From Daphnia pulex (lineage: Eukaryota; Arthropoda; Branchiopoda; Diplostraca; Daphniidae): a DNA stretch of 64,000 bases. Shown here in pieces: positions 1 to 64,000 of the stretch (within the stretch, counting starts at the first letter, position 1; each line of letters starts with the position of its first letter). The notes beneath the pieces are model-generated. The model did not search any database. It was given only the letters and a program-made list of their open reading frames with translations, and was not told the DNA's origin. The position numbers and the translations under genes are program-made. The stretch lies in contig NC_060024.1 in the NCBI RefSeq assembly GCF_021134715.1, positions 13,938,974 to 14,002,973 of the forward strand. The letters are read 5' to 3'.

Positions 1-539
1 AAGAGAAGAGAAGTGAAAGAATGCTGATGGGCTTCCGCCGCTACTGGACGACGTCTTTGCCAGAACAGGCGTCCACCACCACCACCGCCACCGCTACCAC
101 CACACCAGAAAACCAATCCGTGCCAGGATCCTGCTGTCTTTGCACTTTGAGCAGCAGGGAGAAACCGCCATAGAGAAGAAGAAGAAGAAAGAAAAAGAAA
201 CTTGCGACGGACGCTATCGATCCATCCGCAGATTCTTCCATCCTTTCGCTACCCGACAGCGTCTTTTATTATTTTGCTGCTACTACCCACCCCACCGGCC
301 TCATCTTCTATTCTGTTCGTCCCTCCTTTTTTTTCTTCCTTTGCACTTTTAACTTGAGCCAAACTTTTGGTTTTCTCCATTTTCTTTGATCAAGAAGAAG
401 AATCTGAATTCTGAAACCGTTTGCTGTGCTCTTCCGCCCGACGGACCGCCCCCCTTCATCTCTCGGCCACTGTCAGCGGGACAGACGTTGGTGGTCCGGC
501 CTCGTGCAAAAAAGTTCTAGTCATTTCAGCCAGGCCGTG
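1..539 (+). other. Upstream / 5' untranslated region of the TRPM gene
   Basis: There is no convincing coding exon here. The stretch is rich in purine and pyrimidine runs and short trinucleotide repeats (GAA, CCA). It probably holds the promoter and 5' UTR of the TRPM gene, whose first ATG is at 540. Open frames in this part are low-complexity and were not accepted. Confidence 0.4.
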
Positions 540-3500
540 ATGGCGTCATCCAGCCCTTCGGCCGCTCATACGCCAGGTTTGTTATTTATCACGTTCGCAC
601 TATCCCCCCATTATTATTATCTCACTTTAGAAAAGAAGATGAGAAAGAAAGCGCACACACGTGTTTCTGCATAAATGAGAGTGTGTCATGCTCACGGCAT
701 TTCTTCCTTGTTGTTGTTGGATTCAGATGTGAAAGGAGTGCAGCCGCTGGGCGTCGGTGGTGGCCCTGCCATGCCTCCACCTTTACTGCGGCCGGGTGAT
801 CCCCTCTGGGTGGAGCAGTCGTTTAGCAAACGGGATTGCTCCCGTTTCGTCACCAGCACCAAAGAAGTTTCCCTGTGCGCTTGCGGCCAAACGTGGGCCT
901 ACCACAAGACTCACGGCGTCGACAGCGTCGGAGAGCCGGGTGAAACCTGGGCACCGGCTTTTCACACGACCAGCAGCCCCACCGATGCCTACGGCACCAT
1001 CGACTTCCTGGGAGGCCCTCATCCCAACAAGGCCCAGTTCATCCGCCTGGGATTTGACTCGCGATCCGACCTCATTCTCCAGCTCCTGACTCGCGAGTGG
1101 GGACTGGAATTGCCCAAACTCATCATCTCGGTCCACGGAGGCAAAGCCAATTTCGAACTCAATCCGCGTCTCAAGCGCATCCTTCGCAAGGGACTTTTGA
1201 GGGCCGCCAAAACCACCGGTATGTCATATTTATTCCTAATTAGATTTGATGCGCAATTTAAAAGTTTATCTTTTCATATTTCCAATAGGTGCTTGGATCC
1301 TGACGGGTGGGACCAGTACGGGAGTGACTCGACATGTTGGCGACGCTTTGATATCGGAACGGTCGCCTCGACTGAGAGGGGGCCGCGTCGTCAGTATCGG
1401 CGTCGCTCCCTGGGGTGTGGTGGAAAATCGAGCGTCATTGATCGGCCGGAAGAAGGATGTTGCCTACCAATCCATCGATCATCCGCGTTCGAAATTCGCT
1501 GCTCTCAACAACCGACACGCCTATTTTCTGCTGGCCGATAACGGGACAGTCGGTCGGTTAAACACATTTACTCCCCGGGTTTTATTTGGATTTGAAAATT
1601 GTCTTTTTGAAAATATGACAGGTCGGTACGGAGCGGAGATTGCCCTGCGGAGGAAACTGGAGAAATACATATCCAGCCAACGGCTTCCGGCTCGAACTAA
1701 TTGTTCTATTCCCGTCGTCTGCTTGGTCGTCGAAGGAGGGATGCACACCATCAGGACGGTGCTGGAATACGTGACGGATTCGCCACCTGTTCCGGTTGTT
1801 GTGGTGGAAGGGTCAGGCCGGGCCGCCGATCTGATTGCCTTTGCGCACAAATACGCGACAGAGACGGGCGAATCGTCGACTGTGCTGGACGGGATGCGAG
1901 AACAACTCTTGGCCGCCATCCAGCGCACATTTCACGTCCATCAGTCTCAGGCCGACAAGTTGTTGGCCGAGCTCCTCCAATGCGTCAAGAAGAAAAACCT
2001 CATCACCATTTTCCGGCCGTCGGACAACACGGCCACTTCGGACGTCATCGGCGACGGCCACGAATTGGACCACTCGATCCTGAGTGCCCTTTTCCGCGCC
2101 CGTCACTTGTCGGCAGCCGAGCAACTTTGTTTGGCCTTGGCCTGGAATCGAGTCGACATTGCCCGTTCCGAGATCTTCGTCTACGGCCAAGAATGGGCCG
2201 ATGGAGCCCTGGAAGAAGCCATGATGGAAGCCTTGGTGAAGAATCGCGTTGACTTTGTCAAATTGCTGTTGGAGACGGGAGTGCAAATGGCCAGATTTCT
2301 AACCATCGCCCGACTGGAGGAACTCTACAACTCGAAACAAGGGCCGGCCAACACGCTGAGGTACATCGTTCGTGACGTCCGTCCGCACATGCCGCGCAAT
2401 TATTCCTTCACTCTGATCGATATCGGACTGGTCATCAACAAGTTGATGGGCGGTGCCTATCGATCTTCCTACACCCGGCGAAAGTTCCGCCACAACTACA
2501 CCGTCTTGATGAAGAAACCGACGCCCATCGTCCAGAGTGCCTTGGCCCGCGTCTACAGGTATTTCCGGTTTTTCCTGGGTTTCAAGTTTGTGAACGCCAT
2601 TTAACACGTTTTTTAATTGTCTGATGTAGCAATCACGTCCTGCGCAACGGAGGCAACAATCAGAGTCTAATGGACGAGAGCCAATGTCACGCCGAGGCTT
2701 CGTTCACTTTGTTTTCCCAGCAGCCGTTCAATGAACTTCTCATCTGGTCCGTGTTGACCAAACGCCAAGACATGGCCAAATTGATGTGGCACCATGGCGA
2801 GGAGGCACTGGCCAAAGCCTTGATTGCCAGCAAACTCTACCGGGCCATGGCCAGTGAAGCGGCCGACGACGATTTGGAGGTGGAAATCTACGACGAGTTG
2901 CGCAGTTATGCGGCCGAATTCGATCGCGAGGCTCTCGAGTTGCTCGACTATTGTTACCGTCAAGATGACGACCTCGCCATGCAATTGCTGACCTGTGAAT
3001 TGTCTAATTGGTCCAGGCAGACCTGCCTGAGGTTGGCCTTTGCCTGTCACCACCGGGAACTGCTGGCCCATCCATGTTCTCAGCTCATCCTGGGCGACTT
3101 GTGGCTGGGAGGATTGCGGACTCGTCGCTCGACCAACTTGAAAATTGTCCTGGCCATCCTGTGCCCGCCACTGATTCTTCGTTTGGAATTCAAATCGAAA
3201 GAAGAGCTCCAACTGATGCCCCAGACGGAAGAGGAGCACATGATCGACCTGAAAGACGAAGGGCGAGACAACAACACGAGCAGCGACCATTCGTCGTCCA
3301 ATTCTTCATCCGCTTCCTCCTCTCCGTCCAGTTCGCCGAGATCCGAGCGGAGTGCCAGCGCCAGGTCGAGGCGCAGCGTCAACGAAGGGGTCGAGATGAA
3401 CGCGGGCGGTGGCACCGGAAGCGGCGTCCGCCAACGGCTTCATTCCGGCTCGTCGACCCTGGCCCTGGCCGCCAGTACCCTGCCCATCATCGAGAAGGAC

Positions 3501-6500
3501 GAGCTAAACGGAGAGAACAACACGAGCAAAGAACAGATCGTCTACGAGGTGGTCGATCCGGGCGTCATTTACGAGCGTCGCCGGATGCGTCAGTTGCGGA
3601 TCAAGAGGAAATTCTACGAATTCTACGCGGCGCCCATCACGAAATTCTGGTCCTGGTCCATGGCCTATTTCTTCTTCCTGATTGTTTACACGTACACGAT
3701 GCTGATCCGGACGCCTGCGACGCCCGAGTGGAACGAGTACTACGTCATCCTGCATATGGCCAGTTTTGGCGGCGAGAAAGTGCGCGAGATCATGTCCAGC
3801 GAGCCGGTCAAACTCAGTCACAAGATATCCGTCTGGGCGTCGGGCGTGTGGAATTGCTGCGACGCCTTTTTCGTCATTGAATTCTTCATCGCCATGGTGT
3901 TTCGCTTGCAGGAAGACACGCTGGAAATTGGTCGTGTCCTCTACTGTCTCAACATTGTCTTTTGGTATGATGTCCGGCTTCATGTCAATTTTCCGGCTCA
4001 AAATAACATTTGCATCATTTATTCAGGTACATAAGAATTTTGCGGATTCTTCAAGTTTCAAAGTTCCTCGGCCCTTTCGTGACGATGATTGGTCGCATGT
4101 TGGAGAAGATGATTTATTACATCACGTTGATGTTGGTGGTGCTCATGTCGTACGGCGTCTTCCGTCAGTCGGTCCTGTTCCCGCACGAGGAATTTTCCTG
4201 GTTCTCGGTCCGCGACATCTTCTTCAAACCTTATTTCATGATCTACGGAGAATTGTTCGCCGGCGACATTGACCCGCCTTGCGGCAACGGAACCAAAGCG
4301 GACGGCTCCTACGATCCGGAAATGCCTCCTTGCGAGACGGGACGCTGGCTCAACCCGCTCCTGATGACGTGCTACTTGCTGGTGGCCAACATTTTGCTTC
4401 TCAATTTGCTCATCGCCGTTTTCAATTCCATTTTCCTGCGCACCAACGTCTTCTCCCACCAAATTTGGAAATTCAACCGATTCAACGTCGTCATGGAGTA
4501 CGAGCAGAAGCCGGCCCTCCCGCCGCCCCTCATCATCTTCTCCCATTTGTATCTACTCGTCAAGTGGTGCCGAAGATGTTCCAAAGGTAACAAAATCAAT
4601 TGACAATCTATTTAAGCGAAATTTTTCCAGTTGTAACTTGAAATTTTCTTTTTGTTTCATCTCTTTTCATTGAAACAGGAATGAAGGATTCCTACGACTA
4701 CGGATTGAAACTCTTTTTGGACAAGGACGACCTGGAAAGGTTGTACGATTTCGAAGAAGAGTCGATGGAAGGTTTGGTCCGTGAGAGAGAAGCCAAACAG
4801 CATCAAAGTACGGACGAAAGGGTCCGGCTGATTGGCGAACGATTGGACGCCATGGGATCCAAGATTGAAGACTCGTATCAGAAATCCGCCCAACACACTG
4901 ACGGCCTGCAATCGCTGGATTTCCGTCTGATGCGGCTGGAAGAAGTGGCGGAGCAAACGAATGCTTCCCTGGCCGTCATCCATCGGTTCATGTCTTTCCA
5001 ACGGAGCGTCCGATCGACCGACGGAGACAACCTGCAATTGTCCCCTACCAGAAACAGGCGCTCCTTCAAGTCGTCGCCCAACGTGGCCGTTCCTCCTCAG
5101 CCACTGACGGTCGAAGATTTTCGACGTCATTTGACGACTGTCGATCCATCAGTGGAGCGCAGCCATTTGGGTGGTAGGCGGTCCAGCTGTGCAGCTTTCG
5201 ACCCTGATGATGATTGCCCGTCTAATGTCATGATGCCGGTGCAGATCCATCAAGTAGTTGAGCCTCAAGATCTGGCCATGCTCCGATCGCTGGGCAGCGC
5301 TGTTGTAGGGGGCAGTATCAGCCATCTTCGACGTCGCTCTGTCAGTGAGACGTCCAAAGACGGCGTCAACATTCTCCAGTCGATGGAAACGGACGCCCCT
5401 GGCCGGGAAGGGCCCAGCATCTTTGAACCATCAGTTGGGCGACATGTAGCACTTGGTCGTGCATCTAGCTCACCTTGGCCAGAGGTCCCACCGTCCCCCA
5501 AGGTAGACACACATTCATCACTTTTTCATTAACGAAGACATGATTTAATTGTAATTTTTCCATTTCATTTCTACTTTAAGCGGGTCGGCCGGATCAAAGA
5601 GGAAGATGACGAGCTGGGCACCACCAGCCTGGCCATAGCGTCCTACAATTCCAGCGAGCGCTCCATCAGTCAGATGTTGAGTACGCCCATTGACGACGGA
5701 GATGAAGAGTTGACGGAAGTCTTTGAACAACATTCGAATGATTTGCTGGACGACACGATAGTCGATGCCAGCAGCAATGTTCTTTTACTAGGACCGGAAA
5801 CCAGCAGCTCACCTCCTCATTATCACCGATCGTACAGCGTCGGAGCGGGAGTCATCCCCCAGTCCGGTGCCGTTTCTGCCGGAGGAGAAGCCATTGGCAT
5901 CAAACGTTTCCGCAATTGGTCCGGTACAGACGTCGGTTTCAGTCCTCGCAGCAGTCGACGTCAAAGACATAAAAGTCCTCCGCCTTTTGAAGATGATAAA
6001 AAATTGGGTCCAGGTAATTTCAAATGACACGTGGCCGGAATTTCTTGGCTAACCATTTTCTTGGTTTATTGTCGACAGATCAATCGGACCAACCGGTACG
6101 CCGGACGCGTTTGCAGTCGATGCACTCGTATTCCCCTCCAGGCACGACCACGACGGCCGTTGTGGATCAGCAACAACCTCCGCCCAAGATCAACATTATT
6201 CCGGCTGGGCAAGGTCTTCCGCGTAGCAAGTCGGGTGGCGCTGCCCCTCGGCTATCCACCACCATACATCCGCCGGCCGCTGCCAAAGTGGAAGCCGAAG
6301 CCGAACATTTGCGGGAAATCGAAAGACAAGATTATCAAATGATGGAAGGAATTACCCGTCGTCGACTTCATCGTGACTCTGAAGACTTGGATAATTCTTT
6401 AGAGGTGAAATATTATGACATTGTATTGTGTTTCGGCCTTAAATAATTTAAAATTGATTGGCTTTTCCCTTCAGGACTTGTGTAACGTGCCGATTCCGCT

Positions 6501-6873
6501 AGAAGAGGCCCTGGACAGTTTCGACGAGTCTCCAGAAATCGAACAAGATGCCGTCAATTTCCTGGTTGGAGAAAAGCTGCTGGAACGCAAAGAAGAAGAC
6601 GAAGGGATACGAGATCAGTCACCCAAAAAACTATTGACTTCAAAGGTGTTGGCGAAAGCGAGCAGCGAACCACCGCCCGATGGTCACGCCAAACTAAGGA
6701 TCCTGACGCCTTCACGGCCCCTTTTAAAGATGACCGTCAGCAATCCATTGACAGACGAACACGAAACAGCCCAGTCTAACCTCACCCGATCTGTCGGTAA
6801 CATTCGCGCTTTGTCGCATGGTCATTTGAGGCCGGAGGAAGACGTCACAATCATCGTCGAAGACGAGTGTTGA
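540..6873 (+). CDS. Trpm: TRPM-family cation channel (kinase-less), complete
   Basis: A ten-exon gene coding about 1868 residues: 540-576, 727-1218, 1289-1552, 1622-2558, 2630-3964, 4027-4586, 4679-5502, 5581-6013, 6079-6404, 6475-6873. The start is the ATG at 540 because its short exon joins exon 2 in phase. What is seen: an N-terminal TRPM homology region with the SLOG-type stretch ILTGGTSTGV and the HPNKAQFIRL box; a Ser-rich linker (about residues 787-850); a membrane channel domain from about residue 915 (S1 MAYFFFLIVYTYTML); a pore region with MIYGELFAGDID near residue 1090; a TRP helix (IWKFNRFNVVMEYEQKP followed by LPPPLIIFSHL); and a coiled-coil-like stretch near 1262-1312. Known of the family: tetrameric plasma-membrane channels for divalent and monovalent cations; the fly Trpm takes part in Mg and Zn balance. 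The last about 550 residues are Ser/Pro-rich and carry no alpha-kinase domain, as in the TRPM1/TRPM3 class. The 69-base intron 1553-1621 has no in-frame stop, so retention is possible. Confidence 0.95.
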
Positions 6874-8030
6874 AGGAAAGGTTTGATTCAAATTATTTTT
6901 AAATTGACTATAAATGGGGGGCGCGTGCGTGTGTGTTGCTTCGAGAAAAAGTTGTTTTCCCACCTAACCAGAGTTCGCCAAGTTCTTTTTAGCTTCAATT
7001 GTTTCCCCTGCGTGCCAATTCCCAATTATTTGTGTGGACAATCCCTCCCGCCCCTTTTTGCTTATTAATGAATTAGTGAAATTGTTGTGTCGCCGTTGTG
7101 TTACTATATGTACGGGCGTTTTTATTTTGTCACCGTACGGGCAGTGTTATATTTTCATTTATTAGGATAATCAATGTTAGAGAGCGTGATGAACCAATCA
7201 AAAAAAGACAAAAAAAAAAATATTAATTAACAAATGGTGTTTAGGTCAATTTTTAGATTCCTCTAGGTGTATTTTCCATTGGAACGATTTTGTTAGAAAA
7301 AGAAACGGAAAAAAAAGAAGCAGTATTTTATTGACTGTAGGTTCCCGGTGCGCGCGCAAATAAACTTATCTTGCTGGTTTCATATACATTTCTTCGTGTT
7401 TTCTCTAGTGCTCCTGTTTGCAAATAATTATTCAATTAAAAAAAAAGACACACAAAAAGACGCGCTCCAAATCAGCCAAGGTAGTTCTCCGGACAAGTTT
7501 CTTGAAGAGTCCAAAAACAACTGACTGAAAATGGGCTCTCTCTTTTTTCCTTTTGAAAGCAACATCATACCAACGTTTGAATTACAGGAAAAGGTTGAGG
7601 TCGGCTCGACCTTTTTTTTTAATTCTTCTTAAACTAGACGTAAGATTGGCGTTCAGTTTAAGCTGGGACCTTCCTTTACCCTTGGACTGAATTGTTTTTA
7701 CACACTTTGTTTTCTCAAAGTTGTTAAACCTCCGAATCATCGAAAATCTTCTCTGAAGCGAAGAAGGAAAATCACAAATATACGACAGACGACGCAGACG
7801 ACGGATCAAAAGTTAGACGTAATCGTTCGCATCACGTGACGTCAACAGTCATCACGAATCACTAGCGCCACCTGCGATTGTTTTGGAAACTTCCAGCATT
7901 AGATTTTTATTGTCAACGAGTAAACACGTCTTTTTTTCTCTTCTCTCTTAAATTTTCGATGAACTATTCTCTATTCTGTGGTTATTGAACAAAAGCTTTG
8001 GCTTACTACAAGTCTTTTTTAGACAAAGAA
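6874..8030. other. TRPM 3' UTR and intergenic region
   Basis: Directly after the TRPM stop lies an A/T-rich 3' UTR with a canonical AATAAA at 7359-7364, a likely polyadenylation signal. The rest to 8030 is intergenic and probably carries the promoter and 5' UTR of the next gene. A pyrimidine-rich acceptor-like site stands just before its ATG (AG at 8021-8022), so a 5' UTR intron is possible. No gene was seen here on either strand. Confidence 0.5.
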
Positions 8031-10550
8031 ATGTCCAACCAATTACACCCGATTCACAGTCTTTTCAAGTTCAATGCTGAAAGTAGAGAAAGCAAATGTA
8101 TGGTCAGCGGCTGCCGAGATTCATTCAAAGGCAAAAAGACGACCAATCTAATACGACATGCAGAAAATAAACACTTGGAGGAATATGTTCATTTGATGGC
8201 AGCGCATAATAAAAACAAGGCTCAACCAAACACTAAAAAGACTGTGAGAAGTGTGAGTACAGAACTTCCGATTAGTTAAAACTAATGCATTCTTTTAAAA
8301 CATGTCCTTTTAACAGTGGAGAAAAGCAGGATACATGAAATTATTGTAATGTTTCTTGTATTGATTTATATGTAAGCCGGTTTATCTTTTTTTTAGGAAG
8401 GAATGCAACTGAGGTCTTATTGCAAAAAGGTTGTTAAAGAAAAACCAGCAACAAAACATGAACAAAATAAGGAAAGGTCAAGATTATATTCCAAAGCATA
8501 CAGAGAAAGAATAAAGTTAATGAAGAAACAAACAGAAGACAAACTTAAGAATTCATCTGATGGTGATCCGACGTCGTTAATCGAGGGACTTTCAATGCAA
8601 CAGTTACATGCTACCAATCTGGATCCTGTTTGTCCGATTCCAATGACTTTAGAGAAAAATTCTCAAATGCAACTACAACCTGCTGCTCTGGATTCCCAAC
8701 AAAATCAATTAACTGTTTACCCAAACTGGCAGGTAAAGATTAATTCATTCGTAGTTCATTTATCTGTTGCCACTAATATCCTTGCTTGTGATTTGGGGGA
8801 GCCAGGAAACCAACAGAATCTCAGATTTGAATGATAACTTATTCAGTGAAACAAACAATAATTCAATCAGTTCTGCTACAATTCCACAACCCAGTCCATG
8901 CAGCTTTTCCAAAGCCATGTCAGATACAACAGTCCTACTGGAACCGAATCATTCTGAAGCCAACGAAATTCCCAATGGAGTAAGAATTCAAGATGTTCCA
9001 CCCCTCGTACCAATATATGAATCATTCCAAGAAGCGTCCTTCCCCACGGATTATGCCCCAGTTGAAATATTTTACCAGCCCTACCCCGCAAACATCCCAA
9101 TTGAGGATAACTCGTTGGAATCATCTATTACTCAAGTAGTTCTTTCTCCAGAAGCCCAGATAATGCTCAGCGAGCAGATGCGGAAACATGTTCAACTTCT
9201 TACTCAAATGCATTTGATCACTGCTCAACAGTCAGATTTGAAACCTGTAACGGAAGGTTGCCATTCTATGCTTCAAGAACTAGTTCCCCTAAAGGAACGA
9301 ATGGAAATCGCCAATCTAGATGAAGCTCTTGATTTAGTCAAACGTTGGGAGACTGTCGTGACAAAAGCCTCGTCTGAAGAACTCCGTAAATATCAGAGAC
9401 AAGTCGTCAACTACGGGTACGATTTGCATACAAAAAAGTTTGCTTTTAAATGTATTAATTTTTCACCCTTTTACCACAGAAAAAAGAAGAAATTTTTGAA
9501 GTGTTCAGGAAAAAATCTGGAACGTTTCCCATTCAACCCGAAAATGGTAGAAATGATGGCTGAAAGTCGAATCTTCATTTACCCTGAACTCCTTCCTACA
9601 CTTGCCATCTTTCAAGCAGAACGAGGTTGGTAATTTAAGTGGTTCTTTATTACACATGAATTTTATTTTGATATTCGAACAGGTCCATCATGCAGGATGT
9701 CACCGCACGAAGATCAGCTCATTGCAATGGGGATCGAACGATTTACTCCTTTTAATGAAGATTATTTTTCAGGTTCTCAGAAGTCGATGAGCCTTTTAAT
9801 ATGCTCCATGATTTCTCAATACATTCTTCCCCACCGGACGGCTAAAGAGATTAAAGCTCGTATTAAATCCAAGTGCCTTCCCACATCACCTGATAACCCC
9901 ATCAAAGTAGGAATAGTTTTATTTATTTATTTTTTATTTAAACAAAAATTTAAGGCTTTTGAAATATCTGAAGATGGATGTATTTTTATTTCTGTTTTGT
10001 TTCTGTTCTGGGTTTTAGTTTTACCTGGAAAACCAAGAGGCCCCATCTGTACACCACGTTATCCAGCCGTTTGATCGCTACTCAACAAGAAAACTGAGTG
10101 AAATCCCGTCGTTTTTATTGCCGAGCCGTTGGCGAGAATTTTTTAGCTTCAGCAACGCGGTTGATAGTTTACAAAATCAGCCAGAACAAAATATCGGTCG
10201 CATCCCTCCAAGTCCAAATACATCCTCTGAGACACACATTGCGAGAATCCCCCTTAACGGTCCCGAGGTTCGTCAGAAAAGATTTGTTCCTGCGTCTACT
10301 TCAAGAAAACTTAAATCGCCCAGCAAATATGAGAAAAAAACTCGTGACCAGCGCCGCCACAAAACTATTTCTGTAAGTCAAATCAAAATATTACAAATTT
10401 AACTGTTGTGAACAATCCGAAATTGTATTTTGTTAAATTGTTATGCAGAAAAAGCGACGATTCGTACAGCCGCACGAAATAGAAATTGAACTTGAAGAGA
10501 TATTTATTGAAAACATCAAAACCGAATTCGACAAAGGAGAGAATTTTTAA
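8031..10550 (+). CDS. GON4L/YY1AP1-like nuclear protein with N-terminal BED-type zinc finger
   Basis: Seven exons coding 664 residues: 8031-8252, 8397-8732, 8806-9416, 9480-9625, 9683-9906, 10019-10372, 10449-10550. Residues 23-48 show C-x4-C-x14-H-x4-H, a BED-like DNA-binding zinc finger. A basic region and a low-complexity acidic/polar region follow. The middle part has KHVQLLTQMHLITAQQ, a motif typical of GON4L and YY1AP1, then MYPELLP-like IFIYPELLPTLAIF, then SPHEDQLIAMGIERF and AKEIKARIKSKC with SPDNPIKFYLENQEAP. These fit the conserved GON4L segment that contains a SANT-like fold. Known: GON4L proteins are chromatin-associated transcriptional co-regulators (YY1 and histone deacetylase context). 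The C-terminus is Lys/Arg-rich, suggesting nuclear location. The intron 9417-9479 (63 bases) is open in frame and could be retained. Family assignment rests on recalled motifs and needs a profile search. AATAAA at 10823-10828 is the likely poly(A) signal. Confidence 0.72.
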
Positions 10551-10989
10551 AAATAATTCTCTCCCCAAACTCCCCAGTACTGACGTACTGGCCAGTTCTA
10601 ACTAATCAAACCTGTGTCTTTTACATTACCTTTCGAATTTTGCTCACGTATTGCCTAAGTCAGTTTTGAGTCGTTGTTTTACATGGTTAAAGTTAACCCT
10701 CATAGAGAAATTATTCCTTCTTAATTTCATATATTCTGTTACATAATACTTTTATGTGTGCAGTGTAAACTATGGGAAGTAACCACAAAGGAAATGTGTA
10801 CATTTTCTAAATAAGTTCACTGAATAAAGGTTAAATAAGTGAAAATGTAAAAACGTGCAGGAAGGAACGCGAAAGGCAACTAGCCTACAAGTAGCCTATC
10901 ATCAATTCTTTCATTAAACATCGTCGTTCTGCTGAATGCTTCATCCTGTCAATACAGGTAAAACCCATAATAGCTTAGTCACAATTTGA
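10551..10989. other. 3' UTR and intergenic spacer
   Basis: A/T-rich sequence after the GON4L-like stop, with the AATAAA at 10823-10828 as the only recognisable signal. No gene seen. Confidence 0.4.
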
Positions 10990-12060
10990 TTGCATATTTA
11001 TGTTAAATACTTATTGGAATATTTCCTTTAGATTCAACATGACTGTTTCAAACACAGAAAACCGTTGCTGCTGCTGCCTTACAGCCACAGGCAGGAAAAT
11101 TATTCTTTTCTTCCGAAAATTGCAAGTTTTATTTTATGTCTGGACCCCCCTTAGATAGGGGGTATCTCATCAGATTTATTTGTACGTGATGTGTATCTAA
11201 TTATTCATTTATCTATCTCGTGAGTCGTGATGTTAAGCTTCGGAAAAAGAGTCCAAAATACATCTTTTCTTCCATGTTCCATCCGTTCCGTACAGTCAAA
11301 CGTGGTAATCGTGAGGGAATCTTTTGGCTGTCGGTAGGTGGCTAAAATGGTGGTTTGTCCCCCAGCCACCAGGTGACGCGAGTCTCTTCGTGAGGACGAA
11401 ATATTTGCCATTTGTTTCCGAGACGCTGACTGAAAGTGTATTCCAAATTCATTACGGAATTGCGGTGTCGATCTACATTTTCAGCCATGAAATGGTAATA
11501 ATAGTTTGGACTTTGGATTTCTTAAATTTAATTAATCTTTGACGTCTCTGTCTGAATTTACAGGCAATCTGGCATAGAATTTCACTTGGCCAAATGTGAT
11601 GACGTGGGTCGAAACTGCTGTCCATTTTGTCGAAATGTCGGACATTGTTAGCTGTACGTCTCATCTCGTGCAGAAACACTTCAGACCTAGTAAAGTAATT
11701 TTGTTGGATCAATTTCCCTGCAATAATGTAGTAGGTTTTATTAGTTGATTTTCAGGTCGGAAATGGAGATCCCTTTGCTCAACTGTTGCAGAAATTTAGA
11801 AAACGACAAAGTCTGAGCTTCATGGCTGTAGTATCATTAATGTGGTTTTGTTGCAGCCAGCTGGTGAAAGGTGTGATCGAGTCATGGTTGAGTTGCAGCT
11901 TCTTCATGCAGTTTATCGAGCTGGTGCTATCCCAAGTGTAACTGCAGGAAAACTTCTTGAATTGGTAATTTAATTTGATTGATATTATTGGTTGTAACTT
12001 GGGAAATCTTGTGTTTTTTTTTTTTTGTTTTTTTTTTAAATTTTGCATTCAACTGATAGT
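10990..12060 (+). repeat. Left arm of a large diverged inverted repeat
   Basis: This stretch matches, in reverse complement, 15240-16450. The match is patchy over the outer 400 bases and very close (few differences by eye) from about 11400 to 11600. Conserved inside both arms is an open frame ending in VSIYIFSHEM and a splice-like donor (GT at 11495) and acceptor (AG at 11562-11563). No known protein family was recognised. It may be an old duplicated noncoding or mobile element. Confidence 0.7.
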
Positions 12061-13483
12061 TAATCGCTACAGATTTAGTTAATGACTAGAGAGTAGACCC
12101 CTTTGCTTCTCTGTTGCAATTATGAGTTAAGACCATTATGGAAATGTGGATTACATTTGTTTTTTTCAAGTTGGAAAACTTGACAACTACAAATTCCTTT
12201 GTAAGATTTATCAAGGTTATTCTGAGAGATTGTATAGTTTAACTTCATACTTCTGTTGATTTTTTATGTCACATGAGATTCTGTTCCTTGTTAGTAACTT
12301 GTTTTTGTTTTTCAATAGCCAGGTGAAGTCTGCGCTTCTTTGTTGCAGTCTAATGTGCATGGATTCGCTGCAGTCATCCAGTGAAAGGTGTGATTAAATT
12401 GAGCTGTTGCATGCAGTCTTTGGTGCTGATGTAGTCCTGGAGTGTGGGAGAGTCCCATGCTTCAAGTCTTCTGGGATCAGCTATATCTAAGTTGACGCTG
12501 GATCATGCTGCATTGTGGTTGCCGAAATGTTGGACATCGAGTAGAACTGCAAGAAGACTCCTTGAAATGGTAATTTGATAAAACTTATAAGTTCTAACTT
12601 GGGAAGTATCATGCTTGGACTACTATAATTGCTTACATTGTTTAATTTTAACATTTGGGGATTTCATCATGTCAACAGCTCTTTCCTTTGATCATATGTA
12701 AATTGAGTTATGGATTGTTTAAGGGGAATTGGTTAACAAGATAGGCAGATACTGTAGAAGAATGTTTTTGTTTCGCTGCAGAGCACTACAAATTTCAAAT
12801 GAATTTGTATTGAAATCTTAAATGAGTATTCTAGTTTAATGTAAATTTTTGTTTAAACTATAGTTATCAGATAGTGTTGCCATAGAATATTTGGGTGAAC
12901 TCCATTTGAAGTGATTTTTTTATTTTATACAAAATTTCCATTGATCAAACATTATAATTTCTTTTTGGTCATAGGTTTATGTTTTAGCAGTGATGTTGCT
13001 GTCCAATATGGCATATGTTGTTGCAGCCTATACTGGTGAAAGATTTTTTGCATCGAGTTATGCTGTTGCTGTTCCTTGGTGCCGGACTGCTGGTGTTGTC
13101 CACAAAAGTTACATCCATTTTTAATTGTTATTTGTGTCTATGCAGTTAACCGTTTATATGTTGAAAAAGGAACAGAAAAGTTCCTTGGTGTTGTGCTACA
13201 TAAGTTACATCCAGTATTTTGTTTAATTGCTATTTGCGCTATGAAGTTAACCGTTTATATGTTTAGAATGAAAAAAAAATAGTAATACGGGGAATTTTTA
13301 CGTTGAACAAATAATAAACATGCCTTCGCGATTGGGAAACCAGCGAGGAGGAGATTGTTGGGGGGTGGGGGTCAATTGATTTTCGTTAACTAGAAGAAGT
13401 CATGGTTTGTTTTAATAAGGTAGAAATGAAATCCTTTGTCTATCACATCCATATACCTACCTATATAACCACATCTATTCCTC
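12061..13483. other. Spacer between inverted arms, no gene recognised
   Basis: A/T-rich sequence holding several loose copies of a GCAG...CTGGTGAAAG-like module (near 11850, 12320-12390 and 13020) that also occurs inside the inverted arm. This looks like internally repeated noncoding DNA. The open frame at 13076-13282 has low coding character and was not called. Confidence 0.35.
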
Positions 13484-13592
13484 AAACCCCATAACTTCCA
13501 CCAACATCCATTCCTTTTAAACCCCATAACCTCCACCAACATCCATCCCTTAAACCCCATAACTACCACCAACATCTATTCCTTAAACCCCA
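13484..13592 (+). repeat. Minisatellite, about three copies of a 33-36-base unit
   Basis: AAACCCCATAAC recurs at about 13484, 13519 and 13552, with a partial fourth AAACCCC at 13585, each followed by a CCACCAACATC(T/C)AT stretch. Spacing is 33-36 bases and copies differ at a few positions. Confidence 0.8.
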
Positions 13593-13739
13593 ATTTCCCC
13601 CCAAATATCTGTAATATATAAATGTTATTGTTGAATAAATAAACCTTCTATGTAATATTTACAACTCAATTTTATTAAGTAACAATTATAAAATAAACAA
13701 TTCATTAAACAGAGCCTCCGGTTCAAGACAATTTTTTTT

Positions 13740-14258
13740 GTGCGAGGTTTTTTAGCAAGTAATCCGCCACCCAATTTGACAAAAAGTGATAGTTTGTTTT
13801 CTCGGAAATTGCGTCAGACGGTTAAAAAATTTCTAGTTCAATAATCTCATATAGGAATTTGCATCTAGTTTGCAGGTGCAAATTGCGATTCTTCAAGCTT
13901 GATTATTTAGGAGATGTGTTAAAAAAATTGTGAGTAGCCAATAAATTGAACTCATTCGCTTTTTCAGAATATTTTGAAGATAGATCACAAGAAAATCTAA
14001 AAACAACAAAGTGATCTAAAACCAAAATATTCAGAAAAAGTGGATTAGTTAAATTGTTTAGCTACCCACAATTGCTTTTAACACATCACCTGAATTAATC
14101 AAGCTTAAAGAATCACAATTTGTACCAGTAGACTAGATGCAAATTTCTACATGAGATTGTTGAATTAGAAATTTTGTAACCGTCTGACTAAATTTCCGTG
14201 AAAACAAACTATCACTTTTTGTCAAATTGGGTGGCGGATTGCTTGCTAAAACTCGCAC
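13740..14258. mobile_element. 519-base hairpin (foldback/MITE-like) element
   Basis: The sequence folds back on itself around about 13999 with arms near 255 bases each. The left outer arm starts GTGCGAG and the right outer arm ends CTCGCAC. Further in, the left arm's AATCCGCCACCCAATTTGAC is mirrored by the right arm's complement with few mismatches. There is no open reading frame of note. This fits a non-autonomous terminal-inverted-repeat element. I could not define a clear target-site duplication. Confidence 0.8.
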
Positions 14259-15239
14259 ATGCAGTGTCGGCGTAGATCCAGGGAGATTACCTGGAAATGG
14301 AAGAAGAGAGAGGAGTGCGAGGCAAGTTTTACTGGGGAGCGATTAGTCATAATAGGCTTCCGGGTTAGACTCATGACCCTCTAAAAGTTTTCGTCGGATC
14401 ATGCGCCTTCCAAGTCCCCGTTCAACCAGAGCCCTCCCCTCCTCCTGGTTTCACAGCGAGTGAGTGACCACCGGCGGGCGTTGGTTAGTGGTTATTTAGG
14501 GAAACGGGGCCACAGAAAAGAAGGGAGCCCAGAAATGCACTTGTAATTTGTCTACATCTACATAAATTATTGACGAGTCTTGAATTTCAGCAACCTCTTC
14601 TCAGTTCAACCAATGGATCAAGTCTATGGAACGGCAGCAAACGATTCAACTGAAAAAAGAATAGACTTTAATTAAAAGTCAATAACTGAACGAAACATCA
14701 AGCTTTACCTCAACGCTGGCACAGGTAGCAAGAGACGGATAAAATAAGACCGACAGCCATCAGGCAGAATTGACTATAAAACCCAATTGTTCAACACTGC
14801 ATGAACACCAACATAGACAAATGACTCATTTAAGTGTGATTTTGAACTGCAAGTCTGCACAAGCTCCATTTCAGAGCATCTCTCAACTGGAAAGGGACTG
14901 CAAAATCACTGTACACCAAACAGCTCCAACTGACCATGAACTCCTAAAAAGCAAAAGAACATTAATGAAACAATAACATTTTTAAATGTGAAAAGAGGAT
15001 ACTGATAATAAATTTGCTTAATTTAAAATTAACAATTAACTTAAATTGAAAAAGAAACGAGAAAAGAATCCTGTTCATCAACTTATTCCAATGTGTTATA
15101 AACTTGGTAATACTGAGTGGGAATTTTTTGTTCTAGCTTCATTGGAAGGAAATCATTAACTCAGTGAAAGCTGACCAACAATGCAGCTATCTTTGAAGAA
15201 ACAATTGAGGAAGAAATATTACCCTTAATTTTCTACATC
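14259..15239. other. Spacer, no gene recognised
   Basis: It contains G/A-rich and mixed sequence. The 14770-14976 open frame has no recognisable motif and no matching exon neighbours. Nothing supportable seen. Confidence 0.35.
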
Positions 15240-16450
15240 ACATAAGAGTTAAACTTGTCAGTTGAATACAAAATTTAAAAAAGAAAACACACACACAAGT
15301 CTTCCCAAGTTACAACCAATAACATCAATCAATTTACCAATTCAAGATGTTTTCCTGCAGTGACACTTTTTGGGATAACACCAGCTCGATAAACTGCATG
15401 CTGCAGCTGCAGGCCTTCAGCTCAACTTGACTCACACACATTTTTCTCACCAGCTGGCTGCAACAAAACCACATTAAAGATACAACATCCATGAAGCTCA
15501 GACTTTTCTCATGTCCTCAATTTCTGCATCAGTTGAGCAAAGGGATTTCCATCTCCGACCTGAAAATCAACTAATAAAACCTATTACATTATTGAAGGGA
15601 AATTGATCCAACAACATTTCTTTACTAGCTCTGAAATGTTACAGCACGAGATGAGAAGTAGAGCCGTATGGGTGCAGCTAAAACCATGGCCGACATTTCG
15701 ACAAAATGGACGGCAGTTTCGACCAAAGTGAAAGTGGTCACATTATTTAGCCAAGTGAAATTATATGACAGATTGCCTGTAAATTCAGACAGAGACGTCA
15801 ATGATTAATTAAATTTAAGAAATCCAAAGTCCAAACTATTATTACCATTTCATGGCTGAAAATGTAGATCGACACCGCAATTTCGTAATGAATTTGGAAT
15901 ACACTTTCAGTCAGCGTCTCGTAAACAAATGGCAAATATTTCTCCCTCACGAAGACACTCTCGACTCGCCTCCTCTCAGGCGCCTCTCGAACGACTAACG
16001 AAGACACCCGCGTCGTCTAGTGGACTAATTTTAGCCACCTAGTGACAGTCCTTAGCATCCACGGACGACTGGGCAGAGTAGCAAGGTCTGTTTGCGATTT
16101 GTTTGCAAATAAGCTGACTTCAACTTGAATTTGTCCCGCCTTTCACTAGCTGGCACGAAACAAATCAAGTGAGATTACTCCAGCAGCTTTCCTTATGACT
16201 CAACAAACAAATGATTTAGTTTGCTATTTCAGACTTTTCTTAACTTTTGCAACATAAAAATCTATAATAATAACAGAAAGTATGGGGGGACAAGAAAAAT
16301 AATAAAACTTACAATTTTCTGAAGAAAAAAATAATTTTCCTGCCTGTGGCTTTGTTTGAGTTAGAGTTCCAACTAACTTTGGCAGCAAACAGTTAGTCAT
16401 GCTGAATCTGAAGGAAATATTCCAATAAATATTCCAACATAATGCAATAA
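15240..16450 (-). repeat. Right arm of the large diverged inverted repeat
   Basis: Reverse-complement partner of 10990-12060. On the minus strand the frame covering 15798-16007 reads KYLPFVYETLTESVFQIHY and then VSIYIFSHEM, almost as in the left arm, and the same donor and acceptor positions are kept. The arm is slightly longer than its partner because of small insertions, for example around 15940-16000. Confidence 0.7.
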
Positions 16451-17140
16451 ACTAAAGTTAATTGCTACCTACTGCTTGAGTAAAAAATTCAGATAAATAC
16501 AACACATGTTGGTATATGTGCGCTGCATCTTTTCATGTGACTTCCCCAAAGTTACTGCAATAAACCTGAAGATTACCCATGGCCGAGAAGCTGCTAAGTG
16601 TTTTAATTTCTTATTAGAATAGTAATAATTCCTGGAAAAGGAATAATTTTTTTAGATGTTGAACCTTGATGTGCAGGATAACTATTCAAATTCACGCCTT
16701 TATGGTGAACGAATCTTGCTCAAAATATTGTGGACTCATCTAGCGAATTCATCTCATCTATCTAGCCATCTAGCGAATTTGAAATAGGCCCCTAGACATA
16801 AAAAATATTAGTACATGTTTTTTTAGATAATTTTGCTTTAACTTTTTCATATGAGTAAAGAATATTTGCCTATTCATTGGTGATTATCGCGATTTCTGAA
16901 AATTTTAAATATCAGTATTACTTTGTCAATGGGTTGGTTATCTCTTAAGTTACATTAACCAAATCAATTAACACTAATTAATAATAAATGATGCACCACC
17001 AAATAGCAAATTAACTGTGTTTTATTTTTTAACCTTGACTTTCTGACACAAACGAACGGGCAGGCCATAGCGGCATACACAACAACGAAAGCAATGGACA
17101 GGGAAATAATTAAACGCAAAATGTTGTGAATTATGAACAA
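16451..17140. other. Intergenic, 3' flank of the first LRR gene
   Basis: A/T-rich. TTTATT near 17019 reads AATAAA on the minus strand and could be the poly(A) signal of the LRR gene ending at 17141. Part of this flank resembles the 3' flank of the neighbouring LRR gene at 19380-19484, showing they are tandem duplicates. No gene seen. Confidence 0.4.
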
Positions 17141-18902
17141 TTAGTCACAGAAAAAATGTAATTCCAACTGCCAATTTTTCTGTTCACTTTTCTCTTTCCA
17201 TTCATTTATGTTCTCTGCCGTAAGCAGTTCTGGATTATTGTGATTGAATTGCAACGTCATTTCCTTGATTGAGTTTTTATCACTCATCAATAAATCAATT
17301 CCCTTTTTGGTCAAAGAATCGCAGAAAGCAACTTCTAATTCTTCCAAATTATGAAAATCATGAAGCAACGCGGCCCTTTCAAGTATGACATCCGTAAGTT
17401 CAAAACAATGAGCGATTTCAAGACCCCTGAGAGAAGGCAAAGACAAAAGCAAAAGAAGGGATTCGGAATCAACAAACGAAAAGGTCAGACGCAATACTTC
17501 AAGTTTCGTCACAATTGGATGTTCAACATTAATTCGTTTCCAAAGCACAGAACTGTCCTGTTCTTCAACAGGAATTTCATAGCAAACGCAATGATAAATT
17601 AAAAGCAAATTGAGATTAGGACATAACTCGAAGATAGAATGAAAGTCGACACCATAGAAATGTTTAAGTTTCAGGCTCTCGAGAAGATTTCCATTGGCCT
17701 TTAGCAATGGGATCACTCCATCATAAAACGTTACTTCAGGGCAAGCAGATATGTCTAGGTGACAAAGACTAGCAACTGATAATAATTCCAACAAGTCACT
17801 ATCAAGAAAATTACTAATCCCCTTAATCTTGACATTGATAATTGAAGGGCAAAGAAGGAGCGCTAAGCCTAAGCTACCTTGTGTATACGGACTAGCGACA
17901 GCGATTTCAATTAAGGAATATTTGGGGATTACGGGCAGGTTACTCTCAAGCGCTAATTGGTGAATGTTACTCAAGACTTCTACAACTAACTCATGACGTA
18001 AAACTCTCAAGGAGGGCAGGTTTTGAAGAGCGATTTGAATTCCTTTCTTGGTAACACTAGTTCCCTTAACGCGCAATATCTGGATACATTTACACTTTCC
18101 ATTAGCCCACATATAATCTATCCTTCCACATTCTTTTCCTGAATGGTAGGCATCACCACACAATCTTTGAATTCCAGCATCAGTCACAGCTGGACAGTGA
18201 CTCACATCCAACTCCCTTCAAAATATTACATTTTAACGTTAATAGAATTATAGACAATAAAAATATTCAGTTGACACTTTTTCTACCTTAGATATTTGCA
18301 ATATTTTCCAAAAACTTCCAAGCTATTATCTCCCACTGAAGTGTATGCAATCTCCAATTTCTCTAATTGCTGGAATTTAGGAAAGAATTGTAGTATGGAT
18401 GTCTCAATATCAAGAATGTTTTCTCTGTCCCTTTGAAATTCGAATGATTTCAGACACTGCAAAATTTAAATAAGCTCAACTGTAAGATTATATTACTAGA
18501 ACAATAAACTTAGTTGCTTATTACTGGACATTGGATAGCAGCATGTTTAAGATATTCACGAATCTGAACTTCATTACATGAGGTAAATAGAAGCTCATCG
18601 AGTTGAGAAGTGATAACCCATTTCAAGTGTTTACCCAGCAATTCCTTTTCTTGAAGATAGTACATGTTTTCCTCCAGAACATGCAAAGCTAGAAGCAATA
18701 AAAAGTGTTGATTACAGTGAAGTCAATTACGTATCACATTCGATAACTTACGTAGTTGATGTAAAGGACTCGTGCCGAGCTCTGAATCTGATATGGTGTC
18801 TGATAGCTTGATTGATGGCTTCCATGACCACTGATCCATGCTTTGTACAACATGAGCTATCGACAGTTCCAATAAAGTTTTTACATTTTTCACTCGTGGC
18901 AT
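17141..18902 (-). CDS. Leucine-rich-repeat protein 1 (LRR family of this window)
   Basis: Four exons on the minus strand: 18752-18902, 18525-18688, 18287-18456, 17141-18215; 519 residues. The ATG at 18902 was chosen because the same start (MPRxK) recurs in the paralogue ending at 19485. The body is a string of degenerate leucine-rich repeats of the cysteine-containing kind, with phrases such as ELTDVILERA and SLTKKGIDLLMSD. There is no signal peptide and no membrane segment, so it is probably cytosolic. The N-terminus TLLELSIAHVV fits the spacing of an elongin BC-box except that Ser stands at the Cys position. No classic F-box was found. A role as a substrate receptor of a ubiquitin ligase is an inference. 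Its closest relative is the adjacent LRR gene 2. Confidence 0.85.
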
Positions 18903-19484
18903 AATGAAACTACAAAAAAAGAGTTTGTCGAAGTTACTGAACAACCGTTACACGGCTATGTGTAAGTTTAAGTTTTTTGAAACGAAGGTGAACAAAAATT
19001 AACGAGACAAATAACCAGAAATAGCAGACGATCTTTGGATGTCTTTAAGAACAACGTTGCCATAATGCCATTAAATTAAATAACTGAATTAGGAAATATG
19101 ATTGAAAAATGAAAACCGAAAACGTGGATTTCAGTTATATTCTATAAGCATAATCTTTTACCCTGATTTGGTCATCGCGAATTGAAATATTTTATTTTGC
19201 ATAAAAACTGACAAACAGTGAAAATAAATGCTTTTAAATTCCACCACGAGTTGATCAGCGATTCAGCGTCAACTGGTAGTGATAGCCGCTGGACAGTAAG
19301 CTCCAGCTCCACGCCTAATCTCAGATAATCATAGTTTTGTTAGTAAACGCACAACTTCAAAATTGACCGATTTATTTTCTAGCCTCAACATTATGACAAT
19401 AATGAACAGGCAAAGGGCATATGACAACCAAACGCAATGGAAAGGGAAAATAATTAATAACAAAATCTCACGAATTATGAACAA
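18903..19484. other. Intergenic between LRR genes 1 and 2
   Basis: It should hold the promoter of LRR gene 1 and the 3' UTR of LRR gene 2; a minus-strand AATAAA reads near 19369. The 5' flank resembles that of LRR gene 2. Nothing else seen. Confidence 0.4.
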
Positions 19485-21282
19485 TTAGTCTCGTACATCA
19501 CAAATATTTAGAATCAATTGCCAATTTTTCTGTATCCTTTTCTCTTCCCATTCATTAAAGTTCTCTACAGTCAGAAGTTCTGAATAATCGCCTTCAAATG
19601 TTAAGTCCATGTATTTGATTGAGTTGTTATCGTTCATAAAAAAATCAATTCCTTTTTTGGTCAGAGAATTGCAGCAATATAATTCTAATTGTGCCAAATT
19701 TTGAAAATGATGACGCAACACAACTGTTTCGAGTATGCTATCCGTAAGTTCATTACAATAAAAAATCTCAAGAATCCTGAGTGAAGGCGATGACAAGAGC
19801 TGCAAAAGTATGGATTCGGCATTGAATTGAAAAGGCGATTCAAGTATCAAACGCAATACTTCAAGTTTTCTTAAAATTGGTGGTTCGATTTTGATTCGTT
19901 TCCAACGCACAAAACTGTCCTTTTCTTCAACAGGAATTTCACAAAATTTACAATTATCAATTGCAAGCGAATTGAGATTAGGACAGAACTCAATGATAGA
20001 ATGAATGTCGACATCAGAGAACATCTCAAGTTTCAGGCTCTCGAGAAGATTTCCTTTGGCCTTCAGCAATGGAAACACTCCATCATAAAATGTTACACTA
20101 GAAGGATTAAAACATTTTATCTGTAGGTGACGAAGACTGGCAAGTTTTAATAATTCCAACAAGTCACTATTAAGAAAATCACTCTTGATCTCCTCAATCT
20201 TGACCTTGATAACTGAAGGGCAAAGTGCGAGCGCTAAGCCAAAGCTTCCTTGTGTATGCGGACCAGCGACAGCGATTTTAATTAAGGAATATTTGGGAAT
20301 TAAGGGTGGGTTACTCTTCAGTGCTGATTGATGAATGTTACTCAAGACTTCTACAACTAACTCATGACTTAAAACTTTCAAGGAAGGCAGGTTTTGAAGA
20401 GCGATTTGAATTCCTTTTTTGGTAACACTAGTTCCCTTAACGCGCAATTTCTGGATAAGCTTACACTTCCCATAATCCCATATATATTCTTTTCTTCTAC
20501 TTTCCCCTTCCAAATGGTGGGCTCCACCACACAATCTTTGAATTCCATTGTCTGTCACACCTGGACAGTAACTCACATCCAGCTCCCTTCAAAAATATTA
20601 CATTTTGACGTTAATAATTGTAGGCAAAAAAAAAAATATTTCAGATGACACTTTGTACCTTAGATGTTTGAAATAAGTTCCAAAAACTTCTAAGCTGTTG
20701 TCTCTCACAGAAGTGTTTGCAATTTCCAATACCTCTAATTGCTGGAATTTAGGAAGGAATTGCACGATGGATGTTTCAATATCTAGCTTTTCCCAAGTTA
20801 AAAAAATTTTCAATTTTTTCAGTAGCTGCAATAATTAAAAGAAGGTTAATTGAAAGATTATCTTATTAGAGAAATAAAATTAATTGTTTCTTACTGGACA
20901 TTGGATAGAAGCATGTTTAAGTTGTACATGAATCTCTTTTTCATCATTTGAGGTTAATAGAAGCTCATTTAGTTGAGATGTGATGACCCATTTTAAGTGT
21001 TTACTCAGCAAGTAATTCATTTGGAGATGTTGCACAATTTTTTCCAGCACATGCAGAGCTAGAAGCAATTAAATATATAACTAATACAATAATAAGACAG
21101 TGAAATAAAACACTTTTTAGATTCACCAACTTACGTAGCTGATGTAAAGGACTTTGTACTAGCTCTGAATCTGATATGGTGTCTGAAAGCTCGATTGGCT
21201 TCCATTCCCACTTATTCATGCTTTGAACAACATGAGCTATCGACAGTTCCAATAAAGTTTTTGCACTTTTTGCTCGAGGCAT
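19485..21282 (-). CDS. Leucine-rich-repeat protein 2 (paralogue of LRR 1)
   Basis: Four exons, minus strand: 21135-21282, 20895-21058, 20659-20825, 19485-20586; 526 residues. Splice positions and phases are identical to LRR gene 1. The exon structure, the repeated phrases (GTSVTKKGIQIALQNLPSL, DNSLEVFG) and flanks show a tandem duplication. It starts MPRAKSAKTLLELSIAHVV, again a BC-box-like spacing with Ser instead of Cys. It lies divergently from the two-domain CUB gene at 22759, with about 1.5 kb between them. Function is unknown; the LRR solenoid suggests protein binding. Confidence 0.85.
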
Positions 21283-22758
21283 GATGGAACTGCAAAAATA
21301 TCGCCTGGGTTAAATTATGAAACAACCGTTTTACGGCTGTGTGCAAATCAAAAGTTTTTTTAAAAAGCGAAAACCCAACCAAATTTTAAATCGCTAACCA
21401 TGAAGTCAGAAGGTGAACGTTCGAACGAACATGAAACGAAATTATTAAATTACGAAAGCCAGGAACAGCAGACGATTCACCACGATTTTCATTAAGGAAC
21501 ACAGTTGCCAAAACAATCAATACATGATCTGGCTGGACCTTAAAATTAGTTAAAATTACCCGCGCAGTCAATAATGCAAAAATGATAATAACCCAATCAT
21601 AGTGAATCGACAGGAGTCACTCTTAATCAAAATCGTGTTTCCCTGACTCGTCAAATTCAAATCTAACACTAACAGGATTCACTTCACGGGCACATTTAAA
21701 CGTAGAAATATTCCGTAAGACTGAATTCTTAAAATGCTTTGAATGATATGAGTCTTTCAACTCCTAACGAGGACATCCAATAGCCAAAAATTAACTGCCT
21801 TGAACGAGCTATAATGATTAATGAAGTCCCTATCTCAAATGAGCACATCAAAATATACACTCCTCGATAGTGTTGACAATAGGTTTATAAAAAGGAATTC
21901 CTTTCTCAACAAATTTGTGGCAGTAGAAAATAGAATTTGATTACATTTTAACACTATGTGATCTGAAATAATGATAAAGTTTAAACTTACAAGTAATTTT
22001 AATTATGTGTTTGGCAATTTTTGCATGCTTCATTTGTTACTAGAAACGGCTTATACCAGCCTTTAAAGGCCAAAACGCCCAATTGTTCAAAAAAATAATG
22101 AATAAGACATGTTTTTTCCAAAGAAAATGGTTTTTGAAAGAGTCGTTTCACGTTTATTTTGCTTGAAGGAATAAGCCACATATTTATTGTGCTAGATGTT
22201 TCATTGTCTTTGGTTTGCCGATTACCTTATATTTATAACGCAGATGTCGCCATATCAACTAATTTCCTATACAACTACAGGATCCCTTTTTCTTACAAGT
22301 GAAGATGTTTAAAAAAAGAGGGCGCAATTAGAGATCTAGAAACTAAATGGAATTGAGGTTACAAACATTTTTAACGCCGTTTCAAACCTCTTCTAGCTCA
22401 CTCTTTATATACAATGACTGAGGCACAGCCGCACATAAAAGAAGTAAGCTAGTCGAACGACGTTTGCAGGACTTTCACCACGTGACAAATTAAGCGCGTA
22501 AGTTATGTTGTTATTGTAGAACAGAAAACGTCCTGGAAACTAGCAGCGCCGTGCTGGTTTTCATTCTAATAACAAGACTGTTAAACTATAGCCCACGGTT
22601 AGGTGTGACATCGCCTTACTGTTTGCTTCCGCTCCTCATCCAGCAGTCAGTGTTTCTCCAGCTGTAGTCTCTGAAGCATATCAACATCTTCAACAAGTTT
22701 CCTACATCTTGGTTGCGTTGAATTGCGAAAGGTGAACTTTTTTCAGTTGTTACTCGAA
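21283..22758. other. Divergent intergenic region between LRR 2 and CUB gene 1
   Basis: It must carry the promoters of both genes. A TCAGT initiator-like site occurs near 22646 upstream of the CUB gene, and a 5' UTR before 22759. The short open frames (for example 21999-22181) show no motif. No gene seen. Confidence 0.35.
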
Positions 22759-25739
22759 ATGCGCCATCTCGTTTTGTTGTTCAGCCTCGTTTTATCCGTC
22801 ACCGTGGCAGGTAAATAAATCGATTCCTGTAATGCAAATGACAACATGTTAATCAATTGCCTTATTATTTAGATGATTCGGCTAAAGACAAATCGCAAAA
22901 CAGCAGTTACATAACAGATTCGCCTATTACCTTGGCAGAGACAACTTTGGCCACATCCTTAAACAGCAGCGGATACGACGAGGATTATTACCGCAAAAAC
23001 AGCCGTCCGGCCAATGCTGTAAAGAAAAGCACAACAGTTAAACCCGTTGTCAGACGACCGGCTACTACGACCCGACGTCCATCAAGAACAACTAGGCGTC
23101 CAGCAGAAACTAAAGATCCCGTTCACAGTTGGGATCAAGCCGGTGAAGAAATACGCCATAACATATTTGTCAACATATTAAATTCAATGCAATCATTCAT
23201 GCAGATACTTGCGGGGGCAATATCCTTGTGCCTTTGTCGGACGATCAGAATAATAAAGTCATCGAGGAAACTTATCGGTCGACTAGTTTCCCAATAGCGA
23301 GAACGTATCCATTAATCTGCACTTGGAATGTCAAGGTACGTAGAAAAATCACATTTGCCCTAGAAATTCATGGTGATGATGGGTCGACTCCAGGTGAGCA
23401 AGAATTGCCGTCACGGTCGAATTGTTTTGAGACTTGACGAACGCAGTCGACTGCCCAATGACAAGGAATGCGCCAATGGATACATCCGCGTTTCTCCCTT
23501 TATGAAAGAAGCCAAGTAATACAGTCAAAAGTTAAGTTTAGTTTACCTGAAAATGAAATGATTCATTATGGGATACAACAGAATCTGTGGCCGCATCGGA
23601 GATGTCCCTCCTCTCCAGTGGCACGTCGAGGACCAACAGTCGGAATCTGTGACCATTTCCATGCGGAATATGGGACTTGAAGAAGACAAATCCACCGGTC
23701 TGTCTTTCACCCTCCAAGGTACAGCACTGGCACCCTTTTAAAAATCTTAATTTCCTAATAAAAACAAATTACTTTGATTAAACTTATAGGTGAATGTTTG
23801 GCATACTTATCAAACGTGACTATCAACGACACTGGCATGAATTCCAGCAACAGTCAGTGGCTGCATCAGCTGTGGAAAAACTCGGTAGTCGCTGGAGGAC
23901 CCAGGGTTTTCATTCCAGGTGTGGAACTGGCCAATATTATTCCCTGGATGGAAAATCCTGGAACACTGCCGCCACCTACGACATTGGCAAGCGTCACTTC
24001 AGTAAATAACATTGAAAGTAACCTGAATCAACCCCCTACCCGTCGTCCTCGACCAACTCGACGTCCCAACACCCGACGCCCGTCACTTCCAACAGCTCAT
24101 CCAGTCACTGCCCGTGCAACAACACCTCGACCCATAACTTTTGACCAATACGGTTCGTCTACATTTGAATACAAAAAGGGGTTAATAAATAATCAAATAA
24201 TTGAAAAACAGATACGTGCGGAGGAACAATCCATGTCCCTTTGATATTCGATCGACTCTCATTTCACGAATCGTCGCATTTCTTCACTGGGCGGAATTAT
24301 CCTCTCGTCTGCATCTGGAATGTCAAAGTAAAAAATCAAACTTTTATAACGGCTTTAATAATTTAATCAATTACATTCGCAGGTGAGTCCGCTCTGCCGT
24401 CGTACACGAGTCACAATGAGAGTGGATGTCCGGAGTCGATTGGCCGATGTGGATGGCTGTACAAAGGGATACTACACCGTGTCACCTATAATGAAGGAAG
24501 CAAAGTACTTGATTCTTTTTTAAATTATATTTCCTTTAATTACCATCATTGTTTTGTGTCAAGACTTTGCGGCCGGATCGGAACAGTTCCGCCCTTCCAG
24601 TGGTACGTGGACGACCAAAAGTTGGAAGATGTTTCCATCGTCATGGAAAACATTGGATTAAATGACGGCCGTTCCGAGGGTCTGTCTTTCAGCCTTCAAA
24701 GTAAAATGACATTTAAAGATAATTACTAGATAAATCAATTGAATGTTGTATACCTGATTCTGTTTATCTATGGTGAATTTTAGGCGAATGTATTCAAATC
24801 AGGCCGGATATCAAGAAGATTGACGTCGATATTGAAAATTATTGGTCCACTACTCGATGGGTGAATCGATTGAGGGAAGAATCTGTTAAAGGAGATGGGC
24901 CGAGATTAATCACACCTGGGATCTTTGGTTCCACGACCATCAGCTCGATCCTGTCAAACACTCAAAACTTCAATAAAACGACGTCAAACCATTTTGAAGA
25001 TCAATCAGACATTCCCTGGGTCATCCTGAAGCCGCTGTCCGACACGAAGGTATCTTCTTCGTCAAACGTAGTTCCAAATGTCGTTAGCAATGAGATTGTA
25101 GCTCCAGCAGCGATTCACTCGTCAACAAGTCCTGTGAATAATCTCCCAAAGATTCCCGACGTCACCCCGCACGTTACTTCCCCTATTCCATGGGTCATTC
25201 TAAAATCTCCCGTTAGTGAAAATCATTCCCCATTAAAAGCATCAACGACCCCATCTACTTCAGCTAAGCCGTTGACTACGGTCCGTCCACCCACCACCCA
25301 TCGCTCTTCGACCAGTCCATCGACAAACAAGCCAACATCGACGACTCGACGCCCGTCTAACAAAACTGGTTCAGTTCAGTCAACAACAGCGACTCGTTTG
25401 TCATCGACCACCGTTCGTCCCAGCACTGCAGCCAAGAAACCACCAACTAAATCTGCTGTTCCTTCGTCCACTCGTGTTTCTACAGTCCGTCCTACTTCCC
25501 CCACCGTTCGTCAAGAAACTAAACGACAATCAACTACGACCCGAAAATCAGGCACTAAGGTGCCACCCACGACCAAAAGTCCGGTTCTTAATGTACCCAA
25601 CAGTAATTCAAAGGCGGCCACAAACGGGGTACGGCCCATTGTGATTAACGATGACGGGATTATCGACGAAGCCATTTCTGACATCACGTCGCAATTGGAA
25701 GAAATCAAAAGGGAAGCGGAAATAAACCAGCAGAAATAA
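22759..25739 (+). CDS. Secreted protein with two CUB-like domains and Thr/Pro-rich linkers (CUB 1)
   Basis: Ten exons: 22759-22810, 22873-23142, 23205-23335, 23394-23515, 23582-23718, 23790-24152, 24212-24327, 24383-24504, 24564-24700, 24784-25739; 801 residues. Exon 1 codes only a signal peptide (MRHLVLLFSLVLSVTVA). CUB-like domain 1 spans about residues 108-238 and domain 2 about 359-484. Each has six cysteines in the order TCGG, YPL(I/V)CxW, C, CxxGY, (I/L)CGRIG, EC, spread over four exons of phase 1-0-2-1. The linkers and the long tail are Thr/Pro/Ser/Arg-rich (RRP and TTR runs), likely O-glycosylated. Two IPWVILK motifs lie in the tail (about 25008 and 25186). It is the only gene of the set with a doubled domain, so an internal four-exon duplication is likely. 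The donor at 24153 (GTTCGT) is weak. AATAAA at 25828-25833. Function unknown. Confidence 0.85.
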
Positions 25740-27046
25740 CAGAAACAGCAATGAAACATAATACATGTCTGATAAGCATATGGCTTATTGACAGCAGTAA
25801 TTACTCAGTTATAAATTATCAGGCCTAAATAAATATTATGCTACTATCTATCTCTCATTTTGTGGTTGATAAATAAATCGGTGGGACCATTAACTATAAC
25901 CAAAAACTTTCTAAAACGCTCATTCCATGGGAATAACGTGCACTAGTATAAGGAATAAAATGTAATTGACTTACTGAATAGAGGATAACAAGACTCCATG
26001 AGACGTAATAGTGAAATAAGTAGGCAATGTGCTTGGCAACTCATTCGTGCATGCCCAACAACGACACTGCCCATGCAAAATTGCACCAACTAAAAATAAA
26101 CCAGGCAGAATGTTATTATTCATGTCATGTATAATAATTTATTTAAGTCATCATTACCAAACTTGACAGTTGATTTCGCTGATTAAGAAACTTGACACCA
26201 TGATGGCACGAACGATAAATGGGCATCATTTCCCCTCCCCTAATTCAAAGGCGCGAAAAGATAATTGACGTGGTTTTTCCAGGTGCGGTTTTGCCAGATT
26301 TGTGAGAAATTGTTCTTTCCTTTATATTAAAAACAAAACAAACAAGAAATTTAGATTCGGTTACAATTTCCTTGAGCAAGTAAAATATTTTAAAACTTAC
26401 CCATACAACATTCCCGTGTGAGTCGAGCGAGCGTGAAATAATATCTGCATGGAATGCGTGTCACGGAAATTCACGAAAACATTATCACGAGAGATTTTTC
26501 GGTTGAAGAAATTTCTTATTCTGTGGTTTCGCTCGTTTCATTTGCTTAAAGAGGACAGAATTTATACGATGCAGATGAGCTCAAAAGAGCAAAGAAAAAC
26601 CTCTGGGCAACTTTTTCTTAAATAGTTGAATGCTGGGATATAATAAACACAGTGTTCATTGTGTAGTCTGGTGTAAAATGAGTTTACTATGTTGTTTCTT
26701 GTGAGAGTGCTGGAGAAAACGACTTGTTGTTGCCACTTAATTCCATAACTGCTACAGTTTCAAACTCTCAGTCCAACGTCTGAAGCATTTGAGTAAGCAC
26801 CAACTGTCTGGGCGTCTCATTATTGCCTATCAACCAGAAGAAGAGTTAGGACACCACATAATTGCACGTACACTTTTTCACTGGTTAGGCACGTCGTACT
26901 TGCCACATTAAATGTCGTTCAATTCGCCAAGGATGAGACGATCACCCTGGAAGGTAAATTTTGATTTATTATTTTATCTACTTGAAACAATTGCTGTTAA
27001 AGATTTAGACGTTTAATTTTAAATTTCACCTGTGCAGGTAGTCGAT
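25740..27046. other. Intergenic; 3' UTR of CUB 1 and 5' region of CUB 2
   Basis: The poly(A) signal of CUB 1 lies at 25828-25833. A likely noncoding first exon of CUB 2 ends near 26951 at a GTAAAT donor, and its second exon starts after the AG at 27037-27038, nine bases before the ATG. No other gene seen. Confidence 0.4.
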
Positions 27047-30000
27047 ATGCGCCAACAAGTTTTCGTTGTGTTTTTCATCCATTGCATTCTGGTCATATCG
27101 TTCACTTCGGCAGGTACCTATCACAGAACTAAAACTGATAATTATTTAATTATAAGGGACAATTAAATCTCGTATTCTATTAGGGAAAACACCTTTTTTG
27201 AAAAACAAGTCGATTGAGACGGAAAGTAAATCGTCCATTACCGTATTCGATCCAGAGTACATTGAGATGAATGACAATCTACCACAAACTATTCTGCGAT
27301 TGTCACAAAATCTCATCCATCCAGCAACATCTGATTTTCTTCCGGACACGGATAGCCGCCATTTAGTTGGCCAAACAACCACCAATCCACCCGCTGACAG
27401 TTGGGATCGAAATTCTGCAGGTATAAATAAAACTATTGACTGAGATTATTCCATGTTTTAATAATTCACGAAAATAACGTAATAGATACCTGCGGAGGTA
27501 CCGTCAATGTCCCCTTGTCCTTTGATCGACTCACACCGTTCGAATCGTCACAATTTCCGGAAGAACGCGCTTATCCTTTAGTTTGCCGCTGGATTGTCAA
27601 GGTATTATACAACTCAATAAAGCGTTACGGTAATTGGCGCATTAAACTGAAATCTGAAATGGTAACCAGGTACCGAGTAAGAATTGCAGTCTGGCACGAA
27701 TCACGTTGAGAGTGGACGGTCGTAGTCGATTGCCGGATGTGGTCGGATGCGCTGGAGGATTTTACCGTGTTTATCCATTCATGAAGGAAGCAAAGTATGC
27801 CCAATATTCCGCCTGTACACTCTGAAATTGATCTAATAACAATCCCGTTAAATCTGTACTTGCGAAATGTAGAATTTGCGGGCGCATTGGCGACGTTCCG
27901 CCCTTCCAGTGGTACGTCGACAACCACCAACCAAAAGATGTGACCATTATTATGGATAATACAGGAATCGGTGACGGAAACCCTGAGGGTTTGTCATTTA
28001 CCCTTCAAGGTAATACAACTTTCAAAATTGGGTGAACAATACAAAAGTAAATTTAAAAAAAATCAGGTGAATGTGTGAATGACAAGATGATTGGAGTCAG
28101 AAAGGAAAACGTCAGATTCAGTCGACGCTGGATAAATCGACAAATCGAAGATTTTGAAGCCGGAGAAGGGCCTAGAATAATTATCAAGCCCAGCCATGGT
28201 CTCAAACATCAAATTCCCGTTACAAAAGTACCCAAAACTACTTCAACTAGCACAGCACCAACTAAACAACCAGCTGTTTTTAATGACAATAATCCTGAAA
28301 TCGAACCTTGGCTCATCTCGCAATCCACCGAATCCAGCCATCCATCATATTCGTCGGATTCAGTCACCTATTTCCCTTCGTCAACAGAAAAAACAAATCA
28401 GTGGCCATCATCGACGACCGTTCGCCCACCCACAACTTATTTCAACGACTATCAAGACATTCCATGGGTTATTCTGAAATCTCCTGAGCAAACAGACGAC
28501 CATTATTCATCATCATCGTTTGAAATTTACCCACATAATAACCAAGCCGATAATGTGAAACAAGTCCCAGAAATGACGACTACAAATCCGTGGCTGGCTC
28601 TGAAATCTGCTTACCTTCGTAAAAATTCTACGTTTTCGCCATTAAAGTCAACATCCCCCTACAATCAACATTACTATTCAAATAACCCAAACCGCAATAT
28701 CATAAACAGGGAAATACTTAACACTGAAATCACTTCTCTACTACCTAGGACAACAGCTAAATATATTCCTACAACTGGCAGGCCAATGACGACCGATCTG
28801 CCAACAACCGAACCACCAACTACTCCTGAAGTTACTTCTAACCTCATCAGATATTCGACACAGCCACAAACGACCATTTTGAATCATAATAAGTTAAATT
28901 ATTTTCCTACCTTTCCAGCATCAAACGAAACAATAGTGGCAACGAATACCTTCACCAGTCCAGCACCAACAGAGCCCAGTCGAACTGTCAAAGTTGGATC
29001 ACCTGAGAACGACGCCAATATTTCTACCATCAGCTTGAAGGAAGAGAAATCTAGTTTGACCAAATTACAACAGACATTTAAGCGAACTTACAACAAATTA
29101 ATGAAAATCATGTCCTAAATAACATACTAACACATAATAAGATTTGTTTAGCTTATCGGAATGAGTGTAGCCATCGATCCCCTGAATTGAAACCTATAAA
29201 AATTTGTGGAATAAAGTATGAAAACATAGATGTTATTGCATTTGTTTAATATTTCTTGAGTACTACAGATGAAAAGAATTTTGACAAAACAATATTCTTT
29301 TTTTCTTTTTAAAGCATATAAACATAAAGAAAAAATTGTTCGAACAGGAAACGAAACTTTTAAAAGAAATATTGGATCGCATTTTTGTCCGCCCATCTCA
29401 CTGCGATAACCTCTAATAATCTACAACAGTTATTTTTACCGAATTCCAATGCTTCTCTTGAGCCATGGTTCTCATACGCTCAGGGTTCACATTTCCACAG
29501 TCTCTTAAATAAATGTTGGACAAAGGATTCGCTTCGTTCAGAAAAAAATCGATTCCTTTCTGGCTCACATTAGAACAACCGTACAACTTTAACTTGGTCA
29601 AATACTTGAAACTGTTTCTAGTGCAAGCTTCCTCAAGCATCTGGTCATCAAGAGTGAAACAATTTTCTAAGGAAATCTTTGTAAGAGTAGGGGAAGATAA
29701 AAGCAAAAGTAAGAGTTTGCGTGAAATAGCGAATGGAGAATAATAAGAAGACAGAGAGATGTCTTCCAACATCCTTAACGGAAATACTTCCTTTGGAAAA
29801 CAATGAGAAGAGTGGACGCGGTCATCTACCACAGGTTCAGGAGTATCCTGACCGGTACTTTTTATAACAAGTCGCAAACGGCGAATGTTCGGGCAGCTCT
29901 CGATGATGAGATAGACTTCTTCACTCGTTACTTTCATCGATACATTTAACTCTTCAAGTGTATGGCCACGAGCTTGTAGAAGAGGAATTACTCCGCCACG
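27036..30000 (+). repeat. Segmental duplication A, copy 1
   Basis: From the 5' UTR acceptor of CUB 2 through CUB 2 and into the 3' end of LRR 3, the sequence is nearly identical to 36216-39190 (offset about 9.18 kb). The right-hand boundary is approximate because similarity fades into general paralogy in the LRR gene. Confidence 0.85.
27047..29118 (+). CDS. Secreted CUB-like protein (CUB 2)
   Basis: Six exons: 27047-27113, 27184-27420, 27486-27601, 27670-27794, 27873-28009, 28067-29118; 577 residues. Exon 1 is a signal peptide ending SFTSAG, split by a phase-1 intron as in all members. Residues about 102-228 form one CUB-like domain with the six-cysteine pattern. After it comes the conserved block SRRWINRQIEDFEAGEGPR and a Thr/Pro/Asn-rich tail with IPWVILKSP and NPWLALKSA motifs. 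The tail ends TFKRTYNKLMKIMS, a basic-hydrophobic end shared with CUB 4 and, more loosely, CUB 5. Likely extracellular; no enzyme motif. It converges on LRR 3, whose stop is only 295 bases away. AATAAA at 29210-29215. Its near-identical copy is CUB 4. Confidence 0.87.
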
Positions 30001-31188
30001 AATAGAGACTGACGACTTGAAGGAAAACCCAATTTCGAGATTTTTTAGTTGTTTAAGTTCTCGAAAACCTAAAATAAAATTTCATTCAATTTCCCTACAC
30101 GTGCGAATACCATTACTTCAGATTTTTCTCACCTAATAACTCCTCATTCGTAAATCCTACGTCGTCTACATGTACGAAAAGATCGACGAGTGACGGGCAC
30201 ATGTCAACCATCAATGAAACGCTGCCTTTCTTATAGGGGACTTTGTTTGGCATAGCCATTAACAACTTGGTTAAGGAATATTTTTTTGATTCTCTGTCGT
30301 CATTACGAATTCCACGAAAAATTTGTAGGATATCAGATTTAATGTCGAAATCTAATTCTTTCAGCTCTGGTAAATGTTCGATAGCAAATCGAATTCCGAT
30401 ATGAGTCACTGCCGTTCTCCTAACTGATAATTTGTGAAGGGAACTTTGACCGTTGCAGAAAACTTGCATTGCAGAGTCGGTCACGCCAGGGCACGAATTC
30501 ACTCGCAATTCCCTTGGGAAAAAAATTAAGTGGACATAAAGAAAGTTTATTTACTTCATTAAAGTAGATTCTACCTTAGTTTTGGTTTATCAGTTAATCC
30601 AAGATTGATCATGCAACTAGCACCGTAAATTGTACCAGACAAATCAAGGATCTGCAGGTGTTCGAAAAAATGCAACATGGGAGTAAAAGTATCTTCTACT
30701 TGATTTGATGGCAATTTATTGTATAAACTCATCTTCAGTGTAGTGAGTTGCTGTAATTGCAAAAAGTTGTTCGTTTTTAATTGATTTCTATATAAAAATG
30801 ACGGATTAATTTTTACCGAACATCTAACCGATGCTAAACGCACGATTCGAAGACTGTCAGTGATATGCATATTACTTTTAGATAAATCCAGAATTTTCAA
30901 ATGTGGGTTCAGGAGCAATTCAAACATCTCCTTTGTAATAACCCAGTGGTTTCTTTCGACCCATTCAAGAGTCATGTACTCCAGACAATGTGAAGCTGTG
31001 TGTAGTCAAAATGGCATTATCAAATAAAAGCACACAATTATTGCAAAGAAAAGACACTCACGCAGAAGCTTAAAGAGGCTGGAAACATAATCCGAACTAC
31101 GCAATGCCGTCCATTTCTCCACGTTATCGACGATACTGTCCATACACAATTCTGCCAGAGATTTGTGGTACCATTTGGGCTGAGGCAT
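29413..31188 (-). CDS. Leucine-rich-repeat protein 3
   Basis: Five exons, minus strand: 31062-31188, 30817-30995, 30575-30750, 30133-30512, 29413-30068; 505 residues. It starts MPQPKWYHKSLAELCMDSIV; the core SLAELCMDSI fits the elongin BC-box spacing (S-L-x3-C-x3-I). LRR units follow, including phrases LKILDLS and CSNVSQKGIDFFLN. The last large exon of LRR 1/2 is split here by an extra intron (30069-30132), so LRR 3-5 form a subfamily. Compared with LRR 4 and 5 there is a short deletion in exon 4 (the segment before NKVPYKKGSVSLM). No signal peptide. Convergent with CUB 2. Proposed cullin-2 receptor role is inference only. Confidence 0.85.
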
Positions 31189-31529
31189 GTTGATTGTTGA
31201 AGATAATGGTTAAGAGAACACAGTGAAGGACTTCAGTGAAAACCAAGACGCACACAAAACGAACATCAACGATCACACTAGAGATTTTTCTAAATGTTTC
31301 TCTCCGCCCCTCCTAACAGAGTGACAGTAAGGCGTCCATAAAGGCGCGAACGGAATAATTGCGTTGAAGGAAAGATGCACCATTGCCAGATTTCTTTTAC
31401 AACTCGCGTGAGTCGATAAAATTAGAAAAAAATGAACTAAATTTCCTCACAAAAAAGAAAAAAGTAAATTGCAAATAATGTTCAACAGCAAATAATTAAA
31501 AATAATGAATATCCCTTTCTTCTCATGTC
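31189..31529. other. 5' flank of LRR 3
   Basis: About 31440-31530 resembles 34000-34090, the region between LRR 4 and CUB 3, which suggests that a divergent CUB gene once began here. No intact gene. Confidence 0.4.
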
Positions 31530-31700
31530 CAGTCTCACAGACTAAGACTAGGATCACTCGTACACCAGTTGAAAACGATGCAAATATTTTTTGATCACTT
31601 AGAAAAAGAGAAATTTAGTTTAATATCCAAATTACTTCAACTTAAAATTAAATTAAAGCGAGCTTACAAGTTATTGCAAATCATGTCCTAATTGAATAAA
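31530..31700 (+). pseudogene. Relic of the 3' end of a CUB-family gene
   Basis: The plus strand here aligns by eye with the last about 150 bases of CUB 2 (28985-29118): the GAAAACGATGCAAATATTT block, the GAGAAATTTAGTTT block, and the AATCATGTCCTAA end including the stop position. Reading frame is broken by in-frame stops and small indels. Upstream sequence instead resembles the intergenic region before CUB 3, so the body of the gene appears deleted. It sits convergent to LRR 4, where an intact CUB gene would be expected. Confidence 0.65.
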
Positions 31701-31982
31701 TGTAGTGTAGGATTTTTTAAGTTTATTTAAATTTACACCCAATTGTAAAAAGGTGTGGAATGAAGTTCAATTGTAAAATGAAACAAGACACATATTGAAT
31801 TCCGTGACTATTTAATCTTGACTCGTGTACACCAGATAAAGAATCTTATGAGAATTCCAGGTGAGGATTTTATGAAAGCATACAGTATAAACATAAGGAA
31901 ATAAGTGTTTGCTGTTTGGGCAGGAAAAACGACGAGTTAAAAAAAAAAACATTGGATAGCATTTTCTTACTGCAATCACCTC

Positions 31983-33779
31983 TTAATCTTCAACATTCCA
32001 CTTGACATTCCAGTGCTTCCCTTCTAGCATCATTTTAAAACGATCACAGTTCACATTTCCACAGTATTCTACAGAAATGTCGTCTAAAGGATTCGTTTCG
32101 TTCAGAAAAAAATCGATGCCTTTCTGGCTCACATTAGAACAACCGTAAAGGTTTAACTTGGTCAAATACTTGAAACTGTTTTTAGCGCAAGCTTCCTCAA
32201 TGATCTGGTCATCAAGCGTGAAACTATTATATATGGAAACCGCTGTAAGAGCAGGGGAAGACAAAAGCAATAGCAACAATTTGCGTGAAATAGGGAATGG
32301 AGAATAATAAGAAGACAGAGAGATGTCTTCCAGCATCCTTAACGGAATTACTTCCTTTGGGGAACAATGAGAAGAGTGGCCGCCATCATCTACCACAGGT
32401 TCAGGAGTATCCTGACCGGTACTTTTTATTACAAGTCCCAAATGGCGAATGTTCGGGCAGCTCTCGATGATGAGGTAGACTTCTTCACTCGTTACTTCCA
32501 TCAATAAAGATAACGTTTCAAGTGTAAGGCCACGAACTTGTAGAAGAGGAATTACTCCGCCACGAATAGAGACTGACGACCCCTGATCAATTTCGATATT
32601 TTTTAGTTTTTGAAGCTGTCCAAAACCTGAAATAAAAATGCTTTTTTAATTTCCCATGAATACTATTACTTCAGATTTTTCTCACCTAATAACTCCTCAT
32701 TCGTAAATCCTACGTCGTCTACATGTATGAAAAGATCGACGAGCGACGGACACATGTCAACCATCAATGAAACGCTGCCTTTTTCATAGGGGACTTTGTC
32801 TGGCACATTCCACATGCTATTCAGCATAATCAACTTGGCCAAGGAATATCTTTTTGATTCTCTGTTGTCATTACGAATTCCACGAAAAACATTGAGGATA
32901 TCAAACTTATTTTCGCAATATAACTCTTTCAGCTCTGGCAAGTGTTCGATAGCAAATCTAATTCCGATAAGAGTCACTTCCGTTCTCCTAACTGATAATT
33001 TGTGAAGGGAACTTTGACCGTTACAAAAAACTTCAACTACAGAATCAGTCACACCAGGGCAGTAATCAACTAGCAACTCCCTAGGGGAAAAAAATATAAA
33101 ATGTACAATCAATTTATTTGCTTAAAGTAGAGTAGAACCTACTTTATTTTTGGTTTACAAGTTGATCCAAGTTTGAGCATGCAACATGCACCATAAATTG
33201 TGGAAGATAAATCAAGAATTTGCAAGAACTCAAAACGCTGCAAAATAGAAGCAAAAGCCTCTTCTACTTCAAAATTTCTATTTTCATTGAAAAAAGAACC
33301 CCAGCCATCATGAATCTTCAGTGTAGTGAGTTGCTGTAATTGCAAAGAGTTACACATAAATTTACTACTATTATAATGCAGAATTAACTATTGGTCTATA
33401 TACCAAACATCTGTCAGATGCCAGACGAACGATGCGAAGATTTCTTTCTGCATCACGTCCAGTGCCCAGTTTTGATAAATCCAGAACTTTCACGTGTTGG
33501 CTTAAAAGTAAATCAAACATGTCCTCTGTTATCGAGTAGTTTTCCAAGCGACATTCAGTCATGTACTCCAGACAATGTGAAGCTGTGTGTAGTCAAAATG
33601 GCATAATAAAATAACAGTAGTAATAGATACCAACTTTTTTATAGACACTCACGCAGTAAATAAAAATTACAGGAAACATCCTCCGAGCTACGCAATGCCG
33701 TCCATTTCTCCATGTTATCGGCGATATTTTCCATGCACAATGCCGAAAGAGATTTTCCATACCATTTCGGCTGAGGCAT
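31983..33779 (-). CDS. Leucine-rich-repeat protein 4
   Basis: Five exons, minus strand: 33653-33779, 33404-33582, 33143-33333, 32686-33080, 31983-32626; 511 residues. It starts MPQPKWYGKSLSALCMENI, with SLSALCMENI fitting an elongin BC-box. The donor of exon 3 is shifted by one base relative to the paralogues (GT at 33142), and the acceptor compensates, keeping the frame. LRR phrases as in LRR 3 (IRFAIEHLPELKEL, CSNVSQKGIDFFLN). The 5' half and upstream flank are near-identical to LRR 5. Its convergent CUB partner is only the relic at 31.5-31.7 kb. Confidence 0.85.
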
Positions 33780-36213
33780 ATTAAAGAAATTAGTTGATAA
33801 CAAAATCGACTAACTGAAAGACCTCAAAATACAAAATGGCACTCAAAACAGTCAACGAAAAAAGTTTAATTATTCTCTGTCGTCCTTTGCCCTCTGGGCT
33901 CGAAAAATCGGTTGGCATTATATTTACGAGATGCACTATTGCCAAATTTAAAAAATTGTCGAGCGCAAAATTAAGAAACGAACCAAAATTCGCTGACAAC
34001 AAAATGCAAAATGCAAATTGCAAATAATATTCTCAACGAAATAATTGAAAAAAATGAGCATATAATATCCTTTGTTCGCGTCCATTTTCAAAATGTAAAT
34101 GTTACTACCTCCCGCGTGTTTTCAGACGCTCCAGTTTTCGCGTAAACAACCAAACGAACCGGGAAGAAATTGTCTGTCAATTTATGTGTGGCCACTGAAT
34201 TCGAGTGTTTAGAAATTCACCAAATGCCTCCTATGTCCATTTCCATTTTTTGGTGGAGAGAAAGATCCCGTTTAGCCGTTTTAAGGTGAATGGGAATGAA
34301 TTTAACGAAGCAAAGACGAGAACAAGACAAACCTAGTTTCTATTTGCATCATCAGCACGTGTGTTGTGTGCAATCAGCTGTGAATGTTGTAGCTTATTGT
34401 CAATATGTAGAGAGTGTGGGGAAAGAGGAAGAATAGGTCCCATTCCATTCGTGAATTTGTCCAGTGTCCGTTCGACTTTTGTCTCTGAAACATTTCGACA
34501 AACTCGTCTCTGACGATAAAAACTATCGATTATCTGTTGGTGATTTTCATTTTAGTGCGTTGTAATATGTCATGCAACTCCCAATCGCGTCCAGGAATCC
34601 CAAATGGAAAGGTGCGAAATCAAATCTCGATCGTTTTATTATTGCCAATTGACATGTTATATTTCAATTGTTTTCAACTACATTGCAGACAAACAAAATG
34701 GTCAAATCGTTTCTCCTCTTGTGGCTATTTCATTTGGCAACTGTCTTGTCCTTATCGGCAGGTAAACACTTGGCAAACTGCATAGTTTTGATTTTGATTT
34801 TCAATTTCTCCTTATATTTGTTGATCAGGTTACTACAGGCAAGATAATGGTCGATTACCGTTGATTGGAAATAGCCCGATGACGTCAGTAGGAACGCCGC
34901 TAACTGGCAGCAACATACCAGAAGGTATTTATTACACACAAACACATACAGAGGAGAGTCTGAAAATAATAATAGGACACGGGAACTATAATAATCTACT
35001 ATTATTACAGCACCACTTGTCGCCACTTCACTCGGCCCGTTGACCGCCAATAGCCGCCCCGTTAGGAGAGTCCCTTATGTTTCTGGTAAATAATAATAAT
35101 CAATTTAGGATACTATCTGATAACAGATGCTTTTTTAACAAGTAGCACATTCAAGCATAGCTCTTGATGGTTGGTTTGATCTTAAATTCAATTAGAACTG
35201 ATGATGAAATTGATTTTGTATGGAAATCAGACACCTGCGGAGGCTCCGTGAATATCCCCCTGTCGTTTGAACGACTTTTGCCGTACAAATCGACACATTT
35301 CCCGTCGAGACGCGATTACCCGATGCTCTGCGTTTGGAATTTCACAGTAAGAATTTAGTTTTTCGTCACGGTGAGATGATTGTATGGTTTTGTTTTAAAG
35401 GTGCAACACGACGGCTGTCGTCGGGCTCGACTGACGATGCGATTGGACGGACGGAGTCGATTGCCGGATGTGGACGGATGCAGCAAAGGATATTACACGG
35501 TTTCACCCAACATGAGGGGCGCCAGGTATATTTCTATTTAATTTTAGTAGGTCACGCAATTATGTTATTGATATTAAAGAAACGATTGTTATATAATTAC
35601 AAGAATTTGCGGACATGTTGGCGACGTTCCGGCCTTCCATTGGTACGTCGACGCCTACCAGCCGGAAAATGAGGTCACAGTTGTCACGATGAAGAATTTG
35701 GGCATCAATGACGGATTCTCTGAAGGACTTTCGTTTACCCTCCAAGGTATATTAGGACCAAATAATTTTTAAAAAGATTTGAATAACAATTGCCTATAAT
35801 GAATGAAATTGGATATAATTATTAGGCGAATGTGCAGAGGAAGAATGGTCGTATGCCCGAACGACGACTGTCAACAAGGAGAACGCCAGATTGAATCGGC
35901 GTTGGATGAATCGAGTCATGGAAGATTACCTGGCCGGAGAAGGACCCAGAGTGACCGTCAACCGTGTCAAATTGCCGGTAACGAGCACTACTACTCCAGC
36001 CCCAACAACCACCACCACCACCAGTCGACCTAAACTGAATCATCCAGTTGTCTCTTCCGATAACAATTACTCCGGTGGCATCCAGTGGCTCCATTTGAAA
36101 TCGCCCGCCGATCTTCATTCGTCCAAAATTCACCAGAAATCAGCGATTGCCAAATTCCAGCCACCTCAAGTCGTGAACGAAACGATTCATGCCAATCGTT
36201 TCCATCAGTATCC
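33130..36213 (+). repeat. Segmental duplication B, copy 1
   Basis: From LRR 4 exon 3 through the LRR 4-CUB 3 intergenic region to near the end of CUB 3, the sequence is nearly identical to about 39765-42857 (offset about 6.64 kb). It ends abruptly at about 36213 inside the last CUB 3 exon, where copy 2 continues into the full-length CUB 5 tail. Confidence 0.88.
33780..34697. other. Divergent intergenic region, LRR 4 / CUB 3
   Basis: It holds the promoters of both genes and the noncoding first exon of CUB 3, which probably ends at the AAAG before a GTGCGA donor near 34611; the second exon begins after AG at 34687-34688. The same layout is kept in the copy at 40415-41340. No other gene. Confidence 0.45.
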
Positions 36214-36223
36214 ATCATTGTAG
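34698..36223 (+). CDS. Secreted CUB-like protein, C-terminally truncated (CUB 3)
   Basis: Seven exons: 34698-34761, 34829-34924, 35011-35085, 35231-35346, 35401-35525, 35604-35746, 35826-36223; 338 residues. Signal peptide exon (SFLLLWLFHLATVLSLSAG), two short linker exons, then a six-cysteine CUB-like domain at about 79-207 and the block NRRWMNRVMEDYLAGEGPR. The tail has a poly-Thr/Pro stretch and one IQWLHLKSP motif. Compared with its copy CUB 5 there is one extra base near 36190 (CATGCC versus CAGCC), which shifts the frame. The sequence then breaks off at about 36213 into foreign DNA that supplies the TAG at 36221. It therefore lacks the last about 140 residues, including the conserved basic C-terminus. 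No poly(A) signal lies between its stop and the next ATG. Whether it still makes a stable protein is unknown. Confidence 0.8.
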
Positions 36224-36231
36224 TCGATATG
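36207..36231 (+). other. Tandem-duplication junction joining CUB 3 to CUB 4
   Basis: Left of about 36213 the sequence follows the CUB 5 last exon; right of about 36221 it follows the CUB 2 5' UTR (TAGTCGATATG). Between them are about ten bases (CCATCAT-containing) that match neither side but echo the adjacent CCATCAG, like filler DNA from end joining. CUB 3's stop codon lies at 36221-36223 and the CUB 4 ATG at 36229. Confidence 0.8.
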
Positions 36232-39190
36232 TGCCAACAAGTTTTCGTTGTGTTTGTCATCCATTGCACTCTGGTCATATCGTTCACTGCGGCAGGTACC
36301 TATCACAGACTAAAACTGATAATTATTTAATTATTAGTGACAATTAAATCTCGTATTCTATTAGGGAAAACACCTTTTTTGAGAAGCAAGTCGATTGAGA
36401 CGGAAAGTCAATCGTCCATAACCGAATTCGATCCGGAGTACATTGAGATGAATGACAATCTACCACAAACTATTCTGCGATTGTCACAAAATCTCATCCA
36501 TCCAGCAACATCTGATTTTCTTCCGGACACGGATAGCCGCCGTTTAGTTGGCCAAACAACCACCAATCCACCCGCTGACAGTTGGGATCGAAATTCTGCA
36601 GGTATGAAATTATTAACTGAGATTATTCCATTTTTTAATAATTCACGAATAAAACGTAATAGATACCTGCGGAGGTACCGTCAATGTCCCCTTGTCCTTT
36701 GATCGACTCACACCGTTCGAATCGTCACAATTTCCGGAAGAACGCGCTTATCCTTTAGTTTGCCGCTGGATTGTCAAGGTATTATACAACTCAATGAAGC
36801 GTTACGGTAATTGGCGCATTAAATTGAAATCTGAAATGGTTACCAGGTACCGAGTTCGAATTGCAGTCTGGCACGAATCACGTTGAGAGTGGACGGTCGC
36901 AGTCGATTGCCGGATGTGGTCGGATGCGCTAGAGGATTTTATCGTGTTTATCCATTCATGAAGGAAGCAAAGTATGCCCAATATTCCGCCTGTACACTCT
37001 GAAATTGATCTAATAACAATCCCGTTAAATCTATACTTGCGAAATGTAGAATTTGCGGGCGCATTGGCGACGTTCCGCCCTTCCAGTGGTACGTCGACAA
37101 CCACCAACCAAAAGATGTGACCATTATTATGGATAATACAGGAATCGGCGACGGAAACCCTGAGGGCTTGTCATTTACCCTTCAAGGTAATACAACTTTC
37201 AAAATTGGGTGAACAATACAAAAGTAAATATTTAAAAAATGCAGGTGAATGTGTGAATGACAAGATGATTGGAGTCAGAAAGGAAAACGTCAGATTCAGT
37301 CGACGATGGATAAATCGACAAATCGAAGATTTTGAAGCCGGAGAAGGGCCTAGAATAATTATCAAGCCCAGCCATGGTCAAAAACATCAAATTCCCGTTA
37401 CTGAAGTACCAAAAACTACTTCAACTAGCACAGCACCAACTAAACAACCAGCTGTTTTTAATGACAACAATCCTGAATACGAACCTTGGCTCATCTCGCA
37501 ATCCACCGAATCCAGCCATCCATCATATACGTCGGATTCAGTCACCTATTTCCCTTTGTCAACAGAAAAAACAAATCAGCGGCCATCATCAACGACCAAT
37601 CGCCCACCCACAACTTATTTCAACGACTATCAAGACATTCCATGGGTTATTCTGAAATCTCCTGAGCAAACAGACGACCATTATTCGGCATCATCGTTCG
37701 AAATTTACCCACATAATAACCAAGCCGATAATGTGAAACAAGTCCCAGAAATGACGACTACAAATCCGTGGCTGGCTCTGAAATCTGCTTACCTTCGTAA
37801 AAATTCTACTTTTTCGCCAATAAAGTCAACATCCCCCTACAATCAACATTACTATTCAAATAACCCAAACCGCAATATCATAAACAGGGAAATACTTAAC
37901 ACTGAAATCACTTCTCTACTACCTAGGACAACAGCTAAATATATTCCGACAACTGGCAGGCCAATGACGACCGATCTGCCAACAACCGATCCACCACCAA
38001 CTACTCCTGAAGTTACTTCTAACCTCATCAGATATTCGACACAGCCACAAACGACCATTTTGAATCATAATAAGTTAAATTATTTTCCTACCTTTCCAGC
38101 ATCAAACGAAACACCAGTAGCAACGAATACCTTCACCAGTCCAGCACCAACAGAGCCCAGTCGACCTGTCAAAGTTGGATCACCTGAGAACGACGCCAAT
38201 ATTTCTAACATCAGCTTGAAGGAAGAGAAATCTAGTTTGACCAAATTACAACAGACATTTAAGCGAACTTACAACAAATTAATGAAAATCATGTCCTAAA
38301 TAATATAGAAAAACAAAATAAGATTTGTTTAGCTTATCGGAATGAGTGTAGCCATCCCCTGAATTGAAACCTATAAAAATTTGTGGAATAAAGTATGAAA
38401 ACATAGATGTTATTGAATTTCTTTAATATTTCTTGATTACCACAGATACAAAGAATTTTGACAAAAACAATATTTTTTTTTCTTTTTAAAGCATATAAAC
38501 ATAAAGAAAAAGTGTTCGATCAGGAAACGAAACTTTTCAAAGAAATATTGGATCGCATTTCTGTCCGCCCATCTCACTGCGATCACCTCAATCTTCATAT
38601 CTTTCATAGTCTTCATAATCTTCAACAGTTATTTTTACCGAATTCCAATGCTTCTCTTGAGCCATGGTTCTCATACGCTCAGGGTTCACATTTCCACAGC
38701 CTTTTAAAGAAATTATGGACAAAGGATTCGCTTCGTTCAGAAAAAAATCGATGCCTTTCTGGCTCACATTAGAACAACCACGCAACCATAACCTGGTCAA
38801 ATACTTGAAACTGTTTTTAGTGCAAGCTTCCTCAATGATCTGGTCATCAAGAGTCAAACAATCGTATATGGAAATGTCTGTAATAGTAAGGGAAGATAAA
38901 AGCAAAAGTAAGAGTTTGCGTGAAATAGCATATGAAAAATAAGTAAACAGAGAGATTTCTTCCAGCATCCTTAACGGAAATACTTCCTTTGGGGAACAAA
39001 GAGAAGAGTGGACGCGGTCATCTACTACAGGTTCAGGAGTTTCCAAATCGGAACTTTCTATTAAAAGTGACAAACAGCGAATGTTCGGGCAGCTCTCGAT
39101 GATTAGAAAGACTTCTTCACTCTTTACTTGAATCGATAAAAATAACATTTCAAGTGTATGGCCACGAGCTTGTAGAAGAGGAATTACTCC
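36216..39190 (+). repeat. Segmental duplication A, copy 2
   Basis: Near-identical to 27036-30000; it contains CUB 4 and the 3' end of LRR 5. The right boundary is approximate. Confidence 0.85.
36229..38299 (+). CDS. Secreted CUB-like protein without own promoter (CUB 4)
   Basis: Six exons: 36229-36295, 36365-36601, 36663-36778, 36847-36971, 37050-37186, 37245-38299; 578 residues. Near-identical to CUB 2 in exons and introns. Signal peptide, one CUB-like domain (about 102-228), block SRRWINRQIEDFEAGEGPR, tail with IPWVILKSP and NPWLALKSA motifs, and the end TFKRTYNKLMKIMS. The duplication cut off the 5' UTR exon and promoter of its parent: its ATG is five bases after the CUB 3 stop. It could be expressed only from a CUB 3-initiated dicistronic message, or may be silent, although its frame is intact. 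Differences from CUB 2 are scattered and keep the frame, including one added Pro codon in the tail. Confidence 0.83.
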
Positions 39191-40414
39191 GCCACGAATA
39201 GAGATTGACGACCACTTACGAATGTCGAGATATTTTAGTTGTTGAAGTTGTCGAAAACCTGAAATAAAATTGCGTTTAATTTCCCTACACATACCATTAC
39301 TTCAGATTTTGCTCACCTAATAACTCCTCATTCGTAAATCCTTCGTCGTCTACATGTATGAAAAGATCGACGAGCGACGGGCACATGTCAACCATCAATG
39401 AAACGCTGCCTTTTTCATAGGGGACTTTGTCTGGCACATTCCACATCCTATTCAGCATAATCAACTTGGCCAAGGAATATTTTTTTGATTCTCTGTTATC
39501 ATTACGAATTCCACGAAAAATTTGTAGGATATCAGACTCAATGTGGCAATCTAATTCTTTCAGCTCTGGTAAATGTTCGATAGCAAATCTAATTCCGATA
39601 AGAGTCACTTCCGTTCCCCTAACTGATAATTTCTGAAGGGAACTTTGACCGTTGCAGAACACTTGCATTACAGAATCGGTCACGTCAGGGCACGAATTAA
39701 CTTGCAATTCCCTTGAAAAAAAAATAAGTTGACATTAAGAAAGTTTATTTATTTCATTAAAGTAGACCCTACCTTAGTTTTGGTTTCCCAGTTAATCCAA
39801 GATTGATCATGCAACTAGCACCATAAATTGTGGAAGATAAATCAAGAATTTGCAAGTGTTCAAAACGCTGCAAAATAGAAGCTAAAGTCTCTTTTACTTC
39901 AAAATTTCTATTTTCATTGAAAAAAGAACCCCAGCCATCATGAATCTTCAGTGTAGTGAGTTGCTGTAATTGCAAAGAGTTACACATAAATTTACTACAA
40001 TAGTAATGCAGAATTAACTATTGGTCTTGTATATACCAAACATCTGTCAGATGCTAGACGAACGATGCGAAGATTTCTTTCTGCATCATGTCCAGTGCCC
40101 AGTTGTGATAAATCCAGAACTTTCACGTGTTGGCTTAAAAGTAAATCAAACATGTCCTCTGTTATCGAGTAGTTTTCCAAGAGACATTCAGTCATGTACT
40201 CCAGACAATGTGAAGCTGTGCGTAGTCAAAATGGCATAATAAAATAACAGTAGTAATAGACACCAACTATTTTATATAGACACTCACGCAGAAGGTAAAA
40301 GAGGATGGAAACGTGCTCCGAACTACGCAATGCCGTCCATTTCTCCATGTTATTGACGATATTTTCCATGCACAATGCCGAAAGAGATTTTCCGTACCAT
40401 TTCGGCTGAGGCAT
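38588..40414 (-). CDS. Leucine-rich-repeat protein 5, mosaic of LRR 3 and LRR 4
   Basis: Five exons, minus strand: 40288-40414, 40037-40215, 39773-39963, 39317-39711, 38588-39258; 520 residues. It starts MPQPKWYGKSLSALCMENI (BC-box-like SLSALCMENI). Exons 1, 2 and most of 3 match LRR 4; the end of exon 3 (CMINLGL) and start of exon 4 match LRR 3; a patch in exon 4 (TEVTLIG, later WNVPDKVPYEKGS) is LRR 4-like; the C-terminus (NPERMRTMAQEKHWNSVKI) is LRR 3-like. It then has an extra acidic ED-Y tail made by a short repeat. This is what unequal recombination plus conversion between duplicated LRR 3 and LRR 4 would leave. The frame is intact. Convergent with CUB 4. Confidence 0.85.
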
Positions 40415-42857
40415 ATTAAAGAAAATAGTTAATAACTAAATCGACTAACTGAAAGACCTCAAAATACAAAATGGCACCCAAAACAGTCAACGAAAAAAGT
40501 TTAGAATTATTATTCTCTGTCGTCCTTTGCCCTCTGGGCTCGAAAAATCAGTTGCATTTTTTTTACGAGATGCACTATTGCCAAATTAAAAAAATTGTCG
40601 AGCGCAATATTAAGAAACGAACCAAAATTCGCTGACAACAAAATGCAAAATGCAAATTGCAAATAATATTCTCAACGAAATAATTGAAAAAAATGAGCAT
40701 ATAATATCCTTTGTTCGCGTCCATTTTCAAAATGTAAATGTTACTACGGGTCTCCCGCGTGTTTTCAGACGCTCCAGTTTTCGCGTAAACAACCAAACGA
40801 ACCGGGAAGAAATTGTCTGTCAATTTATGTGTGGCCACTGAATTCGAGTGTTTAGAAATTCACCAAATGCCTCCTATGTCCATTTCCATTTTTTGGTGGA
40901 GAGAAAGATCCCGTTTAGCCGTTTTAAGGTGAATGGGAATGAATTTAACGAAGCAAAGACGAGAACAAGACAAACCTAGTTTCTATTTGCATCATCAGCA
41001 CGTGTGTTGTGTGCAATCAGCTGTGAATGTTGTAGCTTATTGTCAATATGTAGAGAGTGTGGGGAAAGAGGAAGAATAGGTCCCATTCCATTCGTGAATT
41101 TGTCCAGTGTCCGTTCGACTTTTGTCTCTGAAACATTTCGACAAACTCGTCTCTGACGATAAAAACTATCGATTATCTGTTGGTGATTTTCATTTTAGTG
41201 CGTTGTAATATGTCATGCAACTCCCAATCGCGTCCAGGAATCCCAAATGGAAAGGTGCGAAATCAAATCTCTATCCTTTTATTATTGCCAATTGACATGT
41301 TATATTTCATTTGTTTTCAACTACATTGCAGACAAACAAAATGGTCAAATCGTTTCTCCTCTTGTGGCTATTTCATTTGGCAACTGTCTTGTCCTTATCG
41401 GCAGGTAAACACTTGGCAAATTGCATAGTTTTGATTTTGATTTTGAATTCCTCCTTATATTTGTTGATCAGGTTACTACAGGCAAGATAATGGTCGATTA
41501 CCGTTGATTGGAAATAGCCCGATGACGTCAGTAGGAACGCCGCTAACTGGCAACATACCAGAAGGTATTTATTACACACAAACACACACAGAGGAGAGTC
41601 TGAAAATAATAATAGGACACGGGAACTATAATAATCTACTATTATTACAGCACTCGTCGCCACTTCACTCGGCCCGTTGACCGCCAATAGCCGCCCCGTT
41701 AGGAGGGTCCCTTATGTTTCTGGTAAATAATAATAATCAATTTAGGATACTATCTGATAACAGATGCTTTTTTAACAAGTAGCACATTCAAGTATAGCTC
41801 TTGTTAGTTGGTTTGATCATTAAATTCAATTAGAACTGATGATGAAATTGATTTTGTATTGAAATCAGACACCTGCGGAGGCTCCGTGAATATCCCCCTG
41901 TCGTTTGAACGACTTTTGCCGTACAAATCGACACATTTCCCGTCGAGACGCGATTACCCGATGCTCTGCGTTTGGAATTTCACGGTAAGAATTTAGTTTA
42001 TCGTCACGGTGAGATGATTCCATGGTTTTGTTTTAAAGGTGCAACACGACGGCTGTCGTCGGGCTCGACTGACGATGCGAGTGGACGGACGGAGTCGATT
42101 GCCGGATGTGGACGGATGCAGCAAAGGATATTACACGGTTTCACCCAACATGAGGGGCGCCAGGTATATTTCTATTTAATTTTAGTAGATCACGCAATTA
42201 TGTTATTGATATTAAAGAAACGATTGTTATATAATTACAAGAATTTGCGGACATGTTGGCGATGTTCCGGCCTTCCATTGGTACGTCGACGCCTACCAGC
42301 CGGAAAATGAGGTCACAGTTGTCACGATGAAGAATTTGGGCATCAATGACGGATTCTCTGAAGGACTTTCATTTACCCTCCAAGGTATATTAGGACCATA
42401 TAATTTTTAAAAAGATTTGAATTAACATAACTGCCAATAATGAATTGAATTTGATATAATTAATAAAGGCGAATGTGCAGAGGAAGAATGGTCGTATGCC
42501 CGAACGACGACTGTCAACAAGGAGAACGCCAGATTGAATCGGCGCTGGATGAATCGAGTCATGGAAGACTACCTGGCCGGAGAAGGACCCAGAGTGACCG
42601 TCAACCGTGTCAAATTGCCAGTAACGAGCACTACTACTCCAGCCCCAACAACCACCACCACCACCACCAGCCGACCCAAACTGGATCATCCAGTTGTCTC
42701 ATCCGATAACAATTACTCCGGTGGCATCCAGTGGCTTCATTTGAAATCGCCCTCCGATCTTCATTCACCCAAAATTCACCAGAAATCAGCGATTGCCAAA
42801 TTCCAGCCACCTCAAGTCGTGAACGAAACGATTCAGCCAATCGTTTCCATCAGCACA
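39765..42857 (+). repeat. Segmental duplication B, copy 2
   Basis: Near-identical to 33130-36213, covering the 5' part of LRR 5, the intergenic region and most of CUB 5. The copies differ by scattered substitutions and a few small indels. Confidence 0.88.
40415..41340. other. Divergent intergenic region, LRR 5 / CUB 5
   Basis: Copy of 33780-34697 with the promoters of both genes and the noncoding first exon of CUB 5; the acceptor AG lies at 41330-41331. Nothing else seen. Confidence 0.45.
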
Positions 42858-43298
42858 ATTTCCAGCGAATTTGAATATCCCGCCACCAGCACCACCAGCG
42901 TCCCATCAGAGTCGACAATTGAACCAGAAGAAGAGATGAGCAGCACCTGGCCAACAACCGACCAATCCACTGACCCGTTTTACCTGACGACGACCTCCAC
43001 ACCTTTGGTAATGGCCAGCACGACGGATAATGACGAGCTAATCTCAACCACTTCATCAACTGATGACCCGTTGCTGACGTCCAGCACGACGGAGATAACA
43101 ACCACTTTAACAGCAGAGTCCAGCAGCACCACCCCCTTGTCTGATGTTGTTGTTGCGTCAACAACAACAACCCAACAACCGCCCATCAGCATTTCCCATG
43201 TCGTCACCCCCATCAGCGGTCAGAACTTGGCATTCAACAGGTTTCAAACATTCCAGAGACGTTTTCTGAAATTCCTGAAAATCTTTTATTTATTTTAA
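41341..43298 (+). CDS. Secreted CUB-like protein, full-length sister of CUB 3 (CUB 5)
   Basis: Seven exons: 41341-41404, 41472-41564, 41651-41722, 41869-41984, 42039-42163, 42242-42384, 42469-43298; 480 residues. Signal peptide, two short linkers, CUB-like domain at about 77-205 with the six-cysteine pattern, block NRRWMNRVMEDYLAGEGPR, one IQWLHLKSP motif. A long Ser/Thr-rich acidic tail (about 310-450) follows that should be heavily O-glycosylated if secreted. It ends TFQRRFLKFLKIFYLF, comparable to the CUB 2/4 end (T-F-x-R-x-[YF]-x-K-x-x-K-I). One Ser codon shorter than CUB 3 in exon 2 and lacks the CUB 3 frameshift. AATAAA at 43361-43366. This shows what CUB 3 looked like before truncation. 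Confidence 0.87.
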
Positions 43299-45077
43299 TT
43301 ATTTCTTGTTATTGCATTTGTTATATCTAAATTCAAATTTGTATATCGTCGCTGCGGCAAAATAAACGGGACTTTGTATTATCAATCCGAGTCATCCAGC
43401 ACCAGCACAGGTGTGAAAATCATATCTGATTAGAAATGGTAATGCCATTCGTTTTCTCTTTAAATTGGTTATCTCTCGCCAGACGAATGAATCGGCTTTC
43501 GTGTCTTTTTATCTCACGTCATATTTTATAACCGGTTGTATCCACCTAGTATAATTGGGAAAAGAAAAAAAAAGGAATTTAATCAAATGAATATAGTAAT
43601 TTCCTAATTGAGTATTAATAAGAGTTGCATTCATTTTCAAAAGGGTTTCTTTTTTTTTCTTTCAATTTCTACGAATTTAAAAATCTCACGTCCCAGTTTA
43701 TATTCAAATGAAAATCCCCAATTATATTGTGTGGGCCTCGATGACGTGTTTGTTTCATAAATTCAATGATGGAAAAAGATAAAAATTGAAACAATCGGTG
43801 TCTCATTCCGAGTGTGTTTCCCCTTTGTGGACTTGACCAATAGGTCCCATTGTTTCCGGCTGTGCTGTGCCCAATGTAGGTCAAACGCATCGTCATAACT
43901 ACATGTTTAAACCGAGGACGATGCGCCGGGTGATACTCTTATTCTTCTTATCATTATGTGATTATTACGTATATGGAAAGAAGTTGTATTCTCTGGGCAA
44001 GACTTTCTCTGCGAGCCGTGCCAATTTCACCGCTAATATAAGTGGGGTCCTAACTTTTTCCAGCCTAAACGAAACGAAAGACACATCCGTTAAATGGTGC
44101 TGGTAATAGAAGTAGGCCAGCACACATACACCGTATCCGCACCACTACAACTCTCAAATATAGGAGAAAAGACCATGTCTTTTAAGTGATTTTCACCTGT
44201 CTAACGTCAAGCGGTTCGCTTTCCTGTCTCGAATAGTAACACATAAAAAAAGTAAAATGAATTTTCTCTGCTGTATAAGTAGTATATGCTCTTCATTAAA
44301 AACTCGTCAAAATTTAAAAAGGGAGAAAATGATTAAAGAAACGTCGGACCATTCGGCATTTTGAAATTGAGCTAAAAATGTGTGAGCACACTGTCCTATA
44401 TCTACTACTGCTTTTGTGTGTTTATCTTAAATTGCGATTATAAAATCAAATGAAATAAAAGGGACCCTGGATGGAGGAGGAAAAAAGCCTGAGGGTCTCA
44501 AATCAAAATCCAGGGAAAAGGCTCTTTTCTTTCTCCCATGGCAGCAGCAGCACCTGCCATTTTCTCTTTTTCTTTCTTTCTTTTTCTCTACACAGAGAAA
44601 TAATACAGGTGGATAGTGTGTGTGGAAGGGAGGGGGGGAAACCTAGTTTTCCTTGGGATATCTCCAACTCACAGGAGAAGAGATAGAAAAGTATTGTTCT
44701 CTCGGTGAACGAAGAGAGAATAAGAAAAAAAGACAAGGAAAATAAGAAAGGCCAACGCTCAGTCCCGTCTCGGCTCAGTCTCTGTCCAGCCTCTGACGCT
44801 CAAACAGCTCCGTCGTAGCTGTTCACAATTATAAAGTTCGCCCCATTTGAATTTATTTTTATTTGTTGCTGCTCTATACCGTGTATACTGGTGAGTTTCA
44901 ATTCTTTTTTTGACCTTTCTTATTGTACTATATTAGCCTGTTATTGGGGTGGCGTGTTTTGATGACCTAATTAATTCTTTTTTTCGTATTTGGTTTCTGT
45001 GCATTGAATTGAATTTGTTGACCCGGTGACATCCTCAACTTTTGCGTTTTTCCCACGACGACGATGACACAGTCGAC
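43299..45077. other. Intergenic between CUB 5 and CUB 6
   Basis: Poly(A) signal of CUB 5 at 43361-43366, then A/T-rich DNA and purine-rich low-complexity stretches. A probable noncoding first exon of CUB 6 ends at the GTGAGT donor at 44891, with its second exon starting after the AG at 45071-45072. The open frame 43920-44106 begins with a signal-like sequence but has no partner exon; see rejected items. Confidence 0.4.
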
Positions 45078-46912
45078 ATGCGATTCTTGATTTTGATTCT
45101 GTCGGCTTTAATTGCCTTCGCTTCGGCAGGTATAGAGTCAAACATTTTTTCAAAAATACTTAATTAAAAGCTAGTTTAAATAATTAAACCTTTTTTTGAA
45201 AAATTAAGGGACCGTGTCGGAGCGACTGAAAATGACGATGGACAAATACCAGAAAATCGAAGTGAATTTACCAGAGAGTCGGCCCATCACGTCGAGAGGT
45301 AGAAATCAAATTCCGGCCAGATTATTTATTAACTGACTTATTTGTCGCGCTGGATTTGTTTGACGGATTTGTTTTTTTGATTTTTACAGGAATTATGCAA
45401 AACATTCAGAATGCTATCGGGAATCGGCACGTGACTTTTAAAATACCTGCCGTGCCGTTCGTGTCGAACCTTTGGCGAACCAAAAACGCCACGCTCGTTT
45501 CATCTTCCGCCAAGAATTCATCGTCCACTCCAGCAGCAACGGCGGATGAGCAGATCGGGGTCAGCGGCGGCGTCCAGTCGACGGCCGGACCCATCCAACC
45601 CGGCGGACATCAACCAGGTAAAAAAACCAAAAAATATCTGTCCCCTCCCTATCAACTGAAACCCACAAAAATCGAAAGGTAAAATTGAGGTCAACCCATT
45701 CTGTCGAGTTTCTCTTTTTTTCTGCGCTTCTTTTTTATTATAAGCGGGTGACGAATTTGCATATACGAAGCGTGAAAAATAAAAATAAAAATAACCGCAA
45801 CTGTTTTGACTGTGGAGCAAAAGGAGAAGAGAGGAGCTCAGTAGGTCAACAGTTGCGGTTATCTTTTTCTATTTTATTTGATTGAATCAAAAAGTCACAA
45901 AAATCGAATCGACTCTAATAATCGTGAAATGTAATTAGGAGATTGGTGCGGAGGCAACATCTTATTGGATCTCAATTCACGGCGAGAGTTAACCTACAAG
46001 TCGACGCTATTCCCGGCCGCACGCTCAGTCCCGTACGCCTGCTCCTGGGACGTCAAGGTATTTCCCGTTTCTATATCGCCATTTTGATATGCCATTTCAA
46101 TTGGGGTTGATGTGACCATTTGGGCCGCCATCTATATATATGGTATGATAACAGGTGAGCAAGAATTGCCGTCGAGGTCGGGTGACGATGCGAATGGACG
46201 GACGCAGTCGACTGGCCACCGAGGATCGATGCAGCAAAGGATATTACCGAGTCTCGCCATTCATGAAGGAAGCCAAGTAACTAATAATACGCCACCCGTT
46301 GTTATTATTACGTCATTACATCCACTTTTGTTTCCCCCCTTATGAATAGAATCTGCGGACACATTGGGACCGTTCCGCCCTTCCAGTGGTACGTGGACGA
46401 GAACCAGCCGGAAGAGGTGACCATCATCATGAAAAACATTGGACTCAACGATGGCCGTGACGAAGGATTGTCTTTTACTCTATCAAGTGATTGCCCAATT
46501 ACTTACTCGTTTAAATGAACTGTTTGAAGAAATGTTTGACAATTCATATTTCCAATTAGGCGAATGTCTGACGACGTCCAAGGAGAGCAGCAGCAGTGAG
46601 AGTAAAATCAATAGCAGCAACGTGGCGATGGATAACATGGAAACCAACAGCCGCTGGATGTACCGTCTGCTGATGGACTCGGCCACTCCCGGCAGCCGCC
46701 AGAGTCAAGTGATCCTCCACACGGCCTCCATGTCCTTCCAGCCCAACTCCAAACTGTCGGCAAAGGCCTCAGAGAAGATCAGCCAGGATTTCGGTCAGGC
46801 TACGGCATCCGATCCAACCGACGACGAGTCCAGCACAACGGTCAAACCGGCCAACAAAATCACATTCTATTCGCCACTCTATTTGATTTTCCGCAAATTG
46901 AACCTCATTTAA
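45078..46912 (+). CDS. Secreted CUB-like protein (CUB 6)
   Basis: Seven exons: 45078-45129, 45209-45298, 45390-45617, 45939-46057, 46155-46276, 46350-46486, 46560-46912; 366 residues. Exon 1 is a signal peptide (MRFLILILSALIAFASA). Two linker exons follow, then a CUB-like domain (about 124-250) with WCGGN, YACSWDVK, SKNCRRGR, CSKGYYRVSPFMKEAK, ICGHIG and EC. The post-domain block is NSRWMYRLLMDSATPGSR, more diverged than in CUB 2-5. The tail is short, lacks the PW..LKS motif and Thr repeats, and ends in a hydrophobic-basic LYLIFRKLNLI. It is closest to CUB 1 in the KNCRxGR and MKEAK segments, and stands outside the recent duplication. Function unknown. Confidence 0.85.
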
Positions 46913-48177
46913 ATTTGAAATTTGAATTGACAATTCTAGCTGCTGGTCGGCTATTTATTGGACCCATGTATACTTGCATTATTCATTAATTTTATTCTTA
47001 AAAATGATAATTATTCACTCTAATTTAAAGCCCGTTGTATGTGTGTGTGTGTCGTGTTACAAGTTGATGGAAATAAAAGAAAAAACAAAATCCATTAGTA
47101 CATTTTGGGCTGATGACGGAATGAGGAGGGAAAAGGTGGGCGGGGCTTTCTTTGGTTGCAGCCAAGTCGACTTGCTGGCGACATCATGTCACTTGTTATT
47201 TGTTGTTGTGGTGTATGGGCGAATGAATAGGAACGACGTTGGCTGATCTCCGTGCGGTGGCGGCTAAGAATAACACACGACGGATAGACCGTATATATAC
47301 ACGGCACAGACATCCCATTCCGCCGGATTTGCCGGCGGTCGCATCCGTTATTCAACTTTTCTTTTTCTTTTCCTTTTTGGATTTTTCTGAGACTGGGAAT
47401 CAATGCATTATAACCAAAATGAAAGATGGAAAAGGGCCAGGACACCTTCCTTTCCATTTTGTTTTTTTTTAGTTGGGAAATTTCAAAAGAGAAAAGTAAA
47501 AATGGTGTGCGAATTGGATTTGGGAGAAAATGGTTTTCTGACTTTTCAGCCATTTCCTTTCGCACCAACGCGAAATCTGACATCATCCGTCCGCTGATGC
47601 GTCACGTTTAGTACCTTGTACTAGTGTGTGACCCGATTCGTAAAATTCTTTTTGCCTTCGAAATCCTCATTCCCTAAAGAAAAACATTTTTCTTTTCTTT
47701 CTTTTCTCCTGCTGGTTTGTGTAACGTGACCAAGTATGGCCAAGTTAAGCGCGACTTTGTGTACTATAGTCAAAGAACTTCAACCCACCTACATACACTA
47801 GACATCTTTTGTTTTCTCTATTCCGCCTACGTTGGCATTTCCCTTTTGGTCCGAGTAAAAACACCTTTTTGGGTGGAAGGGTCGTCGGCCAGCGCCATCT
47901 AGCGGCAGTTGGCGCAACTAGATGTCTTTTTAGTTCCTTCGTTCGACGTCTGGGGCCCCTCCTGACGTTGAATTTCCAGCCGAGTCGGAGAGTCGAGTTA
48001 GCCCTCGGTTAAGTCACGGTCGGGTCTTAACTGCTGGTGTGTGTGTGTGTGTGTGTGCAACGGGCGTAGTATATATACACAGAGAGGCGATAGACACACT
48101 AGTGGACGAGAAGTGAGTCGGGTCTTGTCTCTTGCTCCTTCTGCTGCTGCTGCTGTTTTGTTGCTGTTGTTGACGCC
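46913..48177. other. Intergenic and amphiphysin upstream region
   Basis: GT-rich microsatellites at about 47040-47053 and 48037-48056. TATATATA stands at about 47292 and 48070; the latter is about 100 bases upstream of the amphiphysin ATG and could be a core promoter element, though this is weak evidence. No gene seen. Confidence 0.35.
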
Positions 48178-51100
48178 ATGGCTAGTGAATCGAAAGGATT
48201 GGTGTTCGCCACGGCCGTGAAGAAACACGCTGGACGGGCCAAAGAAAAGGTATTTGCATCAATTTGCTCGACTCTAAACGTTATTCATCATCAGACTCGT
48301 CGTCTCCACTTGATAACACGGCCAGATTCGCCAGCCATTCAACACTGTCCCTCCAGTTAAATACCAGATGGTCGTCAGTGCAGAGATTCTCCTCCCTCCT
48401 TCACTAGTAGAGAAAGGGGCCTCGATCGTCGGCTGCTGCTGCCAGCAGCCAGAATTCATGACCTTCTATGGTCAATGGTGGCAACAGGTTGTTTGATAGA
48501 CACAACACACACACACACTTTTTTTATTATTACTATTACTGCACTGCCATTGATTTTATTATTGATTTCATTGGGTGTGTTTCCCAGTTACGTGTGCTGT
48601 GAGTGCTTCCCACATCTTTTTCAGATTTTGATTCACAGTCTTCTTTAAGTGTGTGTGTGTGGGGGGAGAATTAGAAACGGGAAAAGAATTGTGTCATCGG
48701 TTGAATGCGACCGTGACTCCCCGTCGCGTTTATTTATGGTAATTCAATCGAAACAGCTGTCTCTCTTCAGACTGTGGTGACCCACATGCCCAATCTCATC
48801 TTTTCCCTCTCTCTCTAGCTCTGCCAACCAGTCTCTCTCCTAGGCAGGCACCACCAAGCCATTGTTGATTCGAGGAAGCACACACATCCAGGCAGGCAGG
48901 GCTGGCTGGCCTTTTTCATCATTTTCCGATAACCTTTCACAGGCAGGCAGACAGGTTTGGAGTCGAAAACCCATCAGCTGTTTTGACAGCAGGCCCAGCT
49001 CTTGTCTCTGCAGTCCTTTCATCGTTGGTGAGATTTCCAGGGTTTCACCCTGCACACCAGGTGGTGTGCAGTTAACGAAAGCTTTAAAGAACATGTAGAG
49101 GGGCACATTCTTGCCCATTGTGACAGGAAATGTGAAGCATTTGGTATAGTCGTCGTTGTCCTTGGGCTTCCGTTGCATAGGTGAGGGGACAGCCTGTGCT
49201 GGCACACTAAATTTAGACAGTCAGACAGTGTGAGAGAAAAAAAAGAGATGGGTGTCTAGTGAACCGATTGCCAAGTTCCTTCCCGTTCTGCACTAGTCCC
49301 GAGAGCTGGGCGAGATCACGGACTTTTTGATTCTTTTTCCCACAAACATGCAGCTAGGCAAAGCGGACAAGGAGGAGGCGGCCAGCAGCAGCAACATTTC
49401 GCTGGTGCTGCCAAGTAGCCAACAGAGCCAGAAGAAACGCTAAGACTATACGGCTAGTTTGAATGGATGCGAAGCAACTAGACCAAGTAGATAGATGGTC
49501 CCCCCTCAGTAGAAGACAGAGCCGAGCGACCGGGATCCCGGTCACGGAAATAGAACGCCCATCACCTATATATATTATTTCTGTTTTCCTTCTTCTTGTG
49601 ATGGGCGAAAGGTGGAGGCTCGCATCTTTTGATGCCTTTCAAAAAATGAGCGAAAGAGAAAAGAGAGAAAAGAGAATTTGTTTGGCCGATTGAAAAAGAA
49701 AATGGGAGCAGGAAATGACGGCGGTTATATCGACTTGACTTTCACATCGACCCAAAGAATTATTTTTCTTCTTCTAATAACCGACGAAAAAAGAGAAACA
49801 AGTCGAAGAGAATTTCGTTCTTTTCGTGTTGTTGAAGAGGAGCCAAAAAGGCGTTTATGCCCAGAGGCGCAATCTTTATCTTTAATGGCCTTTCAACGCA
49901 AGGCACGACTTCTTCTTCGCTGGATTATAGGTGGATAGGCGGGCGTTGTCGGTTTGCACTGGAGGCCCCACGAGTCTACTCCAAAAAAATAATAGTCGTT
50001 TTTTATCTTTCCATTTTTCGTGTTGTAATTTGTCTTTTGATAATAATTTCTTTTTCCGGTTTTTGGTAGATCCTGCAAAAGGTGGGCAAAGTGGACCGGA
50101 CAGCCGACGAGATCTTCGACGATCACGTCCAGAATTTCAACAAGCAACAAAATGCGGCCAACAAACTCCAAAAGGAGCTCAACAATTACATCCGCTGTGT
50201 CAAAGGTGAAATTCTTCTTCTTCTTTTCTTCCTTTTTTTCCAAAATAGATAAAAACAAACGTGTTTGGAATTTTCAATTTGCCTTTTCGTTCCTCCATCA
50301 TCCACCACCACCACCAAAAAACTAGAAAACATTCCTAAAATTGATGTACCACCTCTCAGTTCTCCGTACTAGTGAGAGGTAGGGTGAGGGGAAGGAAGGA
50401 AGTGTGTGTGAGTAGAGAGCCAACAGCTTTGGACCGACCGACCGGCCCGGTGTTTATATATAAAATTCAGCTCTTGCTTTAGCCTTTGCACAAAACTTGT
50501 GAACAAGAGAGAAAGAGACTCGTCTCTCTCATTCGATTGCACATCTCCGCGTTTCGTGTATTCACGTACGAGAGGTGGGAGGGTTGGGTGGGGTGGTGGA
50601 CTAAGGGGAAACACCGTCCAAAATTAGAAAATCTTGACACACACACACACACACACCGAGCTGACTTTAACGGGATCCTCTGTACTCTCTGCATACATAA
50701 CACATTTTTAGATAATGTCATTTTCATTTATTTTTCCCTATTTCTCTTTTTTGATGGATTCCATGTTTGTTTTGATTTATTTATTTATTTCTATTTTTCC
50801 TGGTGGTGTCATCAGCCATGCAAGCGGCCAGCAAGACTCTGTACGAGTGCATGTCGGAGGTGTACGAACCGGACTGGACGGGGCACGACTTGCTGACGGT
50901 CCAGTCACAAAACATTGAAATGCTCTGGCAAGATCTTGGCCACAAAATGACGGACCAGGTCCTCATCCCACTCAACACCTACCAGGGCCAATTCCCCGAA
51001 ATGAGAGTAAGTCGTCGTCGTCCATTCAGAATTCAACCAAACGTCACTTTTTCTAATTTTCCCCCATTTTGGAAATTCAGAAAAAGATTGAAAAGAGAGG

Positions 51101-52950
51101 GAGGAAGCTGGTGGACTACGACGGACAGCGACACAGTTTCCAGGCCCTGCAGAGCTCCAAGAAGCGAGAGGAAGTCAAGATCGGCCGTGCCAAGGAGCAA
51201 TTGGAGGAGGCCAAACGGACGTTTGCCGTTTTCAACGCGGAGCTCAACGAGGAGCTGCCGTCGCTCTACGACTCGCGTCTGCCATTTTTCATCACCAACT
51301 TGCAGACTCTCTTCTCGGCCGAGCAGGTGTTCCACTCTGAGCTCTCAAAGGTCCACGGCGAGTTGGAGTCCATCATCGACAAATTGGCCAAGGAGTCGAG
51401 CGGACGGACGTCGTCGAGCCACTACAGGCGCAGCTCGCCGCCCACGCAGATGCTCTCGTCACCCGGCAGCAATTCGCTCAACAGCCCAGAAAACGGTAAA
51501 TTCCGCACTCGATTTTTTGAATGCAATCCATCTCTCTCTGCCAATCCACCAACTAACGAAACCGGAATGAAATTTTGTTTGACCGTGTCCGTCCCGGCTA
51601 ACTTTTAACCAAATTGGCTTGTCTCTTCTTGTTGCCCGTTTTTTCGGCCATTTTTTCCCCCGGATGATCCCAGTGGGTTCACGCGGATCGAGACTGGGTC
51701 GGACGGAACAGGACGAGGACAACACGAGTCCGTTCCACGACCACCACCAACACAACAACCAAAATGACCACGACAACTACAGCAAACAATCTGGCGGGGG
51801 ACTCATTGGAGGCGGAACGGGAGCTGGCGGATTGAAGGATTACGAACCGGTTGAAGTCGGAGCCCAAGTCGGCGAAATGACGACGACCAGCACTCCGACC
51901 AACAATGGCGCAGGAGGTTAGAGATTGTTCCCACCACTATCCCAATCGTCCGTCTGTCTGTGTCGTTTTGGTTTTTGCTTTTTAACTTGTGTGTCGGTCG
52001 CTTTAAACCAAAAAGGATAAAATCAATTGATGTTTAGTGAGACTTGATGAATTAATGATTGGAATTGGTTCTATATTTAGTTTGGCTAGTGTGTTAGATT
52101 TGGTTTTTCAGAGGTTTTGAGACGGCAGTTTGCACAGGCCCACCACTTTGCGTTGTTTTCTTTCTTGTTGTGTTCTCTTGCAGCCGCCACGACCAACGGA
52201 GTGAACAAGAGTCCGCCCAGCAGCGGAGGGCCCGGTGCTGCTGCACCGGCTCGCAACACCAATCAAAGGCCCGGCGTCGAAGAACTTTATGATATTCCCA
52301 TAGGTGCGCCTACTTACCCCCCTACTACCCCCCTTACAATTTCACCTTTTCCCACTTTTTAATCAAATCAACAAATTTGACCCCCTTTTTCTTGCTTTCA
52401 GACACAAAAAAAAACAATTAAACTTTTATGTTGTATTTTATTTTAAAACACTAACATCACTTGTCATTTATGCTTTTGGATTTTTCAGTTTCACTTGGTC
52501 CTATATTCCATTTTTCTTAGAAATTGTTTGTTGGAATTTTAAATTTTGGATTTCTGCTTCCAGGTGCTACGACGGATAACCTTCCGCCAGGTGTTCTCTA
52601 CAGAGTCCGAGCCACTTACAAGTAACTAATTGAAAATAATATTGTGAAATGTATCAGGTTTTAATGAAATTTGCTTTTTTTAAATTATTATTCAGGTATC
52701 AAGCGGAAGATGAGGATGAATTGTCTCTTGAGGTGGGCGACACGGTCCAAGTGATTGAATACGAAGATCCCGAGGAACAGGTATTGCAACATTGGCGTTT
52801 GAATTGCCTATTGGACTTAGTAACATTAACCGTACCCTTGTTTTGATGAATTTCCACCTATTGGAGCAGGAGGAAGGTTGGCTGATGGGCATCAAAGAGG
52901 CGACAGGACGTCAGGGTCTCTTCCCGGCCAATTTCACTCGACCCATCTGA
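48178..52950 (+). CDS. Amph: Amphiphysin (N-BAR and SH3 protein)
   Basis: Nine exons: 48178-48249, 50070-50205, 50816-51006, 51081-51495, 51674-51916, 52184-52303, 52564-52621, 52696-52780, 52870-52950; 466 residues. The start at 48178 gives the amphipathic helix 0 (GLVFATAVKKHAGRAKEK). The N-BAR domain runs to about residue 240, with KVDRTADEIFDDHVQNF, DQVLIPLNTYQGQFPEM and KLVDYDGQRHSFQ, all hallmarks of amphiphysin/BIN1. A disordered His/Gly/Asn-rich linker follows, then a C-terminal SH3 domain (about 398-466: EDEDELSLEVGD, EEGWLMGI, GLFPANFTRPI). Known role: binds and curves membranes; in flies it organises muscle T-tubules and polarised membranes rather than synaptic endocytosis. I see no clear clathrin- or AP2-binding motif in the linker. 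The first intron is long (1.8 kb) for this genome and may hold regulatory sites. Linker exons may be alternatively spliced. Confidence 0.95.
48250..50069. other. Large first intron of amphiphysin
   Basis: It contains microsatellites (CA, GT), CAGG-rich repeats near 48885-48955, and a 121-codon antisense open frame at 48840-49205 whose composition looks protein-like but which I do not recognise. No supported gene. Confidence 0.35.
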
Positions 52951-54633
52951 GGTGGAACAAGTTGACAAGAAGAAGAAGGAAAGAAACAAGCACAGCCATG
53001 ATGAAGAAGAAAAAACAAAAAAAAACAAAAACTCATTTAAACTAACGAATCTGAAATGGAAAGAAGATCTGGGGCGAAATTAAAACCAAACGAAACAAGC
53101 TTATAAGCAGCTCAAGAAGATTAAAAAACCAGACTAAAAAAACGAAAAAAGGAAACCAGCTATCAAACACTCTTTAAAATTATTCAACACCAGACTCCTC
53201 TTTCTTTTTTGAAAAATTCTATTGGAAGAAGAAGAAGAAAAAACCAGAACAATCGTATGGAAAGTGTTAATTTAGATCTGATTGCACTCTCATCATCATC
53301 ATATCCCCCTCCTTCCCCACTTATAATATTTTTCAACAAGTGGGGAAGAAGAAGAAGAATAAGTTTTTTTTTTAAATATTATTCAATTGAACCTGTGTTT
53401 ACCCACCCTCCTTTCCCAGTGGTCGTAGGTGTTACATGATATTCCCTCCCTCTAGCTCTTTATATAATTAATTCTCGTAATTTTTCATTATTTTTAATTC
53501 AAAAGAAAGAAAAGTGTGCCATGAATCTCCTTCTCTCTCCGCTCCCATTTTTTCGTTATTTTTGCGTGTGCTAAAAAAGGTGTGTGACACTGTCTCTCTC
53601 GGTGAAAACGACAAGGATCCTCTTCTTCAAAAATTAGCAACAAGAAAAACAAAGAAACGAAGAATATTTCTTTTTTTCTTTTAATTATCATTTGTCAATC
53701 GGAAAAGACTCGAGCATGAATTTTTCTTTATTTCTCTCCTACCTCTTAATTATTTCCCCCTTTCTCCACTTACAAAAACAAACAACCATTAATGATTTAT
53801 ATTTTCTAGTTTAATCCTGTTGAGATAATATAGCCATAAAGACATTGAGTTTATTATTATTATCGTAATAATTAATTGACGGCCATATTTTGACACGCCC
53901 TTTCTATATTCTTTTTCGCCTTAATTTTTCCGAGTATTTCCGATGACAAAAACAAAACCCAACGTCCATTTCCTTGAAACTGAATCGAGCAAACAACAAA
54001 AACAAAGGTGCCTTGTGTGTGATGCGAAGAAATGCAAAAGATAACAAACATTTGTGACAGCTGTTTTTTTTATTTTTTTTCAATTACGTTTGAATTAGTT
54101 TTTGTTTTTTTAGGCTCGATAAGAAAAAAAGGAGATATTAATTGCAAATGAATTAGAATTTAACGACTCGATGATATTTTGGATTGTTTTTGAAAATATT
54201 ACTGATCCACTATTTTGCTGCTGCACAACCGATTTTTGCGATGGGCTTCCCACAACAACAATTCCCTACAACAACAAACAACAAAGATCCTTTTATTGAC
54301 TCTTTCTTTCTCTCTGACTCCTTTTTCCCCAATCTTTTTTTGAACAACCAATAAAAAGATAGTCGATTAATCTAAACCCAACCAATCAAAAAGACTTGAT
54401 TTTCATTTGACGCTGCGCTCACAACAAAATGGAATTCATTTGGGAAAATCTCGAGGCAAACACAGCAAGGGATGGAACGGTTTTTCCGTTGAAAACTTAC
54501 CACCGCGTTCCACCAGCAGTTCAGTTGTGGAACAACCGTCAAGCTGTCGGCACACGAACATTTTTTTCCTTTCGTCTTGGGCCATCATCTTTAAATATTT
54601 CCTGGTCGCGTTAATCATCGTGCCAAAGAGAAA
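52951..54633. other. Amphiphysin 3' UTR and intergenic region
   Basis: Strongly A- and T-rich with poly-A and poly-T tracts and GAAGAA runs. No clear single poly(A) signal near the stop; AATAAA occurs at about 54351. No gene seen; open frames here are low-complexity. Confidence 0.4.
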
Positions 54634-55400
54634 ATGCGGCCGTCCCACCGCATCCTCGTTTGCTTGACACTGCTAGTGGTCATCATCTCATCTTCAATCG
54701 GTACATTTCACATTTATTTGAAAAATTCGCTTTGTTGGAGAAATTTACACATTTGTACAAACAAACAAACAGGACTTGCATTGTTTAAGGTATTTTGTTC
54801 TCATGTTTAAAAAAAGATGCCGTTAGGCCAGAAGAATCGATAAGTTAACGCGCAAAAGAAGCGGAGGAGGAGGACTGGTTCATTATTATGCAAAAGACTA
54901 TTTTTTCCTGGTTCACCAAAGATGAAAAGATTCTTTTTATGGGACTGTTCTGAGGAGGAAGATCATTAGCGTGCATCTTCCTTTGTTGTTCTCACGGATG
55001 AAATTTGGTTTCAGGTCACTGCCGATCGTTACGGAATCGCTACGAGGTGTGGACTCGAGTCGCCAGTAAAGAAATGGAATGCTGGGCTGGTCGCTTACTG
55101 GACATTTGGAACAACAGCAACGACGACGACCATCGTGCAGCAGGAGGAGGAGGAAATGAGGCCGTTGTAGGGGTCTGGAGTTCCGCTCTGGAGACTCGCC
55201 GTAGTTTGAGTTTGGCTGACGTACGCAGCGGAATCAGCCGGCTGCTTGGATTCCCATCAAAGTCGGCCTATTTCGCTTTTTGGAAGAAACTTTTCCTCTT
55301 CGATGTGGTGGCCAATGTTGCCAGGGTCGGCGGATCTCTTTTCCTCTACGTCTTTGCTCCTCACTTGTACCAAATGCTTCCGGGAGGTTTAGTTGGTTGA
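54634..55400 (+). CDS. Small orphan secreted protein
   Basis: Two exons: 54634-54700 and 55015-55400; 150 residues. The first exon codes a clear signal peptide (about 23 residues, ILVCLTLLVVIISSSIG), interrupted by a phase-1 intron, the same arrangement as in the CUB genes. The mature part has only two cysteines near its start (GHC and MEC), an acidic-to-Gly stretch (DDD, GGGG), a basic-hydrophobic FWKKLFLFDVV segment and a hydrophobic C-terminus. I recognise no domain. The 314-base intron is longer than neighbours. It may be a lineage-restricted secreted protein; the second exon is free of stops but lacks independent support. Confidence 0.55.
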
Positions 55401-55576
55401 CGATCTGAATTTCTTAAAAGTTATAAAGTGCCATAATTTGACAGTAGAGGGAAACCATGTTGCAAGGGGGGAGGGGTCTGAAAAACAACAATATTTTGAA
55501 GTTTGAACGAGGTATCACAGTAGTTTCTTGAGAAGTCCCACAACCTTTTCCGTTGTGGTTTCTAGTGTTTTTCTTT

Positions 55577-56583
55577 TCATTTCCATAATGTCTGGGTCGA
55601 TGCAGTCGACTGGAATGCCAGTCGAATCTCATCGGCCGTCACCTGAGTCGCTTTTTCCTCTTTCAATTTCGATGTGAAACAATAAGCTGCACTCACGTCA
55701 CAATCGGGCAGAGAGTCTTCGGCATCTGTTGAACAGAGAATCTCAATTTCGGTTCTATTGAAAGCCATATATTTATTTACCTGCTGTAGAAGTGTCTTTC
55801 CCTGCTATGCTCTGAGATTTCTCCTCTAATACACTTTCAACAATTTCAACAGATTTCTTTTCGACCCCCAGATTACTCAACAACAAACTGTTGCATGGGC
55901 TGTTGATGGATTCTGGTGTGATGATGGTTGCAGTTAGCCTCGGCCAAACTCCATTCACAGGTTGGACAGGTCTAGAATAAATCACTTTCCTTTTCACAGG
56001 TTCCTCAATGACGGGAGTTGCTGGTGGCTCTTTTTCTTGGTTGGAATTTGTTAATGCTATCCTTGGCTGTTTCAAGGGAGGATCAGTGTCACTTGGTGAG
56101 GGATTCTCTGTAAATCAAGTAAAAACAGTCATCATTATTACTGTTCAGTTATAACATTGAAGACTTTCTAAAACTAGCAGGGCAAAACATGTACGTGATA
56201 AGTCTGAATCAAAATCATGATCTTGTTCATCCTGTTGATCTATGTTAGTTAAATTCTTTGACGGAACCCAGTCAACATCATTTTCAGAGAACATGTATGC
56301 TGGTTTGCCTACAGAATGAAAGTAATTAACTTACTTAGTAACTTGGAGTTTGTAATGACTGTATACCTGAATGAAAATGTAAAGAACACACACAGGGTGT
56401 ACCATAGTACTTATTGAAATTAGATCCAATAGCTGCCATCCAAGCTGCAATTCTTCTTTCAACTAACTCTCTATCACTTTTATTTTGCAATCTTTTATCT
56501 TGTTTAGGGATTGAAAAAAAAGAAACTTTTCTCGACATTTTTTGATATTTACCGCAAATAACACAAACTTTACCATCGGGCAT
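55577..56583 (-). CDS. THAP-domain protein, isoform/first-exon set 1
   Basis: Four exons, minus strand: 56367-56583, 56195-56308, 55781-56107, 55577-55725; 268 residues. The N-terminal THAP zinc finger shows C-x2-C (CVIC), the conserved W in RIAAWMAAI, CVCSLHF (C-x2-H), and NDVDWVPS in place of the usual C-terminal box. Known: THAP domains are C2CH zinc-dependent DNA-binding modules related to P-element transposase. The rest is Pro/Thr/Glu-rich and ends in DEIRLAFQSTAST. No coiled coil obvious. Exon 2 ends in phase 1 with a lone C, exactly as exon 2 of the upstream THAP unit at 57066-57459. The last two exons are thus probably shared. A sequence-specific transcription regulator is the likely role. 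Confidence 0.78.
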
Positions 56584-57065
56584 CTTTATAATTAATTCTC
56601 AAGTTTTTACGATGTGTCTTACAACTTGTGGAAAACTATATCTCTTCCGACTACTTTTTGAACAAAGCACTTTGCCTATACAGGTAGTCAAGCGTAATAA
56701 CAATCTTAGTTGTGCTATCGGCCGCAGTGGTGCGCATCGGCGTAAACTGCGCACGATTTTTTGCTAACTACTACTTTTTCATTGGTATAACATCTATAAC
56801 GGACGAAATGTCAACTGAAAAATTGTCGAATTGTCGATCCGTCTTCAATCAAGCCAAGTCTGCAGCAAGTTTCGACTAGCCGCACGACTTTTGGCTCTGC
56901 GGGTAGCAAAAGTTCTAGCGGCTGTTTAGAGGGAAAACCGACGAGCCGCTGCAATTTTACCTCGTTTTCTGTCACTTTTCGTTATACACCCCTTTCACAT
57001 TCTATCTCAAGAGCTCACAGGGAATCCGTATTTTGTTGAAATGTAAGCAAAATTGAAAGACTCAC

Positions 57066-57459
57066 GTTTAGAATCTCTCTTTTTGGGAATTTGATCGTTG
57101 TCCAACCCGTTCATAAACAGAGTGGGTATCCAGTCGACATTATTTTTGTCTACCAGCTTTGCAGGCCTTCCTGTTGCAACAACAAAACAACAACAAATGG
57201 TTTACGTGCGTTAGAGTGATGGTAACTCTAAACAAACAGACTCACCAGAAGAGAAATGAATGGAACAAATTTGACACTTTTCCTGCGAAAGGTTGAAAGT
57301 TGGGCGATTGATGGCTTTGATCCAGGCTTCTCTTCGTTTGACAGCCAAGTCGTACGTCCTGGGTTCGCGATAGTTTTGCTTCAATGGATTGGGGAAACTG
57401 AACATGGAGTAATGCCTGCTATTGTTCAAACAACCAGTCACGACACACCTCTTTCCCAT
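57066..57459 (-). CDS. Alternative THAP-domain first exons (or a partial second THAP gene)
   Basis: Two exons, minus strand: 57246-57459 and 57066-57170. They code a complete, different THAP finger: CVVTGC (C-x4-C), FSFPNP, REAWIKAINR, CSIHF and NNVDWIPTLF. Exon 2 ends at a GTGAGT donor with a single leftover C, the same phase and base as exon 2 of the downstream THAP unit. No third exon is visible between 56584 and 57065. The best reading is that this pair splices over about 960 bases to 56107, using the same C-terminal exons. The alternative is an orphan fragment of a duplicated gene. Joined this way, the product would be about 267 residues. Confidence 0.65.
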
Positions 57460-57839
57460 TTTAGTTCGACGAGATTCACCTAAGTACTACACCGAGTCCA
57501 GAATTGTTTATTACTCTCGTGTCTCGTCGACAAAGAGGAAGCGATTAGAGCCGCTCTAGCCGCTTTTATTATGCTGGCACAGTGTAATGAAATTGAAGCG
57601 GCATCTTTCTACCGTCCAGGTGCCAGCAGCACAGTCCACCGCAGATATTTCCGTTCAACAGTAAGAAATTTAAATCAACCTCGTTATTCCGAAGGTCGTC
57701 TATTCTCTCCCCTTTTTACACGCCAAAAATTAAAAACAAGAAGTTGATAAGAAATCAGGTTTATTTTAACGACAGTTTAACCAAGACAATTTGCATTACA
57801 TTTCAATCAGATAGGAACTTGTAAGAATGGTCCATTATA
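57460..57839. other. Upstream of the THAP gene; possible bidirectional promoter
   Basis: It should hold the THAP promoter. On the plus strand a 30-codon open stretch with an ATG at 57573 ends at a GTAAGA donor near 57663; no downstream exon was found, since the inverted-repeat element begins at 57840. Confidence 0.3.
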
Positions 57840-58336
57840 GTCTGGGAGCTGGGTGACCAAAAAATGATTTTTGTTTAGCAAAAGGTTTGAGGCTAAAATG
57901 TGGTTAGGGGGGGTATGACACACACGAAAAGCCACGTCTGTCGACTGGCGGCCGGGGCGTTCAAGCGTGACGCGATCCCGAAATCGGCGTGAACGGTAAA
58001 AAAATCAACTTTGTTTAGCAAGCCCAAATTATATCTTAAAAAATAGAGGGATATCAACTTTATTTAGTTTCCGACAGACAGACGTCATAATCTGGGGCCT
58101 TGGGGCCATCAGACGTCGGTGTGTAAGAAATTTTACGAAATTTCAGTAAATTGTGAAAATGGCAACGCTGCATCCTAAGCGCCTAATTTTAAATAGAGAG
58201 AGTTGGGGAGGATCTGTGAATTTTTAACTAAGTAAATGTGAACAGAAAATGCATTTTTCGGTTTTTTAAATAAGATTATGCATTTATTTTGTTTAACTGA
58301 TAATTTTTTGATTATTTGGTTAGTGTAATTTGGTTG

Positions 58337-58540
58337 CTAAATTTTTGGCGGTTCAAATTTCTTCCCTATGTAACCCGCTTTTTTTCTGCTCCTCTTTCGT
58401 AAATGCATACCGAACGTCACGGGAAACCCTTGACTAACATACGTTATGGTTTTCCCCTGTATTAGCATGGGTTGTTCCCCGCTTATGTGTATGCGCTTTG
58501 ATGATATCGGAAACAAACGCCAATCGGAGCTATCGACCAA
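58337..58540 (-). CDS. Element-borne short ORF in left arm
   Basis: A 67-codon frame reading outward: SSDWRLFPISSKRIHISGEQ at the start and KRSRKKAGYIGKKFEPPKI at the end. An identical frame lies in the right arm (within 59818-60108). Because the arms match at the DNA level, the shared frame is not by itself evidence of coding. No known motif; basic C-terminus. Confidence 0.2.
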   Translation of the reverse strand: MVDSSDWRLFPISSKRIHISGEQPMLIQGKTITYVSQGFPVTFGMHLRKRSRKKAGYIGKKFEPPKI

Positions 58541-59436
58541 TACTCGTTCTTCTTCTTCTTTCTTTTTGACGATATCTTTTAAGTATATTACTTATTTATA
58601 CTATAGGCTACATATAGGCCTACTTGTGTATAGTTTCCCCGTGCTGTTGAAGAGAGACGGGACTCTCTCTGGTTGTCCCGCGGCCAACCACTTGCCCATC
58701 CGCATCGAATAAATCGGACGCTTCACGCTATTGCAGCTGGAGTTGGTGTCGACCAATTTGATCCGATCGACGACGACGGCCAACGATGTCAACCGTTTGG
58801 TTTCTTATTCTCGCTATATTGACGCAACAGAGAGAGTCTTATATATATTATGTAGCACCGTAGGACTATAATAGACATGATAAATGAGCGGAAAGAGATG
58901 GATGTGCCACTATATCGCAACAACCTGTTGATGCGCTGGTCACACCGTCACGAGCACGTCAGTATTTTCTGTTATCATTTGGTTCAGTAAAAAATAAGCT
59001 GGCGAGAAAGATTCATGAATAAATAAGTAAAATAGGGCAGTTTGACTGCCGTCAGCTTGACGTGATGTCGTATAGAAGAAAAATAAGAAATTTGATAACG
59101 CGATCCATCGAGGGTCCGGCCCAATTTTCGATTCCGGAGAAAACTCGAGTCTGTCACGTCCGAGAGATATTGAGCTGGGCATATTTACAACTATTATATA
59201 GAGATGTGCTGGTTGTGTGACCAGCCTTTATTTTTTAAGGGCTCACACGCTGTTGCTGACCCGGTCCTGTGTGTTTTAGGTTGGTCACGAGCCCTCGGAG
59301 CATTTTTGCCCGACTATATAGAAATTTATTTATTTTTATATTTTGGTTGGCGATTGGTGGTACACAGCGCAACCTTCCAGGACCACAACCCTGACTCCGA
59401 AAAGCCATAGGGGGTTAGCTCCGTACGCATGCATAC

Positions 59437-59458
59437 GGTCGTGATTGCAATCACGACC
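59437..59458. repeat. 22-base perfect palindrome in the element centre
   Basis: The sequence GGTCGTGATT is followed directly by its reverse complement with a GCAATC centre, giving a perfect 22-base palindrome. An imperfect palindrome (CCGTACGCATGCATACGG) abuts it on the left. It could be a protein-binding site or cruciform. Confidence 0.7.
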
Positions 59459-59817
59459 TTGTGGCAGGCCCTTCTTTCAAGCACAGACGACTGCTGCTAT
59501 ACGTAGAGTAGTGATGGACACAATCAGCCGCGGGAAAAGATATGAGAAGCCACACAAGAGACCAAAATTTCGAAAGAATAAAAAAAGAGAAAACGTTTGG
59601 TGATTGGATTGATGCATCCAAATAAAAAAATCAAAAGAAAAAAGAATCTCTTGGACATTTTCGATTCAATATAGGTTAATGGGTATTTAGGCCTGATGCC
59701 GTCTTATATTTTCTAACAGAAAAGAAAAAAGAATTGAAAAACTCCGGGCGGAAAAACGAATGTCTTTCGAAATGGAGGGAGTGAGTCATTAAAACGTAAG
59801 AAGTTTAGGTATATTAT

Positions 59818-60108
59818 TTGGAAGTTGTCTATTATAGTCCTACGGTGCTATATAATATATACTTAAAAGATATCGTCAAAAAGAAAGAAGAAGAAGAACG
59901 AGTATTGGTCGATAGCTCCGATTGGCGTTTGTTTCCGATATCATCAAAGCGCATACACATAAGCGGGGAACAACCCATGCTAATACAGGGGAAAACCATA
60001 ACGTATGTTAGTCAAGGGTTTCCCGTGACGTTCGGTATGCATTTACGAAAGAGGAGCAGAAAAAAAGCGGGTTACATAGGGAAGAAATTTGAACCGCCAA
60101 AAATTTAG
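59818..60108 (+). CDS. Element-borne short ORF in right arm
   Basis: Mirror copy of the 58337-58540 frame, extended at the N-terminus by about 29 codons from the inner arm (KKKEEEE stretch). Reads outward. No recognised domain; coding status doubtful. Confidence 0.2.
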   Translation: MEVVYYSPTVLYNIYLKDIVKKKEEEERVLVDSSDWRLFPISSKRIHISGEQPMLIQGKTITYVSQGFPVTFGMHLRKRSRKKAGYIGKKFEPPKI

Positions 60109-60607
60109 CAACCAAATTACACTAACCAAATAATCAAAAAATTATCAGTTAAACAAAATAAATGCATAATCTTATTTAAAAAACCGAAAAATGCATTTTC
60201 TGTTCACATTTACTTAGTTAAAAACTCACAGATCCTCCCCAACTCTCTCTATTTAAAATTAGGCGCTTAGGATGCAGCGTTGCCATTTTCACAATTTACT
60301 GAAATTTCGTAAAATTTCTTACACACCGACGTCTGATGGCCCCAAGGCCCCAGATTATGACGTCTGTCTGTCGGAAACTAAATAAAGTTGATATCCCTCT
60401 ATTTTTTAAGATATAATTTGGGCTTGCTAAACAAAGTTGATTTTTTTACCGTTCACGCCGATTTCGGGATCGCGTCACGCTTGAACGCCCCGGCCGCCAG
60501 TCGACAGACGTGGCTTTTCGTGTGTGTCATACCCCCCCTAACCACATTTTAGCCTCAAACCTTTTGCTAAACAAAAATCATTTTTTGGTCACCCAGCTCC
60601 CAGACTA

Positions 60608-62251
60608 TTAGTGACGGTTGACAAACGAAATTAAACTGGACGGCAGGTCGTCGAATGGGATTCCATGCCGGCTCACGACTTGGGCAGCTAAACATGTGAG
60701 GGGCCGCACTTTATGAATCAGTCTTTGAAGGTAAACATTTGAGATCCCATTTTCAGTCAGTTCTTTTTCCTTGAGTTTAAATAAGTCCAAAGCTGTTATG
60801 CCCTCATCATCAGGCTGGTCGATATGAGCATCAGAGTCCAACAGCAACTGGATTGCGTCTGTGATGTTGGTCGACCAGTGCTCCCATCCAATACTGGCCA
60901 GGACGTGAAGGGACGTCATTCCGTTGGACGAGGTGGCCCTTGGGTCGACTCCGAGTTCCAGTAACAATTTCATGACGTTAAGATGAAAGAGTTTTGTTGT
61001 TATTGAGCAGGTGCAGCAGGCAAGATGAAGGAGATTGCCCTGGCCGACTCTGTTGAATCTGTAATCGGTTCGAATGAAATGGTAAAGAGTCCGCTTGAAT
61101 CGGTGAGTTTCTTGTTCGTTCAGTGTTGGAAGTATTTCCGTCAAAATTTCGATCTGGTCGAAAATCAACAAATCCAGCTCGTTTCCATCATCTTCCCTGT
61201 AATTAGCCGATCGCAGCTTGACGTTGTGCTCCAAGGTATATTCCATTACGGTCATAATATTGGCGAAGGTGAACTCTTCTCTGTCGGAGCTTGGCAGGTC
61301 CATGAGCTCGATGAAACTTCCAACCAGGATTTCAATTACCTTGATGATCATACTGTTGACAAATGGATCGTCCCATTCTTCGAGTCCTTGGAACTGACCC
61401 ATCATGTACATGCCGATGCTGATGGCTCGATTGAACTGCCTTTCGTCGTGGAATGTATCGGCGTATTCGCACAAATGGACGAGGATATATTTATGTTGCT
61501 CAGGATCGGATTGATGCGACATCCTCTGACTGACTAACAAGGCCTGAGTGTAGAGATGCAATTCAGGGTAGCCAAAATCAAAGTTTAGCTGGGCTTCCAG
61601 TTGGTCGAGGTGTTCCAGAGTCGTGAATTCGGAAGTGAAGCCCATCGCCTTGGCCAAAAGAGACGAGGATTGAGGGGGAATTACTTTGGGGATCGCCGGT
61701 TCTCCATCGACTGTCATATGACGAAGTCTCGTGGCTTCTTTCCAGATAGAAATGGCGTACGTCGAGGAATCCATGCTGTAGAAAACGTAGGCGGCTCCCA
61801 TCAATTCCAGCGCATCGATTTTATCCTCTCGACGGATTGTACTCGACTTGATTCCCTCCATGTCGGCGATGACTTTATCCAATTGTCCCTGTTCGACGGC
61901 GATAAATGCATCGACAATGTCCGCCTGGCGACTTATGATGGCTGCGCACAGAGGTGAGATATTGTAATATTTGGTTCCGTTCCACTCAAAAGCGCCGTGA
62001 CATCCCGTAACATCGACTCCGAAATTGGCTATCAGATATGCGACGACATTAAAACACTCGTGACGGATCGCGGTCATCATGGGGGAAATTCCCTGTTCGT
62101 CGACTGACGTAGCTAGTACTTTTGCCATTTCAGGTCCTTGAATGGCAAGTATTTCGTTCATTTCAGTTATCGATTCCGATATCACTGCTGCAAGAAAGAT
62201 GGATTGCAAAACTCTCCAATCATCATCTGAGGTGTCCATTTTGATTTTCAA
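60608..62251 (-). CDS. FEM1-like ankyrin-repeat protein (cullin-2 substrate receptor family), intronless
   Basis: A single uninterrupted frame of 547 residues; the ATG at 62251 is followed by a second at 62239. Residues about 20-130 hold degenerate ankyrin repeats. Then comes the FEM1-type core (KIDALELMGAAYVFYSMDSS, RLRHM, and a helical TPR-like stretch RQFNRAISIGMYMMG), a second ankyrin block (GNLLHLACC, NGMTSLHVLA, DEGITALDLF), and a VHL/BC-box-like end (PLTCLAAQVV). Known: FEM1 proteins recruit targets bearing C-terminal degrons to CUL2-elongin B/C ligases. Human FEM1B has about 627 residues; here the N-terminal ankyrin block that binds degrons is about 80-100 residues shorter, so the specificity may differ. 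No introns in an intron-rich region suggests a retrocopy. Its TAA stop lies two bases from the end of the 57840-60605 element, so its 3' UTR must lie in that element. Confidence 0.85.
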   Translation of the reverse strand: MKIKMDTSDDDWRVLQSIFLAAVISESITEMNEILAIQGPEMAKVLATSVDEQGISPMMTAIRHECFNVVAYLIANFGVDVTGCHGAFEWNGTKYYNISPLCAAIISRQADIVDAFIAVEQGQLDKVIADMEGIKSSTIRREDKIDALELMGAAYVFYSMDSSTYAISIWKEATRLRHMTVDGEPAIPKVIPPQSSSLLAKAMGFTSEFTTLEHLDQLEAQLNFDFGYPELHLYTQALLVSQRMSHQSDPEQHKYILVHLCEYADTFHDERQFNRAISIGMYMMGQFQGLEEWDDPFVNSMIIKVIEILVGSFIELMDLPSSDREEFTFANIMTVMEYTLEHNVKLRSANYREDDGNELDLLIFDQIEILTEILPTLNEQETHRFKRTLYHFIRTDYRFNRVGQGNLLHLACCTCSITTKLFHLNVMKLLLELGVDPRATSSNGMTSLHVLASIGWEHWSTNITDAIQLLLDSDAHIDQPDDEGITALDLFKLKEKELTENGISNVYLQRLIHKVRPLTCLAAQVVSRHGIPFDDLPSSLISFVNRH

Positions 62252-62748
62252 GTAGGTTTCGAACTAGTTGATAAAAGTTCTGATAAATGTTCATCCCATT
62301 CCTCAGTCTTATATAGACTTGCGAGGATTTTTTTGGTGAGCAACTCAGTTCTGTCAAAGAATTTCATTTTTATCTTTCGACGGTTTTACGATTCATTAGA
62401 ATTTATTTTTGCATCGAATTTAATTGAATTAAGCGCAGATTGTTCAGTTGTCTCCATTGCAATAATTTTGTGTTATGAATTTCGTATTTAGGTTTCTTTT
62501 CTTTGCCTTATGGCTCTTTTCGAAAATGGGCGCCGTGTTCGTTGCGGTTCCTTTAGCTGTTCCTAGGTGGCCATTGTTGTTTTACAGCAGACGCATACGG
62601 CCGAACGTCATACCTCTGTCTTCAGTGCAATGCCCGTGACGTATCGGAGCGGGACTCTTTATCGGTCTCAATGACACGCATTAATAGAATTATTTGTCAT
62701 TTTTACTAATGAATTTAAATGAAAAAAGTCTAATAGAATTGCAATAAT
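62252..62748. other. Divergent promoter region, FEM1-like / mannosidase II
   Basis: Holds the upstream regions of both genes. It contains a 54-codon open frame (62475-62639) with a hydrophobic start, listed separately. Confidence 0.4.
62475..62639 (+). CDS. Possible short secreted peptide (54 codons) or uORF
   Basis: ATG at 62475, stop TGA at 62637-62639. It begins MNFVFRFLFFALWLF, a signal-peptide-like hydrophobic stretch, and continues with an Arg-containing FYSRRIRPNV segment with a dibasic site. It could be an upstream ORF in the 5' UTR of the mannosidase gene, a small secreted peptide, or chance. No supporting homology known to me. Confidence 0.2.
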   Translation: MNFVFRFLFFALWLFSKMGAVFVAVPLAVPRWPLLFYSRRIRPNVIPLSSVQCP

Positions 62749-64000
62749 ATGCGGATCAGGAAAACTAGTCTACTTTTTGGTCTGAGTTGCTTGATTGTTT
62801 TTGGGTGCATTGTGTTATTGTTGGGCAAAAACAAGAATTTGGCCGGTGACGATCAGGTAAACACCATCACAAGATCATACCACGGTTTTACTCCAACTTA
62901 AATTTTTTATGCAGAATGATGTTGACGATTTGGAGAAGAAGGTGAAGAAACTGGAACAGGACTTGAAGAGAAATTATGAGATTGTACAAAAGATTGGTAA
63001 ATCTGTCTCTGATCTCCTCAAAGATTCACCCACCCAAGATGAAGATCCTCTTAAAGACAAAATTATCCAACCAGTTTTGAAAAATTTGGTTGGCAGTTCA
63101 GCAGCGAATGATTGCTCGTTTGTTGAGAAACCCCCCCTGCAACCCAACGTGCAGATGCTCGACGTGTACAGCAAGTTGAAATTCGACAATCCAGATGGTG
63201 GTGTTTGGAAGCAGGGCTGGGACATCCAGTACGATGAAAGCCAATTCTCTGCGCAGAACAAACTTAAAGTATTTGTGGTTCCACATTCTCACAATGACCC
63301 AGGGTATATATGAGTCCATTCATCAATTTGTTAGAAAACTGCCTCCAATTTGTTTATTTTATTGCAGGTGGATCAAGACATTTCAGAAGTATTATGAAGA
63401 TCAGACCAGACACATTTTGAATAACATGGTCCGGAAGGTGAGCGAAAAAGACAATCGCAAATTCATCTGGGCAGAAATTTCGTACTTGGATTTTTGGTGG
63501 AAAGAATCTGATCAAGAAAGTAGGGATAAATTAAAACAGTTGGTGGACAACGGACAGATCGAGATCGTTACGGGTGGCTGGGTGATGAACGACGAGGCCA
63601 ATACGCACTACTACGCCATGATCGAGCAACTGACGACCGGTCACGAGTGGCTCAAACAGAAACTGGGCTTCTCACCCACCAACGGATGGGCAATTGACCC
63701 TTTTGGTATGTCCAGCAGTATGGCCTATCTGCTTAAAAGAAGCGGTCTCGAAAATATGGTCATTCAACGTGTTCACTATGCCATCAAGAAAGCCATGTCA
63801 GCCAAAAAGAACTTGGAATTCCGCTGGCGGCAAAATTGGGGTAAGCTAAACTATAACAACATGTTATGGAATTTTATTTTAAAATTCAATTTCCATTGTG
63901 TTTTCTGCAGATCGCGATGGACAGACTGATATGCTCTGTCACATGATGCCGTTTTACAGCTACGACGTGCCACACACTTGCGGTCCTGACCCGAAAATTT
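62749..64000 (+). CDS. Golgi alpha-mannosidase II (GH38), 5' part, cut by window end
   Basis: Four exons visible: 62749-62856, 62915-63303, 63368-63840, 63911 to beyond 64000; about 353 residues so far. Short basic cytosolic end (MRIRKT), one membrane anchor (about residues 7-28), a coiled-coil-like stem ([16 protein letters not shown]), then the GH38 catalytic domain: [10 protein letters not shown] with zinc ligands His and Asp, and [15 protein letters not shown] carrying the Asp nucleophile. This is a type II membrane enzyme of the medial Golgi that trims two mannoses from GlcNAcMan5GlcNAc2 in N-glycan maturation (family knowledge). It matches the Golgi class II rather than lysosomal enzymes because of the anchor and stem. 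The remaining about 750 residues lie outside the window. ATG chosen because it gives the anchor. Confidence 0.93.

Follow-up and report, generated by a model that had tools for sequence, protein, structure and literature searches.

Plant NLR clusters consist of recognition genes that evolve by birth and death, with tandem and dispersed copies, chimeras and block exchange. The Sp185/333 genes of sea urchins and the hnwd genes of fungi are reported to show the same combination of tandem and dispersed copies, chimeras and exchanged blocks as the LRR family described here. The difference from all three is that here an unrelated, probably secreted second family rides in the duplicated segments. The LRR proteins are like the VHL-box CUL2 receptors (LRR-1, ZYG-11/ZER-1, FEM-1) in having a BC-box motif, in most members read a Cul2-box-like string and then a repeat domain, but they form a large, multicopy, recombining family. 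They have the LRR solenoid in common with F-box/LRR (FBXL) proteins, though a Pfam search of LRR_A and LRR_D up to E 1 gave no F-box in either. The second family resembles the CUB proteins of PF00431 in its cysteines and CGG..YP..C.W pattern, with at least one member, K1, scoring under the Pfam cut-off. No description of such an array came up in literature listings on Daphnia CUB, LRR, gene conversion and balancing selection.

The window analysed here, a stretch of 64 kb, holds an interleaved array of six CUB-like genes on the plus strand and five LRR genes on the minus strand. The array probably arose through duplication of a pair that was adjacent by chance, the LRR genes being kept and shuffled while the dispersed CUB genes became decaying passengers. 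Hitchhiking can thus yield recurrent linkage of two unrelated families, and the contrasts in decay and in neutral age between the two provide a within-genome test of a duplicated pair against a functional one.

The array and its duplication history

Eleven gene models were assembled by hand from exon homology and from the consistency of GT-AG boundaries and phase (Table 1). All 11 have GT-AG introns throughout and none contains an internal stop, so that 5/5 LRR and 6/6 CUB frames of the home array are open. They bear out the description given in a first-pass annotation of this DNA, in which the CUB genes all read right (6/6) and the LRR genes all read left (5/5), and its three convergent pairs -- K2/LRR_A, K4/LRR_C, and the CUB-tail relic with LRR_B, there numbered LRR 4 -- are all recovered. 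The divergent neighbours LRR_B/K3 and LRR_C/K5 were missing from it, and the range that it gave, 22759-46912, encloses a real array but leaves out LRR_D and LRR_E, which fall to the left. The CUB-like genes carry seven domains in total, K3 being 3'-truncated. No RNA genes were detected in the 64-kb window, either by Rfam at gathering score or, for tRNAs, by ARAGORN.

Table 1. Genes, relic and duplicated blocks of the array, in window coordinates
Feature	Position	Strand	Description
LRR_D	17141..18902	-	519 aa in 4 exons; related to the A-C type; TLLELSIAHV as BC-box motif
LRR_E	19485..21282	-	4 exons, 526 aa; region 78% identical to the LRR_D region
CUB_K1	22759..25739	+	10 exons, 801 aa; model with GT-AG introns, stop-free; hydrophobic N-terminus in exon 1, one CUB-like domain in exons 3-5 and a second in exons 7-9, Thr/Pro-rich tails
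CUB_K2	27047..29118	+	6 exons, 577 aa; single CUB-like domain, Thr/Pro-rich tail; tandem partner K4
LRR_A	29413..31188	-	5 exons, 505 aa; BC-box and Cul2-box motifs N-terminally, LRRs; convergent with K2
CUB last-exon relic	31570..31691	+	70% identity to K2 29004-29118, E 2.7e-10; convergent with LRR_B
LRR_B	31983..33779	-	5 exons, 511 aa
CUB_K3	34698..36223	+	7 exons, 338 aa; 3' end cut at block junction 36208/36220
CUB_K4	36229..38299	+	6 exons, 578 aa; ATG 6 bp past the K3 stop codon
LRR_C	38588..40414	-	520 aa, chimera; site partition A-like 38531-39830, B-like 39831-40740 (outer ends take in flanking DNA)
CUB_K5	41341..43298	+	480 aa in 7 exons; related to K3, full-length
CUB_K6	45078..46912	+	7 exons, 366 aa
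Block 1 of tandem duplication	27038..36208		K2, LRR_A, relic, LRR_B, K3; self blastn
Block 2	36220..42853		K4, fused LRR_C, K5; self blastn and site partition

In a self blastn comparison, positions 27038-31191 align with 36220-40417 at 89.8% identity, and 31981-36208 with 38613-42853 at 93.1%. Read from these alignments, the pair is the unit of copying, through an old duplication of a convergent CUB-LRR pair, a duplication of a 9.2-kb block, and a crossover by which two LRR genes became one; block 2 is shorter than block 1 because LRR_A' and LRR_B' were joined in this way. The block junction recurs at C8:12.6537-12.6539 Mb. Pieces of the array have been found at ten further places in the genome, the ends of the copied segments varying between loci, and a CUB sequence or vestige adjoins 15 of the 16 LRR copies examined. 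The local blocks, together with dispersed segmental copies that include spacer DNA, support the earlier suggestion that the pair is what was duplicated. The common orientation is not independent evidence, because block duplication accounts for much of it; the pairing is nevertheless above chance, since the two genes are neighbours again at other loci, with homologous DNA running through both of them and the spacer.

The predicted proteins

Against PF00431, K1 scores 13.9 bits, below the Pfam gathering value of 21.4. An alignment was made of 12 members of the CUB-like family, excluding K4 and K5, which nearly duplicate K2 and K3, as well as the array unit at C8:14148745 and further array units; the CGG..YP..C.W pattern and five cysteines are invariant in it, and weak PF00431 matches occur in 4 of the 12 (best E 4.9e-4). 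The C8:14148745 unit is without two of the invariant cysteines. The 137 listed PF00431 matches of the genome all fall outside this family, and CUB profiles run against solved structures gave at best E 0.59. Hydrophobic N-termini are seen by eye in all six CUB-like models, the products of which are probably secreted.

LRR_D exceeds the Pfam cut-off for LRR_6 (E 6.9e-8; 32.4 bits versus 23.4), and LRR_A falls just short of the cut-offs for LRR_4 (9.1e-6) and LRR_6 (6.7e-4). Up to E 1, the matches of these two proteins are to LRR models and to others at chance level, with none to models named for ZYG-11/ZER-1. The solved structure closest to LRR_D by sequence is FBXL2 (E 1.2e-13), and the best fold for a predicted model of its exon 4 -- a weak model, from a two-sequence alignment, with a mean pLDDT of 64.9 -- is FBXL17 (E 1.2e-6).

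The consensus of the BC box is (S,T,P)LXXX(C,S,A)XXXphi and that of the Cul2 box phiPXXphiXXXphi, as given in PMC4878042. By pattern match, at the level of motif only, a BC-box motif lies within residues 9-19 of all 16 A-type copies, LRR_D and LRR_E, and it was recognized by eye at 4/4 further loci (L073-L076), of which two are close D/E-type loci and the others belong to the wider family. A Cul2-box motif, counting Cys as hydrophobic, is found at residue 42 of the 16 A-type copies and in LRR_E, LRR_D being without one; such short motifs also arise by chance, and these counts are to be read against the 2 BC-type and 3 Cul2-type strings that most of the LRR proteins contain in total. The presence of the BC-box motif in every copy read, along with the frequent Cul2-box motif, makes the LRR proteins probable cullin-2 substrate receptors, diversified by recombination.

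Fate and divergence of the dispersed copies

Away from home the two families have fared very differently. The LRR copies are clean in 11 of 13 cases, versus a single open frame among the eight larger CUB copies, the other seven being broken or partial (one-sided Fisher p 0.002, for copies that are not wholly independent). These eight exclude short tails and vestiges (C8:12.643, C8:12.658, C8:12.178, C4:3.548, the K4 tail at C4:6.234, and C9) and a weak C6 match. The LRR tests covered the coding sequences of 16 copies, all of the A type; a C3 place of greater divergence and the fragments at C8:8.864, C8:8.894 and C10:12.326 lie outside them. The LRR copy at 12.646 has its last acceptor changed from AG to AA, and that at C9:7.013 has a stop 28 codons early. 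The K1 copy at C8:8.871-8.876 Mb is 96% identical and broken. A K3-type CUB copy at C8:12.654, which lies beside an intact LRR gene, has clean exons, with dN and dS against K5 of 0.008 and 0.074. Because LRR_A, in simulations at 0.10 neutral substitutions per site, remained stop-free in 0.4% of 2000 runs, the open LRR frames are unexpected without constraint. The LRR dN/dS is 0.26 over residues 1-27 and 0.66-0.82 over the whole of exons 2-5, with further constrained stretches at residues 121-140 (0.26) and 161-180 (0.35); the overall median of 0.70 is no proof of positive selection.

As judged from sequence matches, each family also occurs without the other. No CUB-like place lies within 20 kb of any of 54 hand-picked places of the wider LRR family, a set that excludes weaker-scoring rows and four close D-type places, two of which adjoin the CUB copy at C8:8.87. 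Conversely, an array of 11 CUB units extends over C8:14.124-14.163 Mb, with no LRR among the matches scored there.

With the exception of one older copy, the co-copied segments have a neutral divergence of 3-9% in their CUB genes and 12-31% in their LRR genes. Between window positions 37914-42853 and C8:12.654-12.659, K5 has a dS of 0.074 and an intron divergence of 0.064, and LRR_C has 0.217 and 0.202, with 0.055 for the intergenic DNA. Within one copied segment, then, neutral divergence is several-fold higher in the LRR genes than in the CUB genes. Positive selection at the amino-acid level was rejected as the sole source of the LRR divergence, because LRR dS and introns are raised too. The divergence is uneven, some stretches being only 4-8% diverged, as expected of a mosaic; recombination among the LRR copies is indicated by PHI (z -18.9, with 0/300 shuffles equally low), and the tree of exons 1-3 and that of exons 4-5 are mutually rejected (delta lnL 548 and 204). 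The exon 2-3 types differ among copies at scattered loci. In these alignments the LRR genes differ in history between their 5' and 3' parts.

One possibility, which appears doubtful, is that the LRR islands represent alleles of a single locus, long maintained by balancing selection and sampled by separate duplications, without any exchange between loci. The island does coincide with the LRR gene body, the flanks returning to 1-8% where both sides were copied, and exons 2-3 split into deep groups; but the exon groups do not track the locus, and the 5' part conflicts with the 3' part, so that exchange would be needed even with balanced alleles. It is unlikely, too, that the duplications are old and that the CUB tracts are the unusual part, recently overwritten by gene conversion. 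This might be suspected because the 8.87-Mb copy, left of about 22.2 kb, is mostly 10-46% diverged in coding and noncoding DNA alike, yet low divergence spans CUB exons, introns and the intergenic DNA on both sides of the LRR genes, broken CUB copies show it as well, and the 12.65-Mb copy has the same block junction. The functional unit tentatively suggested in the first-pass annotation, a secreted factor and its intracellular partner, which selection would hold together, is very improbable: recurrent adjacency at several loci, the open frames of the home array and the apparent constraint on the K3-type copy at C8:12.654 would fit it, but most of the larger dispersed CUB copies decay next to mostly intact LRR genes, the two parts of one segment differ in neutral divergence, and both families occur apart.

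The preferred explanation remains that a convergent pair that was adjacent by chance, the CUB-like product being secreted and the LRR product intracellular, was multiplied by local and segmental duplication. Since the LRR copies are mostly still intact and exchange segments, and most of their CUB neighbours decay, the two would be travelling companions, not partners. Outside the array, selection would retain the LRR genes, with their N-terminal VHL-type box (BC-box and often Cul2-box motif); substitutions, together with recombination among the copies, would have diversified their solenoid, a gene fusion and swaps of exons 2-3 being part of the latter. They would most likely serve as substrate receptors of cullin-2 ubiquitin ligases, a family whose recognition surface changes. 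In the home array and the neighbouring CUB-only array, the CUB-like genes would function as a secreted family in their own right; elsewhere they would be passengers that mostly decay. As a recombining family for which a ubiquitin-ligase box is predicted, the LRR genes are candidates for variation in host-parasite interactions or in self-recognition in what is probably an ecological model. A bolder reading, to which only a slim chance is given, would place here the home of a system of recognition receptors in Daphnia, with VHL-box LRR cassettes shuffled ectopically and spread in CUB-containing segments, NLR- or MHC-like but acting through targeted degradation.

Flanks of the dispersed segments

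A mobile-element vehicle for the dispersal is not supported by a comparison of 18 flanks of 112 to 1403 bases. Long similarity was seen only between the flanks of two C10 copies, which are themselves mutual duplicates. Smaller flank matches consist of 79-101 bases upstream of the LRR gene that are common to the 8.868, 12.646 and C9 copies, repeats inside the C10 and C4 flanks, a palindrome at C9, and a relative of the window's TIR element adjoining the end of the C4:6.23 copy.

Gene content and growth of the array

Using exon phases and GT-AG splice sites, six CUB-like genes (K1-K6, + strand) and five leucine-rich-repeat genes (LRR_A-LRR_E, - strand), none with an internal stop, have been predicted in the window, which lies at 13938974-14002973 of contig C8 in a genome of 133,188,837 bases and 13 contigs. 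The interleaved arrangement described in the first-pass annotation is borne out and proves richer than described. The K1 model joins two CUB-like domains by a phase-1 donor at 24153 across a 59-base intron; a hydrophobic first exon was looked for between these domains, and none was seen. The 3' end of K3 is cut by the junction of the duplicated blocks, its stop being followed six bases later by the ATG of K4. Both genes (34698-38299) have phase-1 introns, and their counterpart region is C8:12653729-12655400; a K1-like two-CUB protein would result if a hypothetical splicing event skipped the last exon of K3 and the first of K4.

When the window is compared with itself, 27038-31191 and 36220-40417 are 89.8% identical, and 31981-36208 and 38613-42853 93.1%. 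Between LRR_A and LRR_B lies a relic CUB last exon (31570-31691, E 2.7e-10), which suggests that the convergent [CUB> <LRR] pair was already duplicated as a unit before the block duplication. The pair was a unit of duplication, in line with the block matches, the relic and the dispersed copies with CUB sequence alongside. At sites distinguishing LRR_A from LRR_B, LRR_C is mostly B-like from ~39831 to 40740 and more often A-like, mixed in the middle, from 38531 to ~39830; a crossover near the exon 3 border removed the DNA between two LRR genes in block 2. In 33981-34697, which separates the divergent LRR_B and K3, the two blocks are 0-1% diverged, less than in the CUB introns; a shared promoter or recent exchange is possible.

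Coordinates of array blocks, dispersed copies, repeat elements and flanking frames
Feature	Position	Details
Block 1	27038-36208	K2, LRR_A, relic, LRR_B, K3
Block 2	36220-42853	K4, LRR_C, K5
Array-piece copies (Mb)	C8:8.868-8.881, C8:12.177-12.180, C8:12.643-12.659
Array-piece copies (Mb)	C4:3.548-3.550, C4:6.228-6.234
Array-piece copies (Mb)	C9:7.013-7.017, C10:12.292-12.296, C10:12.321-12.324
Array-piece copies (Mb)	C11:0.287-0.293, C1:5.340-5.343
Inverted-ended element	57837-60608	752-bp inverted ends 99.9% alike
Larger inverted-ended element, left of LRR_D	10986-16451	inverted ends 85% alike over 680-720 bp, with a further 170 bp outside them at 75%
Insertion in K4-copy intron 1	C8:12650976-12653728	2.75 kb; inverted repeats 123, 78, 30 bp
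Flanking-gene open frame	2625-4034 (+)	TRPM2-like channel domain
Flanking-gene open frame	51057-51608 (+)	BAR domain
Flanking-gene open frame	63180-63929 (+)	glycosyl hydrolase 38

Dispersed copies and the unequal histories of the two families

The genome was searched with LRR_A, CUB and LRR_D queries and the fetched loci were aligned to the window, yielding DNA-level copies of array pieces at ten other places. Copy counts are lower bounds, the searches having scored the best candidates: there are at least 13 A-type LRR copies (relatives of LRR_A, LRR_B and LRR_C) at these ten places, and at least 16 once those three genes themselves are added. Eleven of the 16 adjoin CUB coding sequence, and four (two on C9, C8:12.178 and C4:3.548) have just a short CUB tail or relic alongside; beside the C1 copy, alignment of the locus to the window revealed no CUB sequence. 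The K3|K4 junction is also found within the 12.65-Mb copy and therefore predates it.

Within co-copied segments, CUB genes, CUB introns and intergenic DNA are mostly 1-7% diverged (CUB dS 0.034-0.090, introns 0.028-0.080), and most LRR stretches 10-33% (dS 0.127-0.253, introns 0.115-0.310), the far flank being low again where both sides were copied. Lower LRR values are seen for parts of LRR_C vs C8:12.646 (6-8%) and the LRR_B 5' half vs LRR_C (4-7%), and the C10 copy is older throughout, with a weaker contrast (CUB dS 0.148, LRR dS 0.247). Given this unequal neutral divergence, the CUB and LRR members of a pair have different histories. A complication is that divergence in the 8.87-Mb copy is mostly 10-46% left of ~22.2 kb and extends to noncoding DNA; besides LRR exchange, CUB tracts may therefore have been overwritten recently. 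Among the CUB genes, dN is low relative to dS for K3 vs K5 (dN 0.005, dS 0.057) and relatively higher for K2 vs K4 (dN 0.021, dS 0.043).

Recombination among the LRR genes is seen in several tests: over 16 copies and 1,356 gap-free columns, PHI is 0.482 vs 0.621 in shuffles (z -18.9; 0/300 as low), and identical runs exceed all 200 shuffles in 26 of 120 pairs, a count that conserved regions may inflate. Each of the two partitions, exons 1-3 and exons 4-5, rejects the tree obtained from the other (delta lnL 548 and 204, AU p near 0). Exons 2-3 can be cut into three groups at least 24.8% apart, two tight (within 11%) and the largest wide (up to 24%); LRR_A falls together with C8:12.656 and both C9 copies, and the C8:8.868 copy, at the LRR_A position next to the K2 tail, in the large group.

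When window exons were projected onto the 13 dispersed LRR copies, all had the ATG CCT CAA/G start, at least 477 open codons and exon borders as in the window. Eleven are clean; in C8:12.646 the last acceptor AG has become AA, and C9:7.013 has a stop 28 codons early. Simulated at 0.10 neutral changes per site, LRR_A stayed stop-free in 0.4% of 2000 runs. The CUB copies have fared otherwise. The K1 copy at C8:8.87 has lost its ATG, its exon 3 is shifted by one base, and two of its splice sites are non-canonical in the alignment; the K5 copy at C4 lacks the ATG and one donor and has a shift in exon 7; in the K4 copy at C8:12.65, exon 6 is shifted and intron 1 carries a 2.75-kb repeat. The K2 copy at C8:8.87 is without CUB exons, and both C10 copies and the C11 mosaic are without the 5' part. 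Only the K3-type copy at C8:12.654 has clean exons, unshifted vs K5 as far as the old truncation. The difference between 11/13 clean LRR copies and 1/8 open larger CUB copies gives a one-sided Fisher p of 0.002, for copies that are not fully independent. Together with the unequal neutral divergence, this evidence within the genome argues against the suggestion that the pair is a functional unit.

The encoded proteins

The CUB-like proteins have hydrophobic N-termini, a conserved-Cys domain and Thr/Pro-rich tails. Matches to PF00431 are weak (K1, 13.9 bits; 4/12 members, best E 4.9e-4), and the 137 listed PF00431 matches in the genome all fall outside the family. C8 carries two CUB-like arrays, the present one and another of 11 units at 14.124-14.163 Mb, with no LRR in the latter among the scored matches. 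In D. magna, eight genes were differentially expressed 4 h after Pasteuria exposure, among them a gene encoding two CUB domains and another encoding LRR motifs (PMC4551569).

The LRR proteins probably act like cullin-ligase substrate receptors, a putative role based on BC-box and Cul2-box strings, structural matches and LRR Pfam models. By the consensus forms given in section 5 of PMC4878042, a BC-box string lies at residues 9-19 in 16/16 A-type copies, LRR_D and LRR_E, its sequence there being (S/T)LxxL(C/S)xxx(I/V) or close to it (one SLAGLC), and such a string was recognized by eye in all four further loci. A Cul2-box string, Cys allowed, begins at residue 42 in 16/16 A-type copies and also occurs in LRR_E; it was not found in LRR_D. 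By sequence, LRR_D matches FBXL2 among solved structures (E 1.2e-13), and a fold search with its exon-4 model (pLDDT 65) placed FBXL17 at the top (E 1.2e-6); the Pfam matches of LRR_A and LRR_D include LRR models and, at E up to 1, no F-box. Over all A-type pairs, dN/dS is 0.26 for residues 1-27, 0.33 for exon 1 and 0.66-0.82 for exons 2-5. Among single 20-residue windows the lowest value, 0.26 at residues 121-140, equals that of the box, and the highest is 2.0 at residues 181-200.

Inverted-repeat elements and neighboring frames

The 57837-60608 element, with 43 matches in the genome, several at 99-100%, is a young multi-copy inverted-repeat element; an LRR_D-type copy at C1:449075-454660 is interrupted by ~3.8 kb that include its relatives. 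One end of the 10986-16451 element has at least 41 matches, and the C4:6.23 array copy terminates next to a relative of it. The insertion in the K4-copy intron we take to be DIRS-like. A perfect 79-bp inverted repeat adjoining the C9 LRR pair (C9:7017492-7017766) is probably a small inverted-repeat element. A long open frame in a single exon at 60608-62263 (-) also encodes ankyrin repeats (Ank_2 1.1e-11) and presumably resembles FEM-1, which is another type of CUL2 receptor.
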